From assembly GCA_016219005.1 (NCBI GenBank), contig JACRCN010000051.1, forward strand, positions 1 through 50,117: a stretch of 50,117 bases of DNA, in the 5' to 3' direction. A program made the translations under genes and the position numbers. Positions 1-50,117 of this stretch are shown here, in pieces. Each line of letters opens with the position of its first letter. The first letter of the stretch is position 1. This DNA is from Deltaproteobacteria bacterium. GTDB lineage: Bacteria; Desulfobacterota; Desulfobacteria; Desulfobacterales; SpSt-501. Below the pieces are notes generated by a model. The model did no database searches, had not been told where the DNA came from, and saw only the letters and a list, made by a program, of their open reading frames with translations.

Positions 1-213
1 AAGGTGCCGGTTTTGAAAATTGCAGATTTGGTATAACCCGACGGCTTTTTGGTTACTCAGGCTTTGGATTAGGTTGCGACTATCTCAGAAAAGGCCACTT
101 GGTGATTTGTCGGATGACATCCCGGACTTTGCCAACGTTGCGATAACCAATTGAAATCAAACGAATCCCGGGAAGGCTTTTCGTCGTTAATTCCTTCTTA
201 AGCACCCCAGACT
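1..213. other. Left-edge intergenic stretch with repeat copies
   Basis: This stretch lies downstream of the MFS gene's stop codon. It carries one copy of a 67-nt direct repeat (104-170) and one copy of a 14-nt direct repeat AAATTGCAGATTTG (17-30). Both recur on the other side of the MFS gene. In the minus direction the 67-nt copy has an open reading phase containing GIRLISIGYRNVGKVRDVI, but with no convincing start or known domain, so I do not call a gene. Confidence 0.4.
104..170. repeat. 67-nt direct repeat, copy 1 (flanks MFS gene)
   Basis: Aligned by eye without gaps to 1568-1634, 55 of 67 positions match. The best-conserved core is GAAATCAAACGAATCC preceded by GCCAACGTTGC. Both copies have the same orientation and bracket a single gene, the MFS transporter. 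Read on the minus strand, both copies translate to a similar peptide (IRLISI, then NVG, then IR), but copy 2 has an internal stop. The repeat may therefore be a remnant of a coding segment or a dispersed non-coding element. Confidence 0.6.
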
Positions 214-1452
214 TTAGGCAGCCGGTTTTTTCAGAAACAGCGAAGCAACCATTCCTGCAAGCGAAATCCCTCCCGCCACGAGGAATGGCAGCGTGAAAGA
301 CCCGCTCAGGTCCGCCAGGTACCCCCCAAAAGCGGGCGCCACCGCCTGGCCGATCCCAAAGAACAGAGTGATGAACCCAAGACCGGCAGCCGCCAAGCGT
401 GGGCCTACGAAATCTCCTGCAGCAGCAGCCATGATGGTCGGAATACTCCATGCTGTGAGACCGAACAGGATGGCTGAAAGATAAAATCCGAATGGTACCT
501 TTATCAATGCGTAGATAATGTATGCTGCCCCCAGCACGAGGTACGCGAGTGCAGCGCCGCGGCTCCGGCCGAGACGGTCGGAAATGCCTCCCCAAAGGAC
601 CCCGCAAAAGGTGCTCAGGGCTCCCACCATAGCCCACAGCCCGCCTGCATAAGCTTGAGTCAAGCCTATCTCCTTAACGAGATAAGCAGCAAAAAAGGTC
701 ATATAAATAATGTAGGAAGATCCGTAAAAGAAATAGACCAAGCCCAAAAACCACATCGATCTTTTTCGGTATACGGTTGACCATTGAAGAGTTGAGACCT
801 TTGGTCCGGTCGGAATGGCAGGCGGCGCATCTTTTTCAGAGGCGCCGACAGGCAAGAGCCCCTTTTCATCCGGCCTGCTGCGAATTAAGACGAACACGAT
901 GGCTGCAATGACAAGGGCGATCCCGCCAAGGATATACCATGCATTCCGCCAGCCTTCTATCCCGTAAGAGGAAAGAATAGGAGGAACAAGAAGGCCTGAG
1001 ATAAGCGTGCCGGCGCCGATTCCCCCTGATACGATGCCTGTGGCAAAACCTCTTCTTTTCATTGCAAACCAAGCTGAGCCGAGAGCCATGGCAGGGACAT
1101 ATGCCGCTCCGTTAGCCAGGCCGGTCAGGAATCGCATGGAGAAGGCAAAACCAAAGGATTGTGCGAGGCCAGTCAGCATGAGGGTGATTCCCAAGAGGAC
1201 TAGGGCAAGGGTGATGACGATGCGAGTTCCAAAACGGGCCGCAAGGAACCCTCCGATGATGGCCATGGTCAAGTAGCCAACGAAATTCCCCGTTCCTAGC
1301 AAGCCCAGTTGGGTGTAGTCGAACTTGAGACCGTCCTTCATTGCCGGGAGCAGGATTGTGTAAGCCATACGGCCAAAGCCATGGGCAGCGATGGTTGTCA
1401 GCATGCCCATGAAAATGACGATCCAGCCGTAGTGGAATTTTCTCTGGTTCAT
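214..1452 (-). CDS. MFS transporter, 12-TM type
   Basis: This is a 412-residue hydrophobic protein with about 12 membrane segments, the usual size for the major facilitator superfamily. The N-terminal HGFGRMAYTILLPAM stretch resembles the YbfB/YjiJ (MFS_4) and oxalate/formate-antiporter-like branches. The loop between helices 2 and 3 carries AARFGTR, and the second half carries the cognate GGISDRLGRSRG, a canonical MFS signature. It presumably moves a small organic anion or drug across the inner membrane by proton coupling; the substrate cannot be read. It stands alone: the next genes on the same strand (livFGMH) start about 320 bp upstream and are a different system. Its base composition looks less GC-rich than the liv genes, and it is bracketed by direct repeats, which hints at separate acquisition. 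Confidence 0.88.
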   Translation of the reverse strand: MNQRKFHYGWIVIFMGMLTTIAAHGFGRMAYTILLPAMKDGLKFDYTQLGLLGTGNFVGYLTMAIIGGFLAARFGTRIVITLALVLLGITLMLTGLAQSFGFAFSMRFLTGLANGAAYVPAMALGSAWFAMKRRGFATGIVSGGIGAGTLISGLLVPPILSSYGIEGWRNAWYILGGIALVIAAIVFVLIRSRPDEKGLLPVGASEKDAPPAIPTGPKVSTLQWSTVYRKRSMWFLGLVYFFYGSSYIIYMTFFAAYLVKEIGLTQAYAGGLWAMVGALSTFCGVLWGGISDRLGRSRGAALAYLVLGAAYIIYALIKVPFGFYLSAILFGLTAWSIPTIMAAAAGDFVGPRLAAAGLGFITLFFGIGQAVAPAFGGYLADLSGSFTLPFLVAGGISLAGMVASLFLKKPAA

Positions 1453-1771
1453 AGCATTCGCCCCTCCATGCGCAAAGTGTGTAGAAGCCCGTTCATTGTT
1501 GAAAAGAATCGGCTAAGAAGGCAAGAAATCAGAGGGAAATAGATACAGACCGTCAAACTAACCTTGTAATTTTTCGAATGATATCTCAGACATTGCCAAC
1601 GTTGCAATAGGCAATAGAAATCAAACGAATCCTGAGGCGGGTCCAGGTTTGGATAGCGTGCCGGATCCGAACCTTGGGTGGGGTCAGCATTTTGAGGGTT
1701 CAGCGGAAGAAACATGCCGCTTGAGGAAATTGCAGATTTGATTCAGGTCTCGGCGCGGCTGGCAGGTCGAT
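1453..1771. other. Gap between MFS gene and livF with repeat copies
   Basis: About 320 bp without a supportable gene. It holds the second copies of the 67-nt (1568-1634) and 14-nt (1727-1740) direct repeats. It must also contain the promoter of the MFS gene (minus strand), but I cannot pick a convincing -35/-10 pair. I see no strong terminator hairpin after livF. Confidence 0.4.
1568..1634. repeat. 67-nt direct repeat, copy 2 (flanks MFS gene)
   Basis: Partner of 104-170 with 55 of 67 identities in the same orientation. In the minus-strand reading phase shared with copy 1 it carries a TGA stop where copy 1 has CGG. It therefore cannot be part of an intact homologous reading frame. Confidence 0.6.
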
Positions 1772-2482
1772 TTAGCCTCCCAAATATGCCTTCTTCACAT
1801 CCGCGTTTTCAAGCAGATCCCGGGAGGCGCCGGCCATCACCAGCCGGCCGGTCTCGATCACGTAGCCCCGCTGGGCGAACTGCAGCGCCAGCCGCGCGTT
1901 CTGCTCCACCAGGAGGATCGTGGTGCCCTCCGCGTTGATTTCCTTCAGGGCCTTGAACATGCTCATCATCAGCAGCGGGGCGAGTCCCATGGAGGGCTCG
2001 TCCAGGAGCATCATCCGGCGGCCGCTCATGTATGCCCGGGCCACGGCCAGCATCTGCTGCTCGCCGCCGCTCATGGTGCCGGCCTTCTGACTCCGGCGCT
2101 CCTCGAGCCGGGGAAACAATGTCAACATGCGCTTCAGGTCGACGGCGATGCGGTCCTTGTCCCGGCGGGCGAAGGTCGCAAGCTTCAGATTCTCCGTGAC
2201 GGTCAGGTTGTCGAACAGCCGCCGCCCCTCCGGCACGTGCGAGACCCCGAGTTCGCTGACCACGCGGTCGGCGCTGTAGCCCAGCAGGTCCTTGCCTTGC
2301 AGGCTCATGCGGGTCCCGGCCTCGGTTTTCACCATGCGTGAGATCGCCCGCAACGTAGTGCTCTTGCCGGCACCATTGCCCCCGATGATGCACACGATCT
2401 CGCCTTCATCGATCTGAAAGTTCAGGCCGTGCAAGGCTTTGATGTTGTCATAGGATACCCGCAGGTTTTCCACCGATAGCAT
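1772..2482 (-). CDS. livF: Branched-chain amino acid ABC transporter ATP-binding protein LivF
   Basis: This 236-residue ATPase is the second of the two paired ATPases of a hydrophobic amino-acid (HAAT/Liv) importer; it hydrolyses ATP on the cytoplasmic face. Visible motifs are Walker A GGNGAGKST near residue 37, ABC signature MSGGEQQ and Walker B MMLLDEPSMGLAP, where the last words are typical of LivF. I start it at the ATG at 2482, two bases after the livG stop codon. An in-frame extension upstream overlaps livG and lacks the family's N-terminus, so it is rejected. It is the last gene of the livK-H-M-G-F run, and the short spacing implies translational coupling with livG. Confidence 0.95.
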   Translation of the reverse strand: MLSVENLRVSYDNIKALHGLNFQIDEGEIVCIIGGNGAGKSTTLRAISRMVKTEAGTRMSLQGKDLLGYSADRVVSELGVSHVPEGRRLFDNLTVTENLKLATFARRDKDRIAVDLKRMLTLFPRLEERRSQKAGTMSGGEQQMLAVARAYMSGRRMMLLDEPSMGLAPLLMMSMFKALKEINAEGTTILLVEQNARLALQFAQRGYVIETGRLVMAGASRDLLENADVKKAYLGG

Positions 2483-2484
2483 CG

Positions 2485-3255
2485 TCACGCCACCGCCTCC
2501 TTGCCCAGATAGGCATCGATCACCGCCGGGTTGTTCTGGATTTCGTAAGGGGTGCCCTCGGCGATGACCTCTCCGAACACCAAGGCCTGGATCCGTACGC
2601 ACAGCTCCATCACCACCCGCAGCCGGTGTTCGATCAGAAATATGCCCAGGCCGATCTCATCGCGCATGCGCCGGATGATGTCCATCATCTGGGAGAGTTC
2701 CTCCGGATTCATGCCCGCCGTGGGCTCGTCCAGGAAAAGGATCTTGGGCTCCGTGGCCAGCGCCCGCGCCATCTCGACCCGGCGCTGGGCGCCGTAAGGC
2801 AAGTTGGTCACGACCTGCCCTGCCAGCGCCTCGATCCCCATCATGGCCAGGAACCGGCGGGCCGCCGCCGCGTGCTCCGCCTCCTCCTGGTGCCGTTTCC
2901 GGGAGCCCAGAAAAGCGCCGGCAAGTCCATAGCTCAGTTTCGCGTAGCGCGCCAGCCTCACGTGGTCGAGCACCGTCATGTGCCGCCAGAGCAGCATGTT
3001 TTGGAAGGTGCGCCCTAGCCCGCGCGATGCGACCTCGTGAGGCGCAAGGCCGAGGAGATTTTCCCCCTCCAGCGTGATACGGCCTTCGGTGGGGCGATAG
3101 ATGCCGGTGATCAAATTGAAGATCGTGGTCTTGCCGGCCCCGTTCGGGCCTATCAGACCGCACACCTCTCCGGCCGGAATATTCAGGTTGTAGTCGTGAA
3201 CTGCCCTCAGCCCGCCAAAGAAGTGCGTCACATGCTCAACGTTCAGCAACGTCAT
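2485..3255 (-). CDS. livG: Branched-chain amino acid ABC transporter ATP-binding protein LivG
   Basis: This 256-residue ATPase pairs with LivF in the Liv/HAAT importer. It shows Walker A GPNGAGKTT, the relaxed signature LPYGAQRRVEMARAL and Walker B FLDEPTAGMNPEE. The AGMNP wording and the insertion after the Q-loop are characteristic of LivG. The ATG at 3255 is preceded by AGGGG at a workable distance; a GTG one codon upstream is also possible. It lies between livM and livF in the same direction, the standard order for this operon. Confidence 0.95.
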   Translation of the reverse strand: MTLLNVEHVTHFFGGLRAVHDYNLNIPAGEVCGLIGPNGAGKTTIFNLITGIYRPTEGRITLEGENLLGLAPHEVASRGLGRTFQNMLLWRHMTVLDHVRLARYAKLSYGLAGAFLGSRKRHQEEAEHAAAARRFLAMMGIEALAGQVVTNLPYGAQRRVEMARALATEPKILFLDEPTAGMNPEELSQMMDIIRRMRDEIGLGIFLIEHRLRVVMELCVRIQALVFGEVIAEGTPYEIQNNPAVIDAYLGKEAVA

Positions 3256-3322
3256 CACAGAACCCCTGTTCCTGAATTCGCTAAAAAGCTTGTTTTCGTG
3301 TGGCCTTGAAAAGCATTCAGCT

Positions 3323-4630
3323 TCATGCTTCGAGCTTCGAGCGTTCCTTGCCCTTCGGCTGAATCAGCCGCACCGGATCGAAGTCCCGGAAGGCGATCAA
3401 CCCCGTGGGGCGGAAGATCATCACCAGGATGAGCAGCAGCGGGATGAGGATCCACTTCCAGATCTCAAGCGGTCGCAGCATTTCGCTCATCAGGTTGATG
3501 CTTACCGCCCCCACGATGGACCCGTAAATCGAGTTCAATCCCCCAAAATACATCATCGCCAGCACCTCGGCCAGTTGCTGGAGGCCGAAGGTGCCGGGGT
3601 TCACATAGCGCAGCACGTGTGCAAAGAGCACGCCGGCCACCCCGGCCCAGAAGGCTGAAAACAAAAAAGCGATCATCTTCGTGCGCTGGGTGTTGATGGT
3701 CATGGCTTCCGCGGCCATCTCGTTGTCGCGCACGGCGTTCAACGCCAAGCCGTGGGTGGAACGCACGAAGTTGTTGATGACCGCTACACAGACCACCGTG
3801 CAGACGAACACCACCGGCAGGTTGGACCAGTCCGGCTGCCCCCTCATCCCGCGCGGGCCGCCCACGATTTCAAGATTTTCGATCAGGCTCTTCACGATGA
3901 ACGTGAAGGCCAGCGAGATGATGGCGAGGTAGTCGCCGCGGGTGCGGAACGATGGAATCGCCACCGCGAGCGCCCCCACCGCGGCCACGCACCCGCCGAC
4001 GAAAAGGGCAACCGGGAACAAGTAAGGGCCGATGGCCGGCGGCAGCACCGCCGGGCCATACATGCTGCTGTTGGTGAACAAAACGATAGTGACCACCGAG
4101 CCCGCATAGGCCCCCAGTGCCATGAACCCAGGATGGGAGCAGGAAAACTCGCCCATGTACCCGTTGATGACGTTGAGGCTCAAAGTGAGCATCACCGCGA
4201 TAAGAGTGATCTTGACGACGATCACGCGGTAGTCGTTGATGTCCGACCAGATATGCAGCACCGCATAGAGCAGAGCCAAATGGAAGACAACGGATGCGAC
4301 GGGCCAGCGCCGGGCAAGAAACCCCGCCACCCGGTTGGCGGGAAGCTGCAGGAGCCGGCCCACCAGCAGGGTGGGTGCAAGGTAGATCATCAGGATGTAA
4401 AGAACAGTCCCGGGGATCAGTTCGGGTTTCTTGAGGGCATTTTCGAACCCGAAGAGCACCGGAATCTTGGGAAGGTCCACCAGGTGCGCCAGATCCAGTC
4501 CCACGAACTGCTCTGCCAAAACCGCCGCCAGGGCCCCCGTCAGCCAACCGAGCAGAGGGACCTCCTGGAAAAAGCGCCACAACCGGCCGAACCGGCGCGG
4601 GGTGCTCTGAATGTCTTTAGGTGTGCTCAT
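3323..4630 (-). CDS. livM: Branched-chain amino acid ABC transporter permease LivM
   Basis: This roughly 435-residue membrane protein is one of the two translocation subunits of the Liv importer. The C-terminal two thirds match the LivM pattern: NVINGYMGEFSCSHPGFMALGAY, then TRGDYLAIISLAF, RTKMIAFLFSAFWAGVAGVL and GLNSIYGSIVGA. It carries an extra N-terminal region of about 130 residues with additional hydrophobic segments, making it longer than compact LivM proteins but similar to other long forms. I use the ATG at 4630; a GTG at 4654 would add eight residues but has no ribosome-binding site. It follows livH closely. Confidence 0.92.
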   Translation of the reverse strand: MSTPKDIQSTPRRFGRLWRFFQEVPLLGWLTGALAAVLAEQFVGLDLAHLVDLPKIPVLFGFENALKKPELIPGTVLYILMIYLAPTLLVGRLLQLPANRVAGFLARRWPVASVVFHLALLYAVLHIWSDINDYRVIVVKITLIAVMLTLSLNVINGYMGEFSCSHPGFMALGAYAGSVVTIVLFTNSSMYGPAVLPPAIGPYLFPVALFVGGCVAAVGALAVAIPSFRTRGDYLAIISLAFTFIVKSLIENLEIVGGPRGMRGQPDWSNLPVVFVCTVVCVAVINNFVRSTHGLALNAVRDNEMAAEAMTINTQRTKMIAFLFSAFWAGVAGVLFAHVLRYVNPGTFGLQQLAEVLAMMYFGGLNSIYGSIVGAVSINLMSEMLRPLEIWKWILIPLLLILVMIFRPTGLIAFRDFDPVRLIQPKGKERSKLEA

Positions 4631-4676
4631 GAATGCTCGTTCCCGGTTTTCCACCAGCGGCGTTTGCGCATGGAAG

Positions 4677-5600
4677 TTAGAGTCTCAGACGGACCGAGTA
4701 GGGTTCTCCGAAAAGACCGTACGGCCGGAAGACCAGAATCAGCAAAATGATCGAGTAGGCGATGAAATCGCGCAAGGTCGACGGGAACACCATGGCGACA
4801 AAGATCTCGATGAACCCCAGAATAAACCCGGCCAAGGTGGCTCCCAGAATGGAGCCGCGGCCTCCCAGGATGGCCGCCACGAACGCTTTCCAGCCAAAAA
4901 CGATCCCCATGTAGGGGTCCAGCACGGGGTAGGCCACACCGAAGAGAATGCCGGCCGCCGCGGCGAGACCCGACCCCAGCGCAAAGGTCATCGCCGCGAT
5001 CTTGTTGATGGGGACCCCCATCAGGGGAACAACGACATAATCGAAGGCCATGGCGCGCATCGCCATACCCCACCTGGTGCGCCGGATGAACTGGTGCAGC
5101 GCCATCGCCAGGGATAGCGAGACCACCACGATCAAGACCTTCTGGTTGGTGACGAAGACACCCCCGAGGTCGTAGGTGACGGGCTCGACCAGGGCCGGGA
5201 ACTTGATGCGCTGCGCCCCCAGCAGGATCAGGTTGCCGGTCTCCAGGATGATGCCGATCATGAGCCCGGTAATGGCGGCCGAAGCCCGCGGTGCATCCCT
5301 CAGAGGGCGATACCCCACCCTCTCGATGAACATCCCGAGAAAGGAGGTGAGCACCATCGAAATCAGGAGGGTGAGCACCAAAATCAACCAGTTGGGTAGC
5401 GCGATCACGCCGGCGGCGCTCAGGGCCATGAGTCCGGTGGCCACGCCGAAGCCGATGTAGGATCCGGTCATGAAAATGTCCCCATGGGCGAAGTTGAACA
5501 GCATCAGGATGCTGTACACCATGGAGTAGCCAATCGCAATCACGGCGTAGAAGCTGCCCCACTGGAGGGCGTTAATCAAATTTTGCAGAAAAACCGTCAT
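4677..5600 (-). CDS. livH: Branched-chain amino acid ABC transporter permease LivH
   Basis: This 307-residue polytopic membrane protein is the second permease subunit of the Liv importer. The N-terminus NALQWGSFYAVIAIGYSMVY and the following LFNFAHGDIFMTGSYIGF are classic LivH signatures. RRTRWGMAMRAMAFD and the C-terminal FRPYGLFGEP also fit. The ATG at 5600 is preceded by a GGAGAA sequence. It is the first membrane-subunit gene after the binding-protein gene, separated from it by about 150 bp containing a perfect 10-bp hairpin that may set the ratio of binding protein to permease. Confidence 0.95.
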   Translation of the reverse strand: MTVFLQNLINALQWGSFYAVIAIGYSMVYSILMLFNFAHGDIFMTGSYIGFGVATGLMALSAAGVIALPNWLILVLTLLISMVLTSFLGMFIERVGYRPLRDAPRASAAITGLMIGIILETGNLILLGAQRIKFPALVEPVTYDLGGVFVTNQKVLIVVVSLSLAMALHQFIRRTRWGMAMRAMAFDYVVVPLMGVPINKIAAMTFALGSGLAAAAGILFGVAYPVLDPYMGIVFGWKAFVAAILGGRGSILGATLAGFILGFIEIFVAMVFPSTLRDFIAYSIILLILVFRPYGLFGEPYSVRLRL

Positions 5601-5652
5601 CCCGTCTTCTCCCGAATCGCCAAAGGGACGGATCCAAAAAACACCCCCGCCC

Positions 5653-5678
5653 CTCCTCCCCCGTCTAAGGGGGAGGAG
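5653..5678 (-). terminator. Perfect 10-bp hairpin between binding-protein gene and livH
   Basis: Arms CTCCTCCCCC (5653-5662) and GGGGGAGGAG (5669-5678) are exact complements around a 6-nt loop. In the minus-strand transcript this lies 3' of the binding-protein gene and 5' of livH. There is no clear U-run, so it is more likely an mRNA-stabilising or partial-attenuation hairpin than a full terminator. Comparable elements raise binding-protein expression over permease in other ABC operons. Confidence 0.7.
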
Positions 5679-5754
5679 CTCTTCTCCCGCCCCGGAGGGA
5701 GGGATCGGAGGCAGAGGGTTCTAAAGCGCCGTTTGCCGAAGCATGCCGAATCGG

Positions 5755-6930
5755 CTACGGACACGCGGTCTTGTAGAACTCGAATTCACCCTTGTCATTG
5801 ATTTTAACGATATTGGCGCACTTGATGGGATCACCGCTGCCGGGCGGGAAGCTGATCGTACCCGTGATGCCCGGGAAATTTTTGGTGTTGGCCAGCGCCT
5901 TGCGGACGGCCTCGCGGTCTTTCTTGACGTCGCCGGTGATCGTGCCGGCGTTCTTGATGGCCTGTCCGATGAGACCGATGGCATCCCAGGTGAGGGCGGC
6001 AACGTCATCGGGGACGTAGCCGAACTTGCTCTTGTAGCGGTCGATGAATTCCTTGGTGGCGCCCTTGGCGCCGGCCGAAGCGTAGTGCGAAACGAAGAAG
6101 AAACCGTTGCAGTCCTTGCCGCACAGCTTGACCAGCTCGTCGGAGGCCCAGCTGTCGCTTCCGAGGATCGGCTTTTTCCATCCCAGCTGTTTGGCCTGCT
6201 GCACGATCAGGGGCACCTCGTTGTAGTATTGCGGGGTGAACAGGAACTCCGCGCCGGAGTTGATGATCTTGGTCAGCTGGGAGCTGAAGTCTGTGTCCTT
6301 AGTGGTGAAGCTTTCATAGGCCACGACCGATCCGGGGCCGTTCTTCTTCTCCCAGTCCTTCTTGAAAAACTCGGCCAGCCCCTTGGGGTAGTCGCTGGCG
6401 ACATCGTACAGGACCGCGGCTTTGGTGAACTTGTACTCCCCCTTCGCGAAGATCGACAGGGCCGGTCCCTGGAAATCATCCAGGAAGCAGGCGCGAAACA
6501 CGTAAGGCCGGTCCTTGGTGGTGTTGGGGTTGGTCGACCAGCCGGTGATCATGGGAGTCTTGTAATTGTTGCACACCTCGCCGGCCGGCACGGCCTGCTT
6601 GGAGGCCTGGGGGCCGACAATGGCAATGACATCGTCGACCGTGATCAGCTTGGTGGCGGCCTTCGCTGCCGACTCCGCCTTGCTCTCATTGTCCTCGATG
6701 GCCAGCTCCACCTTGTACTTCTTGCCGCCGACCTCGATGCCGCCGGCCTTGTTGACGTCCTCGAGCCACATCTGGGCAGCGAATTTCGTGGCTTCGCCCA
6801 CCTTGGGGATGTCGCCGGTGATCTCGGCATTGATGCCGATCTTGAGGGTGACCGCCTTCTGGGCGACAGCCGCCGTGACCATGACGAGGCTGGCCAGCAA
6901 CAGTACGGAAACGACAAAGACCTTCTTCAT
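5755..6930 (-). CDS. Branched-chain amino acid ABC transporter substrate-binding protein (LivK-like)
   Basis: This 391-residue periplasmic type-1 binding protein captures the amino acid and delivers it to LivHM. A signal peptide is clear: MKK, a hydrophobic run, then AVAQ. The mature part begins VTLKIGINAEITGDIP, and IVGPQASKQAVPAGEV, PMITGWSTNP and PYVFRACF are typical Peripla_BP_6 segments. I start it at the ATG at 6930, preceded by GGAGGAAGG; an upstream in-frame start would precede the signal peptide without a ribosome site. It is the promoter-proximal gene of the liv run. The ligand may be branched-chain amino acids or another hydrophobic or aromatic acid, since the family is broad. Confidence 0.93.
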   Translation of the reverse strand: MKKVFVVSVLLLASLVMVTAAVAQKAVTLKIGINAEITGDIPKVGEATKFAAQMWLEDVNKAGGIEVGGKKYKVELAIEDNESKAESAAKAATKLITVDDVIAIVGPQASKQAVPAGEVCNNYKTPMITGWSTNPNTTKDRPYVFRACFLDDFQGPALSIFAKGEYKFTKAAVLYDVASDYPKGLAEFFKKDWEKKNGPGSVVAYESFTTKDTDFSSQLTKIINSGAEFLFTPQYYNEVPLIVQQAKQLGWKKPILGSDSWASDELVKLCGKDCNGFFFVSHYASAGAKGATKEFIDRYKSKFGYVPDDVAALTWDAIGLIGQAIKNAGTITGDVKKDREAVRKALANTKNFPGITGTISFPPGSGDPIKCANIVKINDKGEFEFYKTACP

Positions 6931-7294
6931 GCCTTCCTCCTTCTGGGTGAGTGGTGCAATGCAGTTGAAAGGAGCCCCCGTGAAATGACACCGGCTTCTT
7001 AACACAGCCGCCCAGCGTTTGCAACTTCTACCGATGTGGGTCCAGTGTCCGGGTCATCAAGCCAGGCCGTGAATCTTTATCAATATTGTGTGCCGTGGTT
7101 GCGCCCCACAGCCGTCATCAATATTAATGGATTTTATTTTTTTATCTTGCGTTTTTGAAGATACCACAACAAAAGTTATTTTATATTGACATGATCCGCA
7201 GTATGCCGCTATATTTTTCCGGTCGGTCTTTTATCCGTCGAAGCCAACGACCACCCTGAAGCGGCTGTCCGGCTGCTCGAGAACCGAAAGAGCC
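6931..7294. promoter_or_regulatory. Divergent regulatory region between liv operon and lrp-like gene
   Basis: This 364-bp gap drives two divergent transcripts. The half nearer the regulator is strongly AT-rich (about 7110-7190). It contains a 9-nt direct repeat ATCAATATT at 7079-7087 and 7117-7125, about four helical turns apart. That suits an Lrp-type protein wrapping AT-rich DNA, although binding is inferred. A promoter-like pair for the plus-strand regulator is listed separately. Confidence 0.5.
7186..7215 (+). promoter_or_regulatory. Sigma-70-like promoter for the Lrp/AsnC gene
   Basis: TTGACA at 7186-7191 and TATATT at 7210-7215 are separated by 18 bp, close to the sigma-70 consensus. 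The pair points toward the regulator gene that starts at 7295. Confidence 0.55.
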
Positions 7295-7738
7295 ATGCAG
7301 ATCGACCAGACCAACCTGTCCATCATCCGGCAACTCCGCGACGGCCGCCAATCCTACAAGACCATCGCCGGGAATCTCGGGATTTCCGAGAACACCGTGC
7401 GCTCCCGGGTGCAGCGCATGACCGACGCGGGCCTGCTCGAAATCAGCGGCCTGGTGGACCCGGACTCGCTGGACGGCCACCGGGCAATCCTCATCGGCGT
7501 CAAGCTGAAAACCACCGACCTGGTCGTCAAGGGCGCCGAATTCAGCCGGCTCAAAGGGGTGGTGTCGGTCAGCGTCGTGACCGGCCGGTTCGACCTGTTC
7601 CTGGTTGTTCTCCTGAAACCCGGCTTCGACCTGCTGGAATTCTTCACCAAGGAGGTCTCGAAGATCGACGATGTCCTATCGACGGAAACCTATGTGGTGT
7701 ATAAAAACTTCAACCTCAAGATCCCTTACATGCTGTGA
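7295..7738 (+). CDS. Lrp/AsnC family transcriptional regulator
   Basis: This 147-residue protein has an N-terminal AsnC-type helix-turn-helix (residues about 1-60, with DQTNLSIIRQLRDGRQSYKTIA followed by LGISENTVRSRVQRMTDAG). Its C-terminal RAM ligand-binding domain includes VVSVSVVTGRFDLFLVVLL. Length and layout are standard. Such proteins form octamers that sense amino acids. Its position, divergent from the liv importer and upstream of the glycine-cleavage genes, suggests control of one or both in response to an amino acid, possibly leucine or glycine. That target assignment is inferred from location only. Confidence 0.92.
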   Translation: MQIDQTNLSIIRQLRDGRQSYKTIAGNLGISENTVRSRVQRMTDAGLLEISGLVDPDSLDGHRAILIGVKLKTTDLVVKGAEFSRLKGVVSVSVVTGRFDLFLVVLLKPGFDLLEFFTKEVSKIDDVLSTETYVVYKNFNLKIPYML

Positions 7739-7852
7739 ACTGCGGCGCGCCTGGATGGCTGGAGCGCCAGCAGGCTGAATCAGGTTTGGTTCCGCCATTT
7801 TTCAGCACCATGACTTTTCGGATTCACGTCAACCTATCAAGGAGGAATACGC

Positions 7853-8251
7853 ATGAAAGAGCTTTCCGAACTCAAGTTTCCGGAGAACCTGCGCTATGCC
7901 GAAAGCCACGAGTGGCTCGACGCTGAAGGCGGTACCGCGAAAATCGGCATCTCGGACTATGCCCAGGATCAACTGGGTGACGTCGTATACGTGGAGTTGC
8001 CCGAGGTGGGGAAATCTTTCGCCAAAGCCGCCCCTTTCGGCAGCGTCGAGTCGGTTAAGGCTGTCTCCGAGCTCTACATGCCGGTCGGGGGCAAAGTCGT
8101 CGCTGTCAACCGCGCGTTGGACGGTTCCCCGGAACTCGTGAACAAAGACCCCTACGGCGAGGGATGGATGATCGCCATCGAGCCCTCCACCCCCGATGAG
8201 GCGAAGCTCCTCTTCACGCGCCAGTCCTACCTCGACAAACTGAAAGGATGA
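7853..8251 (+). CDS. gcvH: Glycine cleavage system H protein
   Basis: This 132-residue lipoyl carrier protein shuttles the methylamine intermediate between the P, T and L proteins of glycine cleavage. The lipoylation site is in FGSVESVKAVSELYMPV, with Lys69 as the modified residue. Flanking GISDYAQDQLGDVVYVELP and the C-terminal EGWMIAIEPS are conserved in GcvH. The ATG at 7853 follows a strong AAGGAGG. The stop codon overlaps the start of gcvPA (ATGA), so the two are translationally coupled. I looked for a glycine riboswitch in the 110 bp upstream and did not see one. Confidence 0.97.
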   Translation: MKELSELKFPENLRYAESHEWLDAEGGTAKIGISDYAQDQLGDVVYVELPEVGKSFAKAAPFGSVESVKAVSELYMPVGGKVVAVNRALDGSPELVNKDPYGEGWMIAIEPSTPDEAKLLFTRQSYLDKLKG

Positions 8252-9588
8252 GCGACATGCGCTACCTTCCGCACACCCCCGAGGATATTGCGGAAATGCT
8301 GCAAGCGGTGGGCGCCGGGTCCTTTGACGAGCTCTTCGCCGGGATACCGCCGGAGTGCCGCCGCAGCCGGGCCATGGTTCTGCCGGAGCCCCTGACCGAG
8401 TGGGAGCTCAACCGCCACATCGACCGGCTGGCAGGCCGCATGGCCGTTGCGCCCGAATACAAGGTGTTCATCGGCGCGGGCAGCTACGATCACCACATCC
8501 CGGCGACGGTGGGCTTCCTGACGTCGCGCTCGGAGTTCGCGACCTCCTACACGCCCTATCAACCCGAGATGAGCCAGGGAACCCTGCAGGCCATCTTCGA
8601 ATACCAGACGCTCACCGCACGCCTGCTCGGCATGGAGGTGGCCAACGCCTCCATGTACGACGGCGCCTCCGCCCTGGCCGAGGCGCTGCTCATGGCCGTG
8701 CGGATCACGCGACGGCCGAAGGTGGCCGTGTCGCGCTCCGTGCATCCACTCTACCGCCGGGTGGTACGGACTTATCTCGCGCCCACCGGGATCGAGGTGC
8801 GCGAAATCCCCTTCGACCCGCAAGGGACCACCGACCCGGCCGCCCTCGCCGGCGCCGGGGACCTCGCGGCAATCGCCGTGCAGTCGCCCAACTTCTTCGG
8901 GTGCATCGAGGACCTCGCCCAGTTCGCCGACCGGGCGCACGCGGCAGGCGCCCTTTGTGTCGCAGGCTTCAGCGAGCCCCTGGCCTTCGGGGTCTTCAAG
9001 AGCCCCGGCCGCCAAGGCGCCGACATCGCCTGCGGCGAGGGCCAGAGCCTTGGTATAGCGCGCTCGTTCGGCGGCCCGGGCCTAGGCATGTTCGCCGCCA
9101 AAATGCAGTTTGTTCGCAACATGCCCGGACGGCTGGTGGGGGAAACGGTAGACATTGAGGGCCGCCGCGGCTACGTGCTGACGCTCTCCACCCGCGAGCA
9201 GCACATCCGCCGCGAGAAGGCCACTTCCAACATCTGCACCAACAACAGCCTCTGCGCGCTGACCGCCGCGGTCTGCATGGCGAGCCTCGGCGGCTCCGGG
9301 ATGCGGGAGCTGGCGCAGATCAACTATGACCGGACGGAATACCTGAAGCGCCGGCTGCGGGCGGCCGGCGTGAAACTGCCCTTCGCCGCCCCCACCTTCA
9401 ACGAGTTCGTGGCCGCCTTTCCGCCAGGTTTTGCGCAGACCCACCGCCGGCTGCTTGAAAAGAAAATCGTGGCCGGGCTGGCGCTCGAACCCTATTACCC
9501 CGAGCTGCGCGATCATTATCTGTTGTGTGCAACCGAAACAACGCCCAGGGAAGACTTGGATGCCTTGGTCCGGGAGGTGCAGTCATGA
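8248..9588 (+). CDS. gcvPA: Glycine dehydrogenase (decarboxylating) subunit 1
   Basis: This 446-residue N-terminal half of the split P protein combines with GcvPB into the PLP-dependent glycine decarboxylase. The start MRYLPHTPEDIAEMLQAVG and the stretches SYDHHIPATVGFLTSRSEF and TPYQPEMSQGTLQAIFEYQT are family hallmarks. The length fits subunit 1 of the two-gene form found in many anaerobes, Gram-positives and archaea. It overlaps gcvH by four bases upstream and gcvPB by four bases downstream, giving a tightly coupled H-PA-PB block. The aminomethyltransferase gene gcvT is not in this block. Confidence 0.96.
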   Translation: MSDMRYLPHTPEDIAEMLQAVGAGSFDELFAGIPPECRRSRAMVLPEPLTEWELNRHIDRLAGRMAVAPEYKVFIGAGSYDHHIPATVGFLTSRSEFATSYTPYQPEMSQGTLQAIFEYQTLTARLLGMEVANASMYDGASALAEALLMAVRITRRPKVAVSRSVHPLYRRVVRTYLAPTGIEVREIPFDPQGTTDPAALAGAGDLAAIAVQSPNFFGCIEDLAQFADRAHAAGALCVAGFSEPLAFGVFKSPGRQGADIACGEGQSLGIARSFGGPGLGMFAAKMQFVRNMPGRLVGETVDIEGRRGYVLTLSTREQHIRREKATSNICTNNSLCALTAAVCMASLGGSGMRELAQINYDRTEYLKRRLRAAGVKLPFAAPTFNEFVAAFPPGFAQTHRRLLEKKIVAGLALEPYYPELRDHYLLCATETTPREDLDALVREVQS

Positions 9589-11042
9589 CGGAATTTCCGG
9601 GAGCCACCGGCCTGGTCCAGAACGAGCCGCTGCTGTGGGAGCAGGGCCGCAAGGGGCGTTGCGGGTTTTCGCTGCCGCGGCGCGACGTGGAGCGCTCGAC
9701 CGTGCCGGAGGGACTTGCCGGCGACGGGCCGGATTTCCCCGACTTGAGCGAGGTCGATGTCGTGCGCCACTACACCCGCCTGTCCCAATGGAATTTCTCG
9801 GTGGACACCGGGATGTACCCGCTGGGTTCCTGCACGATGAAGTACAACCCCAAGACCAACGAGCGCCAGGCGGCAGCACCGGGGTTCGCCAACGCTCACC
9901 CTTTGCTGCCGGCGGCGCTGTGCCAGGGGGGCCTGGAGCTGATGGCCGCCCTGGAGTGCCTGCTCGCCGAAATCACGGGGATGGACGCGGTCACCCTGCA
10001 GCCCGGGGCCGGCGCCCACGGGGAGCTGACCGGCATGTTGATCTTCCACGCCTATTATCAGCACCGGGGCAAACCCCGCTCCAAGATCATCGTGCCCGAC
10101 ACGGCCCACGGCACCAACCCGGCGAGCGCTGCGCTCTGCGGCTACGCAGCCGTGCCCGTTGCCTCCAGCGCCAGGGGGGTGCTCGCGCCGGAAACCGTCG
10201 CGGCCGTGATGGATGAAGACACCGCCGGCATCATGGTGACCAACCCCAACACCCTCGGTCTGTTTGAGGAAAACATCAAGGCCGTGGCGGATATCGTGCA
10301 CGCCCGGGGCGGCCTGGTCTACGGCGACGGCGCCAACATGAACGCCGTCATGGGCCTGGTGAACATGGCCGAGATCGGCATCGACGTGCTGCACCTCAAC
10401 CTGCACAAAACCTTCTCGACCCCCCACGGTGGAGGCGGCCCGGGCGCCGGGCCGGTCTGCGTACGCCGGCACCTGGAGCCGTTCCTGCCGGTGCCGCGGG
10501 TGCGCATGGCCGGCGGGACATACGAGCTGTCCGAAGACCACCCGCTGTCGATCGGCAAGCTGCAGGCCTTCTGGGGCAACATGGGCAATCTCATCCGGGC
10601 CTACAGCTACATCCTGAGCCTGGGCGCCGAAAACCTCAAGCGGGCGAGCGAGCTGGCGGTATTGAACGCCAACTACATCAAGGAACGCCTGAAAGGAACG
10701 TTCCACCTGCCCCATGACCGGCCATGCATGCACGAGTGCGTCTTTTCCGACAAGCTCCAGCAGGCCCACAAGGTGACCACGCTGGACGTCGCCAAGCGCC
10801 TCATGGATTACGGCTTCCATCCGCCTACGATCTATTTCCCGCTGGTGGTGCACGGAGCCATCATGATCGAGCCGACCGAAACCGAATCGAAGCAAACGCT
10901 GGACCTGTTCATCGAAACCATGCAGGCCATCGCCGCCGAAGCCCGGGAAACACCGGACAGCCTGCGCCAGGCCCCCACTCGCTGCAAGCGCCGGCGCTTG
11001 GACGAAACCGCCGCCGCCCGCAAGCCGTGCCTGAGGGGATGA
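9585..11042 (+). CDS. gcvPB: Glycine dehydrogenase (decarboxylating) subunit 2
   Basis: This 485-residue C-terminal half of the split glycine decarboxylase carries the PLP-binding lysine: Lys275 in DVLHLNLHKTFSTPHGGGG. Other family segments are SQWNFSVDTGMYPLGSCTMK, GAGAHGELTGM and DTAHGTNPASA. It starts at the ATG at 9585, which overlaps the gcvPA stop and is preceded by GGGAGG; a longer in-frame start would lie inside gcvPA. With GcvPA it releases CO2 from glycine and loads the aminomethyl group onto GcvH. An 11-bp inverted repeat straddles its stop codon. Confidence 0.96.
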   Translation: MTEFPGATGLVQNEPLLWEQGRKGRCGFSLPRRDVERSTVPEGLAGDGPDFPDLSEVDVVRHYTRLSQWNFSVDTGMYPLGSCTMKYNPKTNERQAAAPGFANAHPLLPAALCQGGLELMAALECLLAEITGMDAVTLQPGAGAHGELTGMLIFHAYYQHRGKPRSKIIVPDTAHGTNPASAALCGYAAVPVASSARGVLAPETVAAVMDEDTAGIMVTNPNTLGLFEENIKAVADIVHARGGLVYGDGANMNAVMGLVNMAEIGIDVLHLNLHKTFSTPHGGGGPGAGPVCVRRHLEPFLPVPRVRMAGGTYELSEDHPLSIGKLQAFWGNMGNLIRAYSYILSLGAENLKRASELAVLNANYIKERLKGTFHLPHDRPCMHECVFSDKLQQAHKVTTLDVAKRLMDYGFHPPTIYFPLVVHGAIMIEPTETESKQTLDLFIETMQAIAAEARETPDSLRQAPTRCKRRRLDETAAARKPCLRG

Positions 11043-11054
11043 GACGGCTTGCGG
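11018..11054 (+). terminator. 11-bp hairpin straddling the gcvPB stop codon
   Basis: CCGCAAGCCGT (11018-11028) and ACGGCTTGCGG (11044-11054) are perfect complements with a 15-nt loop containing the TGA. No T-run follows directly, so it may attenuate read-through into lipB or protect the mRNA end rather than terminate fully. Confidence 0.5.
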
Positions 11055-11089
11055 CACGGTGGAGTGATTGTTAATTTACAGGTTGTGCC

Positions 11090-11821
11090 TTGAGCTTTGA
11101 GCTTTTCCATACAGACTCTCGCGCCTGGCACCTCGTCCATCTGGGCGTGGTTCCCTATGCCGAGGCCTGGGACCTCCAGGCCCGGCTGGTCGAGGCACGC
11201 GCCGCCGAGAGTCTGGCGAATGACGTCGTCCTGGTCCTGGAGCACCCCGCGGTTTTCACGCTGGGCAAACGGGGCGGACGCGAAAACCTGCTGGTTCCGG
11301 AAGACACGCTCACACGGCACGGGATCCCCATCGTGCAGGTTGAACGCGGCGGCAACATCACCTACCACGCGCCCGGCCAGCTCGTAGTCTATCCGATCAT
11401 TCATTTGCAGCGCGTCGGGATCAAGGTGGTCGACATGGTGGAGCGCCTCGAGGAAGTGATGATCCGCACCTGCGCGGAATGGGGCATCCAGGCCGGGCGC
11501 AACCCGCTGAACCGCGGCGTGTGGGTGGGCCTGAAAAAGATCGGCGCCATCGGCATCGCCGTGCGGCGGGGGGTGAGCTTTCACGGGATGGCCCTCAACG
11601 TGAATATCGATCTCGGGCCCTTTTGCTGGATCCAGCCCTGCGGCCTGGAGGGGGTCGGTGTCACGTCGATGCGGATGGAAAGTGGGCTGGATCTCGAAAT
11701 GACGGAGGTCCGGCGTGTGCTCACGCAGCAAATGCAAACCGTTTTCAGCGTCCGGCTCGTGCCGGCCGACCTGAACCACCTGCTCCCCTCCGGCCTGACA
11801 CTTTCCCATGCCACCGGTTGA
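11090..11821 (+). CDS. lipB: Lipoyl(octanoyl) transferase
   Basis: This 243-residue enzyme transfers octanoyl from acyl carrier protein to lipoyl domains such as that of GcvH. Visible motifs are ERGGNITYHAPGQLVVYPI, KKIGAIGIAV with the catalytic lysine, SFHGMALNV and WIQPCGLEGVGVTSM with the catalytic cysteine. The most likely start is the TTG at 11090, because no in-frame ATG exists before the conserved region; the start is therefore less certain than the gene. Its place between gcvPB and lipA links lipoylation to the glycine cleavage H protein encoded just upstream. Confidence 0.93.
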   Translation: MSFELFHTDSRAWHLVHLGVVPYAEAWDLQARLVEARAAESLANDVVLVLEHPAVFTLGKRGGRENLLVPEDTLTRHGIPIVQVERGGNITYHAPGQLVVYPIIHLQRVGIKVVDMVERLEEVMIRTCAEWGIQAGRNPLNRGVWVGLKKIGAIGIAVRRGVSFHGMALNVNIDLGPFCWIQPCGLEGVGVTSMRMESGLDLEMTEVRRVLTQQMQTVFSVRLVPADLNHLLPSGLTLSHATG

Positions 11822-11837
11822 CACCGGCGGAGATCCC

Positions 11838-12725
11838 ATGAGCCATTCGACCAACCCTCCTTCCATCCCCCGCAAGCCGCCGTGGCTGAAACGCCGGCTG
11901 CCGACGGACTCCTCCTTCCAGGAAGTGCGCAGACTGATCGAAAAGGGCCGGCTTCACACCGTCTGCCAGGAAGCCAAATGCCCGAACATCTGGGAGTGCT
12001 ACGCCCATCAGACCGCAACCTTCCTGATTATGGGCGGCCGCTGCACCCGCAACTGCCGCTTTTGCTCGGTGACGCCCGGGCCGCCCGAGCCGCTCGACCC
12101 GCAGGAGCCCGTGCGCGTGGCCGAGGCCGCAGCGCGGATGGGGCTGAAATACGCCGTCGTGACCTCCGTCACCCGCGACGACCTGCCGGACGGCGGAGCG
12201 GCGCATTTTGCCGCCACCATCCGGGAGATCCGCCGCCGGATCCCGGATATGCAGGTCGAGGTGCTGATCCCGGATTTCCAGGGTGACCGGTCGGCGCTTC
12301 TCACTGTACTGGAAGCCCGGCCGGACGTGCTGAACCACAACATCGAAAGCGTGCCCCGGCTCTATCCGAAGGTGCGCCCGCAGGCGGACTACCTCCGGTC
12401 GCTTGCGCTTTTGAAACGCGCCCGGGAATTCGACCCGGCTCTCGCCACCAAGTCCGGGCTGATGCTGGGGCTGGGCGAGGAAACCCAGGAAGTGCGCCGC
12501 ACCCTACAGGACCTGCGCGCGGCGGACTGCCGCATCCTGACGCTCGGCCAGTACCTGCAACCTTCGCCGGAGCACCTGCCGGTGGTCCGCTATGTGACAC
12601 CCGAGGAGTTCGAGAACTGGCGCTCATTCGCGCTGGAGATGGGATTTGCCCAAGTAGCCAGCGGCCCCTTCGTGCGCAGTTCGTACCACGCGCAGGAAAG
12701 CTTTCAGGCGCTGACAGGGGGCTGA
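11838..12725 (+). CDS. lipA: Lipoyl synthase
   Basis: This 295-residue radical SAM enzyme inserts two sulfur atoms into octanoyl groups. Both iron-sulfur motifs are intact: CX4CX5C (C43, C48, C54) for the auxiliary sacrificial cluster and CX3CX2C (C69, C73, C76) for the SAM cluster. The C-terminal RSSYHAQESF supplies the conserved serine region. I prefer the ATG at 11838, preceded by GGAG; an ATG at 11808 would overlap the end of lipB. It acts after LipB on GcvH-type proteins, and it sits directly in the gcv-lip run. Confidence 0.96.
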   Translation: MSHSTNPPSIPRKPPWLKRRLPTDSSFQEVRRLIEKGRLHTVCQEAKCPNIWECYAHQTATFLIMGGRCTRNCRFCSVTPGPPEPLDPQEPVRVAEAAARMGLKYAVVTSVTRDDLPDGGAAHFAATIREIRRRIPDMQVEVLIPDFQGDRSALLTVLEARPDVLNHNIESVPRLYPKVRPQADYLRSLALLKRAREFDPALATKSGLMLGLGEETQEVRRTLQDLRAADCRILTLGQYLQPSPEHLPVVRYVTPEEFENWRSFALEMGFAQVASGPFVRSSYHAQESFQALTGG

Positions 12726-12730
12726 GTCAC

Positions 12731-13894
12731 ATGCAATCACCCCTCATCTGGGCCGAAGTCGATCTAAGCGCCATCGCCCACAACGTGCGCGAACTGCACC
12801 GTCTTACCCGCCCCCAGGCCCGGGTGATGGCCGTGGTCAAAGCCAACGGGTACGGCCACGGCGCGGTGGAAGTGGCCCGCACCGCGCTGGCGAGCGGCGC
12901 CGAGTGGCTGGGGGTGGCCCGCCTAGCAGAGGGGATTCACCTGAGGGAAAACGGCTTCGATGCACCGATCCTGGTGTTCGGATACACGATGCCGACCGAC
13001 GCCGGCCTGCTGCTCGATTTCGACCTGCGGCAATCGATCACCTCCCTCGATGGCGCCGGCGCCTATTCGGCCGCCGCTTGCGCGCGGGGCCGGCGCATCA
13101 AGGCCCATCTGAAGATCGACACCGGCATGGGTCGGCTCGGCCTGGTGCCGGCCGCACTTTCCGGGAGTTCATCGCCGGATGCCGCCGGCGCGGAGCTCAT
13201 CCGCGAGGTCACGGCCATCACGAAGCTCCCCGGACTTGACGCCGAGGGGGTTTTCACCCACTTCGCCGCCGCCGACAGCGCTGTTCTGTCCTCCGCGAAG
13301 CGGCAGTTCGAGATCTTTCGCGACGTGCTCGAGCGTTTGCGATCCGCGGGGCTGGAATTCCCCATCCGGCATGCGGCCAACAGCGCGGGGCTCATCGCCC
13401 TGCCCGATGCCCATCTCGACCTGGTCCGCCCCGGCATTGCCGTCTACGGTCTCAAGCCCTCGGATGAAATCACCCTGCAGGGGGTCGACCTTTGGCCGGC
13501 CATGACGCTTAAGACCCGGGTCATCCACGTGAAGCGCGTCCCCCCGGGCTTCAGCGTGAGCTATGGCATGACGCACCGCACCCCGAAACCCACCACCATC
13601 GCCACCGTGCCCGCCGGTTACGCCGACGGCTTGAACCGGTCTCTCTCGAACCGCGGGCAGATGCTGGTGCACGGGCAGCGCGTGCCGATCGTGGGCCGGG
13701 TCTGCATGGACTTGACCATGCTCGACGTCGGCGCCGCCCCGGGCGTCCAGGTCGGCGACGAGGTCGTCATCTTCGGCTCCCAGGGCCATGCGGGCATCCC
13801 CGCGGACGAGATCGCCCGCGCGCTCGGCACCATAAACTACGAAATCGTCTGCGCCGTCTCCGGCCGCGTGCCCCGGGTCTACCTCAAAAGCTGA
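12731..13894 (+). CDS. alr: Alanine racemase
   Basis: This 387-residue PLP enzyme interconverts L- and D-alanine for peptidoglycan. The PLP lysine is Lys37 in VVKANGYGHGAV. The second catalytic residue is the tyrosine in SVSYGMTH, and DTGMGRLG, HAANSAGLI and GRVCMDLTMLDV are conserved. The fold order, an N-terminal barrel and C-terminal beta domain, fits the usual length. The ATG lies five bases after lipA, so it appears cotranscribed with the gcv-lip genes. There is no functional need for this beyond amino-acid metabolism. Confidence 0.96.
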   Translation: MQSPLIWAEVDLSAIAHNVRELHRLTRPQARVMAVVKANGYGHGAVEVARTALASGAEWLGVARLAEGIHLRENGFDAPILVFGYTMPTDAGLLLDFDLRQSITSLDGAGAYSAAACARGRRIKAHLKIDTGMGRLGLVPAALSGSSSPDAAGAELIREVTAITKLPGLDAEGVFTHFAAADSAVLSSAKRQFEIFRDVLERLRSAGLEFPIRHAANSAGLIALPDAHLDLVRPGIAVYGLKPSDEITLQGVDLWPAMTLKTRVIHVKRVPPGFSVSYGMTHRTPKPTTIATVPAGYADGLNRSLSNRGQMLVHGQRVPIVGRVCMDLTMLDVGAAPGVQVGDEVVIFGSQGHAGIPADEIARALGTINYEIVCAVSGRVPRVYLKS

Positions 13895-13995
13895 CGTTCT
13901 TTCTGCCATTTTCAGTTTGACCTCAAGGCCAAGGCTATGTAGAAAGCCGGGTGTGGCTCGTTGCGCCGGCCGATGGTGCAATGAAGCTTGTCTTC

Positions 13996-14046
13996 TGTGG
14001 GAGTGGCTTCCACCCACGACGATCGCGACGGGATGCCGCGCCCACA
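13996..14046. repeat. REP-like palindromic element
   Basis: Arms TGTGGGAGTGGCTTCC (13996-14011) and GGATGCCGCGCCCACA (14031-14046) pair at 13 of 16 positions around a GC-rich loop. The form (TGTGGGAG-GGCTTCC plus its complement) resembles the REP palindromes that are dispersed between genes in many proteobacteria. It sits in the 212-bp gap between alr and serB. Confidence 0.55.
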
Positions 14047-14106
14047 ATACAGATGGGTTACCTGCACTCGAACCCTGGGCCCCTTGAACCCTTGGACTCT
14101 TTAATC

Positions 14107-15324
14107 ATGCGCGAAATCGTTCTGATTAACATCACCGGCAAAGATAAGCCGGGCCTGACCGCCAGTCTGACCAAAACCCTGGCCGAATACAACGTCACCA
14201 TCCTCGACATGGGCCAGGCGGTGATTCACGACTTCCTGTCGCTCGGCATCCTGATCGAGATTCCGGATCAGCACAAGTCAGCCTCGATCCTCAAGGACAT
14301 GCTTTTCGCAGCCCACAAGCTCGGAATCACCACCCAGTTCACGCCGATCGACGAGGACCGCTACGAGAATTGGGTCAACCAGCAGGGCAAGGAGCGCCGC
14401 ATCATCACCCTGCTCGGCCGCAAGGTCAACGCCGGCCAGATCTCGAAGGTCGCCGCCGCCCTGGCCGAACACGGGCTCAACATCGACGTCATCACCAGGC
14501 TCTCGGGGCGGGTCTCGTTCATCGACGCCCGCACCACCCCCATGGCCTGCATCCAGTTCAGCGTCTCTGGCACGCTCACGGACACGGACCGCCTGCGCGG
14601 CCGGCTGCTGGGCATCTCCGAGGAAACCGGGATCGACGTCTCCTTCCACGACGACAACATATACAGCCACACGCGCCGGCTGGTCGCCTTCGACATGGAT
14701 TCGACCCTCGTCCAGGCCGAGATCATCAATGTCCTGGCGGCTGAGGCGGGAGCCGGCGAGCCGGTGGCCGCCATCACCGAGTCGGCCATGCGCGGCGAGA
14801 TCGACTTCAAGGAGAGCCTCATCCGGCGGGTGTCCCACCTCCGAGGACTGCCTGAAAGCGTGCTCGCGAAGGTGGCTGAAGCCTTGCCCCTGACCGATGG
14901 CGCCGAGCGCGTGGTCGGCACTCTCAAAAGCCTCGGCTACAAGGTGGGGATCATCTCCGGCGGGTTCGAATACTTCGGCCGACAGCTGCAAGCCAAACTC
15001 GGGTTGGACTATGTCTTCGCCAATCAGCTCGAAATCGTGGACGGGATACTCACCGGCAAACTCAAGGGCGACATCATCGACGGCCCCAAGAAGGCGGAAA
15101 TCCTGAAAACCATCGCCATGGTGGAGAACATCAACCTGGAGCAGACCATCGCCGTGGGCGACGGCGCCAACGACCTGCCCATGCTCAACGTGGCGGGCCT
15201 GGGTGTTGCGTTTCACGCCAAGCCGATCGTGCGGGCGAGCGCCGACAAGGCTATCACCAGCGTCGGCCTGGATGGCCTGCTCTACCTCATGGGCATCAGC
15301 GAACGGGAAATCCGGCAGGCGTAA
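14107..15324 (+). CDS. serB: Phosphoserine phosphatase with two N-terminal ACT domains
   Basis: This 405-residue enzyme hydrolyses phosphoserine to serine. Residues about 1-80 and 100-170 are two ACT domains (MREIVLINITGKDKPGLT; RRIITLLGRKVNAGQISKV), likely sensing serine or another amino acid. The HAD phosphatase follows: DMDSTL with nucleophile Asp196 and Asp198, ISGGF, the KKAE lysine and VGDGANDLPML. The same double-ACT layout is known from mycobacterial SerB2. The ATG at 14107 begins the ACT domain; an in-frame extension upstream runs through the REP-like palindrome and is rejected. It is near alr and gcv but separated by 212 bp. Confidence 0.94.
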   Translation: MREIVLINITGKDKPGLTASLTKTLAEYNVTILDMGQAVIHDFLSLGILIEIPDQHKSASILKDMLFAAHKLGITTQFTPIDEDRYENWVNQQGKERRIITLLGRKVNAGQISKVAAALAEHGLNIDVITRLSGRVSFIDARTTPMACIQFSVSGTLTDTDRLRGRLLGISEETGIDVSFHDDNIYSHTRRLVAFDMDSTLVQAEIINVLAAEAGAGEPVAAITESAMRGEIDFKESLIRRVSHLRGLPESVLAKVAEALPLTDGAERVVGTLKSLGYKVGIISGGFEYFGRQLQAKLGLDYVFANQLEIVDGILTGKLKGDIIDGPKKAEILKTIAMVENINLEQTIAVGDGANDLPMLNVAGLGVAFHAKPIVRASADKAITSVGLDGLLYLMGISEREIRQA

Positions 15325-15464
15325 ATCAGGAACCATGTATTTTGCGAGGGTGAAGGAGCCGCCAAAATCCGACAGAGGGTTGGCGATGCTCTTGACCTTG
15401 CGCTTCGCTCTCTTGACGCGACAGACGCATGTTGCCTTCCGGCCTCACGTTTCCGGCCTTCCGC

Positions 15465-16250
15465 CTATTTGATCAGTCGGCGCCGCATGAACACCAGTGC
15501 CAGGAACGTGAACAGGGCCGAAAATACCAGCAGGTAGATCACGCTGAGCAGCGGCACGGTTTCGTGGCGGCCGAGGCATAGCAGCCGGGCGAGTTCCACC
15601 AGGTGATAGAGCGGAAAGGCCAAGGCGAAGGGCTTGGCCCAGACCGGCAGGTTGGACACCGGGAAGAACGTGCCGCTGAAAAGAAACATGGGTGTAACAA
15701 ACAGGAAAATCGGCAGGTTGAACATCTCGATGGTGGGGATGATTCCGGTGAAGAACAGACCGACGGCGCCGAAGGCGATCCCGCCCAGGAATGCCAGGGG
15801 AATGACCAGCAACCCGTAAGGGAACTGCACGTAACCGAAGGCTCCCAGCACCCCCAGCATGATCCCGGCGGCCACGGCGGCCTTGGTGGCGCTCCACACG
15901 ATCTCCGCAATAATGATCTCCTCGATGGACAGCGGGGTCGCCAGCATGCCGTCGAAGGTCTTCTGGTAGAACATGCGCACAAACGAGGCGAAGGTCGTCT
16001 CGAAGAAGGCGTTGTTCATGACGGCGGTTGCGATCAAGGCCGGCGCGATGAACGCCGTGTAGGAAAATTCGGCGCCCCCATAGCGGATGTCCCCCACGAT
16101 CCCGACGAATCCCAGGCCGAAGGCGGCGATGAAGAGCAGGGGCTCGAGCAGCGGCGTGATGAAATTCACCTTCCAGATCCTCTGAAAGGTCACCAGATTC
16201 CGGTTCCAAACCTTGATGAAGCGCCAGGATATGGCCCGTTTGTCGATCAT
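15465..16250 (-). CDS. ABC-2 type transporter permease (NodJ/DrrB-like)
   Basis: This 261-residue membrane protein has about six transmembrane segments. It ends in KVWNRNLVTFQRIWKVNF-type N-terminal and FLALVFMRRRL C-terminal features usual for ABC-2 exporters. The TPMFLFSGTFFPVSNLP stretch is typical of the NodJ/DrrB/lipid or polysaccharide exporter group. It is encoded just downstream of its ATPase on the same strand (72-bp gap). The exported substrate is not evident, since no biosynthetic genes flank the pair. Confidence 0.9.
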   Translation of the reverse strand: MIDKRAISWRFIKVWNRNLVTFQRIWKVNFITPLLEPLLFIAAFGLGFVGIVGDIRYGGAEFSYTAFIAPALIATAVMNNAFFETTFASFVRMFYQKTFDGMLATPLSIEEIIIAEIVWSATKAAVAAGIMLGVLGAFGYVQFPYGLLVIPLAFLGGIAFGAVGLFFTGIIPTIEMFNLPIFLFVTPMFLFSGTFFPVSNLPVWAKPFALAFPLYHLVELARLLCLGRHETVPLLSVIYLLVFSALFTFLALVFMRRRLIK

Positions 16251-16285
16251 GTCCTGCCTGTGTGTATCACATGAATAAAAATCAA

Positions 16286-16315
16286 CCCCTCCGCGGCCTC
16301 TGCTCCTCCGCGGTG
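16286..16315. repeat. Short CT/CG-rich quasi-periodic motif, copy A
   Basis: CTCCGCGG, CCTCTGCT and CCTCCGCGGTG follow one another with an eight-base period. A similar 30-nt string, 21 of 30 identical, occurs at 23724-23753 in the same orientation. The motif lies in the 72-bp gap between the ATPase and permease genes. Confidence 0.35.
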
Positions 16316-16322
16316 CGGCCTC

Positions 16323-17234
16323 CTATTCCCGCAATTCCCTTCCTGTCAATCTCAGAAAAACATCCTCCAAGGTCCCGTTACGAAAGGTGCATTGCTCGTG
16401 GCAGAAATTATCCCGAACCGCGTCGCTCAGTTCGTTGCCACCGGGTGAGAAAAGAATGACGCGCTGACCGAGGTCGTCGTGGACGACCTGGTTCGCCTTC
16501 AAATAGTCGCGCAGGGCCTGGTCCGGTCCGCCGATTTCGATCACGTTGCGGCCCGCGTGCCTCAGGATGAGATCCGCGGGGCTGCCCTCCACGAGGATCT
16601 TGCCGTGGTCGACGATGACCAGCCGGTCGCAGAGCCGGGTGGCCTCCTCCATGTAGTGGGTCGTAAGCACGACACTCAGGCCGCTCGCTTTGAGCTTCTC
16701 CAGCCGGTCCCAGACCTGGTGGCGGGACTGAGGGTCGAGCCCCGTGGTCGGCTCGTCCAGGATCAGCAATTCGGGGCGATTGATGAGGGAGCGGGCCAGG
16801 ATGAGCCTGCGGATCATGCCGCCCGAGAGGTCCATGACCTTGGCCCTGCGGCGGTTGGAGAGCGCAAAGAATTCGAGCAGCTCGTTGGCCCGGGTCCGAG
16901 CCTGCCGCATCGGGATGGAAAAATAGCCGGCAAAAACCAGCAGGTTCTGCTCCACGGTCAGGTCCGGGTCCAGCGTGTTGTCCTGCTGGCAGACCCCGAT
17001 CTTGGCCTTGATCTTGCGCCAGTCCCGGGAGATGTCCATTTCGAGGACACGGATGATCCCCCGGGTCGGCGGCGAAAACCCGTAGAGCATCCGGATGGTG
17101 GTGGTCTTGCCGGCGCCGTTCGGCCCGAGCAGCCCGAAAAACTCGCCCGACGCCACCGTAAACGAGATGCCGTCAACGGCGGTCAAATCGTTGAAGCGCT
17201 TGAAAAGATGTTGAACTTCGATGATGTGCGGCAT
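16323..17234 (-). CDS. ABC transporter ATP-binding protein (NodI/DrrA-like)
   Basis: This 303-residue exporter ATPase carries Walker A GPNGAGKTT, signature LSGGMIRRLILARSLI, Walker B LLILDEPTTGLDPQSRH and the switch histidine in VVLTTHYMEEATRLCDR. The C-terminal extension of about 80 residues after the ATPase core is typical of the DrrA/NodI group. It works with the ABC-2 permease encoded immediately downstream. No strong ribosome-binding site is visible before the ATG at 17234. It is not part of the AttEFGH-like set upstream, which has its own ATPase. Confidence 0.92.
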   Translation of the reverse strand: MPHIIEVQHLFKRFNDLTAVDGISFTVASGEFFGLLGPNGAGKTTTIRMLYGFSPPTRGIIRVLEMDISRDWRKIKAKIGVCQQDNTLDPDLTVEQNLLVFAGYFSIPMRQARTRANELLEFFALSNRRRAKVMDLSGGMIRRLILARSLINRPELLILDEPTTGLDPQSRHQVWDRLEKLKASGLSVVLTTHYMEEATRLCDRLVIVDHGKILVEGSPADLILRHAGRNVIEIGGPDQALRDYLKANQVVHDDLGQRVILFSPGGNELSDAVRDNFCHEQCTFRNGTLEDVFLRLTGRELRE

Positions 17235-17659
17235 ATGAAGAATGACAGCTTGTCAGCCCGTCGAGTTGGATTGGACGCAGTATGACTGCATAATTATAAA
17301 GTTCCGTAACTGCTCGGGTGGTTAGGCTGAAGAATATCAGACACCTCGCAACGCACGAATCAATCCGTTCAAGGCCTTATCGATTTCTACGGCCTTCGGT
17401 TCAATCGCCGCTCAAATGCCCGAAGTCTTGTGCGGTCACGCATGGTTTGTACCTGAAAGCCTTCAGTCTATCTACCCGAACAGATGCAAAATTACAACCA
17501 CTAGCGACATGTGCAAGCCCGGCAATTCGGCCGGAAGACAGCTTCGCCCAAAGCCTGAGTTCAAGGCGCGCGAGTCTCGCCAAGCGAGGCGTACACCATG
17601 TACGCCGCAGCGACTGCGAGACGAAGCGCAAAGCCGAAATCGGGCTTTCGGCGAAGCCG
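17235..17659. other. Gap holding dispersed repeat and a possible gene remnant
   Basis: About 425 bp without an intact gene. The right 115 bp are one copy of a 117-nt dispersed repeat. Near 17335-17400 the minus strand reads AVEIDKALNGLIRALRGV then stop, which faintly resembles the C-terminus of four-helix-bundle (23S rRNA intervening-type) proteins. The upstream part of that phase has stops, so this is a weak suggestion only. Confidence 0.35.
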
Positions 17660-17662
17660 TCA
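17546..17662 (-). repeat. 117-nt dispersed intergenic repeat, copy A
   Basis: This repeat aligns without gaps to 18853-18969 at 106 of 117 positions. Read on the minus strand it begins exactly with the TGA stop codon of the AttH-like gene. It contains an inverted repeat CCGAAA/TTTCGG beside the stop and a perfect GGCGTACA/TGTACGCC hairpin in the middle. Confidence 0.8.
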
Positions 17663-18793
17663 CTTCAGCGCCGTCATGGGCCCCGCGTACCCCGTCATCT
17701 CGACGTATCCGTTGCCATCCACCAGGCTGCCGCCCTTGCTGCCTTTGACGGAAACGCTGCCCTCCCAGTAGGTGGCCCCTGTGCTGCCCGCAGTCCGCAT
17801 TTCCTGGTCCGGAAGATTGGAGACAAGACCCAGTTCGATTCCGAGCAGCGGTATATTCAAGCGCCAGCGGGAAGGATACGTGGCGCCGGATTGCTTGCTC
17901 TTCCACGTGTCCATGACGTCGATCTCGAAATAGCCGCGGTCCAGATGCCGCACGGCCCCGGAGGCGTCGATGTAGCTGCCGCTCGAGGCCGGGTTGACCC
18001 CGCCGCCTTCCGTGCGCAGGAGGAAGATCATGATTTCAGTCTTGTCCGAGAGCTGGATGCTGAACCAGTCCCAGCCGACGGTCCCGGATTCGAGAGGCGC
18101 CGTGCTGAATTCATGGTCCATCCAGCTCACGCCCTGAACGGGAATGGACTTGCCCGCAACGGTCACGTAACCCCTCGTCTCCAGTCGACTGAAGGAATAA
18201 TAGCAACTGGCACGCTCCGGGGTGGATCCCTTACGACTGTACCCATCTATCCCGTGCGCCACGGGCGCCTTGGCGGGCTTCAACTCCAGGCTGAAGGAGA
18301 AACCCTCACCGCTGGCTTTCAGGTGCTGGGAATCCGGCAGGATCACGGCACTCCAGTCCCGGAGAAAAAAAGTGATATCGGGGCCCCACTGAACCCAGCC
18401 TCCGAGGCCGAGGGCCTCGCGGCCGACCTGCTCAGCCTGGAAATGGCGCTTGGCTGAAAGATCTGAAAGCGCCGCGTGGCCGAGATAGATCTGCCGGCTG
18501 CGCCAGGCCGAGCGCGGTTCCGGCCACTCCGCCGCCCCTCCGAAAGGCGTCAGTTGATAGCGGAAGAACGTCAGCTGAAAACCGAAGTGGCGCCCGGTTT
18601 CCGACTTGAGATTGCCGGTCCAGTACCACCACTCCGTGCGGAAGCCCTGGTGCGGCGAGTGGTCCCGCGGGAACTCCAAGCGGCAGGGACCGGTCACCGA
18701 CAGAAACCCGGAGGAGTCATCGGCCGCAGCTATGCTGACAGAAGCTGTTATGCACAACAGCATCCACAACAGCTTTTTTTGCCGTAACATCAT
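17660..18793 (-). CDS. AttH/CrtC-type lipocalin-like protein of an ABC system
   Basis: This exported protein of about 377 residues belongs to the AttH / carotenoid 1,2-hydratase-like family. It has a signal peptide (KKLLWMLLCITASVSIAAA). Family segments include FPRDHSPHQGFRTEWWYWTG near residue 45, FGFQLTFFR and QGVSWMDHEFSTAPLESG, then WDWFSIQLSD. In the Att system (attEFGH) such a protein is encoded with an ABC ATPase and FtsX-type permease, exactly as here. The substrate is unknown, possibly an envelope lipid. I chose the ATG at 18793; TTG codons upstream are possible. Its stop codon is the first codon of a dispersed repeat. Confidence 0.88.
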   Translation of the reverse strand: MMLRQKKLLWMLLCITASVSIAAADDSSGFLSVTGPCRLEFPRDHSPHQGFRTEWWYWTGNLKSETGRHFGFQLTFFRYQLTPFGGAAEWPEPRSAWRSRQIYLGHAALSDLSAKRHFQAEQVGREALGLGGWVQWGPDITFFLRDWSAVILPDSQHLKASGEGFSFSLELKPAKAPVAHGIDGYSRKGSTPERASCYYSFSRLETRGYVTVAGKSIPVQGVSWMDHEFSTAPLESGTVGWDWFSIQLSDKTEIMIFLLRTEGGGVNPASSGSYIDASGAVRHLDRGYFEIDVMDTWKSKQSGATYPSRWRLNIPLLGIELGLVSNLPDQEMRTAGSTGATYWEGSVSVKGSKGGSLVDGNGYVEMTGYAGPMTALK

Positions 18794-18852
18794 CGTATGC
18801 GCTTTCAAGGGTTGAACCAAAATCTATTATTAATAGTATCGGAGGCGATAAA

Positions 18853-18969
18853 GCCCAAAGCCCGAGTTCAAGGCGCGCAAGCCCCGCCGAGCGAGGCGTA
18901 AACCCTGCACGCCGCAGCGACTGCGCGACGAAGCGCAACGCCGAAATCGGGCTTTCGGCAAAGCCGTCA
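18853..18969 (-). repeat. 117-nt dispersed intergenic repeat, copy B
   Basis: Second copy of the element at 17546-17662, same length and orientation, with 11 substitutions. It again starts at the TGA stop codon of the gene upstream, here the large permease. The CCGAAATCGGGCTTTCGG hairpin is perfectly kept. The mid-element hairpin is weakened by substitutions. Confidence 0.8.
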
Positions 18970-21555
18970 CCTTTCTCTCAAAAGCGCCGCCGGCGGCTCT
19001 CGAAACGCCGTGCGCACCGCCGGCAACGCCGCCACCAGAGCGGCCAGCACGATCAGCGGGAATGAAAGCGCGAGCGTGCCCCAGTCCACCGTGTACAGAA
19101 AGGTCCACCCGAACGACTGCCGGTTGATCACATAGACCAACATGTAGGACAGGACAAACCCGCAGGCAAGCCCGGCCATTTCCCCGGCTACCACCAGGAA
19201 GCCCGCCTCCCAGCAGATCATCGACCGGATCTGCCCGAAGCTGGCGCCGACGGCGAACAACGTGTTCAGTTGGCGTGTGCGCTCCAGCACCAGGACCGTC
19301 AGCGTGGTCGTGATGCCCAGAGAGGCCACGGCGAGAGCGATCAGCAGCAGGACCGTGGTGATGGCAAAGGTCTCGTCGAAGATTTTCAGCACGCCATTCC
19401 GCAGCTCTTTGCCGCTGATCATGTCCAGACGATCGCCCCAGCGGGCGATGAGAGTGTCGCGCAGCCCGGTCGTCTGGGCGTCGATGTCCCGGGTCCGGTC
19501 CCGGAAATAAAACCGCACTCCGCTCCACTGCGGATCGTAGAAGCGTTGCCTGAACTGCTTCCAGGAGTAGAAAACGACGCCCCCATCCGTGCGGTAATCC
19601 CGGATGATGCCCGCCACGGGGATCTCTATGCGCGAGCCCTCGATCTGCGCCCGGAACATGTCCCCGATGCCGAGCCCCGTGCGGTTGGCGAAAACCTCCG
19701 ACACAAGCAGCCCTTCTCCCCGCAGAAGCAGCGGCCGGGCTGTTTCCGGGTCGCCTTTCATCCACACGAAGCCGCCGTGCTTCAGGAAGGTCTCCATGCC
19801 CATGACTTCGAACTCGTAGGGGAAATCGCCGTAGGTCATCTGGAAACGCCGGCTGGGGACAAGATCCGCATCGACGTCCAGCTGGCTGAGCCCGGCCACG
19901 ATCGGCTCGGGGATGGGGAACCGGAAACGGTTCACCTGACCCATTTTGGTGGTGACAAACAGGTCCCCGCTTACGGTCTGCTGGACCCACAGCTCGACCG
20001 TCTGCCGGAAGCTGTGGATCATGATGACCAGCGCGGTGAAGAGGGCCACGGCCGTGATCAACGCCCCCACCGAAATGGAGGTGCGGGCGCCGCTGTCGCG
20101 CAGGTAGCGGCCGGCCAGGTAGGCCGGCATCCCGGCAAACCGCTGCAGCACCGGGGATAGGGCCCGGCCCACCCGCTCCAGCATCCACGGCGCCAGCAGG
20201 GCAAAGCCCACGAAGAGCAGCAGGATCGCCAGGTAGCCCGGCAGCGGTACCCCGCCGATACCGGGCATCAACGACAACGGCACGCAGAGCAGGATGCACC
20301 CCACCGCCCACGCAGCCAGCCTCCGCACCGAGCGCCGACGCCGCACACCGGTCTGGGCGATTTCCATGGCCTCCTTGGGGGATACGCCCATGGCCTCCCG
20401 CGCCGGCTGAAAGGCAGCCGCGATGGAAATGCAAAGGGTCACCGCGAAGCTGACGAGGATCTCCCAGGGGCTGAGCACCAGTCCCTCCACCTGCACCCGC
20501 ACGAACAGGGTGGAGATGGTCTGGCTCACCGAGTGCAGGAGGTACCTCACCAGCAGCGAGCTCAACGGGATCGCCAGCAGCCAGCCGCACAGTCCGAAGA
20601 GCGCCCCCTCCGCGAGAAACAGGTTGAACAGCAGGCGCGGGGAGGCCCCGACCGCGCGCAGGATGGCCAGCTCTCGCCGCCGTGAGGCGGCGTTTAAAGC
20701 CACCAGGCTATAAACGAGGAACATCCCCACAAAGAGCGATGCGAAACTCAATACGGACAGGTTCAGCTGGTAGGCCCGGATCATGGCGGTGCCGCTGTCC
20801 CGGGCGGCCGAGGGCGATCGCAGCTCGAGCTCATCGGGCAGCTTCCGGGCCAGATCCTCGATATCCAGCGGCGAGGTCTTGGGTTTGAAGGTGAGGTCGA
20901 TGCGGTCGACCAGGCCATACAGACCCGTGAGTTCCTGGAAGGTGGCGATGTCAGTCAGGGCGACCCGTTCGCCCTCGACCAGTGCCAGGCCTTCCGGGAT
21001 CAAGATCCCCGCCACGCGGAACTCGGCCGTGCGGCGGGCGTGCTCGAGCTTCAGCCGGGCGCCGGAGACCGTGCCGAGCTCGCGGGCCAGCGGCTCCGTC
21101 AAGATCACGGTGTACGGCTCGCGGATCAGATCCAGCCAGCGCTCGGCCGTCTTTTCCCGGTCGCCCCGGATGCGCCACTTGCGGAACGACTGGTCCAGGA
21201 GCGGGTCGATACCGATCAGCAGAAATGAGCTGCCCTGCGGCGGATAGACCCGGACAAAAGTGGTAAGCAGCGGCGAGAAATCTTTTACAGCGGGATGTGC
21301 GAGCAGGACCGGCAGGACGCCCTCGGGCACATAGCCGCCGGGCCGCACCAGAACCTTTTCGGCCGTGCCGGCGAAAAAATCCATGCTGCGGCTGAACGAA
21401 TGCAGTGAGGCATGCACCGAAAGCCGCACGCTGGTGAACACCGCCGCACCCAGCGCGATCCCGAACAGCACGACAAGCGCGCGGCCAAGATGGCGCCGCA
21501 GATGGCGGCCGCTGAACCACAGAAAAAACCGCAGGAAGAAAGTCAACCGTCGCAT
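18967..21555 (-). CDS. FtsX-like ABC transporter permease (large, two-domain)
   Basis: This 862-residue permease contains two FtsX/MacB-type halves. Each half has an N-terminal membrane anchor, a large extracytoplasmic domain and a block of three helices. Evidence is the start FLRFFLWFSGRHLRRHLGRA, the first helix block near residues 265-390 with RRRELAILRAVGASPRLL, the second anchor near 480-510 and the final block with LERTRQLNTLFAVGASFGQIRSM. Such permeases move lipids or lipoproteins mechanically rather than importing solutes. It overlaps the start region of its ATPase gene by 13 bp and precedes the AttH-like gene, forming an AttEFGH-type unit with the two permeases fused. Confidence 0.92.
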   Translation of the reverse strand: MRRLTFFLRFFLWFSGRHLRRHLGRALVVLFGIALGAAVFTSVRLSVHASLHSFSRSMDFFAGTAEKVLVRPGGYVPEGVLPVLLAHPAVKDFSPLLTTFVRVYPPQGSSFLLIGIDPLLDQSFRKWRIRGDREKTAERWLDLIREPYTVILTEPLARELGTVSGARLKLEHARRTAEFRVAGILIPEGLALVEGERVALTDIATFQELTGLYGLVDRIDLTFKPKTSPLDIEDLARKLPDELELRSPSAARDSGTAMIRAYQLNLSVLSFASLFVGMFLVYSLVALNAASRRRELAILRAVGASPRLLFNLFLAEGALFGLCGWLLAIPLSSLLVRYLLHSVSQTISTLFVRVQVEGLVLSPWEILVSFAVTLCISIAAAFQPAREAMGVSPKEAMEIAQTGVRRRRSVRRLAAWAVGCILLCVPLSLMPGIGGVPLPGYLAILLLFVGFALLAPWMLERVGRALSPVLQRFAGMPAYLAGRYLRDSGARTSISVGALITAVALFTALVIMIHSFRQTVELWVQQTVSGDLFVTTKMGQVNRFRFPIPEPIVAGLSQLDVDADLVPSRRFQMTYGDFPYEFEVMGMETFLKHGGFVWMKGDPETARPLLLRGEGLLVSEVFANRTGLGIGDMFRAQIEGSRIEIPVAGIIRDYRTDGGVVFYSWKQFRQRFYDPQWSGVRFYFRDRTRDIDAQTTGLRDTLIARWGDRLDMISGKELRNGVLKIFDETFAITTVLLLIALAVASLGITTTLTVLVLERTRQLNTLFAVGASFGQIRSMICWEAGFLVVAGEMAGLACGFVLSYMLVYVINRQSFGWTFLYTVDWGTLALSFPLIVLAALVAALPAVRTAFREPPAALLRER

Positions 21556-22247
21556 GTCGGGTCCGTTAAGGCGCCATCCCTGAGCCGGATGCAGCGATGG
21601 GCCAGGGAATCCGCGAGGTTGCTGTGGGTGGCGATCAGGACCGTCCGGCCGGAGCTCCGGTTCAGCTCGGCGAGCAGGTCGATGACGACCCGGCCGTTGC
21701 GGCTGTCGAGGTTGCCCGTGGGTTCGTCGGCGAGAATGAGCGCCGGGTCGTTGATGAGGGCCCGGGCGATGGCCGTGCGCTGCATTTCGCCGCCGGACAG
21801 CTGCGCCGGGTCATGCTTCAGGCGGCTTTTCAGCCCGAGCCAGTCGAGGAGTTCCAGCGCCTTGGCGCGCGCGGCTTCAGCCGGTTTTCCCGCCAACAGG
21901 GCAGGCAGGCAGACGTTTTCGAGCAGGTTCAGGGTCGGCAGCAGGTTGAAGGACTGAAAGACCATTCCCACCACCTTCCGCCGAAAGCGGGTAAGGTCCG
22001 CACCGGCCGAGTTGGACAGGTGGTGACCCGCCACCACGAGTTCGCCGGCGGTGGGATGATCCAGCCCGGCCAGCAGGGCCAGCAGCGTGCTCTTACCGGA
22101 GCCGCTGTCGCCCTTGAGCACCACGAGTTCGCCGGGGGCGATGTCCAGGTCGACCTGGTTGATGCCGGTAACGGTGCTGTCACCGAACGGGTAGGTGCGG
22201 GACAGCTTGCGGGCGTGAATAACGGGTTCAATTGAATTCGAGTTCAT
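21543..22247 (-). CDS. LolD/MacB-type ABC transporter ATP-binding protein
   Basis: This 234-residue ATPase has Walker A GDSGSGKST, signature LSGGEMQRTAIARALI, Walker B LILADEPTGNLDSRNG and a switch histidine in LIATHSNLADS. The ADEPTGNLD wording marks the LolD/MacB/AttE group that pairs with FtsX-like permeases. It is the first gene of the AttEFGH-like unit and its 3' end overlaps the permease start, implying coupled translation. AAGGA precedes the ATG at 22247. Confidence 0.94.
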   Translation of the reverse strand: MNSNSIEPVIHARKLSRTYPFGDSTVTGINQVDLDIAPGELVVLKGDSGSGKSTLLALLAGLDHPTAGELVVAGHHLSNSAGADLTRFRRKVVGMVFQSFNLLPTLNLLENVCLPALLAGKPAEAARAKALELLDWLGLKSRLKHDPAQLSGGEMQRTAIARALINDPALILADEPTGNLDSRNGRVVIDLLAELNRSSGRTVLIATHSNLADSLAHRCIRLRDGALTDPTCDG

Positions 22248-22468
22248 GGATCCTTGATTTTAGGCACCTGAAATCTTAGCGCTCGATAGAAGCCACCTCA
22301 AAAATAGCAGATCACAGCCGAGGGCGGCACACGCCGATGAAAATCGTAGCCGCGGCAGGTTGTGAGCATTTTTCAGAGGCGTGCAACGCCGCCAGCGACT
22401 GCCGGATGTATTTTTGAGACAGCTTCTGGTCACTTTCCCTACCCCATGACCCATGCAACCGGGCGGCG

Positions 22469-23137
22469 TTACGGCCCCAGAAATCCCTTGCCAACCGCAT
22501 CGTCCATAAGAGTCCGCACGTATTCCCACAGCACCGAGGCGCCGTCGTCCACAGGCTGCATGCGGTCGACGACCTGCCCCCTGCGAATGCCGTGCTGCCG
22601 CCACACCTGCCCGTCCGTGAAATAGTTGTGAAGAAACGCCTGGAAGCGGTCCATGGCATGGGCGAACCGGGCCTCCGGGGTCCCGTGGGCTTCGAATTCG
22701 TCCCACAGGCCGCGGAAATCCGCCGCCTGGTCGGCGGGCAGCAGTCCGAAGATGCGCTCGGCCGCTTGCTGCTCCCGCTCTCCCTGGTCCAGCCGGCCCT
22801 GCTCATCGTAGCAGTAGGTGTCGCCGGCGTCGATCTCGACCAGGTCGTGGATCAGGAGCATCCGCATCACTCGACTGAGGTCGATGCGGCCTCCGTTCGC
22901 ATACTCGGAAAAAATCATGGCCGACAGCGCGATGTGCCAGGAGTGCTCGACCGAGTTCTCCCGGCGCGACCGGTTCAGCAGAATCGTCTGGCGCAGGGTA
23001 TGCTTGAGCTTGTCGATCTCGAGCAAAAACTCCACTTGGCGCTTGAAGCGCTCGCTCTGCCCCGGGGCGAGCATCGGGTCAACCTGGATCTTGGGCTCGG
23101 AAGCCTTGCGGCCGGTATCCCGCATGGCGGGGTTCAT
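22469..23137 (-). CDS. HD-domain phosphohydrolase (YfbR/HDDC2-like)
   Basis: This protein of about 222 residues has an HD-superfamily metal site: HSWHIALSAMIFSEY supplies the first histidine and LLIHDLVEIDAGD the HD pair. The final aspartate is probably further along. The family (HD_3, like YfbR and HDDC2) dephosphorylates 5'-deoxynucleotides, so a nucleotide-pool role is likely. Two starts are plausible: ATG 23137, used here, and ATG 23125, which has the better spacing from AGAAAGG. It is followed downstream by a 220-bp gap and then the AttEFGH-like unit. It does not appear functionally tied to its neighbours. Confidence 0.85.
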   Translation of the reverse strand: MNPAMRDTGRKASEPKIQVDPMLAPGQSERFKRQVEFLLEIDKLKHTLRQTILLNRSRRENSVEHSWHIALSAMIFSEYANGGRIDLSRVMRMLLIHDLVEIDAGDTYCYDEQGRLDQGEREQQAAERIFGLLPADQAADFRGLWDEFEAHGTPEARFAHAMDRFQAFLHNYFTDGQVWRQHGIRRGQVVDRMQPVDDGASVLWEYVRTLMDDAVGKGFLGP

Positions 23138-23280
23138 CCTTTCTGCCCCAAACAGCGTAGACCGGGCCGGAATACGGCAGGTGGGCGGCATATTTGTCGT
23201 TCGCGAGCCGAAAAGGCCCCGCAGCGCGTACGCTCGCAACTGGCTATATTTACCCGAATTCAGGAAATATTCAAGTGCAG

Positions 23281-23696
23281 TCACCGGCCGTCGGCTTTGA
23301 ACCTTGGGCTTCGAGCTCCCTGGCAGAGTCCTTCCACCTTTGCCACGTGTCCCCGGATGTCGCACTTGCGCTCCAGACCCGAGGCCATCATGGTACGGAC
23401 CTTGCCGTAGACGGCCCGCTCCGGCCAAGCCCGGTCGTGCAGCCCGTAAATCCAGGCGACACCGGCGTAGGAGTTGAGGTCGCGGCCGTCGATGAAATAC
23501 CGGTTGTTCAATGCCAGAGTCGTCGCAAACCCCTCACACTCGGCGTCGGCGACCATTCGAGGATTTTCTTGCCCCAGTACATGCGCATGTAGTTGTGCAT
23601 GAAACCGGTGCAGACCATCTCGCGCAAGGCAGCGTTCCAATAAGGGTCGTGGGTTTGAGCGTTTTCGAGCTGCACGACGGAATACACGTTGGGCCG
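23281..23696 (-). pseudogene. Class II photolyase C-terminal fragment, frameshifted
   Basis: The minus strand encodes the last roughly 135 residues of a class II cyclobutane pyrimidine dimer photolyase in two phases. The first phase reads THDPYWNAALREMV, GFMHNYMRMYWGKKILEWSPTP. After a one-base deletion near 23540 the second phase continues ALNNRYFIDGRDLNSYAGVA, WIYGLHDRAWPERAVYGKVR and ERKCDI. Restoring one G in CCG(G)AG rejoins them. The N-terminal two thirds, including the chromophore-binding region, are absent. Class II photolyases are normally about 450-480 residues, so this is clearly a decayed gene. Confidence 0.88.
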
Positions 23697-23723
23697 CCGC
23701 TCACGGCGGTTCAAAAAGAAGGA

Positions 23724-23753
23724 TTTCTCTGCCTCCTCTGCATCTCTGCGGTG
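23724..23753. repeat. Short CT/CG-rich quasi-periodic motif, copy B
   Basis: CTCTGCCTC, CTCTGCAT and CTCTGCGGTG recur with an eight- to nine-base period. The string matches 21 of 30 positions of 16286-16315. It lies between the photolyase remnant and the cytochrome gene. Confidence 0.35.
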
Positions 23754-23790
23754 GATATTTTTTCAGGACAACAGGCTTCTCAGGCTATCT

Positions 23791-25299
23791 TCAAGGCTTC
23801 TTGGCGGGCAGCAGCTGGCGTCGCAGCTCCAACCAGTCCTGCATTTCCATGATGGCTTTGTTCAACTCGTAGCGGCCGTCGGCGAAGACCCCGTAGTCCC
23901 CGCCGCCGCCCATAGCCGAGGCGAACCGGATCGTGTTGGCGTAGATCAACCAGGTGTCCGCCCAGCGGCGCTCGACGACCTCGTCGAAGGGACTGGCGTT
24001 TTGAGCCGGCCCGAGTGCGAGGCCGGCCGCCCAGATGTCGGTCATGATCTGTGTTGCGGTGAGCGTCTTGGCGTTGGTCTCCCGGATGGTGTTCTCGAAG
24101 CGCGCCCACTGTCCGTTCACCCACGCTGTGCCGTGGCAGCTGAGGCAGACGGCCTGCAAGGTCTGGCGGCGCTTGTCCATCTCCGCCTTGCCGACCAGGT
24201 ACTTCGACGCGAAGCCCCCCTCCAGATCCGTCGGCAGGGGCTGCCCGTTCTTGTTGCGGATGATGGTGATGTCCGGTTCGATCGGGTGGGGGTGGGCGTA
24301 GACGAGCCCGAACATGCGCCAGGGCAGCCGGTCGTTCATCTGGTGGGAGCGCCGGGCCACCACCTCGCCCTCGGTGTTCACCACCAGACTGACATGGCAG
24401 GCCGCGCAGGTCGGGGCCGTGAAATCGCTCCCGATGGTCCATGGCACGGTCCTGAATTCCCAGTCCGTGTTGTGGGTCGAAAATATGTTGCCGTGCTTGC
24501 TGGCCTCGTAGACCTTGTTGACCGGGACATCCGGTCCAACATGGCATTCCTTGCATGTGTAAGGCTTGCGCGCCATTTCGATGGAAAACCGGTGGCGCGT
24601 GTGGCAGGCCGCGCAGGAGCCCAGGGTGCCGTCCAGGTTCACCCGCCCCACTCCCTGGTTGGGCCAGCCGTCGATCTTCGGGAATTGCAGCTTGCCGGCA
24701 AGGCTGGTGTTGCGCGTCTCGGTGCCGGTCACCTTGAGCCGGGTGCCGTGGCAGTAGTAGCAGGCCTCGGCCTTGGTGGCCGCGTTGGCGGGCTGGATCG
24801 TAACCTTGCCGTCCCTGCGCTGAATGCCGCCCAGGATCGTCTGCTCGAGATCCTGGTAAACCTTATTGCCGGCCAGGTTTTTGTAGGCATGCGACATGAG
24901 GTTGCGGGTGTATTGCTGCGCCTCCTGGGCGTGGCAGGCGCGGCAGTCCCCGGGGCTGACCACGATGTGGATCTCGTAGCCGTTGTGCTCAAAGGTGTCG
25001 GCATGGTCCTTGGGCCGCAGCGTGTGGCACTCGGCACAGCCGACCGCGAAACCCTGCAACTCCTCAGGCACATCCGTGCTCGAGACTTTCAGCCCGAGCC
25101 CTTTGACCGCCATGGCCTCCCTGGGTGTCACCTGGGAATGGCGGCTCTTCTGCCAGTCCTGGATGATGCCCGGGTGGATGACGGTGTGGCACTCGATGCA
25201 CGCCTGGGTGGCGTCGCTCACCTTGACCTCGGCTGCCGGCACGCAATCGGGGAAAAGGAGGAGGCTGACAGCTGCCGACCAGAAGAGAATTTTATTCAT
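23791..25299 (-). CDS. Octahaem cytochrome c, hydroxylamine oxidoreductase-like
   Basis: This 502-residue exported protein has eight CXXCH haem c sites: CIECH (haem 1, Cys34), CAECH, CRACH, CYYCH, CAACH, CKECH, CAACH and CLSCH. It has a signal peptide (MNKILFWSAAVSLLL, cleavage near PAA). Spacing and the C-terminal helical part (ADTWLIYANTIRFASAMGGGGDYG) fit the HAO-like octahaem family. This family includes hydroxylamine or hydrazine oxidases and reductive enzymes acting on nitrite or hydroxylamine. Whether the crosslinking tyrosine of oxidative HAO is present cannot be decided by eye, so the reaction direction is open. No electron-transfer partner gene is adjacent. A 14-nt dyad lies upstream. 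Confidence 0.88.
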   Translation of the reverse strand: MNKILFWSAAVSLLLFPDCVPAAEVKVSDATQACIECHTVIHPGIIQDWQKSRHSQVTPREAMAVKGLGLKVSSTDVPEELQGFAVGCAECHTLRPKDHADTFEHNGYEIHIVVSPGDCRACHAQEAQQYTRNLMSHAYKNLAGNKVYQDLEQTILGGIQRRDGKVTIQPANAATKAEACYYCHGTRLKVTGTETRNTSLAGKLQFPKIDGWPNQGVGRVNLDGTLGSCAACHTRHRFSIEMARKPYTCKECHVGPDVPVNKVYEASKHGNIFSTHNTDWEFRTVPWTIGSDFTAPTCAACHVSLVVNTEGEVVARRSHQMNDRLPWRMFGLVYAHPHPIEPDITIIRNKNGQPLPTDLEGGFASKYLVGKAEMDKRRQTLQAVCLSCHGTAWVNGQWARFENTIRETNAKTLTATQIMTDIWAAGLALGPAQNASPFDEVVERRWADTWLIYANTIRFASAMGGGGDYGVFADGRYELNKAIMEMQDWLELRRQLLPAKKP

Positions 25300-25363
25300 A
25301 ACCGACTCCAGTTCAAGCGGTCGTGGATGAAGAGTTGTTCAGGGGTTGTGTACGGAAAGGAAA

Positions 25364-25377
25364 GACCTGTTCAGGTC
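25364..25377. promoter_or_regulatory. Perfect dyad upstream of the octahaem cytochrome
   Basis: GACCTGTTCAGGTC is a perfect dyad about 65 bp upstream of the cytochrome ATG. It follows a poor promoter-like TTGAAT/TAAT pair on the minus strand. It could be an operator, but no second copy was found in the window. Confidence 0.3.
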
Positions 25378-25575
25378 CGATTCCGATTAGCACGAAATCA
25401 TCGGATTATTCAAGAGGTCTTGGGGAGGCAACGCGGAAACCTCACGGTTGCGTTCTTCTTTGATTACAGGTTCGATTTTTCCGGATATGCGCCTAAGATT
25501 GTGAGCCATGAGCGTGGCGTCGGGGGAAAGGAAGAGATCAATTTGCAATGGACAGGTGTTTTTGGGGAATCGCGA

Positions 25576-26307
25576 TTAATGAGAAAAGCGCTTGAAGGCA
25601 ACAGGTTTTTGAGGCTTCTGCGGTTTGCTGTTTTCCAGCATATTGGCTTTTTTCGTACGTAAATGAGTCAGGTAAGAATCCCGGGAATAGGAAATGTGGC
25701 GTGTCGTAATTTTTTCGAGTTGCTTGAAATCCTTTTTTTCCAAAGCGACGATCAGTTTCCTGTGCTCAAGCTGTATCCGTTGAACCACCGCCGGAGACGA
25801 CCATGCATGGTAACGCAGGATGTGGCACCGGGCCTGCAGTTGTTTGATTATCTGAATTAGATTCTTATTGCTGCAAAGCTCATATATATAATCGTGAAAC
25901 CTTGCATTCGCCGCGATCATGGCGCTAAAATCTTTACTCTGAACATTTTTTTCAAATTGATCGGCCATTCGTTTTAGGAAATCGATATCAGGCCTTTTTA
26001 TCTGCGTCGCTGCCTTCTGCACCGCTAACCCCTCAAGTATAAAACGAACCTCAAAAATTTCTTCAATCTCTTCTTCATCAAGGTCACAGACGATGGCTCC
26101 CTTGTATGGGATCACCTTGATCAGCCCTGTTGTTTCAAGGACTTTTAGCGCATCCCGGATCCAGAAACGGCTCACCCCCAATTCCGTGGCCAAATCATGT
26201 TCAATCAGTCTCTCGCGAGGCTGAAACATCCCGCCCAGAATCATGTTCTCAAGCTGCGAAATAAGCTTGTTGAAATCTGCTTTGAGATCTTTTTTAGGGC
26301 GAAGCAT
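25576..26307 (-). CDS. GntR family transcriptional regulator, FCD domain
   Basis: This regulator of about 243 residues has an N-terminal winged helix (residues about 10-75: EHDLATELGVSRFWIRDALKVL, ETTGLIKVIPYKGAIV). The C-terminal all-helical FCD ligand domain is recognised by EIFEVRFILEGLAV and ANARFHDYIYELCSNKNLI, the latter giving the metal-binding histidine region. FCD regulators usually respond to organic acids. It is the last gene of the 22-kb minus-strand cluster and is probably its local repressor; that is inferred from position. The start used is the ATG at 26307, although a TTG at 26322 is possible. Confidence 0.93.
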   Translation of the reverse strand: MLRPKKDLKADFNKLISQLENMILGGMFQPRERLIEHDLATELGVSRFWIRDALKVLETTGLIKVIPYKGAIVCDLDEEEIEEIFEVRFILEGLAVQKAATQIKRPDIDFLKRMADQFEKNVQSKDFSAMIAANARFHDYIYELCSNKNLIQIIKQLQARCHILRYHAWSSPAVVQRIQLEHRKLIVALEKKDFKQLEKITTRHISYSRDSYLTHLRTKKANMLENSKPQKPQKPVAFKRFSH

Positions 26308-26379
26308 CCTGTTTTTTCCCAAAAACCTCGTTGTATTAATGGTAGCTGATAAGGAATATTTTATATATCACAAATCGAT

Positions 26380-26393
26380 TATACGATATACGA
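26380..26393. promoter_or_regulatory. Tandem heptamer TATACGA upstream of gntR-type gene
   Basis: TATACGA occurs twice head to tail (26380-26386 and 26387-26393) in the AT-rich 160-bp gap between the racemase-like gene and the GntR gene. It overlaps a loose TCG-N6-CGA dyad. Autoregulatory binding by the GntR protein is possible but unproven. Confidence 0.3.
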
Positions 26394-26469
26394 AATTTTA
26401 ATATTCTATCAGATTTTTAACTCTAATTCCAAAGAGCCGCGCCCGGAATTCAAGAATGCATTTAGCAGG

Positions 26470-27135
26470 CTATCCCTTCCTTTCAGCAATTTCTTCAAGC
26501 GCCTTGATGCAAAACCCTGGGCTGGCTAATACGGGGACGCGAACCTCCTTCCCCAATACCTCTGCTAAATGCGCCATCGACGCTTGAGCCAAAACCACGA
26601 CATCATTATTTTGCGCTAACCGGTGAACAGCGTCTTTGACGAGCTGATCATGTCTAGGGGTGTCGCCCTCGAGCTTCGCATGAAAAGCGGCCGATTCAAG
26701 AACACATTGAACCCGCACTTTGCGCCCTTCTTTCCTTGCGGCCGATTCAATTAAACTGACACTGGGTTCCTGAGTTGTCCTGGCGGTGGCAACTACCCCG
26801 ATAGCCTCGCCCAATTCAATCGCATGTTTTACCATTGGCTCATCGATTTTCAGGATTGGGATATCGACAAAATTTCTTACGATGTCTACCGCAGGTGAAG
26901 TCGAAGAACATGTAAAAAGGATTAAATCGGCTCCTGTTTCCTGGGCGAAAAAAGCTTGGGTTCCAATTCGCCGGATAACTTTTGGGGTTAACTTGCCATG
27001 TGCCATCAATTCTCTAATTATGCCTTCATCCACCATATGAAAATGTTCCACGTTGGGCAGGTTCTCCTGCAAAAGCTTGCGGAACATGTCGGCAAGAAAA
27101 CTCACTGTATGCAGAAGCGCAAGACGTTTGATCAT
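26470..27135 (-). CDS. Asp/Glu/hydantoin racemase superfamily protein, one-cysteine variant
   Basis: This 221-residue protein shows the superfamily fold words LILFTCSSTSPA with the first active-site cysteine (Cys76), GVVATARTT and a C-terminal PVLASPGFC. The second catalytic cysteine, expected in a VLGCAGMA-like strand, is replaced by glutamine in VLAQASMA (Gln184). A two-base racemase mechanism therefore looks unlikely; one-cysteine members of this superfamily can be decarboxylases or isomerases. It lies beside a maleate-isomerase relative in the catabolic cluster, so a role in processing a dicarboxylic or malonate-type acid is possible. The ribosome site GGGGAG precedes the ATG. Confidence 0.85.
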   Translation of the reverse strand: MIKRLALLHTVSFLADMFRKLLQENLPNVEHFHMVDEGIIRELMAHGKLTPKVIRRIGTQAFFAQETGADLILFTCSSTSPAVDIVRNFVDIPILKIDEPMVKHAIELGEAIGVVATARTTQEPSVSLIESAARKEGRKVRVQCVLESAAFHAKLEGDTPRHDQLVKDAVHRLAQNNDVVVLAQASMAHLAEVLGKEVRVPVLASPGFCIKALEEIAERKG

Positions 27136-27188
27136 GGTTGATCTCCCCGGAAAAACATAGGCAGATTGGCCACCGGAGCGACTTTACT

Positions 27189-27260
27189 GGAGATGTGACT
27201 TTCGGAAACCAGCTTATGACAACCGCTCGATTCATGAGTCTGTCGAAAGATCACATCTCC
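27189..27260. repeat. Long inverted repeat in the gap before the racemase-like gene
   Basis: GGAGATGTGACTTTCG (27189-27204) pairs with 27244-27260 (CGAAAG, A, TCACATCTCC) over 16 bp with a single unpaired A, around a 39-nt loop. It occupies the only large gap (180 bp) in the downstream part of the cluster. It could be an mRNA-processing hairpin, a terminator-like attenuator or a miniature mobile remnant. Confidence 0.65.
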
Positions 27261-27315
27261 ATCTCGTCCCGGTTAAAAGCGTATCGGCCTCAGGTGCCGT
27301 AGGCTGTCAGCGATC

Positions 27316-28143
27316 CTAAACTCTGGGAACCTTACGAAGGAGTTGTCCGTAGCCCTCCACCACATCGTTCATACCCAGCAATTTCATCAGATGCCATGCA
27401 GTGGCCTGGTTGGATGTAACCACCGGTTTGCCGGTGTCCTGCTCGATCTGTTCGATGACATCGCTGCATCGGAAGTTGGTACATGTGATGAAAATGCCGT
27501 CAGCTTCTGGCACCACCGCCTTCATGGCGGCCTGGTATGCTTGCGATGGTTTGGTTGAGCCCATCTCATAAAGATCTTCGATCCCCAGTCCGTTCACGTT
27601 GAGGACCTCAAAGCCCGAATTCTGGTAAAAGCTGCGGAACCGTTCGTTTAGCTCGTCAATATAGGGTCCGGTGATGACGATCTTCTTGAAGCCCATAAAC
27701 CGCATGGCTTCCTCTGCTGCCGTGGCCGTGGTCGTACTGGGAATGCCCTTGGATTGAACGATCCGGCCGTTCGCATGCCGAGCACATGAAAACCCTGCCG
27801 TAGCTTTGTCCATCATCTCGATTTCTTTCTTATCCCATCCCGGCCCGCCGACCAGTGACCCGGCTGTACACGCGAAAGCGATCGCCGAGCGGTTGCCGAT
27901 GATGGGTGAGGACAACCCCTCCGCCAGAAGCGCCGCCGCGTTGCCCAGAGGCCCACTCAATTTAGAGCATTCCTTGATATTGACCACCGGATCCATGTGA
28001 ATCCGTGTCTCCCGGATTTGAACATAGTCCGGCAGCATGCGGGTGATTTCCGGGGTAGGATTCAAATTAGGTCCGACCACGATGAGACCGACTCGGGCCC
28101 GATAGCCATAGGGCACTTCATAGGTTTCCTTTTGCTTGATCAT
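27316..28143 (-). CDS. Maleate isomerase / arylmalonate decarboxylase-like protein
   Basis: This 275-residue member of the Asp/Glu racemase superfamily carries both active-site cysteines: Cys92 in AFACTAGS and Cys221 in FITCTNFRC. VTSNQATAWHLMKLLG near the end is typical of maleate cis-trans isomerases. The N-terminal YRARVGLIVVGPNLNPTPE fits the same group. Maleate isomerase converts maleate to fumarate; relatives decarboxylate malonates, so the exact substrate is open. AAGGAGG precedes the ATG. It sits between the MBL hydrolase and the one-cysteine relative, 45 bp after the former. Confidence 0.88.
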   Translation of the reverse strand: MIKQKETYEVPYGYRARVGLIVVGPNLNPTPEITRMLPDYVQIRETRIHMDPVVNIKECSKLSGPLGNAAALLAEGLSSPIIGNRSAIAFACTAGSLVGGPGWDKKEIEMMDKATAGFSCARHANGRIVQSKGIPSTTTATAAEEAMRFMGFKKIVITGPYIDELNERFRSFYQNSGFEVLNVNGLGIEDLYEMGSTKPSQAYQAAMKAVVPEADGIFITCTNFRCSDVIEQIEQDTGKPVVTSNQATAWHLMKLLGMNDVVEGYGQLLRKVPRV

Positions 28144-28188
28144 CTTTTTCCTCCTTGTTTTAGGTCCAACAACAGAGTGGCAACCAAA

Positions 28189-28971
28189 TCAGTACAGATG
28201 CCGGGCTGCAATTCGTTCCATCACCAGCACCGGATTGTTAAGGGGCTCAGGATACAGATTTGTTCTAACCTCCCACTGGAATGGCGACAGAAACTCCAGT
28301 CCTCCCTGGAAATGTCGAAACGGCCGGTCGTGTCCGGGAATGATGACTTCCGCCTGCGCCATGACGACGCGAATGCTTTCGGCGGCATCTTGGGCCGACG
28401 CCGCCATGGCGGCTTTGCCGCTAACGGCCTCCCATGCATTTTTGATCACATCACCGCAAACAGCCGTGATTTCGGACTCCTTACAGAGCATCACAATCCC
28501 CCCAGGCGTGTGGCCGGGTCGAACCGTGAGTCTGCAATTGGGCCCCAATTCATGCTCCTTTTCCACCCGATGTATAGATCGATTCCAGAGCAAGAACTCC
28601 CAGAAATCAGGCACTGCGTGGTCTACCGTACTGCCGGCGGCCACCTGTTCCGCATAATCAATTTCAGCCTGACTGACATAGACTTCGGCACGGGGGAACA
28701 GCGGCAGGTTCAAAATATGGTCAAAATGCAAGTGGGATAAAACGACATGCCGAATGTCTGTCGGCTCGATTCCGGCCTTATTCAGGGCAGACAGCAGAAG
28801 ATTTCGGTCACTGTAATGGCCGGTGTCGAAAAGGCCCCATTCACCCTTGCCGTCCAAGGTGAATAGCGTCACGGCGCAATAGCCAAGGTACCCTCGACTG
28901 GTCGAGCCGGGCACTCCGGGAAGCAGAACATTAAGACCAGCCGGCAATCCATTCGTTTTTAAGTCTGCCAT
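28189..28971 (-). CDS. Metallo-beta-lactamase-fold hydrolase (lactonase-like)
   Basis: This zinc hydrolase of about 260 residues has the motif SHLHFDH (HXHXDH), a downstream metal histidine in RPGHTPGG, and a late IIPGHD. The layout resembles N-acyl homoserine lactonases and related carboxylic-ester or lactone hydrolases. In this cluster it could open a lactone to a hydroxy acid, which is an inference. The start is uncertain: ATG 28971 gives the family-like N-terminus, while ATG 29022 would overlap the preceding gene by 23 bp. It is cotranscribed with the Fe-S oxidoreductase just upstream. Confidence 0.87.
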   Translation of the reverse strand: MADLKTNGLPAGLNVLLPGVPGSTSRGYLGYCAVTLFTLDGKGEWGLFDTGHYSDRNLLLSALNKAGIEPTDIRHVVLSHLHFDHILNLPLFPRAEVYVSQAEIDYAEQVAAGSTVDHAVPDFWEFLLWNRSIHRVEKEHELGPNCRLTVRPGHTPGGIVMLCKESEITAVCGDVIKNAWEAVSGKAAMAASAQDAAESIRVVMAQAEVIIPGHDRPFRHFQGGLEFLSPFQWEVRTNLYPEPLNNPVLVMERIAARHLY

Positions 28972-28999
28972 GTTATCAATCTCAGCCGCTGCTTGGACT

Positions 29000-30865
29000 T
29001 CATGCGGGTTTGACGGCTCCATCCTCTAAAGCCAAAGCGGCGTCGAGGCCTTCAGTGATGGCTTCACAGATGGATCGCGGTCGACAGGCATCGCCGATGA
29101 CCCGCACCCGCACCCGCCCTTCCAGTGCCTCAGCCAACCGTGAGTCGCTACGGTAACCCACCGCTATCACGACACTATCAAAAGGTCCTAACACCGTTTC
29201 ATTGTTGCCGATCGACACTTTAGCCATACCGTCTCGAACGGACAGCACCCGGGTTTTTGTCAGCAGGTTGACGCCCATCTTTAGGAGCCGATCGAAGACG
29301 AGTGTCAAGCGCTTAGGCCCCAGACCCTGCCCCATTTGTTCCAGCATTTCCACCACTGTGACCTCAGCCCGACGGTCGGCGAGATAATCAGCCGTCTCCA
29401 GGCCAACGACTCCGCCGCCGATAACCAAGTAGCGCCCTGCAACAATTGAGTCTTTGCTTAAAATTTCCTCTGCATCGACCACCTGGCGGTCATCGGGATC
29501 GATGCATTCCGGCCGGATAGAAAGCGCGCCGGTGGCTATGATGACATCGTCGGCCTGAAAGCCCAGCACGGTCTCCGGAGTAATTTCACGTCCGAGCTCA
29601 AACCGCACCCCGGCGGCTTCCGCTTTTTTGATCAGGTATGTGTTGAGGTCGGTGATAGCATCTTTGAAAGGAGGGCGCGCGGCCACAGCCAGGGCGCCAC
29701 CGGCTTCGGTCCGTTTTTCGGCCAAGACCACATCCGCACCCCGCTCGGCTGCGGCTGCAGCAGCGCTCAGGCCAGCGGGCCCCCCACCGACAACGAGTAC
29801 ACGCCGCGGACTGGATAGCGGAGGCAGCTGTGTAAAATCGCGGCCAATCATTGGATTGACTGCACAGCGAACGCTTTCGCCTTTATGCAGGCATGTGAGA
29901 CAGCCATAGCAGGCCAGGCATGGTCGAATTTCATCCTCTCGTCCCTGTCGGATCTTTTCCACAAAGTCAGGATCGGCGATAAGAGCTCTGCCCACAGCGG
30001 CCATGTTGACATAGCCGCCTTCGACGGCTTCACGGAAAATGTTAGGCCGGTCCAGTCGGCCCACCCCAATCACCGGTATGGATACCACCTGCTGAAGCGC
30101 CCGCCCGTAAACCAACAGGCGGCCTCTCGGGACCTCACAGGGAGGCGACATCCGGTACTGGGTAAAACCAATACCGGCCGAGGCGCTCAGGTAATTCACC
30201 CCCAGAGCTTCCAGGCGTCGGCCGAATTCGATCGTTTCGTCCAGGTTTAGACCAACGCCTTCCAAGAAATCCACCATGCTCAGGCGTACACCCAGAATCA
30301 GATCAGGCCCTACCGCGGAGACGATTTCCTCGACGGTCTCCCGCAGCAGCCTGAAGCGATTTTCCAAGCTGGCCCCGTACTCATCCGTGCGGGTGTTGAA
30401 ATGCGGAGAAAGGAAGAAGTTCAGCCAGTAATCATGACAAGCATGCAGCTCAATTGCATCAAAACCGGAGTCTTTCGCCCGGATTGCTGCCTTAACGAAC
30501 GCCTGGCGATAGGACCGGATTTCATCCAAGGTGAAATCCTTGGCCATTCTTCCGATACTTTTAAAGCTCAATTGTACGCCAATACGGGAATGCCCACCGA
30601 TGGCATGAGCAAGGGCGGCAAGGCCTGGTATCAAGCCATCTCTGTCGATGCCCAGTTGGCGCCCGAAACCTCTACCATGTGGATGAACGAAGGTCGCCCC
30701 GAGGATGATATAGCCGACTCCACCGCGCGCCCGGGCTAAATAGAAATCCCGGAAGGCCTCTGTAACGGAGCCATCGGTTCCTGCCAGGTTGAGCACCATG
30801 GGCGCCATAACGGCCCGGTTCTTGAATTTAACACCCTTCAAATGGATGGGAGAAAAAAGATCCAT
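29000..30865 (-). CDS. Fe-S old yellow enzyme (2,4-dienoyl-CoA reductase-like), copy 1
   Basis: This 621-residue flavoenzyme has an N-terminal FMN barrel (residues about 1-330) with the active-site HACHDYWLNFFLSPHFNTR and DEYGASLENR. It also has a cysteine cluster and a C-terminal FAD/NAD(P) module with VVGGGPAGLSAAAAAAERG and VIGGGVVGLETADYL. It reduces activated C=C bonds, as in FadH-type dienoyl-CoA reductase. The cluster motif is unusual: C316-X2-C319-X2-C322-X11-C334 plus an extra C325, one residue shorter than the common CX2CX3CX11C. The ATG at 30865 follows AAGAGG. It lies just after TRAP transporter 1 and is partnered by a second homologue at 40605. Confidence 0.93.
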   Translation of the reverse strand: MDLFSPIHLKGVKFKNRAVMAPMVLNLAGTDGSVTEAFRDFYLARARGGVGYIILGATFVHPHGRGFGRQLGIDRDGLIPGLAALAHAIGGHSRIGVQLSFKSIGRMAKDFTLDEIRSYRQAFVKAAIRAKDSGFDAIELHACHDYWLNFFLSPHFNTRTDEYGASLENRFRLLRETVEEIVSAVGPDLILGVRLSMVDFLEGVGLNLDETIEFGRRLEALGVNYLSASAGIGFTQYRMSPPCEVPRGRLLVYGRALQQVVSIPVIGVGRLDRPNIFREAVEGGYVNMAAVGRALIADPDFVEKIRQGREDEIRPCLACYGCLTCLHKGESVRCAVNPMIGRDFTQLPPLSSPRRVLVVGGGPAGLSAAAAAAERGADVVLAEKRTEAGGALAVAARPPFKDAITDLNTYLIKKAEAAGVRFELGREITPETVLGFQADDVIIATGALSIRPECIDPDDRQVVDAEEILSKDSIVAGRYLVIGGGVVGLETADYLADRRAEVTVVEMLEQMGQGLGPKRLTLVFDRLLKMGVNLLTKTRVLSVRDGMAKVSIGNNETVLGPFDSVVIAVGYRSDSRLAEALEGRVRVRVIGDACRPRSICEAITEGLDAALALEDGAVKPA

Positions 30866-30929
30866 GAAGTTGCCTCTTGGATGGAAGCTCAACTACACCT
30901 CATCCGTTATAAATTCACTTGATAGACAT

Positions 30930-32219
30930 CTATCTCACATATCCGAGCAGTCTCGGAAGCCACATCGTCAAGTCAGGCCAATAGGCCACCGCAAGAGTCA
31001 GAAGCGTCAGGAAGCTCCAGAAGGGAACGATTTCTTTAAAAGCTTCGTCCGGCTTAATACCCGCGATTCGACAAGTTACAAAGAGACTCAGGGCTACGGG
31101 TGGCGTGAGCAAAGCAATCTGTATCGCCATGACGAAAACAAGGCCGAAGTGGTGCGCCTCAATTCCGTAAGAGGCAGCGATCGGCGCGAACACCGGCACG
31201 AACATGATCATTATAGCGATGGCCTCTATGAAAAACCCAAGGAAGTTCAGAAAGAGAACAACCAGTGTAATAAAAAAGAAGGGGCTGGAGGAAAGTGACA
31301 TCAGAAGGATGCCTGCCTTCTGGGGGATTTGGCCGCTGGTCAAGATCCAGGCGCAAACCTTTGCAGTAGCCATAAGAAGCAAGATAGCCGAGCTGGTGAC
31401 GGCCGTCGTAAAAATCGAGTCCATGACGGCGGGAAGACTCAGTTTCCGGGTGACAATCGTCCCAACGATCAGAACGTAGGCTGTTGCGGCTGCCCCGGCT
31501 TCGGTTGGTGTGAAAACTCCAGTGAGGATCCCTCCCAGGATGATCAGCATGGCGACAATGCCTAACATAGCCCCTCTGAAACTCCGGATTACATTCAGGA
31601 GGCTGAATTTCTCACCGCTGACAGGGTAATTGCGCCGCTTGGCCAATATATAGGAAATGACCATAAGCCCGATCCCGACCAGCACCCCAGGCACTATACC
31701 GGCCAGAAAAAGAGCGGCTACGGAAACCGTTCCTCCCTGGACGAATGAGTATATCAGCATCCCCACGCTGGGGGGGATCAGAGGACCCATGATGGAGGCC
31801 GATGCGGTCAGTACCGCTGCAAAACGCGCATCATAGCCTTCCCGTTTCATACTGGGAATGAAAATGGATCCTATGGCGGCGGCATCGCCTACGGCCGTGC
31901 CGGTGACCCCAGAAAGAAACATTTCGGTAACGATGCTTACATGAGCGAGCCCGGCCCTCCAATGGCCCACGAGTGCCTTGGCCAGCTTTACCAGGTTCGG
32001 GAGGATGCCGCTTCGCTCGGCCAGATCTCCTGCCATTATGAAGAAGGGAATGGCCATCAATGGAAAGGAATCAATACCTGAAAACATCAGGGTGGGTATG
32101 ATGAGTAAGGATTCCTGTCCGCTAAACAGCAGGAAGGCCAAAGCCGCCAGCCCCAGGCAGAAGGCCACTGGCACGCCAAGAAGGATGGTAACAAAAAAGG
32201 CGATGAACAAAAAGATCAT
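30930..32219 (-). CDS. TRAP transporter large permease (DctM-type), system 1
   Basis: This 429-residue protein has about 12 membrane helices and forms the ion-coupled core of a TRAP importer. The start FIAFFVTILLGVPVAFCLG, then FPLMAIPFFIMAGDLAERSG, GTAVGDAAAIGSIFIPSMKREGY and GPLIPPSVGMLIYSF are DctM signatures. It overlaps the small permease gene by four bases, the usual coupling. It works with the binding protein encoded at 32789-33799. The substrate is presumably an organic acid, given the surrounding catabolic genes. Confidence 0.95.
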   Translation of the reverse strand: MIFLFIAFFVTILLGVPVAFCLGLAALAFLLFSGQESLLIIPTLMFSGIDSFPLMAIPFFIMAGDLAERSGILPNLVKLAKALVGHWRAGLAHVSIVTEMFLSGVTGTAVGDAAAIGSIFIPSMKREGYDARFAAVLTASASIMGPLIPPSVGMLIYSFVQGGTVSVAALFLAGIVPGVLVGIGLMVISYILAKRRNYPVSGEKFSLLNVIRSFRGAMLGIVAMLIILGGILTGVFTPTEAGAAATAYVLIVGTIVTRKLSLPAVMDSIFTTAVTSSAILLLMATAKVCAWILTSGQIPQKAGILLMSLSSSPFFFITLVVLFLNFLGFFIEAIAIMIMFVPVFAPIAASYGIEAHHFGLVFVMAIQIALLTPPVALSLFVTCRIAGIKPDEAFKEIVPFWSFLTLLTLAVAYWPDLTMWLPRLLGYVR

Positions 32220-32731
32220 GAGGTACCTCCTTCTTGGCCCTGCGCCTTATTTGGAGGAGGTTCACGCCGTCCTGAAACGATCTGAATATTCTCCCAAATT
32301 TTAGGAAGCAGGTTCAAGATCATGAGCGCCCCACCCACGGGGAGCGCTAAATAGAACCAGAACATGGAGATATTCAGGGTAGGAATGATCTGTTCAAATT
32401 GGAAAGAAAGGGCAACAATTCCCTCGACGATCAGAAAGACCAGAAAAATACCAAGCAAAAGCTGGGCCGCGAGATTAAACCCTGAGATAGTCCGGCCCCG
32501 GAAACGGTCGACAAAGATCTCCATTCTGAAGTGACTGTTTTCCCTGATGGCGAAACTGGAGCCCAGAAAAACCATCCAGACCAGAGAGTAGCGAGTAAAT
32601 TCCTCTGTTATGTAGAGAGAAGTCCCAAACAAATAGCGGAGGACGACTTCGACTGAGACCATGACCGTTATGACAGAAAGAATGGCGATGGTCGCTACTC
32701 TGATGCACTTGTTCAGGATATCGAAGAACAT
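32216..32731 (-). CDS. TRAP transporter small permease (DctQ-type), system 1
   Basis: This 171-residue, four-helix membrane protein has the DctQ pattern: VEVVLRYLFGTSLYITEEFTR, LVWMVFLGSSFAIRENSHFR and LALPVGGALMILNLL. It supports the large permease in binding-protein docking. The ATG at 32731 is preceded by GGGGGCG; an upstream in-frame extension would cover the dctP-dctQ hairpin and is rejected. Its end overlaps the large permease gene. Confidence 0.92.
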   Translation of the reverse strand: MFFDILNKCIRVATIAILSVITVMVSVEVVLRYLFGTSLYITEEFTRYSLVWMVFLGSSFAIRENSHFRMEIFVDRFRGRTISGFNLAAQLLLGIFLVFLIVEGIVALSFQFEQIIPTLNISMFWFYLALPVGGALMILNLLPKIWENIQIVSGRREPPPNKAQGQEGGTS

Positions 32732-32747
32732 GTCGCCCCCAGGGAAG

Positions 32748-32779
32748 GAGGGTAGGCTCTCTCTGCGAAGCCTACCCTC
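32748..32779 (-). terminator. Hairpin between TRAP-1 binding-protein and small-permease genes
   Basis: GAGGGTAGGCT (32748-32758) and AGCCTACCCTC (32769-32779) are perfect 11-bp complements, extendable beyond one small bulge. It lies directly after the binding-protein stop codon. It probably protects the upstream mRNA or attenuates the permease genes so that binding protein is in excess. Confidence 0.7.
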
Positions 32780-32788
32780 TCCTTTCAA

Positions 32789-33799
32789 TTAATTATTTGC
32801 CTTCACGAACATGTCGGTCAAATCTTTTCCGTCCTTCCCGAAATCCTTGACCGCATCCGCATACCCTTCGTGTGCGATCTTGCGGAATTTGGCCAGTTCG
32901 GCTTCGGTCAGGTTATTGACCTTCATTCCAGCCTTCTCCATATCTTTCAAATACTTCTGGTTGTCCTTATCATTTTCGGCCCACTGCCATGTCTTTGTCT
33001 TTTTGGCGGCCTGATCCACCACTGCCCGAAGTTCTTTGGGCAGCTTCTCATAGAAACCCTTGTTCATGATAAATACTCCAACTTCGTTGACATGGCCCGT
33101 CAGGGAATAGAATTTCTGAACTTCGTAAAACCGGGCCGTGTAGGTCATGGATGGCGGATTCTCCTGGGCATCGACCACGCCGCTCCTCAGCGCTTCAAAT
33201 AGTTCTGTGAAATCCATCGGGGTTGGGGCTGCTCCGCAGGCTTTGAAGAAACCCGTATGGACAGGTGTTGGAAGCGTTCTGATCTTAAGGCCTTTAAGGT
33301 CGTCGACGGTTTGGACAGGTTTGCGGCTGTTGGAGACATGTCGGAATCCATTGTCCCAGAAACCCAAGCTGTAGAAGCCGGCAGCCAACATCCTCTTATC
33401 AAGCTCTTTTCCGGGAGGGCCATCCAACACCTCGTATTGCCGCTTCAGGTCCTTCCAGAGATAAGGAAGCACTGTGATGCCCAGTTCGGGGACATTTCGC
33501 TGGAAATTAGCCACTCCTCCGAGTGCTGATTCCAGTGTCCCCATCCGAACCATTTCCATAGTCTCACGAACCTTGCCAAGCGCTCCGACATGATGGACTT
33601 CGACGGCAATCTTCCCGCCGGATAGCTTTTCCACCTCTTGTTTGAACACCTCGGCCGCGCGCCCCCATGAGTGGTCCGCGGCAACAGGGTTGGCCACGCG
33701 AATTCTGTAGTCTGCCGCATGCAGATTGATGAAAGACGTCATCAGGAAAAGACCGACCATGACAAAAATGATAGAGCAAGATTTCCTATAGTTTTTCAT
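32789..33799 (-). CDS. TRAP transporter substrate-binding protein (DctP-type), system 1
   Basis: This 336-residue exported protein has a signal peptide (SIIFVMVGLFLMTSFINLHA). The mature chain shows DctP words: YRIRVANPVAADHSWGRAAEVFKQEVEKLSGGKIAVEVH, then FWDNGFRHVSNSRKPVQT, DLKGLKIRTLPTPVH and the GVVDAQENPPSM stretch. The conserved arginine that pairs with the ligand carboxylate is in KIRTLP, so an organic acid ligand is expected. A strong GGAGGGGGC lies before the ATG. It starts a new block after a 193-bp gap, which may hold an internal promoter. Confidence 0.93.
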   Translation of the reverse strand: MKNYRKSCSIIFVMVGLFLMTSFINLHAADYRIRVANPVAADHSWGRAAEVFKQEVEKLSGGKIAVEVHHVGALGKVRETMEMVRMGTLESALGGVANFQRNVPELGITVLPYLWKDLKRQYEVLDGPPGKELDKRMLAAGFYSLGFWDNGFRHVSNSRKPVQTVDDLKGLKIRTLPTPVHTGFFKACGAAPTPMDFTELFEALRSGVVDAQENPPSMTYTARFYEVQKFYSLTGHVNEVGVFIMNKGFYEKLPKELRAVVDQAAKKTKTWQWAENDKDNQKYLKDMEKAGMKVNNLTEAELAKFRKIAHEGYADAVKDFGKDGKDLTDMFVKANN

Positions 33800-33992
33800 G
33801 CGCCCCCTCCTCGTCAGCTATTCTGTGATTCAGCCTGATTTCTTCATAGAGCCCTTGTAACCTTGCGCTTTTCCGATTATTTCCTAGAGGCACCTCCTTT
33901 CAGCCTTGGTAGGCATGCTGGGTGTCGATAAATCACTTGCACTTCATAAATTTGCGTCCTGCGTGGTCGAGCATCCGCCCTCAGTTTGTATG

Positions 33993-35072
33993 TCATGGAA
34001 TGATGCGGTTCTTCCGGAATTGGTCGAACAAGCGAAAAAACATTTTTTCGGTATCCACCACCTCGCAGAAACCATATTGCCGCGCCTTGGTCATGTCAGA
34101 CATGATGTCAAACTCGGGCGTAAACACAAAATCGCCGAATTCCCAGGATACAATTTCCTCATATCGATAAGGCTTAAGGCCGTATTTTTTGACAATACGG
34201 TCCCATACCGGTCCCTTATCCGCCATCATGTCGCTCAGCGTGATATGGCGTTGCGACCCGAGCTCCATTCCAAAATAGGCGGCCAGTTTGGGCCAAAGGT
34301 TCCCCCATCTGATGAAATCGCCGTTCGTGATGTTAAATGCTTCGTTGGCGCATTGCGGTTCGACAGCCATCCAGACAATTGCTTTGGACAGGTGCTCGGC
34401 ATCCGTGCATTGGTAAATGGCGTTGTAATTGCCAGGCGTGCCGGGAAAACATAAAGGCAGACCTAACTGCTTTGAAATGGCTGCGTACACGGCGACGACC
34501 ATAGTCAAATTCATCGGATTTCCTACCGCAAAACCACAAACGCCATGCGGTCTGGAGGCTGACCAGGTCCATGATCTGCCGGATTGCCGCTCCCTGATAA
34601 AATCTTCTTGATCGTAATAAAAATTGGGTGGCATGTGGCGGGGATCTGTTTCCTTGGCGGGAGTCTTGAATGGGCCGAGGTGGTTGCCATAGTACTTGGT
34701 CCCTTGCAGTATGTGGATATGCCTGAGTGTCTCGGAGAACGGTTCGATAGTGTCAACCACGTTCACCAGAATAGCCATGTTGGGCGGTACCCGTTCGGCC
34801 ATGGTGGGCCTATCCACATAAGCCGCATGGAATATGTGGGTGATACCTTGCACGCCGCGCAGCTTATCTCTGCATTCAGATGCATTCAGCAGGTCAATTT
34901 GGATATGCTGAAATCTGCCGGGCACATCGGCAAGGTCCGTCTTTCGCCGTGACAGCCCAATAACGGTCCAATTTTCTTGGCTGCTCAGGTACTGCGCCAG
35001 ACTGCGCCCGATAACCCCGGTGACTCCCGTAACTATGGCTTTATTTCCGGCGTCCATATCAGAAATCTTCAT
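33993..35072 (-). CDS. PRISE-type SDR enone reductase (progesterone 5-beta-reductase/iridoid synthase-like)
   Basis: This 359-residue short-chain dehydrogenase has an N-terminal NAD(P)-binding GVTGVIGRSLAQYL. The signature of the PRISE subfamily is unmistakable: LQGTKYYGNHLGPFKTPAKE with catalytic Lys126, and PNFYYDQEDFI with catalytic Tyr152. PRISE enzymes reduce activated C=C bonds of enones, not alcohols, and are best known from plant iridoid and steroid pathways, though bacterial homologues exist. Here it sits between the LarA-like gene and TRAP transporter 1, and would reduce an alpha,beta-unsaturated carbonyl intermediate. The ribosome site is weak; ATG 35057 is an alternative start. 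Confidence 0.9.
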   Translation of the reverse strand: MKISDMDAGNKAIVTGVTGVIGRSLAQYLSSQENWTVIGLSRRKTDLADVPGRFQHIQIDLLNASECRDKLRGVQGITHIFHAAYVDRPTMAERVPPNMAILVNVVDTIEPFSETLRHIHILQGTKYYGNHLGPFKTPAKETDPRHMPPNFYYDQEDFIRERQSGRSWTWSASRPHGVCGFAVGNPMNLTMVVAVYAAISKQLGLPLCFPGTPGNYNAIYQCTDAEHLSKAIVWMAVEPQCANEAFNITNGDFIRWGNLWPKLAAYFGMELGSQRHITLSDMMADKGPVWDRIVKKYGLKPYRYEEIVSWEFGDFVFTPEFDIMSDMTKARQYGFCEVVDTEKMFFRLFDQFRKNRIIP

Positions 35073-35102
35073 TAAATGGTTTCGGCATGTGAGAAATAGT
35101 TT

Positions 35103-36371
35103 TCAGGTGCCTTCCACGGGGAAAGGTTTGAACCTACCGTTGAGATCGAATTCAGGCAGCAACGGGCGCCGGTCCACCTGAATGTCGGACCGACTCTCAA
35201 GTTCCGGTAATAACTCGCTCGTCACCCAAATGGTTTCGAGATTCAGGGTATTCTGAATGCGCACTATACGGGCTCGTACAGGCTCCGGTACCTTTGAAAC
35301 TGCTGCTGTCAGTGCACTTAGGTCATCCGGCATCACGATAGGCGTTCTGGCGCTGGCCCATATCCCGGATGTGAGCGCATTGGTGTAAGTGGCCTCGAAA
35401 TCGATTTGGTCAAAGACGCGGCGAGTAGTCATGTCGGCCATACCTATTCCAAGCGCATTGCCATGCGATTGCCGTGTGATATCCAACACAATCAGCGTCC
35501 GGAAATCCGGTTCCCTTTCACCGCCATCTCGGCGCCAGAACCCGATGACATTGGTATCCATCCCGCCGCCACTGACATTCTTGCCGATTTCATCAACCAC
35601 CAGAATATCTAGTTTATCGATTGGAATCCGCGGCAACAACTGTCGGGCCAGAACTAAAAGTTCGTGGTCAACAGCCTCGAATTCGTCGGGGATGGCCAAC
35701 CGCATTGTATGTGTGCGGTCCAAAGGGTTTTCCACGACGGCCAATCCGCCTAAAATCCCAGCCCTTTGAATTATGCATTCAGCAGCGGGTACGATGTTAG
35801 CCGCCAGGCCATGAGTATGCATCGCCATTGCCCCTCGATGTTTACCGCACCCGACGGCGAGCATCTTGCAGAGCCCCGACTCCACTTCAGCCCGAAACGC
35901 CGTGTGGGGCTTCACCCGGTTGATGACGAACACGTGATCGGCTTTCAGTGCATCTTCAGCGAAAAAAACTTCGCACCCGCTTGGCAATTTTCCAAACGAC
36001 ACAACGTCCATAGTGGAGACAATTGGAGCCTGAACCGTTGTCTCGCTGATGCCGAGTTCGCGCAGCAGCGACGCTTGCCCCGCTGCGGTGGCGCCCCCGT
36101 GGGAGCCCATGGCCGGAAATATATAAGGCTCCAACCCCATGGATTTCAGGCAATCCACCACTCCGGCCACGATTTTATCAAGCCCGTGAATCCCCCGAGA
36201 GCCCACCGCCACTGCAACGCGCTGACCGGTCCGCACCTTAGGGGCTAAGTCGAGGCGGCCGAATTCCCGTCGAACGGCAGCAGATACGTTTGCAATGATC
36301 GAGTTATCAAAACGTTGGACCGCACGGTAAAATTTTGGGAACTCAGCACCCGAAGCTGCAAAGCCGATCAT
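35103..36371 (-). CDS. LarA/DUF2088-family protein (nickel-dependent racemase-like)
   Basis: This 422-residue protein has an N-terminal LarA-type domain: RTGQRVAVAVGSRGIHGLDK, FPAMGSHGGATAAGQ, then INRVKPHTAFRAEVESG and CGKHRGA. LarA uses a nickel-pincer nucleotide to racemise lactate, and relatives act on other 2-hydroxyacids. The C-terminal part (LDILVVDEIGKNVSGGGMDTN and after) is typical of a longer subgroup without proven activity. No larB/C/E cofactor genes are nearby, so nickel-pincer dependence requires them elsewhere. Together with the hydroxyacid dehydrogenase at 46852 it suggests 2-hydroxyacid handling. Confidence 0.85.
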   Translation of the reverse strand: MIGFAASGAEFPKFYRAVQRFDNSIIANVSAAVRREFGRLDLAPKVRTGQRVAVAVGSRGIHGLDKIVAGVVDCLKSMGLEPYIFPAMGSHGGATAAGQASLLRELGISETTVQAPIVSTMDVVSFGKLPSGCEVFFAEDALKADHVFVINRVKPHTAFRAEVESGLCKMLAVGCGKHRGAMAMHTHGLAANIVPAAECIIQRAGILGGLAVVENPLDRTHTMRLAIPDEFEAVDHELLVLARQLLPRIPIDKLDILVVDEIGKNVSGGGMDTNVIGFWRRDGGEREPDFRTLIVLDITRQSHGNALGIGMADMTTRRVFDQIDFEATYTNALTSGIWASARTPIVMPDDLSALTAAVSKVPEPVRARIVRIQNTLNLETIWVTSELLPELESRSDIQVDRRPLLPEFDLNGRFKPFPVEGT

Positions 36372-36401
36372 CGATTCACCGCCTCGCCATTCGCCACCGT
36401 T

Positions 36402-37265
36402 TCAGACCTTGCAGGCAGCAAGCACCTGTTGAATTTCGCTGTCGGTCAATCGCACATAATCCGCGTTCATCACAGCGGCCAACATGTCGGATTCCCAGAC
36501 GTCGTACCCCGGATGAGTCTTGAATATCCATGGCTCCATAGCCGGTTCGATGAGGACCTCGGAGGTGAACTTCCACCCGATGTCGAAGACAACCTCCGGC
36601 GTCTGGCACATGAACACTAGTTTGCCTCTGTAGTTTTTCCCATCGGCCAGGTAAACGTTGGGGCAGGTGTAATAAAGCTTGAAACCCTCCCTGGCCAGCG
36701 CAGGCTCGGCGAATTTCTGGATGAAGTCCGGATGGATGCTGGAATGCACGTTGATGTGCATGTGGTTGGTCGTCGGCTTTACCGGAAATTCAAGGCCTTT
36801 CAGAAAATGTTCAGAGCGGAAATATTGCTCCAAGACTTTTTCTTCTGCAGGGCCCACCTTCCGGAAGGGAAATTGATCATAAAATCGATCTATGTACCAG
36901 CGGTTCCAGACCAGCAGGTTGCATCCGGATTCGCCACCGTTGCAGGCGCGCAAACCGACATCCTTGTTGAAGAACCACTGAAAATCAAAGTGCGGTTTCC
37001 CCTCGGGCTCCACCCCATGAAGGCTTCCCATGCCCGCCTTGGGAGCCATATGATCGATTTTGCGTGCGGACGGCCACCCCATCTGTTTGAAATAGCCCGT
37101 CATCAATACTTCGAGCGAGTCGGGATGTACCGATGTATCCACATAAGCGTGAACGTGTGACCCTTGTGGATCCCGGTCGCCATGGAGTGCAGCGCACAAT
37201 CGGCGCCAATGGTCGGATTCAGCGAAATAGGTCGTGACCTCCTTGAGCAGTTCATCCCTCTTCAT
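36402..37265 (-). CDS. Unrecognised 287-residue protein with duplicated HXH-X7-HPD motif
   Basis: I do not recognise this protein. It is soluble-looking, rich in His, Trp, Tyr and Phe, without signal peptide or membrane segment. Its striking feature is an internal duplication: H37-V-H39, then seven residues, then H47-P-D49; and H168-M-H170, seven residues, H178-P-D180. In both copies a G-aromatic pair follows 14 residues after the Asp (G63-W64, G194-F195). Such paired histidines suggest a metal site or two-lobed active site, which is inference. GGAGG precedes the ATG. It lies between the cupin and LarA-like genes with short gaps, so it is probably part of the pathway. Confidence 0.85.
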   Translation of the reverse strand: MKRDELLKEVTTYFAESDHWRRLCAALHGDRDPQGSHVHAYVDTSVHPDSLEVLMTGYFKQMGWPSARKIDHMAPKAGMGSLHGVEPEGKPHFDFQWFFNKDVGLRACNGGESGCNLLVWNRWYIDRFYDQFPFRKVGPAEEKVLEQYFRSEHFLKGLEFPVKPTTNHMHINVHSSIHPDFIQKFAEPALAREGFKLYYTCPNVYLADGKNYRGKLVFMCQTPEVVFDIGWKFTSEVLIEPAMEPWIFKTHPGYDVWESDMLAAVMNADYVRLTDSEIQQVLAACKV

Positions 37266-37308
37266 GACTTGCCTCCAACAGTTTTGGAATTTCCCGGATG
37301 CCCGGGAA

Positions 37309-37668
37309 TTATTTCTTTTTATCGTAGGAACCCGGCTTAACCGGAGGGCTGAACACAGAGATCAGCACCAACGGTTCGCTTCCGATTGTCTTCACACCGT
37401 GGGGGACACCGGGTTCGGTGAACACGGCCACCCCCGGTTCCAGCGGATAAATTTCGTCTCCGACCTTGGTTTCACCCCGCCCGGAAACGACATATATGAT
37501 TTCCTCCTCGCGTTCATGCTGATGTTGACCGGGATCGCTGCCGGGCGGAAAACTAACCAGACCCATAATCATGTTGTGGCAGCCGCTCTCCTCCGGCCCG
37601 ATCAGTTTTTTCCATTGGCGACCCGGCAGCTGTATTTCCTTGACATCCTTCCTATTGACCCAATGCAT
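37309..37668 (-). CDS. Small cupin-domain protein
   Basis: This 119-residue single-domain cupin has motif 1 GSDPGQHQHEREEEIIYVVSG (two histidines and glutamates for metal) and motif 2 EPGVPHGVKTIG. It is probably a metal-dependent isomerase, small hydrolase-like enzyme or ligand sensor; the family alone does not decide. The ATG at 37668 follows AGGAGA; longer in-frame starts would run into the TRAP large-permease gene. It is 32 bp after TRAP transporter 2. Confidence 0.88.
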   Translation of the reverse strand: MHWVNRKDVKEIQLPGRQWKKLIGPEESGCHNMIMGLVSFPPGSDPGQHQHEREEEIIYVVSGRGETKVGDEIYPLEPGVAVFTEPGVPHGVKTIGSEPLVLISVFSPPVKPGSYDKKK

Positions 37669-37700
37669 AGAGATTCTCCTTGCCGTATCTATAAAATTAT

Positions 37701-38981
37701 TCAGTGAACCAACATAGGAACGAGCAGTGTCAATTGAGGGAAAATAGTGACGAGGAGTAGGATTCCTACCATTATGATTACTATCGGAATCGAGGCCTTG
37801 GCTGTTTGCTCCATTGGGATCCCGGCGATGGCCGATGAGACAAACAAACAGTAGCCTACGGGGGGAGTCAACAGGCCAATGGACATATTGATGACAAAAA
37901 TCAAGGCCACATGCAACTGATCGATACCCATGGCCTCCGAAAGAGGAATCAACACCGGCACGATAATCACCGTGGCCACCAGGATATCGATGACGCATCC
38001 TGCGAGCAGCAGGATGATGTTTAAAATAAGCAATATGACAATCTTATTTCGGGAAATTCCCATCATGAAATCCCGGAAAAGCTCCGGGACCCCTTCGTTG
38101 ATGGAGATGTAGGAAAAGACTGTCGCGGAAGCGATGATAATGACCAGTTTTGCCGTTGTTTTGGCCGAGTCGACCAGCACCTTCGGCAATTGGTTCAAAC
38201 ACATCTCTTTATAGATGACGACGGCGACCGCAAGCGAATAAACCGCGCCGATCATGGCCGATTCTGTAGGGGTAAACATGCCGCTGACGATCCCCCCGAC
38301 GATGATAACGGCCGTGAAGATAGCCAGGATCGAACGCTTGAACGTTACCCATACCTTGAGGCCGGAGAATTTATTGGTGATCGGAGGCCCGTATCCCTTT
38401 TTCTTTGATGTAATGTGGCAAAAGGCCATCAGGCTTACGCCGATCATCATGCCCGGAATATAGCCGGCCAAGAAAAGATCCAGAAGCGACAGCCCGCCCA
38501 CCATCGAATAGACAACCATGGGGATTGAGGGCGGAATGATATTGCCTAACGGCCCGGCAGTCCCCACCACCGCGGAAGAAAAATCCCGCGGGTAATTTTC
38601 CTTTTCCATGGATTTCACCAGCACTGAAGCGACTGCCGCCGTATCGGCGACGGCCGACCCCGAAATCCCTCCCATAACCATGCCGGTGAAGACAGCGACC
38701 ATGGATAAGCCGCCCTTAAAGTGCCCCATGAGCGAATTGGCAAATTCAACCGCCCGCCGGGCTATACCGCCTTGACACATGATTTCGCCGACGAGGATGA
38801 ACCCCGGTATGGACAGAAGTGTAAAAGAATCCATTCCAATCATCATCTGCTGGGCGATGATCCGCAGCGGGATGTCGCCGGCAAGGCATGCGTAGGTTGC
38901 AGCAAGACCAAATGAGAAGAAGAGTGGCGTTCCCAACAGCGTCAAGGCTATAAACAGAATGAGCACAGATAGCATCAACAT
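37701..38981 (-). CDS. TRAP transporter large permease (DctM-type), system 2
   Basis: This 426-residue, roughly 12-helix DctM protein shows GTPLFFSFGLAATYACLAGD, FTLLSIPGFILVGEIM, GISGSAVADTAAVASVLVKSM and GPLGNIIPPSIPMVVYSM. It overlaps the small permease gene by seven bases. With the proteins at 38975 and 39533 it forms a second complete TRAP importer in the same cluster. It is clearly diverged from system 1 rather than a recent duplicate. Confidence 0.95.
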   Translation of the reverse strand: MLMLSVLILFIALTLLGTPLFFSFGLAATYACLAGDIPLRIIAQQMMIGMDSFTLLSIPGFILVGEIMCQGGIARRAVEFANSLMGHFKGGLSMVAVFTGMVMGGISGSAVADTAAVASVLVKSMEKENYPRDFSSAVVGTAGPLGNIIPPSIPMVVYSMVGGLSLLDLFLAGYIPGMMIGVSLMAFCHITSKKKGYGPPITNKFSGLKVWVTFKRSILAIFTAVIIVGGIVSGMFTPTESAMIGAVYSLAVAVVIYKEMCLNQLPKVLVDSAKTTAKLVIIIASATVFSYISINEGVPELFRDFMMGISRNKIVILLILNIILLLAGCVIDILVATVIIVPVLIPLSEAMGIDQLHVALIFVINMSIGLLTPPVGYCLFVSSAIAGIPMEQTAKASIPIVIIMVGILLLVTIFPQLTLLVPMLVH

Positions 38982-39478
38982 GCCGTTTGCTCCCCTCCGG
39001 CAATAGTATTACGGTACTCGACAATCGACCGGATTAAGGTCTCCACGGTGGCAAGCCCCATCAGCAATCCTCCGATGGGGACCGTGACATATAGCCAGCC
39101 CATTGAAATTCCGAGGGTGGGGGTCGCCGCTTCGGAAACCAACGGCAGAATCAGAAACCCTTGGCGTACCAGGACCCCGCAAAAACAAATCATCAGAATT
39201 TTTAAAATACTGGTCCAAACGATACGCCAGCGGGGAGGCAGCCGGTCCTGCAACAGGGTAATCTGGATGTGGCTTTGTTCACGAGTCACCAAGACCGCGC
39301 TTAAGACGATCATCCACAAGAAAAGAAACCGACCGAATTCCATGCTCCAGGCCGGGGGTGAATGAAACAAATACCGCATGACAACGGCGTAAAACAAAAT
39401 GGCAACCAGGATACCGCAGAACAAACCGCAGATGACTTTTAAACAAAATTCAAGCCTATTGAGCAATTTGGCCAGCAT
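38975..39478 (-). CDS. TRAP transporter small permease (DctQ-type), system 2
   Basis: This four-helix membrane protein of about 167 residues has VVMRYLFHSPPAWSMEFGRFLFLWMIVLSAVLVTREQSH and LYVTVPIGGLLMGLATVETL. I start it at ATG 39478, which follows AGGAAA. The in-frame ATG at 39508 lies inside a perfect 15-bp hairpin and would be occluded. It acts as the docking partner of the large permease at 37701. Confidence 0.9.
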   Translation of the reverse strand: MLAKLLNRLEFCLKVICGLFCGILVAILFYAVVMRYLFHSPPAWSMEFGRFLFLWMIVLSAVLVTREQSHIQITLLQDRLPPRWRIVWTSILKILMICFCGVLVRQGFLILPLVSEAATPTLGISMGWLYVTVPIGGLLMGLATVETLIRSIVEYRNTIAGGEQTAC

Positions 39479-39493
39479 ATCATCTAATTTCCT

Positions 39494-39524
39494 GCGGTGA
39501 AGCGGCATGATGCCGCTTCACCGC
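39494..39524 (-). terminator. Perfect 15-bp hairpin between TRAP-2 binding-protein and small-permease genes
   Basis: GCGGTGAAGCGGCAT (39494-39508) and ATGCCGCTTCACCGC (39510-39524) are exact complements with one central base. It lies 9 bp after the binding-protein stop. It has no clear U-run, so it fits a protective or attenuating hairpin rather than a full terminator. In RNA the inner pairs would open to form the loop. Confidence 0.8.
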
Positions 39525-39532
39525 TGTTTCGG

Positions 39533-40552
39533 CTATTTGTTTTTCCGAAAATTATCGATAAAGACCATGGATTCGTTCATGAATGCTTCACCTATCTTCG
39601 GCTTGAATTCATCATAGGTGGGTCGGGCAAGTTTTCTGAATGCTTCAAAGGACTCTTTGCTCAGCGAATTGACTTTAACTCCCTTTTCTTCCAGCAGAGG
39701 GCCGGATTTTTCATCATATTGGGCTTGTTCCTTTCGGGCCCACAGCATGGCTTCAGCCGCGGTTTCTTTCACGAGCTTCTGATCGGCAGGGCTGAGTCCG
39801 TCAAAAAAGGCCTTGCTCATAATCAGTGGCGCTGTTTCGTAATAGTGTTTGGTCTGGGTAGCAAATTTTGACATTTCATAGAGTTTGAGGTAGTAGCCAA
39901 GCCCATAGGTCGTTGAAATTCCATCCACCGTCCCCTGGCGCATCCCAAGCAGGGCTTCGCTCCAGGCCATTGGGGTGGCAACCCCCCCCATGTAATTGAT
40001 GGTTGCCATATCCAGTGGCGTTTCTACGGTCCGAATCTTCATTCCTTTAAAATCTTCAGGTTTTGTGATCGGGCGGACCACATTCCAGATCCCACGGAAT
40101 GACCAGGTGGCCCAGCCGAGCCCCACCAGGTTCTTGGGCGGAAGAAGATTGAAAAGTTTCTGCCCCAGCGGACCATCGAGAAAAGCGTTGGCCTCGTTGT
40201 GATCATTAAACAAATAGGGCAAGGGAATCATAAAAAACTCGGGAATGACATTGGCAATCACCGAGCCGCTGACAATTGCGCTGTCCAGAGTGCCGAGACG
40301 GCAGGCTTCGATCATTTCGCGGTCGCCGCCCATAACGGCCCGATCAAGAATCTTGACTTCTATTTTGCCGCTGGTGCGCTTCTCCAGCAGTTCCTTCCAT
40401 TTAACCAACCCTTGTCCAATGGTTGTCTCCGGAAGAGCCACTGTGGCCACGCGAATGCGCTGAGCCGCAAGGGCATCCGAGATGGAAAAAACGACGAGCG
40501 AAATCAAACATGCTGCAAACACCATCGATTTCAACGCAAGTCCTCGATTCAT
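39533..40552 (-). CDS. TRAP transporter substrate-binding protein (DctP-type), system 2
   Basis: This 339-residue exported binding protein has a signal peptide (LKSMVFAACLISLVVFSISDALA). Mature features include QRIRVATVALPETTIGQGLVKW, ERSGK-type KRTSGKIEVKI, then LGWATWSFRGIWN, DFKGMKIRTVETPLD with the carboxylate-binding arginine, and GTVDGISTTYGL. GGAGGGA precedes the ATG. It follows the second Fe-S old yellow enzyme by 52 bp, so the importer and catabolic genes appear cotranscribed. Confidence 0.93.
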   Translation of the reverse strand: MNRGLALKSMVFAACLISLVVFSISDALAAQRIRVATVALPETTIGQGLVKWKELLEKRTSGKIEVKILDRAVMGGDREMIEACRLGTLDSAIVSGSVIANVIPEFFMIPLPYLFNDHNEANAFLDGPLGQKLFNLLPPKNLVGLGWATWSFRGIWNVVRPITKPEDFKGMKIRTVETPLDMATINYMGGVATPMAWSEALLGMRQGTVDGISTTYGLGYYLKLYEMSKFATQTKHYYETAPLIMSKAFFDGLSPADQKLVKETAAEAMLWARKEQAQYDEKSGPLLEEKGVKVNSLSKESFEAFRKLARPTYDEFKPKIGEAFMNESMVFIDNFRKNK

Positions 40553-40604
40553 CGATCCCTCCTTCTTTAGAATGTGTTAAGAAAACTTTCGCTTCACCGA
40601 CGGT

Positions 40605-42539
40605 TCAAATCTTTACTGCGAGCGCGAACGCCTGATGGACGGCATCCAAGGCGTTTCCCTGGTTCCAGCAATCTCCAACCCGATAACAGAGCGCTTTCTT
40701 CGGAAGTGTGTCCTGGCTTGCAGGCATTCGCGGCTTTCCTCCCAACGCCAGCACGACACTTCGCGCCGGGAGATCGGTGACCTGCCCGCCGCCAACCAAT
40801 GGCCGGTCGGACACCCGCACCGATTCATGCGTAATTTCAATCGCCCGATGGCCTATTACTAAGGTGACACTGTTTGCATGAAGTCGATGCATCAAGGCTT
40901 CACGTACCCCAATACCTGTAAGAATATCACGGCCGACGGCGTCAAGGATTTCCACCACCGTGACGCGATGTCCGCGTGCGGCCAGGAGGTCGGCGGTCTC
41001 CAGACCAGAGGCACCCCCTCCGATGACGACCACGGGACTGATCAGATTTTCAATTTTTCCGGAAAAGACCTCGCGGGCAGTGACCACATGGGGGAGACCG
41101 ACACCGGGGATCGGTGGTTTAGCAGGTTCCGTGCCGGTAGCAAACACATAAACATCAGCATCCAGGGCATTTAAAAGCGCCGTATCCGCCATCGTTTTCA
41201 ACCGTATATCAACGCCCAAGCGCCTCAGTTCGTGCTCATAAAATTCTGGCATCTTACCGAAATCACCTTTAGCTGGAGGCACGGCAGCCAACCGAATCTG
41301 ACCCCCCAGACATTCGGCCTTCTCAAGCAACGTGACGAGGTGCCCTCTAAGCCTGCTAACCCGAGCCATTTCACAGCCTGCCGGGCCGCCGCCGACGATC
41401 ACCACCCGTTTAACCACCTCTGCGGGCGTGATCGGATTCTCAAATTCTCTGCCGGCCAGGGGATTATACATGCAGCTGATCCAGGAGCGTTTAGGATCGC
41501 GGACTGCACCGAAGCAGCCCTGATTGCAGCGCAAACAGGAGCGGATGTCTTCCAGCCGACCCTCTGCTACTTTGCGAGGCCACTCCGGGTCAGCAATCAA
41601 CGGGCGTCCAAGCCCGATCAGGTCGGCCATCCCGCCCTCCACTGCGGCACGCGCGATATCCGGTGTCATCGAATTGCCGACGATCACGGGGACGCGGATG
41701 GCCTCTCTAACCGCTTTCCCAATGGGCAGCAGCAGACCGCGAGGGACATCGCCAGGCGGAATGGCGATGTGATTGACGTGACCCAATCCTCCCGAAATAC
41801 TGACTGCGGATACACCGCATTCATCCAGCATTTTCGAGAGCGCTACGGCATCTTCGGGCGTGAAGCCATTCGGGGCAAATTCGCTTCCGGAAATACGGTA
41901 GACAACGGGGTAATCGTCGCCTAAGCGTACGCGGATGGCCTGAAGAATGTCCAACGCAAAGCGAAAGCGACCTTCGCGGCTCCCGCCATATTCGTCCTTG
42001 CGATGGTTCCAGAAAGGAGATAGAAATTCAGAAATGATGCAGCCATGGCACGCATGGATTTCGATCGCATCGAATCCCGCGCGGCGGGTACGCTCCGCCG
42101 CCGCCACGAAGAGATCGGTGAGATACCGAATTTCAGCGGTGGTGAGTTCTTTGCAGTCGGGGCTGCAGTCAGGAGCCTGCGTGGACGCAGCATATCGGGG
42201 AAAACCATTTAGCTGCTGGCGGAAATACATCCCGAGTTGGAGGGAGACGAACGCCCCTTCTTCGTGTACGCGCTGAGTCAGCCGGGACAGCCCCGGAATC
42301 AAATGATCTCCATATGCTCCCAGGGCATTTTTTACATGGGGCAATTGCGGGTGGATGAAGGCTTCCTCGACGGTGATCAGGGCAGCACCACCCGAGGCCC
42401 GGGCGGCATAATATTCGGTCAATCGATCCGTAACTTGTCCGGTCGGCCCGGCGAAACAAGTTGACATGGCCGTCATCACCAGCCGGTTCTTCAGTCGCAG
42501 GCTTCCCAGCGTCACACGTTCGAACAACCTGTTTGCCAC
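40605..42539 (-). CDS. Fe-S old yellow enzyme (2,4-dienoyl-CoA reductase-like), copy 2
   Basis: This flavoenzyme of about 644 residues has the same architecture as the protein at 29000. The FMN barrel carries EIHACHGCIISEFLSPFWN and DEYGGSREGR. The iron-sulfur motif CLRCNQGC, then 13 residues, then CMYNP follows, and then FAD (VGGGPAGCEMARVSRLRG) and NAD(P) (VIGGGASGLETADLLA) sites. I start at GTG 42539, preceded by GGGGAG at ideal spacing; a TTG further upstream would overlap the dehydratase gene. It probably reduces an enoyl-type intermediate produced near the neighbouring dehydratase-like enzyme, which is an inference. Confidence 0.92.
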   Translation of the reverse strand: MANRLFERVTLGSLRLKNRLVMTAMSTCFAGPTGQVTDRLTEYYAARASGGAALITVEEAFIHPQLPHVKNALGAYGDHLIPGLSRLTQRVHEEGAFVSLQLGMYFRQQLNGFPRYAASTQAPDCSPDCKELTTAEIRYLTDLFVAAAERTRRAGFDAIEIHACHGCIISEFLSPFWNHRKDEYGGSREGRFRFALDILQAIRVRLGDDYPVVYRISGSEFAPNGFTPEDAVALSKMLDECGVSAVSISGGLGHVNHIAIPPGDVPRGLLLPIGKAVREAIRVPVIVGNSMTPDIARAAVEGGMADLIGLGRPLIADPEWPRKVAEGRLEDIRSCLRCNQGCFGAVRDPKRSWISCMYNPLAGREFENPITPAEVVKRVVIVGGGPAGCEMARVSRLRGHLVTLLEKAECLGGQIRLAAVPPAKGDFGKMPEFYEHELRRLGVDIRLKTMADTALLNALDADVYVFATGTEPAKPPIPGVGLPHVVTAREVFSGKIENLISPVVVIGGGASGLETADLLAARGHRVTVVEILDAVGRDILTGIGVREALMHRLHANSVTLVIGHRAIEITHESVRVSDRPLVGGGQVTDLPARSVVLALGGKPRMPASQDTLPKKALCYRVGDCWNQGNALDAVHQAFALAVKI

Positions 42540-42567
42540 TTCGCGCTCCCCATATATTGGCAGCCAC

Positions 42568-44013
42568 CTATTCGGGCTTGCTGTCAATCCCGGCTAGCCG
42601 TTTTGCAGCCTTTTTTCGAGCTTCTAAATCGCACTCGCGGAAAATGGTCACCCTGTGAGCCTCCGGCGAACCGCCCCCGTGAATATCCGATATGGTGTCG
42701 GCGCTTTCCATGGCCATTTTTTCAATCAGCCGGTACATTTTAATCCGGTCTTCCACCGCGACCTGATCCTTGCCCTTTAAGTATTTCTTGAGCAATGGGC
42801 CGATTTCCGGGTTTTCAATGTCCTTATCCGACGGCAGATCAGCGACATACCCGCCGGAAATGTCCACCATCAGGCGGATGGCTTCCGCCATTTCTTTGCC
42901 TTCATGAATCTTTGAAGCGTTTGCCAGAACCGTGTCGATGAAATAGGCGCCCGAAGGCTGTTTTTTGCCTTCGTAGGATGCCGCCAGACTGCAGCCATAC
43001 AGCGTTTCCGCCCGGTGGACCATGTCAATAATCTTCTGCTTTAAATGGCTGGATTTTTCAGTGCCGCTATAGTCCATCATGGCAAGGGCGGCCCCGGTCA
43101 TGCAGTCGATCTTGCCGGATTTGCATCCGCCGTGGCTTTGCCGATGGTACGAAGAAAATTTGATGACCATCTCGGCGGCGAATTCCACCTCGCCGCACAT
43201 AAAGACCCTCTCCCAGGGAACAAACACGTCGTCGAAAATGACCGTTGGACAATATTTGGAGTAACGGATGTTTCCCACATCACATCCATCGAGCTCCCGC
43301 TTGTCGAGACTCGAACGTCCGACCACATGGATCAGTCCGGGCGAATCCGCCGGGATGGCAAATGCGATCGCGTAGTCTTCATCCCCTTTGCGCAAGGCGC
43401 GAGTGGGCAGCACGATGATTTCATGCGAGGAAAGTGAGCCGGTCTGGTGGGCCTTGGCTCCTCGAACGACGACCCCATCGCTGCGCCTCTGAACCACGTG
43501 AAGATACATATCCTTATCGGCCTGTTCTTGGGGGCCTAGAGAGCGATCGCCTTTGACATCGGTTACGCCGGCGTTGCAGGTGAGATCGTTTTTTTGCACA
43601 TATTTTAAAAATTCCTTGAACCGTTCAAAATAGGATCCCTTGTATTTTTGGTCGATGTCGTAGGTAACGATGGATAGGGCTGAAAGACAGTCAAGACCCG
43701 TGCAGCGTTGATGACACGTACCGACCCATCGCCCCAGCGTGCGATTGATTTTCACCCTCGCCACCAAATCTTCTGTGGAGCCCGGTGGCAAGGTGAATCG
43801 ATTAACCGGTTCATCGACCAACGGACTGTGGGTGACCAACAAGCTTTGATATTCCGGCATTTGGGCTAATTCATAGGTGGCGCCCGTGGATTCGATTCCA
43901 GCCCGCAGTCGCGGGTTGTCGACCACGCTGGTAATTTTTTCACCGAACATATAGGCGGTCGGCTTCATCTGACGCAGGGATTCGATGTATTCTTCTTTCG
44001 TCTTGAGACCCAT
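42568..44013 (-). CDS. 4-hydroxybutyryl-CoA dehydratase-family Fe-S flavoprotein
   Basis: This 481-residue member of the 4-hydroxyphenylacetate 3-hydroxylase/4-hydroxybutyryl-CoA dehydratase superfamily keeps all four iron-sulfur ligands of the dehydratase: Cys100 and Cys104 (TCHQRC), His290 and Cys297 (HRQSHGGC). The spacing is the same as C99, C103, H292, C299 of the clostridial enzyme. This separates it from Fe-S-free flavin monooxygenases. The known enzyme dehydrates 4-hydroxybutyryl-CoA to crotonyl-CoA by a ketyl radical. The HRQSY of that enzyme is HRQSH here, so the substrate may differ. The ATG at 44013 follows AAGGAG. It sits between the 2-oxoacid oxidoreductase and an Fe-S reductase. 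Confidence 0.92.
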   Translation of the reverse strand: MGLKTKEEYIESLRQMKPTAYMFGEKITSVVDNPRLRAGIESTGATYELAQMPEYQSLLVTHSPLVDEPVNRFTLPPGSTEDLVARVKINRTLGRWVGTCHQRCTGLDCLSALSIVTYDIDQKYKGSYFERFKEFLKYVQKNDLTCNAGVTDVKGDRSLGPQEQADKDMYLHVVQRRSDGVVVRGAKAHQTGSLSSHEIIVLPTRALRKGDEDYAIAFAIPADSPGLIHVVGRSSLDKRELDGCDVGNIRYSKYCPTVIFDDVFVPWERVFMCGEVEFAAEMVIKFSSYHRQSHGGCKSGKIDCMTGAALAMMDYSGTEKSSHLKQKIIDMVHRAETLYGCSLAASYEGKKQPSGAYFIDTVLANASKIHEGKEMAEAIRLMVDISGGYVADLPSDKDIENPEIGPLLKKYLKGKDQVAVEDRIKMYRLIEKMAMESADTISDIHGGGSPEAHRVTIFRECDLEARKKAAKRLAGIDSKPE

Positions 44014-44059
44014 GATGGCTGCTCCTTTTTGTCCCCAAATTAACGGCGCCATTCTGAAA

Positions 44060-44599
44060 TCAGGCGCCTTTCACTCTTTCATATCCGAGTCGAAAGGCGT
44101 CCATGTTTTTCTCCGTCTTACCCTTGGGCACCATCTCTTGAATCGCCGCCTCTAACGCTATGCGGCTGACCAGATCGGTGCATTTGCAGAGAGCGCCCAG
44201 CATGACAATGTTGGCCGTAACCGGTTCATTGACCTCGTTTCGGGCGATGGACGTGGCCGGTATCCGGAACACCCCGTTGACGGATTCAGGAATGTTCGAA
44301 ATCATGTCCGTGTCCATGATGAGAATCCCGCCCGGCTTGAGGGATGACGCGAAACGGTCGATCGAATCCTGCGCCTGGGCAACCAGAATGTCCGGGTGGA
44401 TGACTCGTGGATACTCCACCGGTTCATCGGCGATGATGACCCAGGCGGCCGCAAAACCGCCTCTCAGCTCCGAAGAGTAGGCTTGGGTATGTGTGGCAAA
44501 TTTACCGTCATAGGCCACGGCAGCCTTTCCCAGCATCATTCCCGCCAATATGGAACCTTGGCCGCCGAGACCGGCAATGGTTAATTCCGTGCGTGTCAT
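44060..44599 (-). CDS. 2-oxoacid:ferredoxin oxidoreductase gamma subunit
   Basis: This 179-residue gamma domain begins ELTIAGLGGQGSILAGMMLGKAA, the family opening, and contains YSSELRGGFAAAWV. It completes the TPP enzyme with the beta subunit, whose stop codon overlaps its ATG (ATGA). It is part of the four-gene set delta-alpha-beta-gamma in KorDABC order. Together they oxidatively decarboxylate a 2-oxoacid to an acyl-CoA and reduce ferredoxin in the cytoplasm. Confidence 0.93.
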   Translation of the reverse strand: MTRTELTIAGLGGQGSILAGMMLGKAAVAYDGKFATHTQAYSSELRGGFAAAWVIIADEPVEYPRVIHPDILVAQAQDSIDRFASSLKPGGILIMDTDMISNIPESVNGVFRIPATSIARNEVNEPVTANIVMLGALCKCTDLVSRIALEAAIQEMVPKGKTEKNMDAFRLGYERVKGA

Positions 44600-45429
44600 T
44601 GCCGCCCCTCCCTCATGCTATGAATGAGCCGAGTCCATTCGCTGGACAGCTCCGGCTTTTCGATGTCCACGAATTCTCCAACCACGATTTTGCCAAGCAA
44701 TTCCGCCGGATCCATTTTTCTGGCTTTTTCAATCCGCACACTATTGCTCTTGAAATGCTTCAATATCTCCACGGCTCCCCCCAGTTTGCTCGCCCGGCCG
44801 AATTGCACCGGGCACTGCGTTACCACCTCGATCAGGGCAAACCCTTTCTTGGTGAGCCCCTTTTTAATGGCCTTGGTCAACTGGCGCGGATGGTGAGTCG
44901 TCCAGCGTGCCACATAAGCGGCTCCAGCGGATACGATCATGGGCGCGATGTCGAAGCTGTGTTCCAGGCTGCCATAGGGGCTGGTGACAGTTGAGATGCC
45001 TCGTGGGGTTGTCGGTGCCGTTTGGCCGCCGGTCATTCCGTAGATCCCATTGTTCATCAATACTACCGTCAATCCAATGTTGCGGCGTGCCGCATGGATG
45101 AGATGGTTGCCGCCGATCGCCGTAAGGTCGCCATCGCCGCTGACGACCATCACATGTTTTTCAGGTAGCCCCAGTTTGACCCCTGTAGCGAAGGCAACCG
45201 GCCGGCCGTGCGTCGTGTGCAAGGTATCAGCCGCAAAAAACGGACTCGGGATCCACGCCGAACATCCGATGCCTGAAACAAAAACAAAATCGTCCATCCT
45301 AAGATCTAATTCTTCGATGGCGCGCAATATAGCTTGGGTGGCTATTCCGTTCCCGCATCCCGGACAGGTGGTTGTGCGAGTAACATGGGGGCGAGCGTAT
45401 TTCCGCAACGGATGAACGGTTGCATTCAT
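44596..45429 (-). CDS. 2-oxoacid:ferredoxin oxidoreductase beta subunit (TPP-binding)
   Basis: This 277-residue subunit binds thiamine pyrophosphate: TTTCPGCGNGIATQAILRA, SGIGCSAWIP, and the GDGD-LTAIGGNH-to-MNNGIYGMTGGQTAP stretch. The cysteines near the start ligate an iron-sulfur cluster in this family. The length and NGIYGMTGGQ wording fit the 2-oxoglutarate/branched 2-oxoacid group (KorB), but the exact 2-oxoacid cannot be assigned. It overlaps both neighbours by four bases. Confidence 0.94.
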   Translation of the reverse strand: MNATVHPLRKYARPHVTRTTTCPGCGNGIATQAILRAIEELDLRMDDFVFVSGIGCSAWIPSPFFAADTLHTTHGRPVAFATGVKLGLPEKHVMVVSGDGDLTAIGGNHLIHAARRNIGLTVVLMNNGIYGMTGGQTAPTTPRGISTVTSPYGSLEHSFDIAPMIVSAGAAYVARWTTHHPRQLTKAIKKGLTKKGFALIEVVTQCPVQFGRASKLGGAVEILKHFKSNSVRIEKARKMDPAELLGKIVVGEFVDIEKPELSSEWTRLIHSMREGRQ

Positions 45430-46580
45430 GCGAGCATCTCCTTGACTTTCTCAAGTATGGCATTCGGGTCGTGAATTTGCCCGAGAAACTGGGGGCCAAG
45501 GAATTCCACCCGGCTGGCATGGGCCGCTTCAGCCCTGATATAAGGATAGAGCTGGCCGGAATTGTTTTCGAGGACCAACAGGTTATTTACCCGTGAAGCT
45601 GCCTTGCGAATGGCCTCTTCGGGGAACGGCCAACATGTGATCAGTCGAAGCGTCCCGACTCTCAAGCCCTGGTTTCTGGCAAGCCGGGCCGCTGCGCGGG
45701 CTGAACGGGATACGGTGCCGTAGGTTACCAAAACGAGATCGGCATTGACGTAATCTTCACGGACTTCAACAATTTGATCTCGATGCGTTAGAATTTTTTG
45801 GATCGGGTTCATCACATACCGGTGCATGACGGCGGGCTCCGTCAGGTTCCGCATACCATGCTCATCATGACACGAGCTGGTCACGTGCGCCTGCAAGCCT
45901 TTGCCAAACACCGGCATCGGGGCGACGCCAATATCCAGGAAATCCTGGCGCTTCATAGGATCCGCAACAGTGGGCACGCGCCGTTCGACCAGATCGATTT
46001 GGTCAGCCGGCGGGATTATGATCTGCTCCCGCATGTGCCCGATAAATCCATCGGCCATCAGGAAAACGGGAACTCGATAGGTTTCGGCGATGTTGAAGGC
46101 GCGGATGGTCAGATCAAACATTTCTTGCGGACTCTCGGGACACAAGGCAATGATCTGGTAGTCGCCATGGGATCCTCTTGCGACCTGCACGATATCGCCG
46201 GCCATTCCAATAGAAGGCACACCCGTTGAAGGCCCTAAGCGCTGGACGTCGATGATGACGATGGGGGTTTCCGTTGAAACGGCAAATCCGATGTTTTCCT
46301 GCATCAGGCTGATTCCCGGCCCCGAGGTTACCGTGAGCGCCCTGCATCCCGCCCAGGAAGCCCCGATGACGGAACATATAGCGGCAATTTCATCTTCGGT
46401 TTGCAGAAAGATGCCGCCGACCTGTGGCAGGCGCTTGGCCATATAATTGGCAACCTCACTGGCAGGCGTAATCGGATAGCCGGCGACGAAGTTGCAGCCG
46501 GCCGCAATCGCCCCTTCCGCGCAGGCCCAGTTGCCCATATCAAAATGAGTCCCAGCCAAAGCGGTCCGAGCTTTAATCAT
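45426..46580 (-). CDS. 2-oxoacid:ferredoxin oxidoreductase alpha subunit
   Basis: This 384-residue subunit has GNWACAEGAIAAGCNFVAGYPITPASEVANYMAKRL, then LQTEDEIAAICSVIGASWAG, TSGPGISLMQENIGFAV and QRLGPSTGVPS. These place it in the KorA group of pyrimidine-domain subunits. The ATG at 46580 follows GGGAAG; longer in-frame starts overlap the delta gene more deeply. It overlaps the delta gene by eight bases and the beta gene by four. Confidence 0.94.
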   Translation of the reverse strand: MIKARTALAGTHFDMGNWACAEGAIAAGCNFVAGYPITPASEVANYMAKRLPQVGGIFLQTEDEIAAICSVIGASWAGCRALTVTSGPGISLMQENIGFAVSTETPIVIIDVQRLGPSTGVPSIGMAGDIVQVARGSHGDYQIIALCPESPQEMFDLTIRAFNIAETYRVPVFLMADGFIGHMREQIIIPPADQIDLVERRVPTVADPMKRQDFLDIGVAPMPVFGKGLQAHVTSSCHDEHGMRNLTEPAVMHRYVMNPIQKILTHRDQIVEVREDYVNADLVLVTYGTVSRSARAAARLARNQGLRVGTLRLITCWPFPEEAIRKAASRVNNLLVLENNSGQLYPYIRAEAAHASRVEFLGPQFLGQIHDPNAILEKVKEMLA

Positions 46581-46827
46581 CGCTTCCCTCCCCTGCCGGA
46601 GGGCCATCCTGCGCATCTTTATGGACCACGATTGCCATGTCCGGGCAGTAGATCATGCAGTTTTCACAGGCGGTGCACGATGCCTCATCGGTCATTTCGG
46701 GAGGGATGTACCCTGCGGAATTCATTTCCTTTGAATCACGGTACAGATCTTTAGGGCAGACATACTTGCAAATCCCGCATTGATCGACACCCTTGCAGTT
46801 CTGGCTCAAGACGTCAACTTTGGACAT
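46573..46827 (-). CDS. 2-oxoacid:ferredoxin oxidoreductase delta subunit (2x[4Fe-4S])
   Basis: This 84-residue ferredoxin-like subunit has two 4Fe-4S motifs: C11, C17, C20, C24 followed by Pro, and C51, C54, C57, C61 followed by Pro. The first motif has five rather than two residues between its first two cysteines, as in KorD proteins. It passes electrons from the TPP and Fe-S core to free ferredoxin. It is the first gene of the four-subunit set, 24 bp after the hydroxyacid dehydrogenase gene. Confidence 0.93.
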   Translation of the reverse strand: MSKVDVLSQNCKGVDQCGICKYVCPKDLYRDSKEMNSAGYIPPEMTDEASCTACENCMIYCPDMAIVVHKDAQDGPPAGEGSDD

Positions 46828-46851
46828 ATACCTCTCCTCAGCGCGACGGGT

Positions 46852-47802
46852 TCAAACAACCGGATATTCCGGTTTTTGGCCCCTCAAGACAGCTAGCACA
46901 TCTTTGGCTACCATGCTCATTCGGATCATGCCTTCTTCGGTGTGAGCAGACATGTGCGGTGTGCCCACAAAGTTGTCCAGTCCGAGAAGGGGGTTGTTTG
47001 GCGACACCGGCTCGGTTTCAAAGACATCTGACCCGGCTCCTGCAATCCGGCCGTTTTTCAGTGCATCGACAACATCAGATTCCTTCCACACCGGTCCACG
47101 CGCCATGTTGATCAGGAATGCGGTGGGTTTCATCCGTTTCAACAATTCTGAATCAATGAGATGCGTCGTGGTGGAAATCAAGGGGAGATTGATGGAGATG
47201 AAATCGGCATGGGCGAAGATGTTCTCAGGATTTGCGCGAATTGCCCCTATTTTGCTTTCAACCTCCGGGTAGTTCACAACATCGTGATAAAGAATTTTCA
47301 TTTGAAAACCAAAGTGGCAAATGTTGGCGGTTTGCTGCCCGATTCTGCCAAACCCCATGACGCCCAATGTTTTACCATGCAGTTCGGCTCCTATCAGTTC
47401 GTATCGGGCCTTCCAATTTCCTGCTCTCAATGAAAGGTCTGCCAGCCGGACCTTCTTGGCCAGCATCAACGCCAGAGCGACGAAATGTTCCGCAACACTC
47501 TCGCTGTTTGCGGTGGGAGTATAAACCACTCGGATGCCCTTCTCGCGGGCAGCTTCAAGATCGATGGCATCTAATCCGACGCCGTGCCGGCCGATCACTC
47601 TCAGGCGCGCAGCGGCTTGGATTGTTTTACGAGTTACGGCTCCGTTCGCCCGGATCACTATGGCGTCTACATCTGCGGCCTGGAGGGCGAGCTGGTTTTC
47701 CTCAAGGGAATGCGCGTAAATCAAATCGCATGATTCCGCCAGTAAGGATGTGCCTTTTGCATGCATAGGTTCGTACATTAGGATTTTGTGTCTTGATCTC
47801 AT
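46852..47802 (-). CDS. D-2-hydroxyacid dehydrogenase (3-phosphoglycerate dehydrogenase-like)
   Basis: This 316-residue NAD-dependent dehydrogenase has the cofactor loop GVMGFGRIGQQTANI. The D-2-hydroxyacid dehydrogenase catalytic set includes INMARGPVWKESDVVDAL with the arginine, GAGSDVFETEP with the glutamate and TPHMSAH with the histidine. The ACT domain of some SerA proteins is absent. It would interconvert a 2-hydroxyacid and 2-oxoacid, feeding the 2-oxoacid oxidoreductase encoded immediately downstream. It is the first gene of the 22-kb cluster, preceded by a palindrome-bearing gap. Confidence 0.92.
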   Translation of the reverse strand: MRSRHKILMYEPMHAKGTSLLAESCDLIYAHSLEENQLALQAADVDAIVIRANGAVTRKTIQAAARLRVIGRHGVGLDAIDLEAAREKGIRVVYTPTANSESVAEHFVALALMLAKKVRLADLSLRAGNWKARYELIGAELHGKTLGVMGFGRIGQQTANICHFGFQMKILYHDVVNYPEVESKIGAIRANPENIFAHADFISINLPLISTTTHLIDSELLKRMKPTAFLINMARGPVWKESDVVDALKNGRIAGAGSDVFETEPVSPNNPLLGLDNFVGTPHMSAHTEEGMIRMSMVAKDVLAVLRGQKPEYPVV

Positions 47803-48351
47803 GCGGGGAAGCCCTCATTCCGATTAAGTTGCCAAAGTTGCAATCTTAATGATAAACATATTGTTAACAATTTAGCCAAACACAAACCGAAATGTCAAGC
47901 ACTATTTCTTGAATCAAACGGGAAAATTCTACCCGCCCCGCAGGTTGATCATTGAAGCAGGATTTTGAGAAGACGCGGCGCGACCTCAACTATGCCAAGG
48001 ACATGATCATGGTTTCTTTGGCTGGGGTCGAAAGGTCCATAGCCGCCTGGAGCGACGGTGAAGGACCGGGCGTTTGGTCTCGGACCTGCTGCCCGAGCAG
48101 ACAGGCGCTGACTCCCTTTCGGATACGTTCTTCCATGATTGGACGCCTGTTCAACTAGGCACGTGTCAGGAAAAAGTCTCGCCGCAGAGACGAAAACGAA
48201 CTTTGTCACCTCTGCTCAAAGATCTGGCTGAAGCCCACCTGGCCCCGCGATGACACGCCAACAGCGTTGCTGGCGTTCCGGCGCGCCGCTTGCGAAAAGA
48301 TCATCCGCTCTGCGATTGCTGCGCCTCAGCGGTAAGCCGATTCTGATACCA
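47803..48351. other. Gene-poor stretch upstream of the catabolic cluster
   Basis: About 550 bp. It holds the presumed promoter of the minus-strand cluster and a 12-bp palindrome. A plus-strand open frame of 68 codons at 47952-48158 has a plausible start (KQDFEKTRRDLNYAKDMIMV) but no ribosome site and no recognisable domain, so I do not call it. Near 48190 is a CCGCAGAGACG scrap like the CTCTGCGG motif seen elsewhere. No RNA gene is visible. Confidence 0.4.
47861..47872. promoter_or_regulatory. Palindrome ATTGTTAACAAT upstream of the cluster
   Basis: A perfect 12-bp palindrome lies about 60 bp upstream of the first gene of the minus-strand cluster, inside an AT-rich patch. FCD-type GntR proteins often bind short T-N-G-T/A-C-N-A palindromes, so this could be the operator of the GntR regulator at the other end. 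Proof is lacking. Confidence 0.4.
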
Positions 48352-48729
48352 TCAGGATTGACCGCCGCCGATCAGCGGCAGATCCTTGTCCAGCTTAAAA
48401 TAAACCAGAAACCTGGGCTCTTCGCCGTCGTCGGTGTATTTGCGGCGCTTGATCTTCTCGATCAGCTCCCGGTTCTGCTCCTCGCGCACTTTGGTCATGA
48501 AGAGCCGCTTGCCGTTATACCCGACGCCATTTTCGATGAACATGAAGGTGGCATGGGGGTTGGACTGGATGTTATGGTGGGTCAGTCGGTCCCGCATGAT
48601 GAAAGCCAGGGTCCCGTCCTCCATGAAGTGCGGCCGCGAGTAGACCGCCGCGTCCACGTGCCCTTTGCTGTCGGCGGTCGCTAGTATCCCTACGCCTTTC
48701 GCGCTTTCGAAATACTCCTTGAGCTCCAT
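48352..48729 (-). CDS. Pyridoxamine 5'-phosphate oxidase-fold flavin-binding protein
   Basis: This 125-residue split-barrel protein has GVGILATADSKGHVDAAVYSRPHF and DGTLAFIMRDRLTHHNIQSNPHATFMF, the pattern of small PNPOx-like FMN or F420-binding proteins. It likely has a redox or general stress-related role. The ATG at 48729 is preceded by AAGGAGG; an in-frame upstream start is rejected. It stands alone between gene-poor stretches. Confidence 0.9.
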   Translation of the reverse strand: MELKEYFESAKGVGILATADSKGHVDAAVYSRPHFMEDGTLAFIMRDRLTHHNIQSNPHATFMFIENGVGYNGKRLFMTKVREEQNRELIEKIKRRKYTDDGEEPRFLVYFKLDKDLPLIGGGQS

Positions 48730-48988
48730 TGTCGCCTCCTTGCATAAATGATTGCGACCACGCCGCTGAAAGCCGGCCAATCGAGTTCGTCCGGCGCAAA
48801 CCTTGCCAGGCGAAATCTTAATCGTCCTGTAACCTAGGCAGTTTCGATCAGGCCGTCAATGGGGAGGGGGGGTTGAGTGGTCGGACGAGTAAAGAATGGA
48901 CGGCAAGGCCGCCATCGGGTGTCAGACGGGGCCGTGCAACCACTTCGATGCAATTCCGGTGCTGCTGCGGTAGGTGGACAGGAAAACC

Positions 48989-50117
48989 CTACGGCGAGCA
49001 TCGTGATACACGCCCGCAGGCGGCGATTGCAGCGAGCGCCCCCAGGCTCAACTGACCCAACCGGCTCCATGGGCTGGCGACTGGCCATGAGGAAGCAATG
49101 AAGCCTCCACCCCTGGTGCTGGTGCCGCTTCCGCTGCTGCCGGCTATCTCGTCATCCGCTTCTGCGACACCGGCCGGGTCGACGATGACGCCGTTGGCAA
49201 CCCCGTCGGCATCGCCCGGTCCGCCGTCAGTCAGGGTAAGGGTGACCGACCTGCGATCACCGGCGAATTTGGCATAGGCTGAAAAGTCGTACCACCGATC
49301 GGCAATCGGGTCATATTTGTACCATTTGCTGAAATACGACGCAGCTTGAGAGAAATACAGTTTGACGACCGCCCGATCGCCGGGTTTGGCTACGGCGATC
49401 TTAAAGTTGATCAGCGCGAAGGGCATGCTCCTGGGCTTGCCGTAAGCATACGAGTCCAGCTGGCGGGCGTCTTCCGATTCGATCGATTCCACTCCGATGC
49501 ATGTGGGACAACCCTTGATGCTGACGCCGATTTTGACGTTGGTACCCTCCATCTTGACCGACTTGATATATCGGGGCTGCTTATTATCCTTCACCCCGTC
49601 TCTATCCAGGTCCACGGTCGATGAGACTTCCTGGACATCGGGTATGCCGTTGGCGTTCAGGTCGGCGCTGGTCTCCTCGGTGGTGAAGTACTCGTAGGCA
49701 GACCACTCGGAAATTTTGCCCATGGAGTCGGTGAACTGCGCCCGCCAGGAGTATTCGGTGCCCTCCTCGAGCACCAGCTTGGGAACCGTGAGACGGGTCA
49801 GCGCCGTAGTGCTCTGAACATCGAGAACGCACACGTCGTCATCATCGCGGAACACCTGCCAGCGGGTCTTGGCGTGGGTGCCGCCGGCCACCGGGTCGTG
49901 GAAGGCGCCGGTCTGAAGCACGGGCATCCGGCTCACGGCTTCACCGTTCACCGGGGCGATCAGCACCGGCGCATCGGGTGGGTCGTTAGCCTGAGCCGCG
50001 CCTGAATCGGCGTTATCGCCGATGCCGTTGCCGTTGCTGTCCTGCCACTCGGTCGCGTCGTTGGGGAAGGCATCCTGGCTGTCGGGCACCCCGTCGCCGT
50101 CCGAATCCGTGACCACC
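48989..50117 (-). CDS. Choice-of-anchor U domain protein with calcium-type repeats (partial)
   Basis: Only the last 375 residues or so are in the window; the gene continues beyond the right edge. The visible order is thrombospondin type 3-like Asp-rich repeats (DSDGDGVPDSQDAFPND, DSNGNGIGDN), then a fibronectin-like module (PDAPVLIAPVNGE to GKISEWSAYEYF), another Asp-rich segment (DLNANGIPD, DLDRDGVKDN), then a choice-of-anchor U domain with KLYFSQAASYFSKWYKYDP and TLTLTDGGPGDADGVANGVI. The C-terminus has a glycine-rich stretch, a hydrophobic run LSLGALAAIAA and basic residues, like a surface-sorting tail. It is probably secreted or cell-surface. Confidence 0.85.
   Translation of the reverse strand, partial: VVTDSDGDGVPDSQDAFPNDATEWQDSNGNGIGDNADSGAAQANDPPDAPVLIAPVNGEAVSRMPVLQTGAFHDPVAGGTHAKTRWQVFRDDDDVCVLDVQSTTALTRLTVPKLVLEEGTEYSWRAQFTDSMGKISEWSAYEYFTTEETSADLNANGIPDVQEVSSTVDLDRDGVKDNKQPRYIKSVKMEGTNVKIGVSIKGCPTCIGVESIESEDARQLDSYAYGKPRSMPFALINFKIAVAKPGDRAVVKLYFSQAASYFSKWYKYDPIADRWYDFSAYAKFAGDRRSVTLTLTDGGPGDADGVANGVIVDPAGVAEADDEIAGSSGSGTSTRGGGFIASSWPVASPWSRLGQLSLGALAAIAACGRVSRCSP

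Follow-up and report, generated by a model that had tools for sequence, protein, structure and literature searches.

A 22-gene single-strand block in a sulfate-reducing Desulfobacterota bacterium as a probable organic-acid catabolic operon with a putative GntR/FCD-controlled operator

Within the window, the whole 50,117-nucleotide stretch of DNA that was analyzed, positions 25576 to 47802 hold a block of 22 genes on the minus strand. A preliminary description had reported eighteen genes on one strand; the single strand and every gene that it named were recovered, but the count was not, because each of the two TRAP importers contributes three genes and the oxidoreductase four subunits, including the small ferredoxin subunit at 46573-46827 (the genes in its own list likewise sum to 22). 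The features are as follows:

47869..47898, minus: promoter-like site TTGACA-18-TAAATT upstream of the first gene; 10/12 consensus matches
47860..47871, no strand: operator ATTGTTAACAAT, a perfect palindrome overlapping the -10 box; only TTGACN{15,30}TTGTTAACAA match in the 5.24-Mb genome
46852..47802, minus: HADH, D-isomer-type 2-hydroxyacid dehydrogenase, first gene; PF02826 (E 3.5e-55), PF00389
46573..46827, minus: PORd, ferredoxin-like delta subunit of the 2-oxoacid oxidoreductase; 84 aa, two Cys clusters; homologs adjoin PORa in relatives
45426..46616, minus: PORa, 2-oxoacid:acceptor oxidoreductase alpha subunit; PF01855; NCBIfam NF006412, 463 bits vs cut-off 411
44596..45429, minus: PORb, beta subunit (TPP); PF02775
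44060..44599, minus: PORg, gamma subunit; PF01558; TIGR02175 above cut-off
42568..44052, minus: HBD, [4Fe-4S]-flavoprotein dehydratase/isomerase relative; PF11794/PF03241; best solved relatives 1u8v, 6vjr
40605..42587, minus: OYE2, BaiCD/FadH-type old yellow enzyme; PF00724 + PF07992; NF041087, 462 bits, under equivalog cut-off 825
39533..40552, minus: DctP2, TRAP solute receptor; PF03480
38975..39508, minus: DctQ2, TRAP small membrane subunit, by its position between DctP2 and DctM2, kept in relatives
37701..38981, minus: DctM2, TRAP large membrane subunit; PF06808
37309..37668, minus: small cupin, ~119 aa; PF07883 (E 3.6e-20)
36402..37265, minus: U287, 287-residue protein with internal duplication and VOC-like predicted topology; no Pfam, NCBIfam or PDB sequence match
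35103..36371, minus: LarA22, LarA superfamily, NCBIfam group 22; NF052515, 476 bits vs cut-off 400
33993..35072, minus: PRISE-like short-chain dehydrogenase; PF22917 (E 4.9e-29)
32789..33799, minus: DctP1, TRAP solute receptor; PF03480
32216..32788, minus: DctQ1; PF04290
30930..32219, minus: DctM1; PF06808
29000..30892, minus: OYE1, second BaiCD/FadH-type old yellow enzyme; PF00724 + PF07992; NF041087, 419 bits, cut-off 825
28189..29022, minus: MBL, metallo-beta-lactamase-fold hydrolase, lactonase-like; PF00753; AHL-lactonase models far under cut-off
27316..28143, minus: AMD, arylmalonate decarboxylase/maleate isomerase/EutA-like; PF17645; TIGR02990 under cut-off
26470..27135, minus: RACE, Asp/Glu-racemase-fold protein, one invariant Cys (C76); PF01177
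25576..26322, minus: GntR/FCD regulator; PF07729, PF00392

As had been described, most genes are separated by short gaps or overlap; by their coordinates, larger gaps lie between PRISE and DctP1 (193 bp), AMD and RACE (180 bp), and RACE and GntR (147 bp). The G+C content of the block is 0.532, with third-position values of 0.48-0.67 in the 20 genes measured out of 22, vs 0.62 and 0.82-0.88 (7 of the 8 genes measured) in the left flank, where the gene at 214-1452 is the exception (third-position G+C 0.59). Because of this difference, the block was probably acquired horizontally. The host carries a dsrA match of 623 bits against a cut-off of 393 and, by gene content, is a sulfate-reducing member of the Desulfobacterota.

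Promoter-like sites overall number 18, against 13.4 ± 3.4 in shuffled sequences, which is no excess, and the case for a common switch therefore rests on the operator. The combined promoter-plus-operator pattern has its single genomic match before HADH, with the palindrome over the -10 box. Across 359 kb comprising the island and related loci, the operator core occurs 13 times vs 0.23 expected, never within an island homolog, and recurs before module starts in relatives. The combined pattern was found in 9 of the 20 genomes tested, and these are the nine which, among the 20, hold the best-scoring relative of the island GntR; in G396, the reversed control pattern and the real pattern gave 3 matches each. 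Six carriers of cluster genes (G081, G337, both Aerophobetes, G404, and the Poribacteria genome) have no match, and the switch is therefore not universal. Both GntR and FCD domains were detected in the regulator, which, we infer, binds the operator as repressor of the whole block.

In a named collection, 11 genomes (Desulfobacterota groups, Aerophobetes, and Poribacteria, by title) carry U287 at 70-80% identity; of these, 7 also have HBD (at least 74%), 7 have AMD (at least 76%), and 10 have at least one of the two. Among 394 other genomes of the phylum, U287 was found in 3, AMD in 3, and both in 2 (P = 1.2e-4, genomes treated as independent), and the HBD clade in 29, including all 3 U287 carriers (P = 3.6e-4, under the same treatment). 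The recurrence of this gene set in other genomes shows that the block is not a chance assemblage, and the earlier proposal of one pathway gains support from such conservation in distant relatives and from the co-occurrence of dispersed modules; in the complete genome CP070697, for instance, U287, HBD, and AMD are scattered at 0.41, 2.2, and 6.47 Mb. The preliminary description had named conserved co-occurrence of HBD, PRISE, and U287 as support for one pathway; it holds for HBD and U287, but no PRISE homolog was found among the relatives' loci examined, so that PRISE does not belong to the core set there. Some of these loci lack one or both old yellow enzymes, HBD of this clade went undetected in G404, Poribacteria, and the two Aerophobetes, which are small MAGs, and the 20.8-kb Poribacteria locus contains U287 without any other island gene.

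The separable and rearranged modules of relatives, the presence of HBD with the oxidoreductase in 8 loci from genomes in which neither U287 nor AMD had a match, and the three large gaps, which could hold promoters (a weak promoter-like site with 9/12 matches lies in the 193-bp gap), are what would be seen if several unrelated catabolic units, with two importers and two old yellow enzymes but no common pathway, stood side by side. Such an arrangement is nevertheless very improbable and already disfavored: the operator is common to the modules, the regulator travels with them, the dispersed modules co-occur, and in one relative the operator pattern alone led to a stand-alone TRAP1 operon, 82% identical. 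The preliminary description had counted homologs occurring independently without conserved order, or promoters dividing the region into differently regulated units, against a single pathway; even in genomes that do not keep the gene order, the modules co-occur, and nine genomes share operator and regulator.

Module content varies among carriers. Besides TRAP1 and TRAP2, an oligopeptide-type ABC importer lies by U287 in G355 and, by eye, in G396, and a sugar-type ABC importer (by eye) lies beside an operator-bearing OYE/HADH unit in G403, while GlcD/GlcF-like genes (the GlcF part by Pfam, the others by eye) or an Ldh_2-like gene stand in for HADH or accompany it. This diversity speaks for a regulon serving several related acids, all feeding into a single 2-hydroxyacid, with the module variants as alternative entries and not steps in line. 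AMD orthologs in cluster carriers are 70-83% identical, however, and such high conservation, which U287 shares, would be expected of fixed steps of one route; we regard the several-acid regulon as a genuine possibility, if one short of an even chance.

HBD matches AbfD (1u8v, 447 bits) and vinylacetyl-CoA delta-isomerase (6vjr, 416 bits) over nearly the whole length and has HpaB-type domains (PF11794/PF03241). C99, C103, H292, and C299, which we take to be the [4Fe-4S] ligands of 4-hydroxybutyryl-CoA dehydratase, are kept in 29 of the 30 distinct sequences of the clade; the remaining one is truncated before the two N-terminal cysteines. Both solved relatives retain E257, Y296, and E455, presumably catalytic in AbfD; at these positions, the 16 further family members in the comparison carry EYE (6), EY- (1), or other sets (9). 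The earlier label of a 4-hydroxybutyryl-CoA dehydratase relative is upheld as to family, but residues 257/296/455 argue against an ordinary dehydratase, and because HBD lacks these three residues, dehydration of a 4-hydroxyacyl-CoA is not assured. By its sequence, the HBD clade looks like a new enzyme whose active site has changed.

In the window, and in most loci that have both, HBD comes immediately after the oxidoreductase genes, the exceptions being L007 (an MFS gene between) and L084 (~6 kb apart). In 19 further loci, from 26 phylum-sample genomes with the clade but without U287, HBD occupies two other contexts, and in both an acyl-CoA-forming enzyme adjoins it: the oxidoreductase in 7 loci and in L091, and a SucCD-like ligase in 10 of 11 loci. 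HBD could stand outside the oxidoreductase line, acting on another CoA ester or an upstream free acid, with the oxidoreductase product passing directly to central metabolism, e.g., 2-oxoglutarate to succinyl-CoA: PORa is closest to the general and 2-oxoglutarate types, GntR accompanies HBD and the ligase in those 10 of 11 loci, and the catalytic residues are unlike those of 4-hydroxybutyryl-CoA dehydratase. The adjacency of HBD to the oxidoreductase weighs against this placement, as does, in the relative with the stand-alone TRAP1 operon, an operator-controlled operon for thiolase, 3-hydroxybutyryl-CoA dehydrogenase, crotonase, and a sodium-pump decarboxylase beta subunit, which fits a crotonyl-type product; we consider such a placement of HBD unlikely. 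Elsewhere among the loci examined, these four genes have distant matches only, namely a 35% thiolase by an HBD paralog (L039) and 49% decarboxylase subunits near solitary HBD genes (L089, L090).

The window's U287 protein has no sequence match in Pfam (up to E 10), NCBIfam, or the PDB. Its internal duplication scored above all 1,000 shuffles in each of the 10 homologs analyzed, and both predicted models (pLDDT 49 in the second) contain paired beta-alpha-beta-beta-beta modules. All six Foldseek matches at E ≤ 0.001 are VOC proteins, the best being HglS/FLO7 and hydroxymandelate synthase (E 2.0e-5 to 4.6e-4), albeit with TM-scores of ~0.2; VIA gave Z at most 4.9, and its best row was not VOC. 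The models thus lend weak to moderate support to a VOC-like fold. Assignment to HglS/DUF1338 (PF07063) was rejected (no Pfam match up to E 10; hhalign probability of 0.5% to Escherichia coli YdcJ), and U287 looks like a new enzyme family. The cupin, which adjoins U287 in G037 and in 10 of 11 further loci (L023 excepted), is the C-terminal part of an ORF listed at 37309-37998, with homology from ~37668; it has no NCBIfam match at E ≤ 1e-10.

LarA22 passes the group-22 model NF052515, and its H91, H156, K169, H185, and K264, presumably the counterparts of LarA residues, are invariant in the rows compared; the portions of the LarA literature available to us describe no substrate for this group. 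LarC (PF01969) was not found in the host assembly, which is 98.5% complete, so that a gap is possible, but is present in 12 of 15 genomes tested, including 4 of 6 holding LarA22. The 2-hydroxyacid racemization proposed earlier is doubtful, because LarC is required for the nickel cofactor. In AMD, C92 (10/10 rows) and C221 (9/9 readable rows) are both among the conserved cysteines and presumably correspond to the two catalytic cysteines of maleate isomerases. The second site of RACE reads AQ(A/G/L)SM in readable rows. A BaiCD bile-acid identity was rejected for OYE1 and OYE2, at 419 and 462 bits vs the equivalog cut-off of 825. All four oxidoreductase subunits are present, the delta subunit being recognized by Cys clusters and position.

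On balance, we consider it probable, with somewhat better than an even chance, that the block is one catabolic operon, probably horizontally acquired, under one GntR/FCD repressor and leading to acetyl-CoA. The two TRAP importers would take up the organic acid or acids; by isomerization, lactone opening, and C=C reduction, the carbon skeleton would be converted to a 2-hydroxyacid through the action of U287 with the cupin, AMD, RACE, MBL, and both old yellow enzymes, joined here by LarA22 and PRISE; HADH would yield the 2-oxoacid, and the oxidoreductase acyl-CoA, CO2, and reduced ferredoxin. HBD would then remove water, or shift a double bond, and so form a crotonyl-CoA-like ester for beta-oxidation genes to carry to acetyl-CoA; this end point is proposed because such genes lie behind the same operator in one relative. 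A substrate compatible with this scheme would be a C5-C6 hydroxy acid. The earlier interpretation is thus retained in part, as one conserved pathway, without PRISE as a core gene in the relatives' loci examined, with racemization in doubt, and with a changed identity for the dehydratase.

More tentatively, and well short of even probability, the block may represent an undescribed anaerobic route from a C5-C6 (hydroxy) acid to acetyl-CoA via a 2-oxoacid and a CoA ester of the crotonyl or glutaconyl type, spread horizontally over at least two phyla (a third with U287 alone), with two new catalysts: U287, as the first member of a family of VOC-like metalloenzymes forming or rearranging a 2-hydroxy- or 2-oxoacid without oxygen, and the HBD clade with Cys/His/Ser replacing Glu/Tyr/Glu. 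What began as an odd gene list can now be treated as a defined regulon, for which a regulator has been nominated, an end product predicted, and a switch proposed that can be tested. Parts of the gene set are found in distant anaerobes, in several of them behind the same operator pattern, and searching genomes and transcriptomes of anoxic habitats for the operator and U287 offers a practical way of spotting the pathway; the U287 family and the HBD clade are available as ortholog sets suited to expression.

Among known systems, LarA22 resembles nickel-pincer LarA by its family model but differs in that its host has no detected LarC. AMD matches the models of arylmalonate decarboxylase, maleate isomerase, and EutA and the solved maleate isomerases, with C92 and C221 conserved, but misses the EutA/arylmalonate decarboxylase equivalog cut-offs (118 vs 318 and 96 vs 225 bits). 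HBD shares C99, C103, H292, and C299, plus T190 and K300, with AbfD and 6vjr, whereas E257, Y296, and E455 of AbfD are replaced by C, H, and S in 29 of the 30 distinct sequences of the clade, position 257 being unreadable in one, and its context, a 2-oxoacid oxidoreductase or SucCD-like ligase, is unlike that of either. The regulator recalls AlkR, a VanR-group FCD GntR repressor of alkane oxidation with a palindromic operator, ATTGTCAGACAAT, over the -10 box (according to excerpts of PMC12042122), in combining an FCD GntR protein with an ATTGT..ACAAT palindrome over the -10 box; unlike AlkR, it would govern an anaerobic acid-catabolism regulon through this predicted binding site. U287 would resemble the VOC proteins HglS and hydroxymandelate synthase (HMS) in the paired beta-alpha-beta-beta-beta modules of its predicted models and in its His/Glu/Asp-rich conserved positions but has no sequence relation to E. 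coli YdcJ, and whereas HglS, HMS, and HPPD are oxygenases (excerpts of PMC7286885), its carrier is an anaerobe.

The block at 25576-47802, which the preliminary description had singled out as a catabolic island running in one direction, is real: it comprises 22 genes, all on the minus strand, with the following products.

Gene products of the block (coordinates, strand, product)
within 25576-47802, minus: HADH, a 2-hydroxyacid dehydrogenase
within 25576-47802, minus: POR, a 2-oxoacid:acceptor oxidoreductase of four subunits
within 25576-47802, minus: HBD, a relative of 4-hydroxybutyryl-CoA dehydratase
within 25576-47802, minus: OYE1 and OYE2, old yellow enzymes of the BaiCD/FadH type
within 25576-47802, minus: two TRAP importers (TRAP1 and TRAP2)
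within 25576-47802, minus: a small cupin
within 25576-47802, minus: U287, a 287-residue protein without a family match
within 25576-47802, minus: LarA22, which belongs to NCBIfam group 22 of the LarA superfamily
within 25576-47802, minus: a PRISE-like reductase
within 25576-47802, minus: MBL, a hydrolase of the metallo-beta-lactamase fold
within 25576-47802, minus: AMD, an arylmalonate-decarboxylase/maleate-isomerase-like enzyme
within 25576-47802, minus: RACE, a protein of the racemase fold in which a single cysteine is invariant
within 25576-47802, minus: a GntR/FCD regulator

Third-position G+C is 0.48-0.67 in 20 island genes, whereas it is 0.82-0.88 in seven of the eight left-flank genes (0.59 in the eighth). 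A multihaem cytochrome c gene directly downstream of the island (23791-25299) has a value of 0.88, like the left flank. Farther out, at 8248-15324, genes for the glycine cleavage P-protein subunits, a lipoyl-synthase-like radical SAM protein, alanine racemase and a SerB-like HAD hydrolase with ACT domains stand in a row. The window is an entire contig of a 5.24-Mb assembly, and a gene for the dissimilatory sulfite reductase alpha subunit was found in the same genome.

U287 is present in 4 of the 395 sampled genomes of the phylum, the window's own included, and in at least 11 genomes of the named collection, a lower bound because that scan works by short patterns. By title, the 11 carriers are three Desulfobacterales, one Desulfobacteraceae, one Syntrophaceae, two Desulfohalobiaceae, one 'Proteobacteria' metagenome-assembled genome, two Aerophobetes and one Poribacteria. 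Around U287 in these relatives the island's genes reappear rearranged, as three modules: OYE2 or GlcD/GlcF-like genes (partly by eye; names so marked come from reading the sequence, with no family search behind them) with TRAP2, cupin and U287; TRAP1 with AMD, RACE, MBL and OYE1; and HADH with POR and HBD, joined in some loci by LarA22. In CP070697, a complete genome, the positions of the three are 0.41, 2.2 and 6.47 Mb; the Poribacteria stretch carries U287 without other island genes. Among the 11 U287 genomes, HBD (at least 74% identical) occurs in seven, AMD (at least 76%) in seven and at least one of the two in ten. With the window's genome left out of the phylum sample (n = 394), U287 and AMD were each found in three genomes and together in two (P = 1.2e-4 if genomes are independent), and the HBD clade in 29, including all three U287 carriers (P = 3.6e-4 under the same assumption). 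Among the relatives' loci compared, a PRISE homologue was seen in none, the window's own being the sole one.

From the 26 genomes of the sample that have the HBD clade and lack U287, 19 neighbourhoods were read: in 11, HBD has a GntR gene of its own, with a SucCD-like ligase alongside in 10 of them, and in eight (seven plus locus L091) it follows POR. A second conserved unit, in genomes without U287 hits, joins HBD of this clade with GntR and a SucCD-like ADP-forming acid-CoA ligase (L081-L085, L087-L090 and L092). L102 (G403, CP070697; about 13959-14538) has, next to TRAP1-AMD, OYE1 pieces and a short part of a second copy of U287, with a masked run of N after it, and in L105 (genome G400) AMD and RACE adjoin a corrinoid-methyltransferase-like gene set (by eye), a 44% identical LarA22-like protein and another TRAP importer.

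Upstream of HADH, the first gene, lies a promoter-like TTGACA-18-TAAATT overlapped by a perfect palindrome, ATTGTTAACAAT, a candidate operator. Its core, TTGTTAACAA, was counted in 24 stretches totalling 359 kb, made up of the island and 23 others. It turned up 13 times, where first-order Markov sequences predict 0.23 (30 runs, maximum 2), and is the commonest palindromic 10-mer there, the runner-up (11 occurrences) being a G+C-rich word in four stretches. This count leaves out repeats (L001-L006, L016, L019, L020 and L110, as well as L025-L080, which are short), the stretch of L014 overlapping L103, the flank L009, the AMD-bearing L099 and 18 HBD loci, and keeps L091 although it lacks U287. 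None of the 13 cores lies inside an island-homologous gene, and 12 fall within 175 bp of the homology start of HADH, PORd (the POR delta subunit), HBD, OYE2, cupin, DctP2, OYE1 or GntR. The two other HBD contexts, with 18 loci counted apart, gave no core, and a scan of 117 loci gave no site in L009 or L099.

Genome-wide, the pattern TTGACN{15,30}TTGTTAACAA matched in 9 of 20 chosen genomes: exactly once in the window's own, at the island, and in none of the five tested genomes with HBD in other contexts. G358, with one match, lacks U287 but has the LarA22-HBD-POR-HADH module of L091. The reversed control pattern gave three matches, all in G396, where the real pattern likewise has three. Three matches (G399:C245, G403:5571770 and G396:2480053) were taken as chance because they are not near pathway genes. 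In the window's genome, the 12-bp palindrome recurs once exactly (contig C10, inside an ORF) and once with altered outer bases (C47); no TTGAC box accompanies either of them at the pattern distance. Elsewhere in the island gaps, the search for shared operators returned just short words and one small palindrome in the GntR-cytochrome gap, and simple scans for terminators gave no more hits than shuffled sequence (22 vs 20.1 ± 5.4 and 10 vs 10.6 ± 3.0).

Among the 20 genomes, the nine bearing the operator are those with the nine highest-scoring best GntR relatives, from 177.6 bits, for one truncated by the end of its contig, to 544 bits; in the other eleven the best relative scores at most 167.6 bits or is missing. 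The order of scores thus separates the operator genomes perfectly, with a small gap (167.6 vs 177.6 bits). In G396 the GntR relative is 1.9 Mb from its operators. The earlier proposal that the island encodes a single pathway is well supported.

The switch also led to genes outside the known loci. In G399, the genome-wide pattern pointed to a lone TRAP1 operon on a separate contig (DctP1 and DctM1 82% identical), with the operator some 330 bp upstream of the ORF start as listed. Another G399 site precedes an operon for thiolase, 3-hydroxybutyryl-CoA dehydrogenase, enoyl-CoA hydratase and a sodium-pumping decarboxylase beta subunit, which may indicate where the pathway ends; this operator link comes from one genome, and among the other loci compared no more than distant matches to the operon's genes were found. 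In CP070697 (L136, 4162501-4176500), an operator separates an OYE gene from a pair of dehydrogenase genes. That unit consists of OYE, an iron-type alcohol dehydrogenase (by eye), HADH and SDR; its neighbours are a GntR gene and, by eye, an ABC importer of the sugar type, and similar OYE/ABC units adjoin cluster genes in L010, L091 and L096. An oligopeptide-type importer is found near U287 in two carriers (one by eye). Pathway entry may therefore vary between carriers. The scheme leading from import to a 2-hydroxyacid is one that we infer, and the adjacency of POR and HBD suggests that they would act in that order; the chemistry is only partly constrained.

The HBD clade keeps the cluster-ligand positions, T190 and K300 of AbfD (4-hydroxybutyryl-CoA dehydratase; 1u8v). 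In contrast, E257, Y296 and E455, which presumably have roles in AbfD and are E, Y and E in both solved relatives (1u8v and 6vjr), are replaced by C, H and S in 29 of 30 distinct clade sequences, one more being unreadable at 257. This change marks the clade but by itself does not prove new chemistry, because 9 of 16 other family members compared also have other sets (EYE in six, EY- in one). CP070746 (G396) encodes eight HpaB/HBD-family genes (E ≤ 1e-60), several with other residues at the three positions.

The U287 protein of the window has no sequence match in Pfam, NCBIfam or PDB. Its halves are homologous (score reached by 0 of 1000 shuffles for each of 10 sequences), and AlphaFold, from a shallow alignment, predicts a beta-alpha-beta-beta-beta topology twice, as does a second, poor model of trimmed U287 (pLDDT 49). 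Foldseek gave six matches with E up to 0.001, every one of them a VOC protein, hydroxyglutarate synthase first, at TM-scores of about 0.2. VIA returned many VOC chains, with Z no higher than 4.5; the top rank there, at 4.9, went to an unrelated amine dehydrogenase. Given these low scores and the unrelated top match, a VOC-like fold is a reasoned guess from the models and not an assignment to the family. Every row of the alignment, that of the Sinorhizobium homologue included, has H37, H39, H83, E86, H92, D94, H168, H170, E224 and D228. This homologue (36-37% identical; S. meliloti plasmid pSmeMABNR56a, record positions 988528-989358) lies where the collection's table annotates no gene, among two HADH, Ldh_2, RraA-like and shikimate-dehydrogenase-like genes and a tripartite tricarboxylate importer (by eye).

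The 2-hydroxyacid racemisation step of the preliminary description appears doubtful here. LarC is needed for the nickel-pincer cofactor and was not found in the window's genome, although 12 of 15 genomes tested have it; racemisation may not operate in this organism, or LarC may have fallen in an assembly gap. The receptors DctP1 and DctP2 matched many solved receptors (E 1e-58 to 1e-30), in a table that names no ligands, and assignment of a substrate from them was dropped. The best DctP1 matches presumably bind erythronate/pantoate-type acids, a likeness that was kept out of the evidence. A bile-acid or steroid pathway was rejected (BaiCD cut-off missed; no further bai-like gene recognised in the block), as were ectoine use (EutA cut-off missed) and the cupin as a DMSP lyase (23 bits, below 27). 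No substrate of LarA group 22 is given in the parts of PMC7583248, PMC11770544 and PMC12611868 consulted.

Among the papers listed in a literature search, none appears to describe the cluster, as judged from titles and the openings of abstracts. What is novel is the proposed regulon, together with two enzyme groups that look new, the HBD clade and U287; the kind of genetic system is not new. AlkR, an FCD regulator of the VanR group, binds such a palindrome, ATTGTCAGACAAT, over a -10 region (PMC12042122); the island combines an FCD regulator with a candidate operator over the -10 region, a palindrome recognised by sequence pattern and by its pairing with the regulator.
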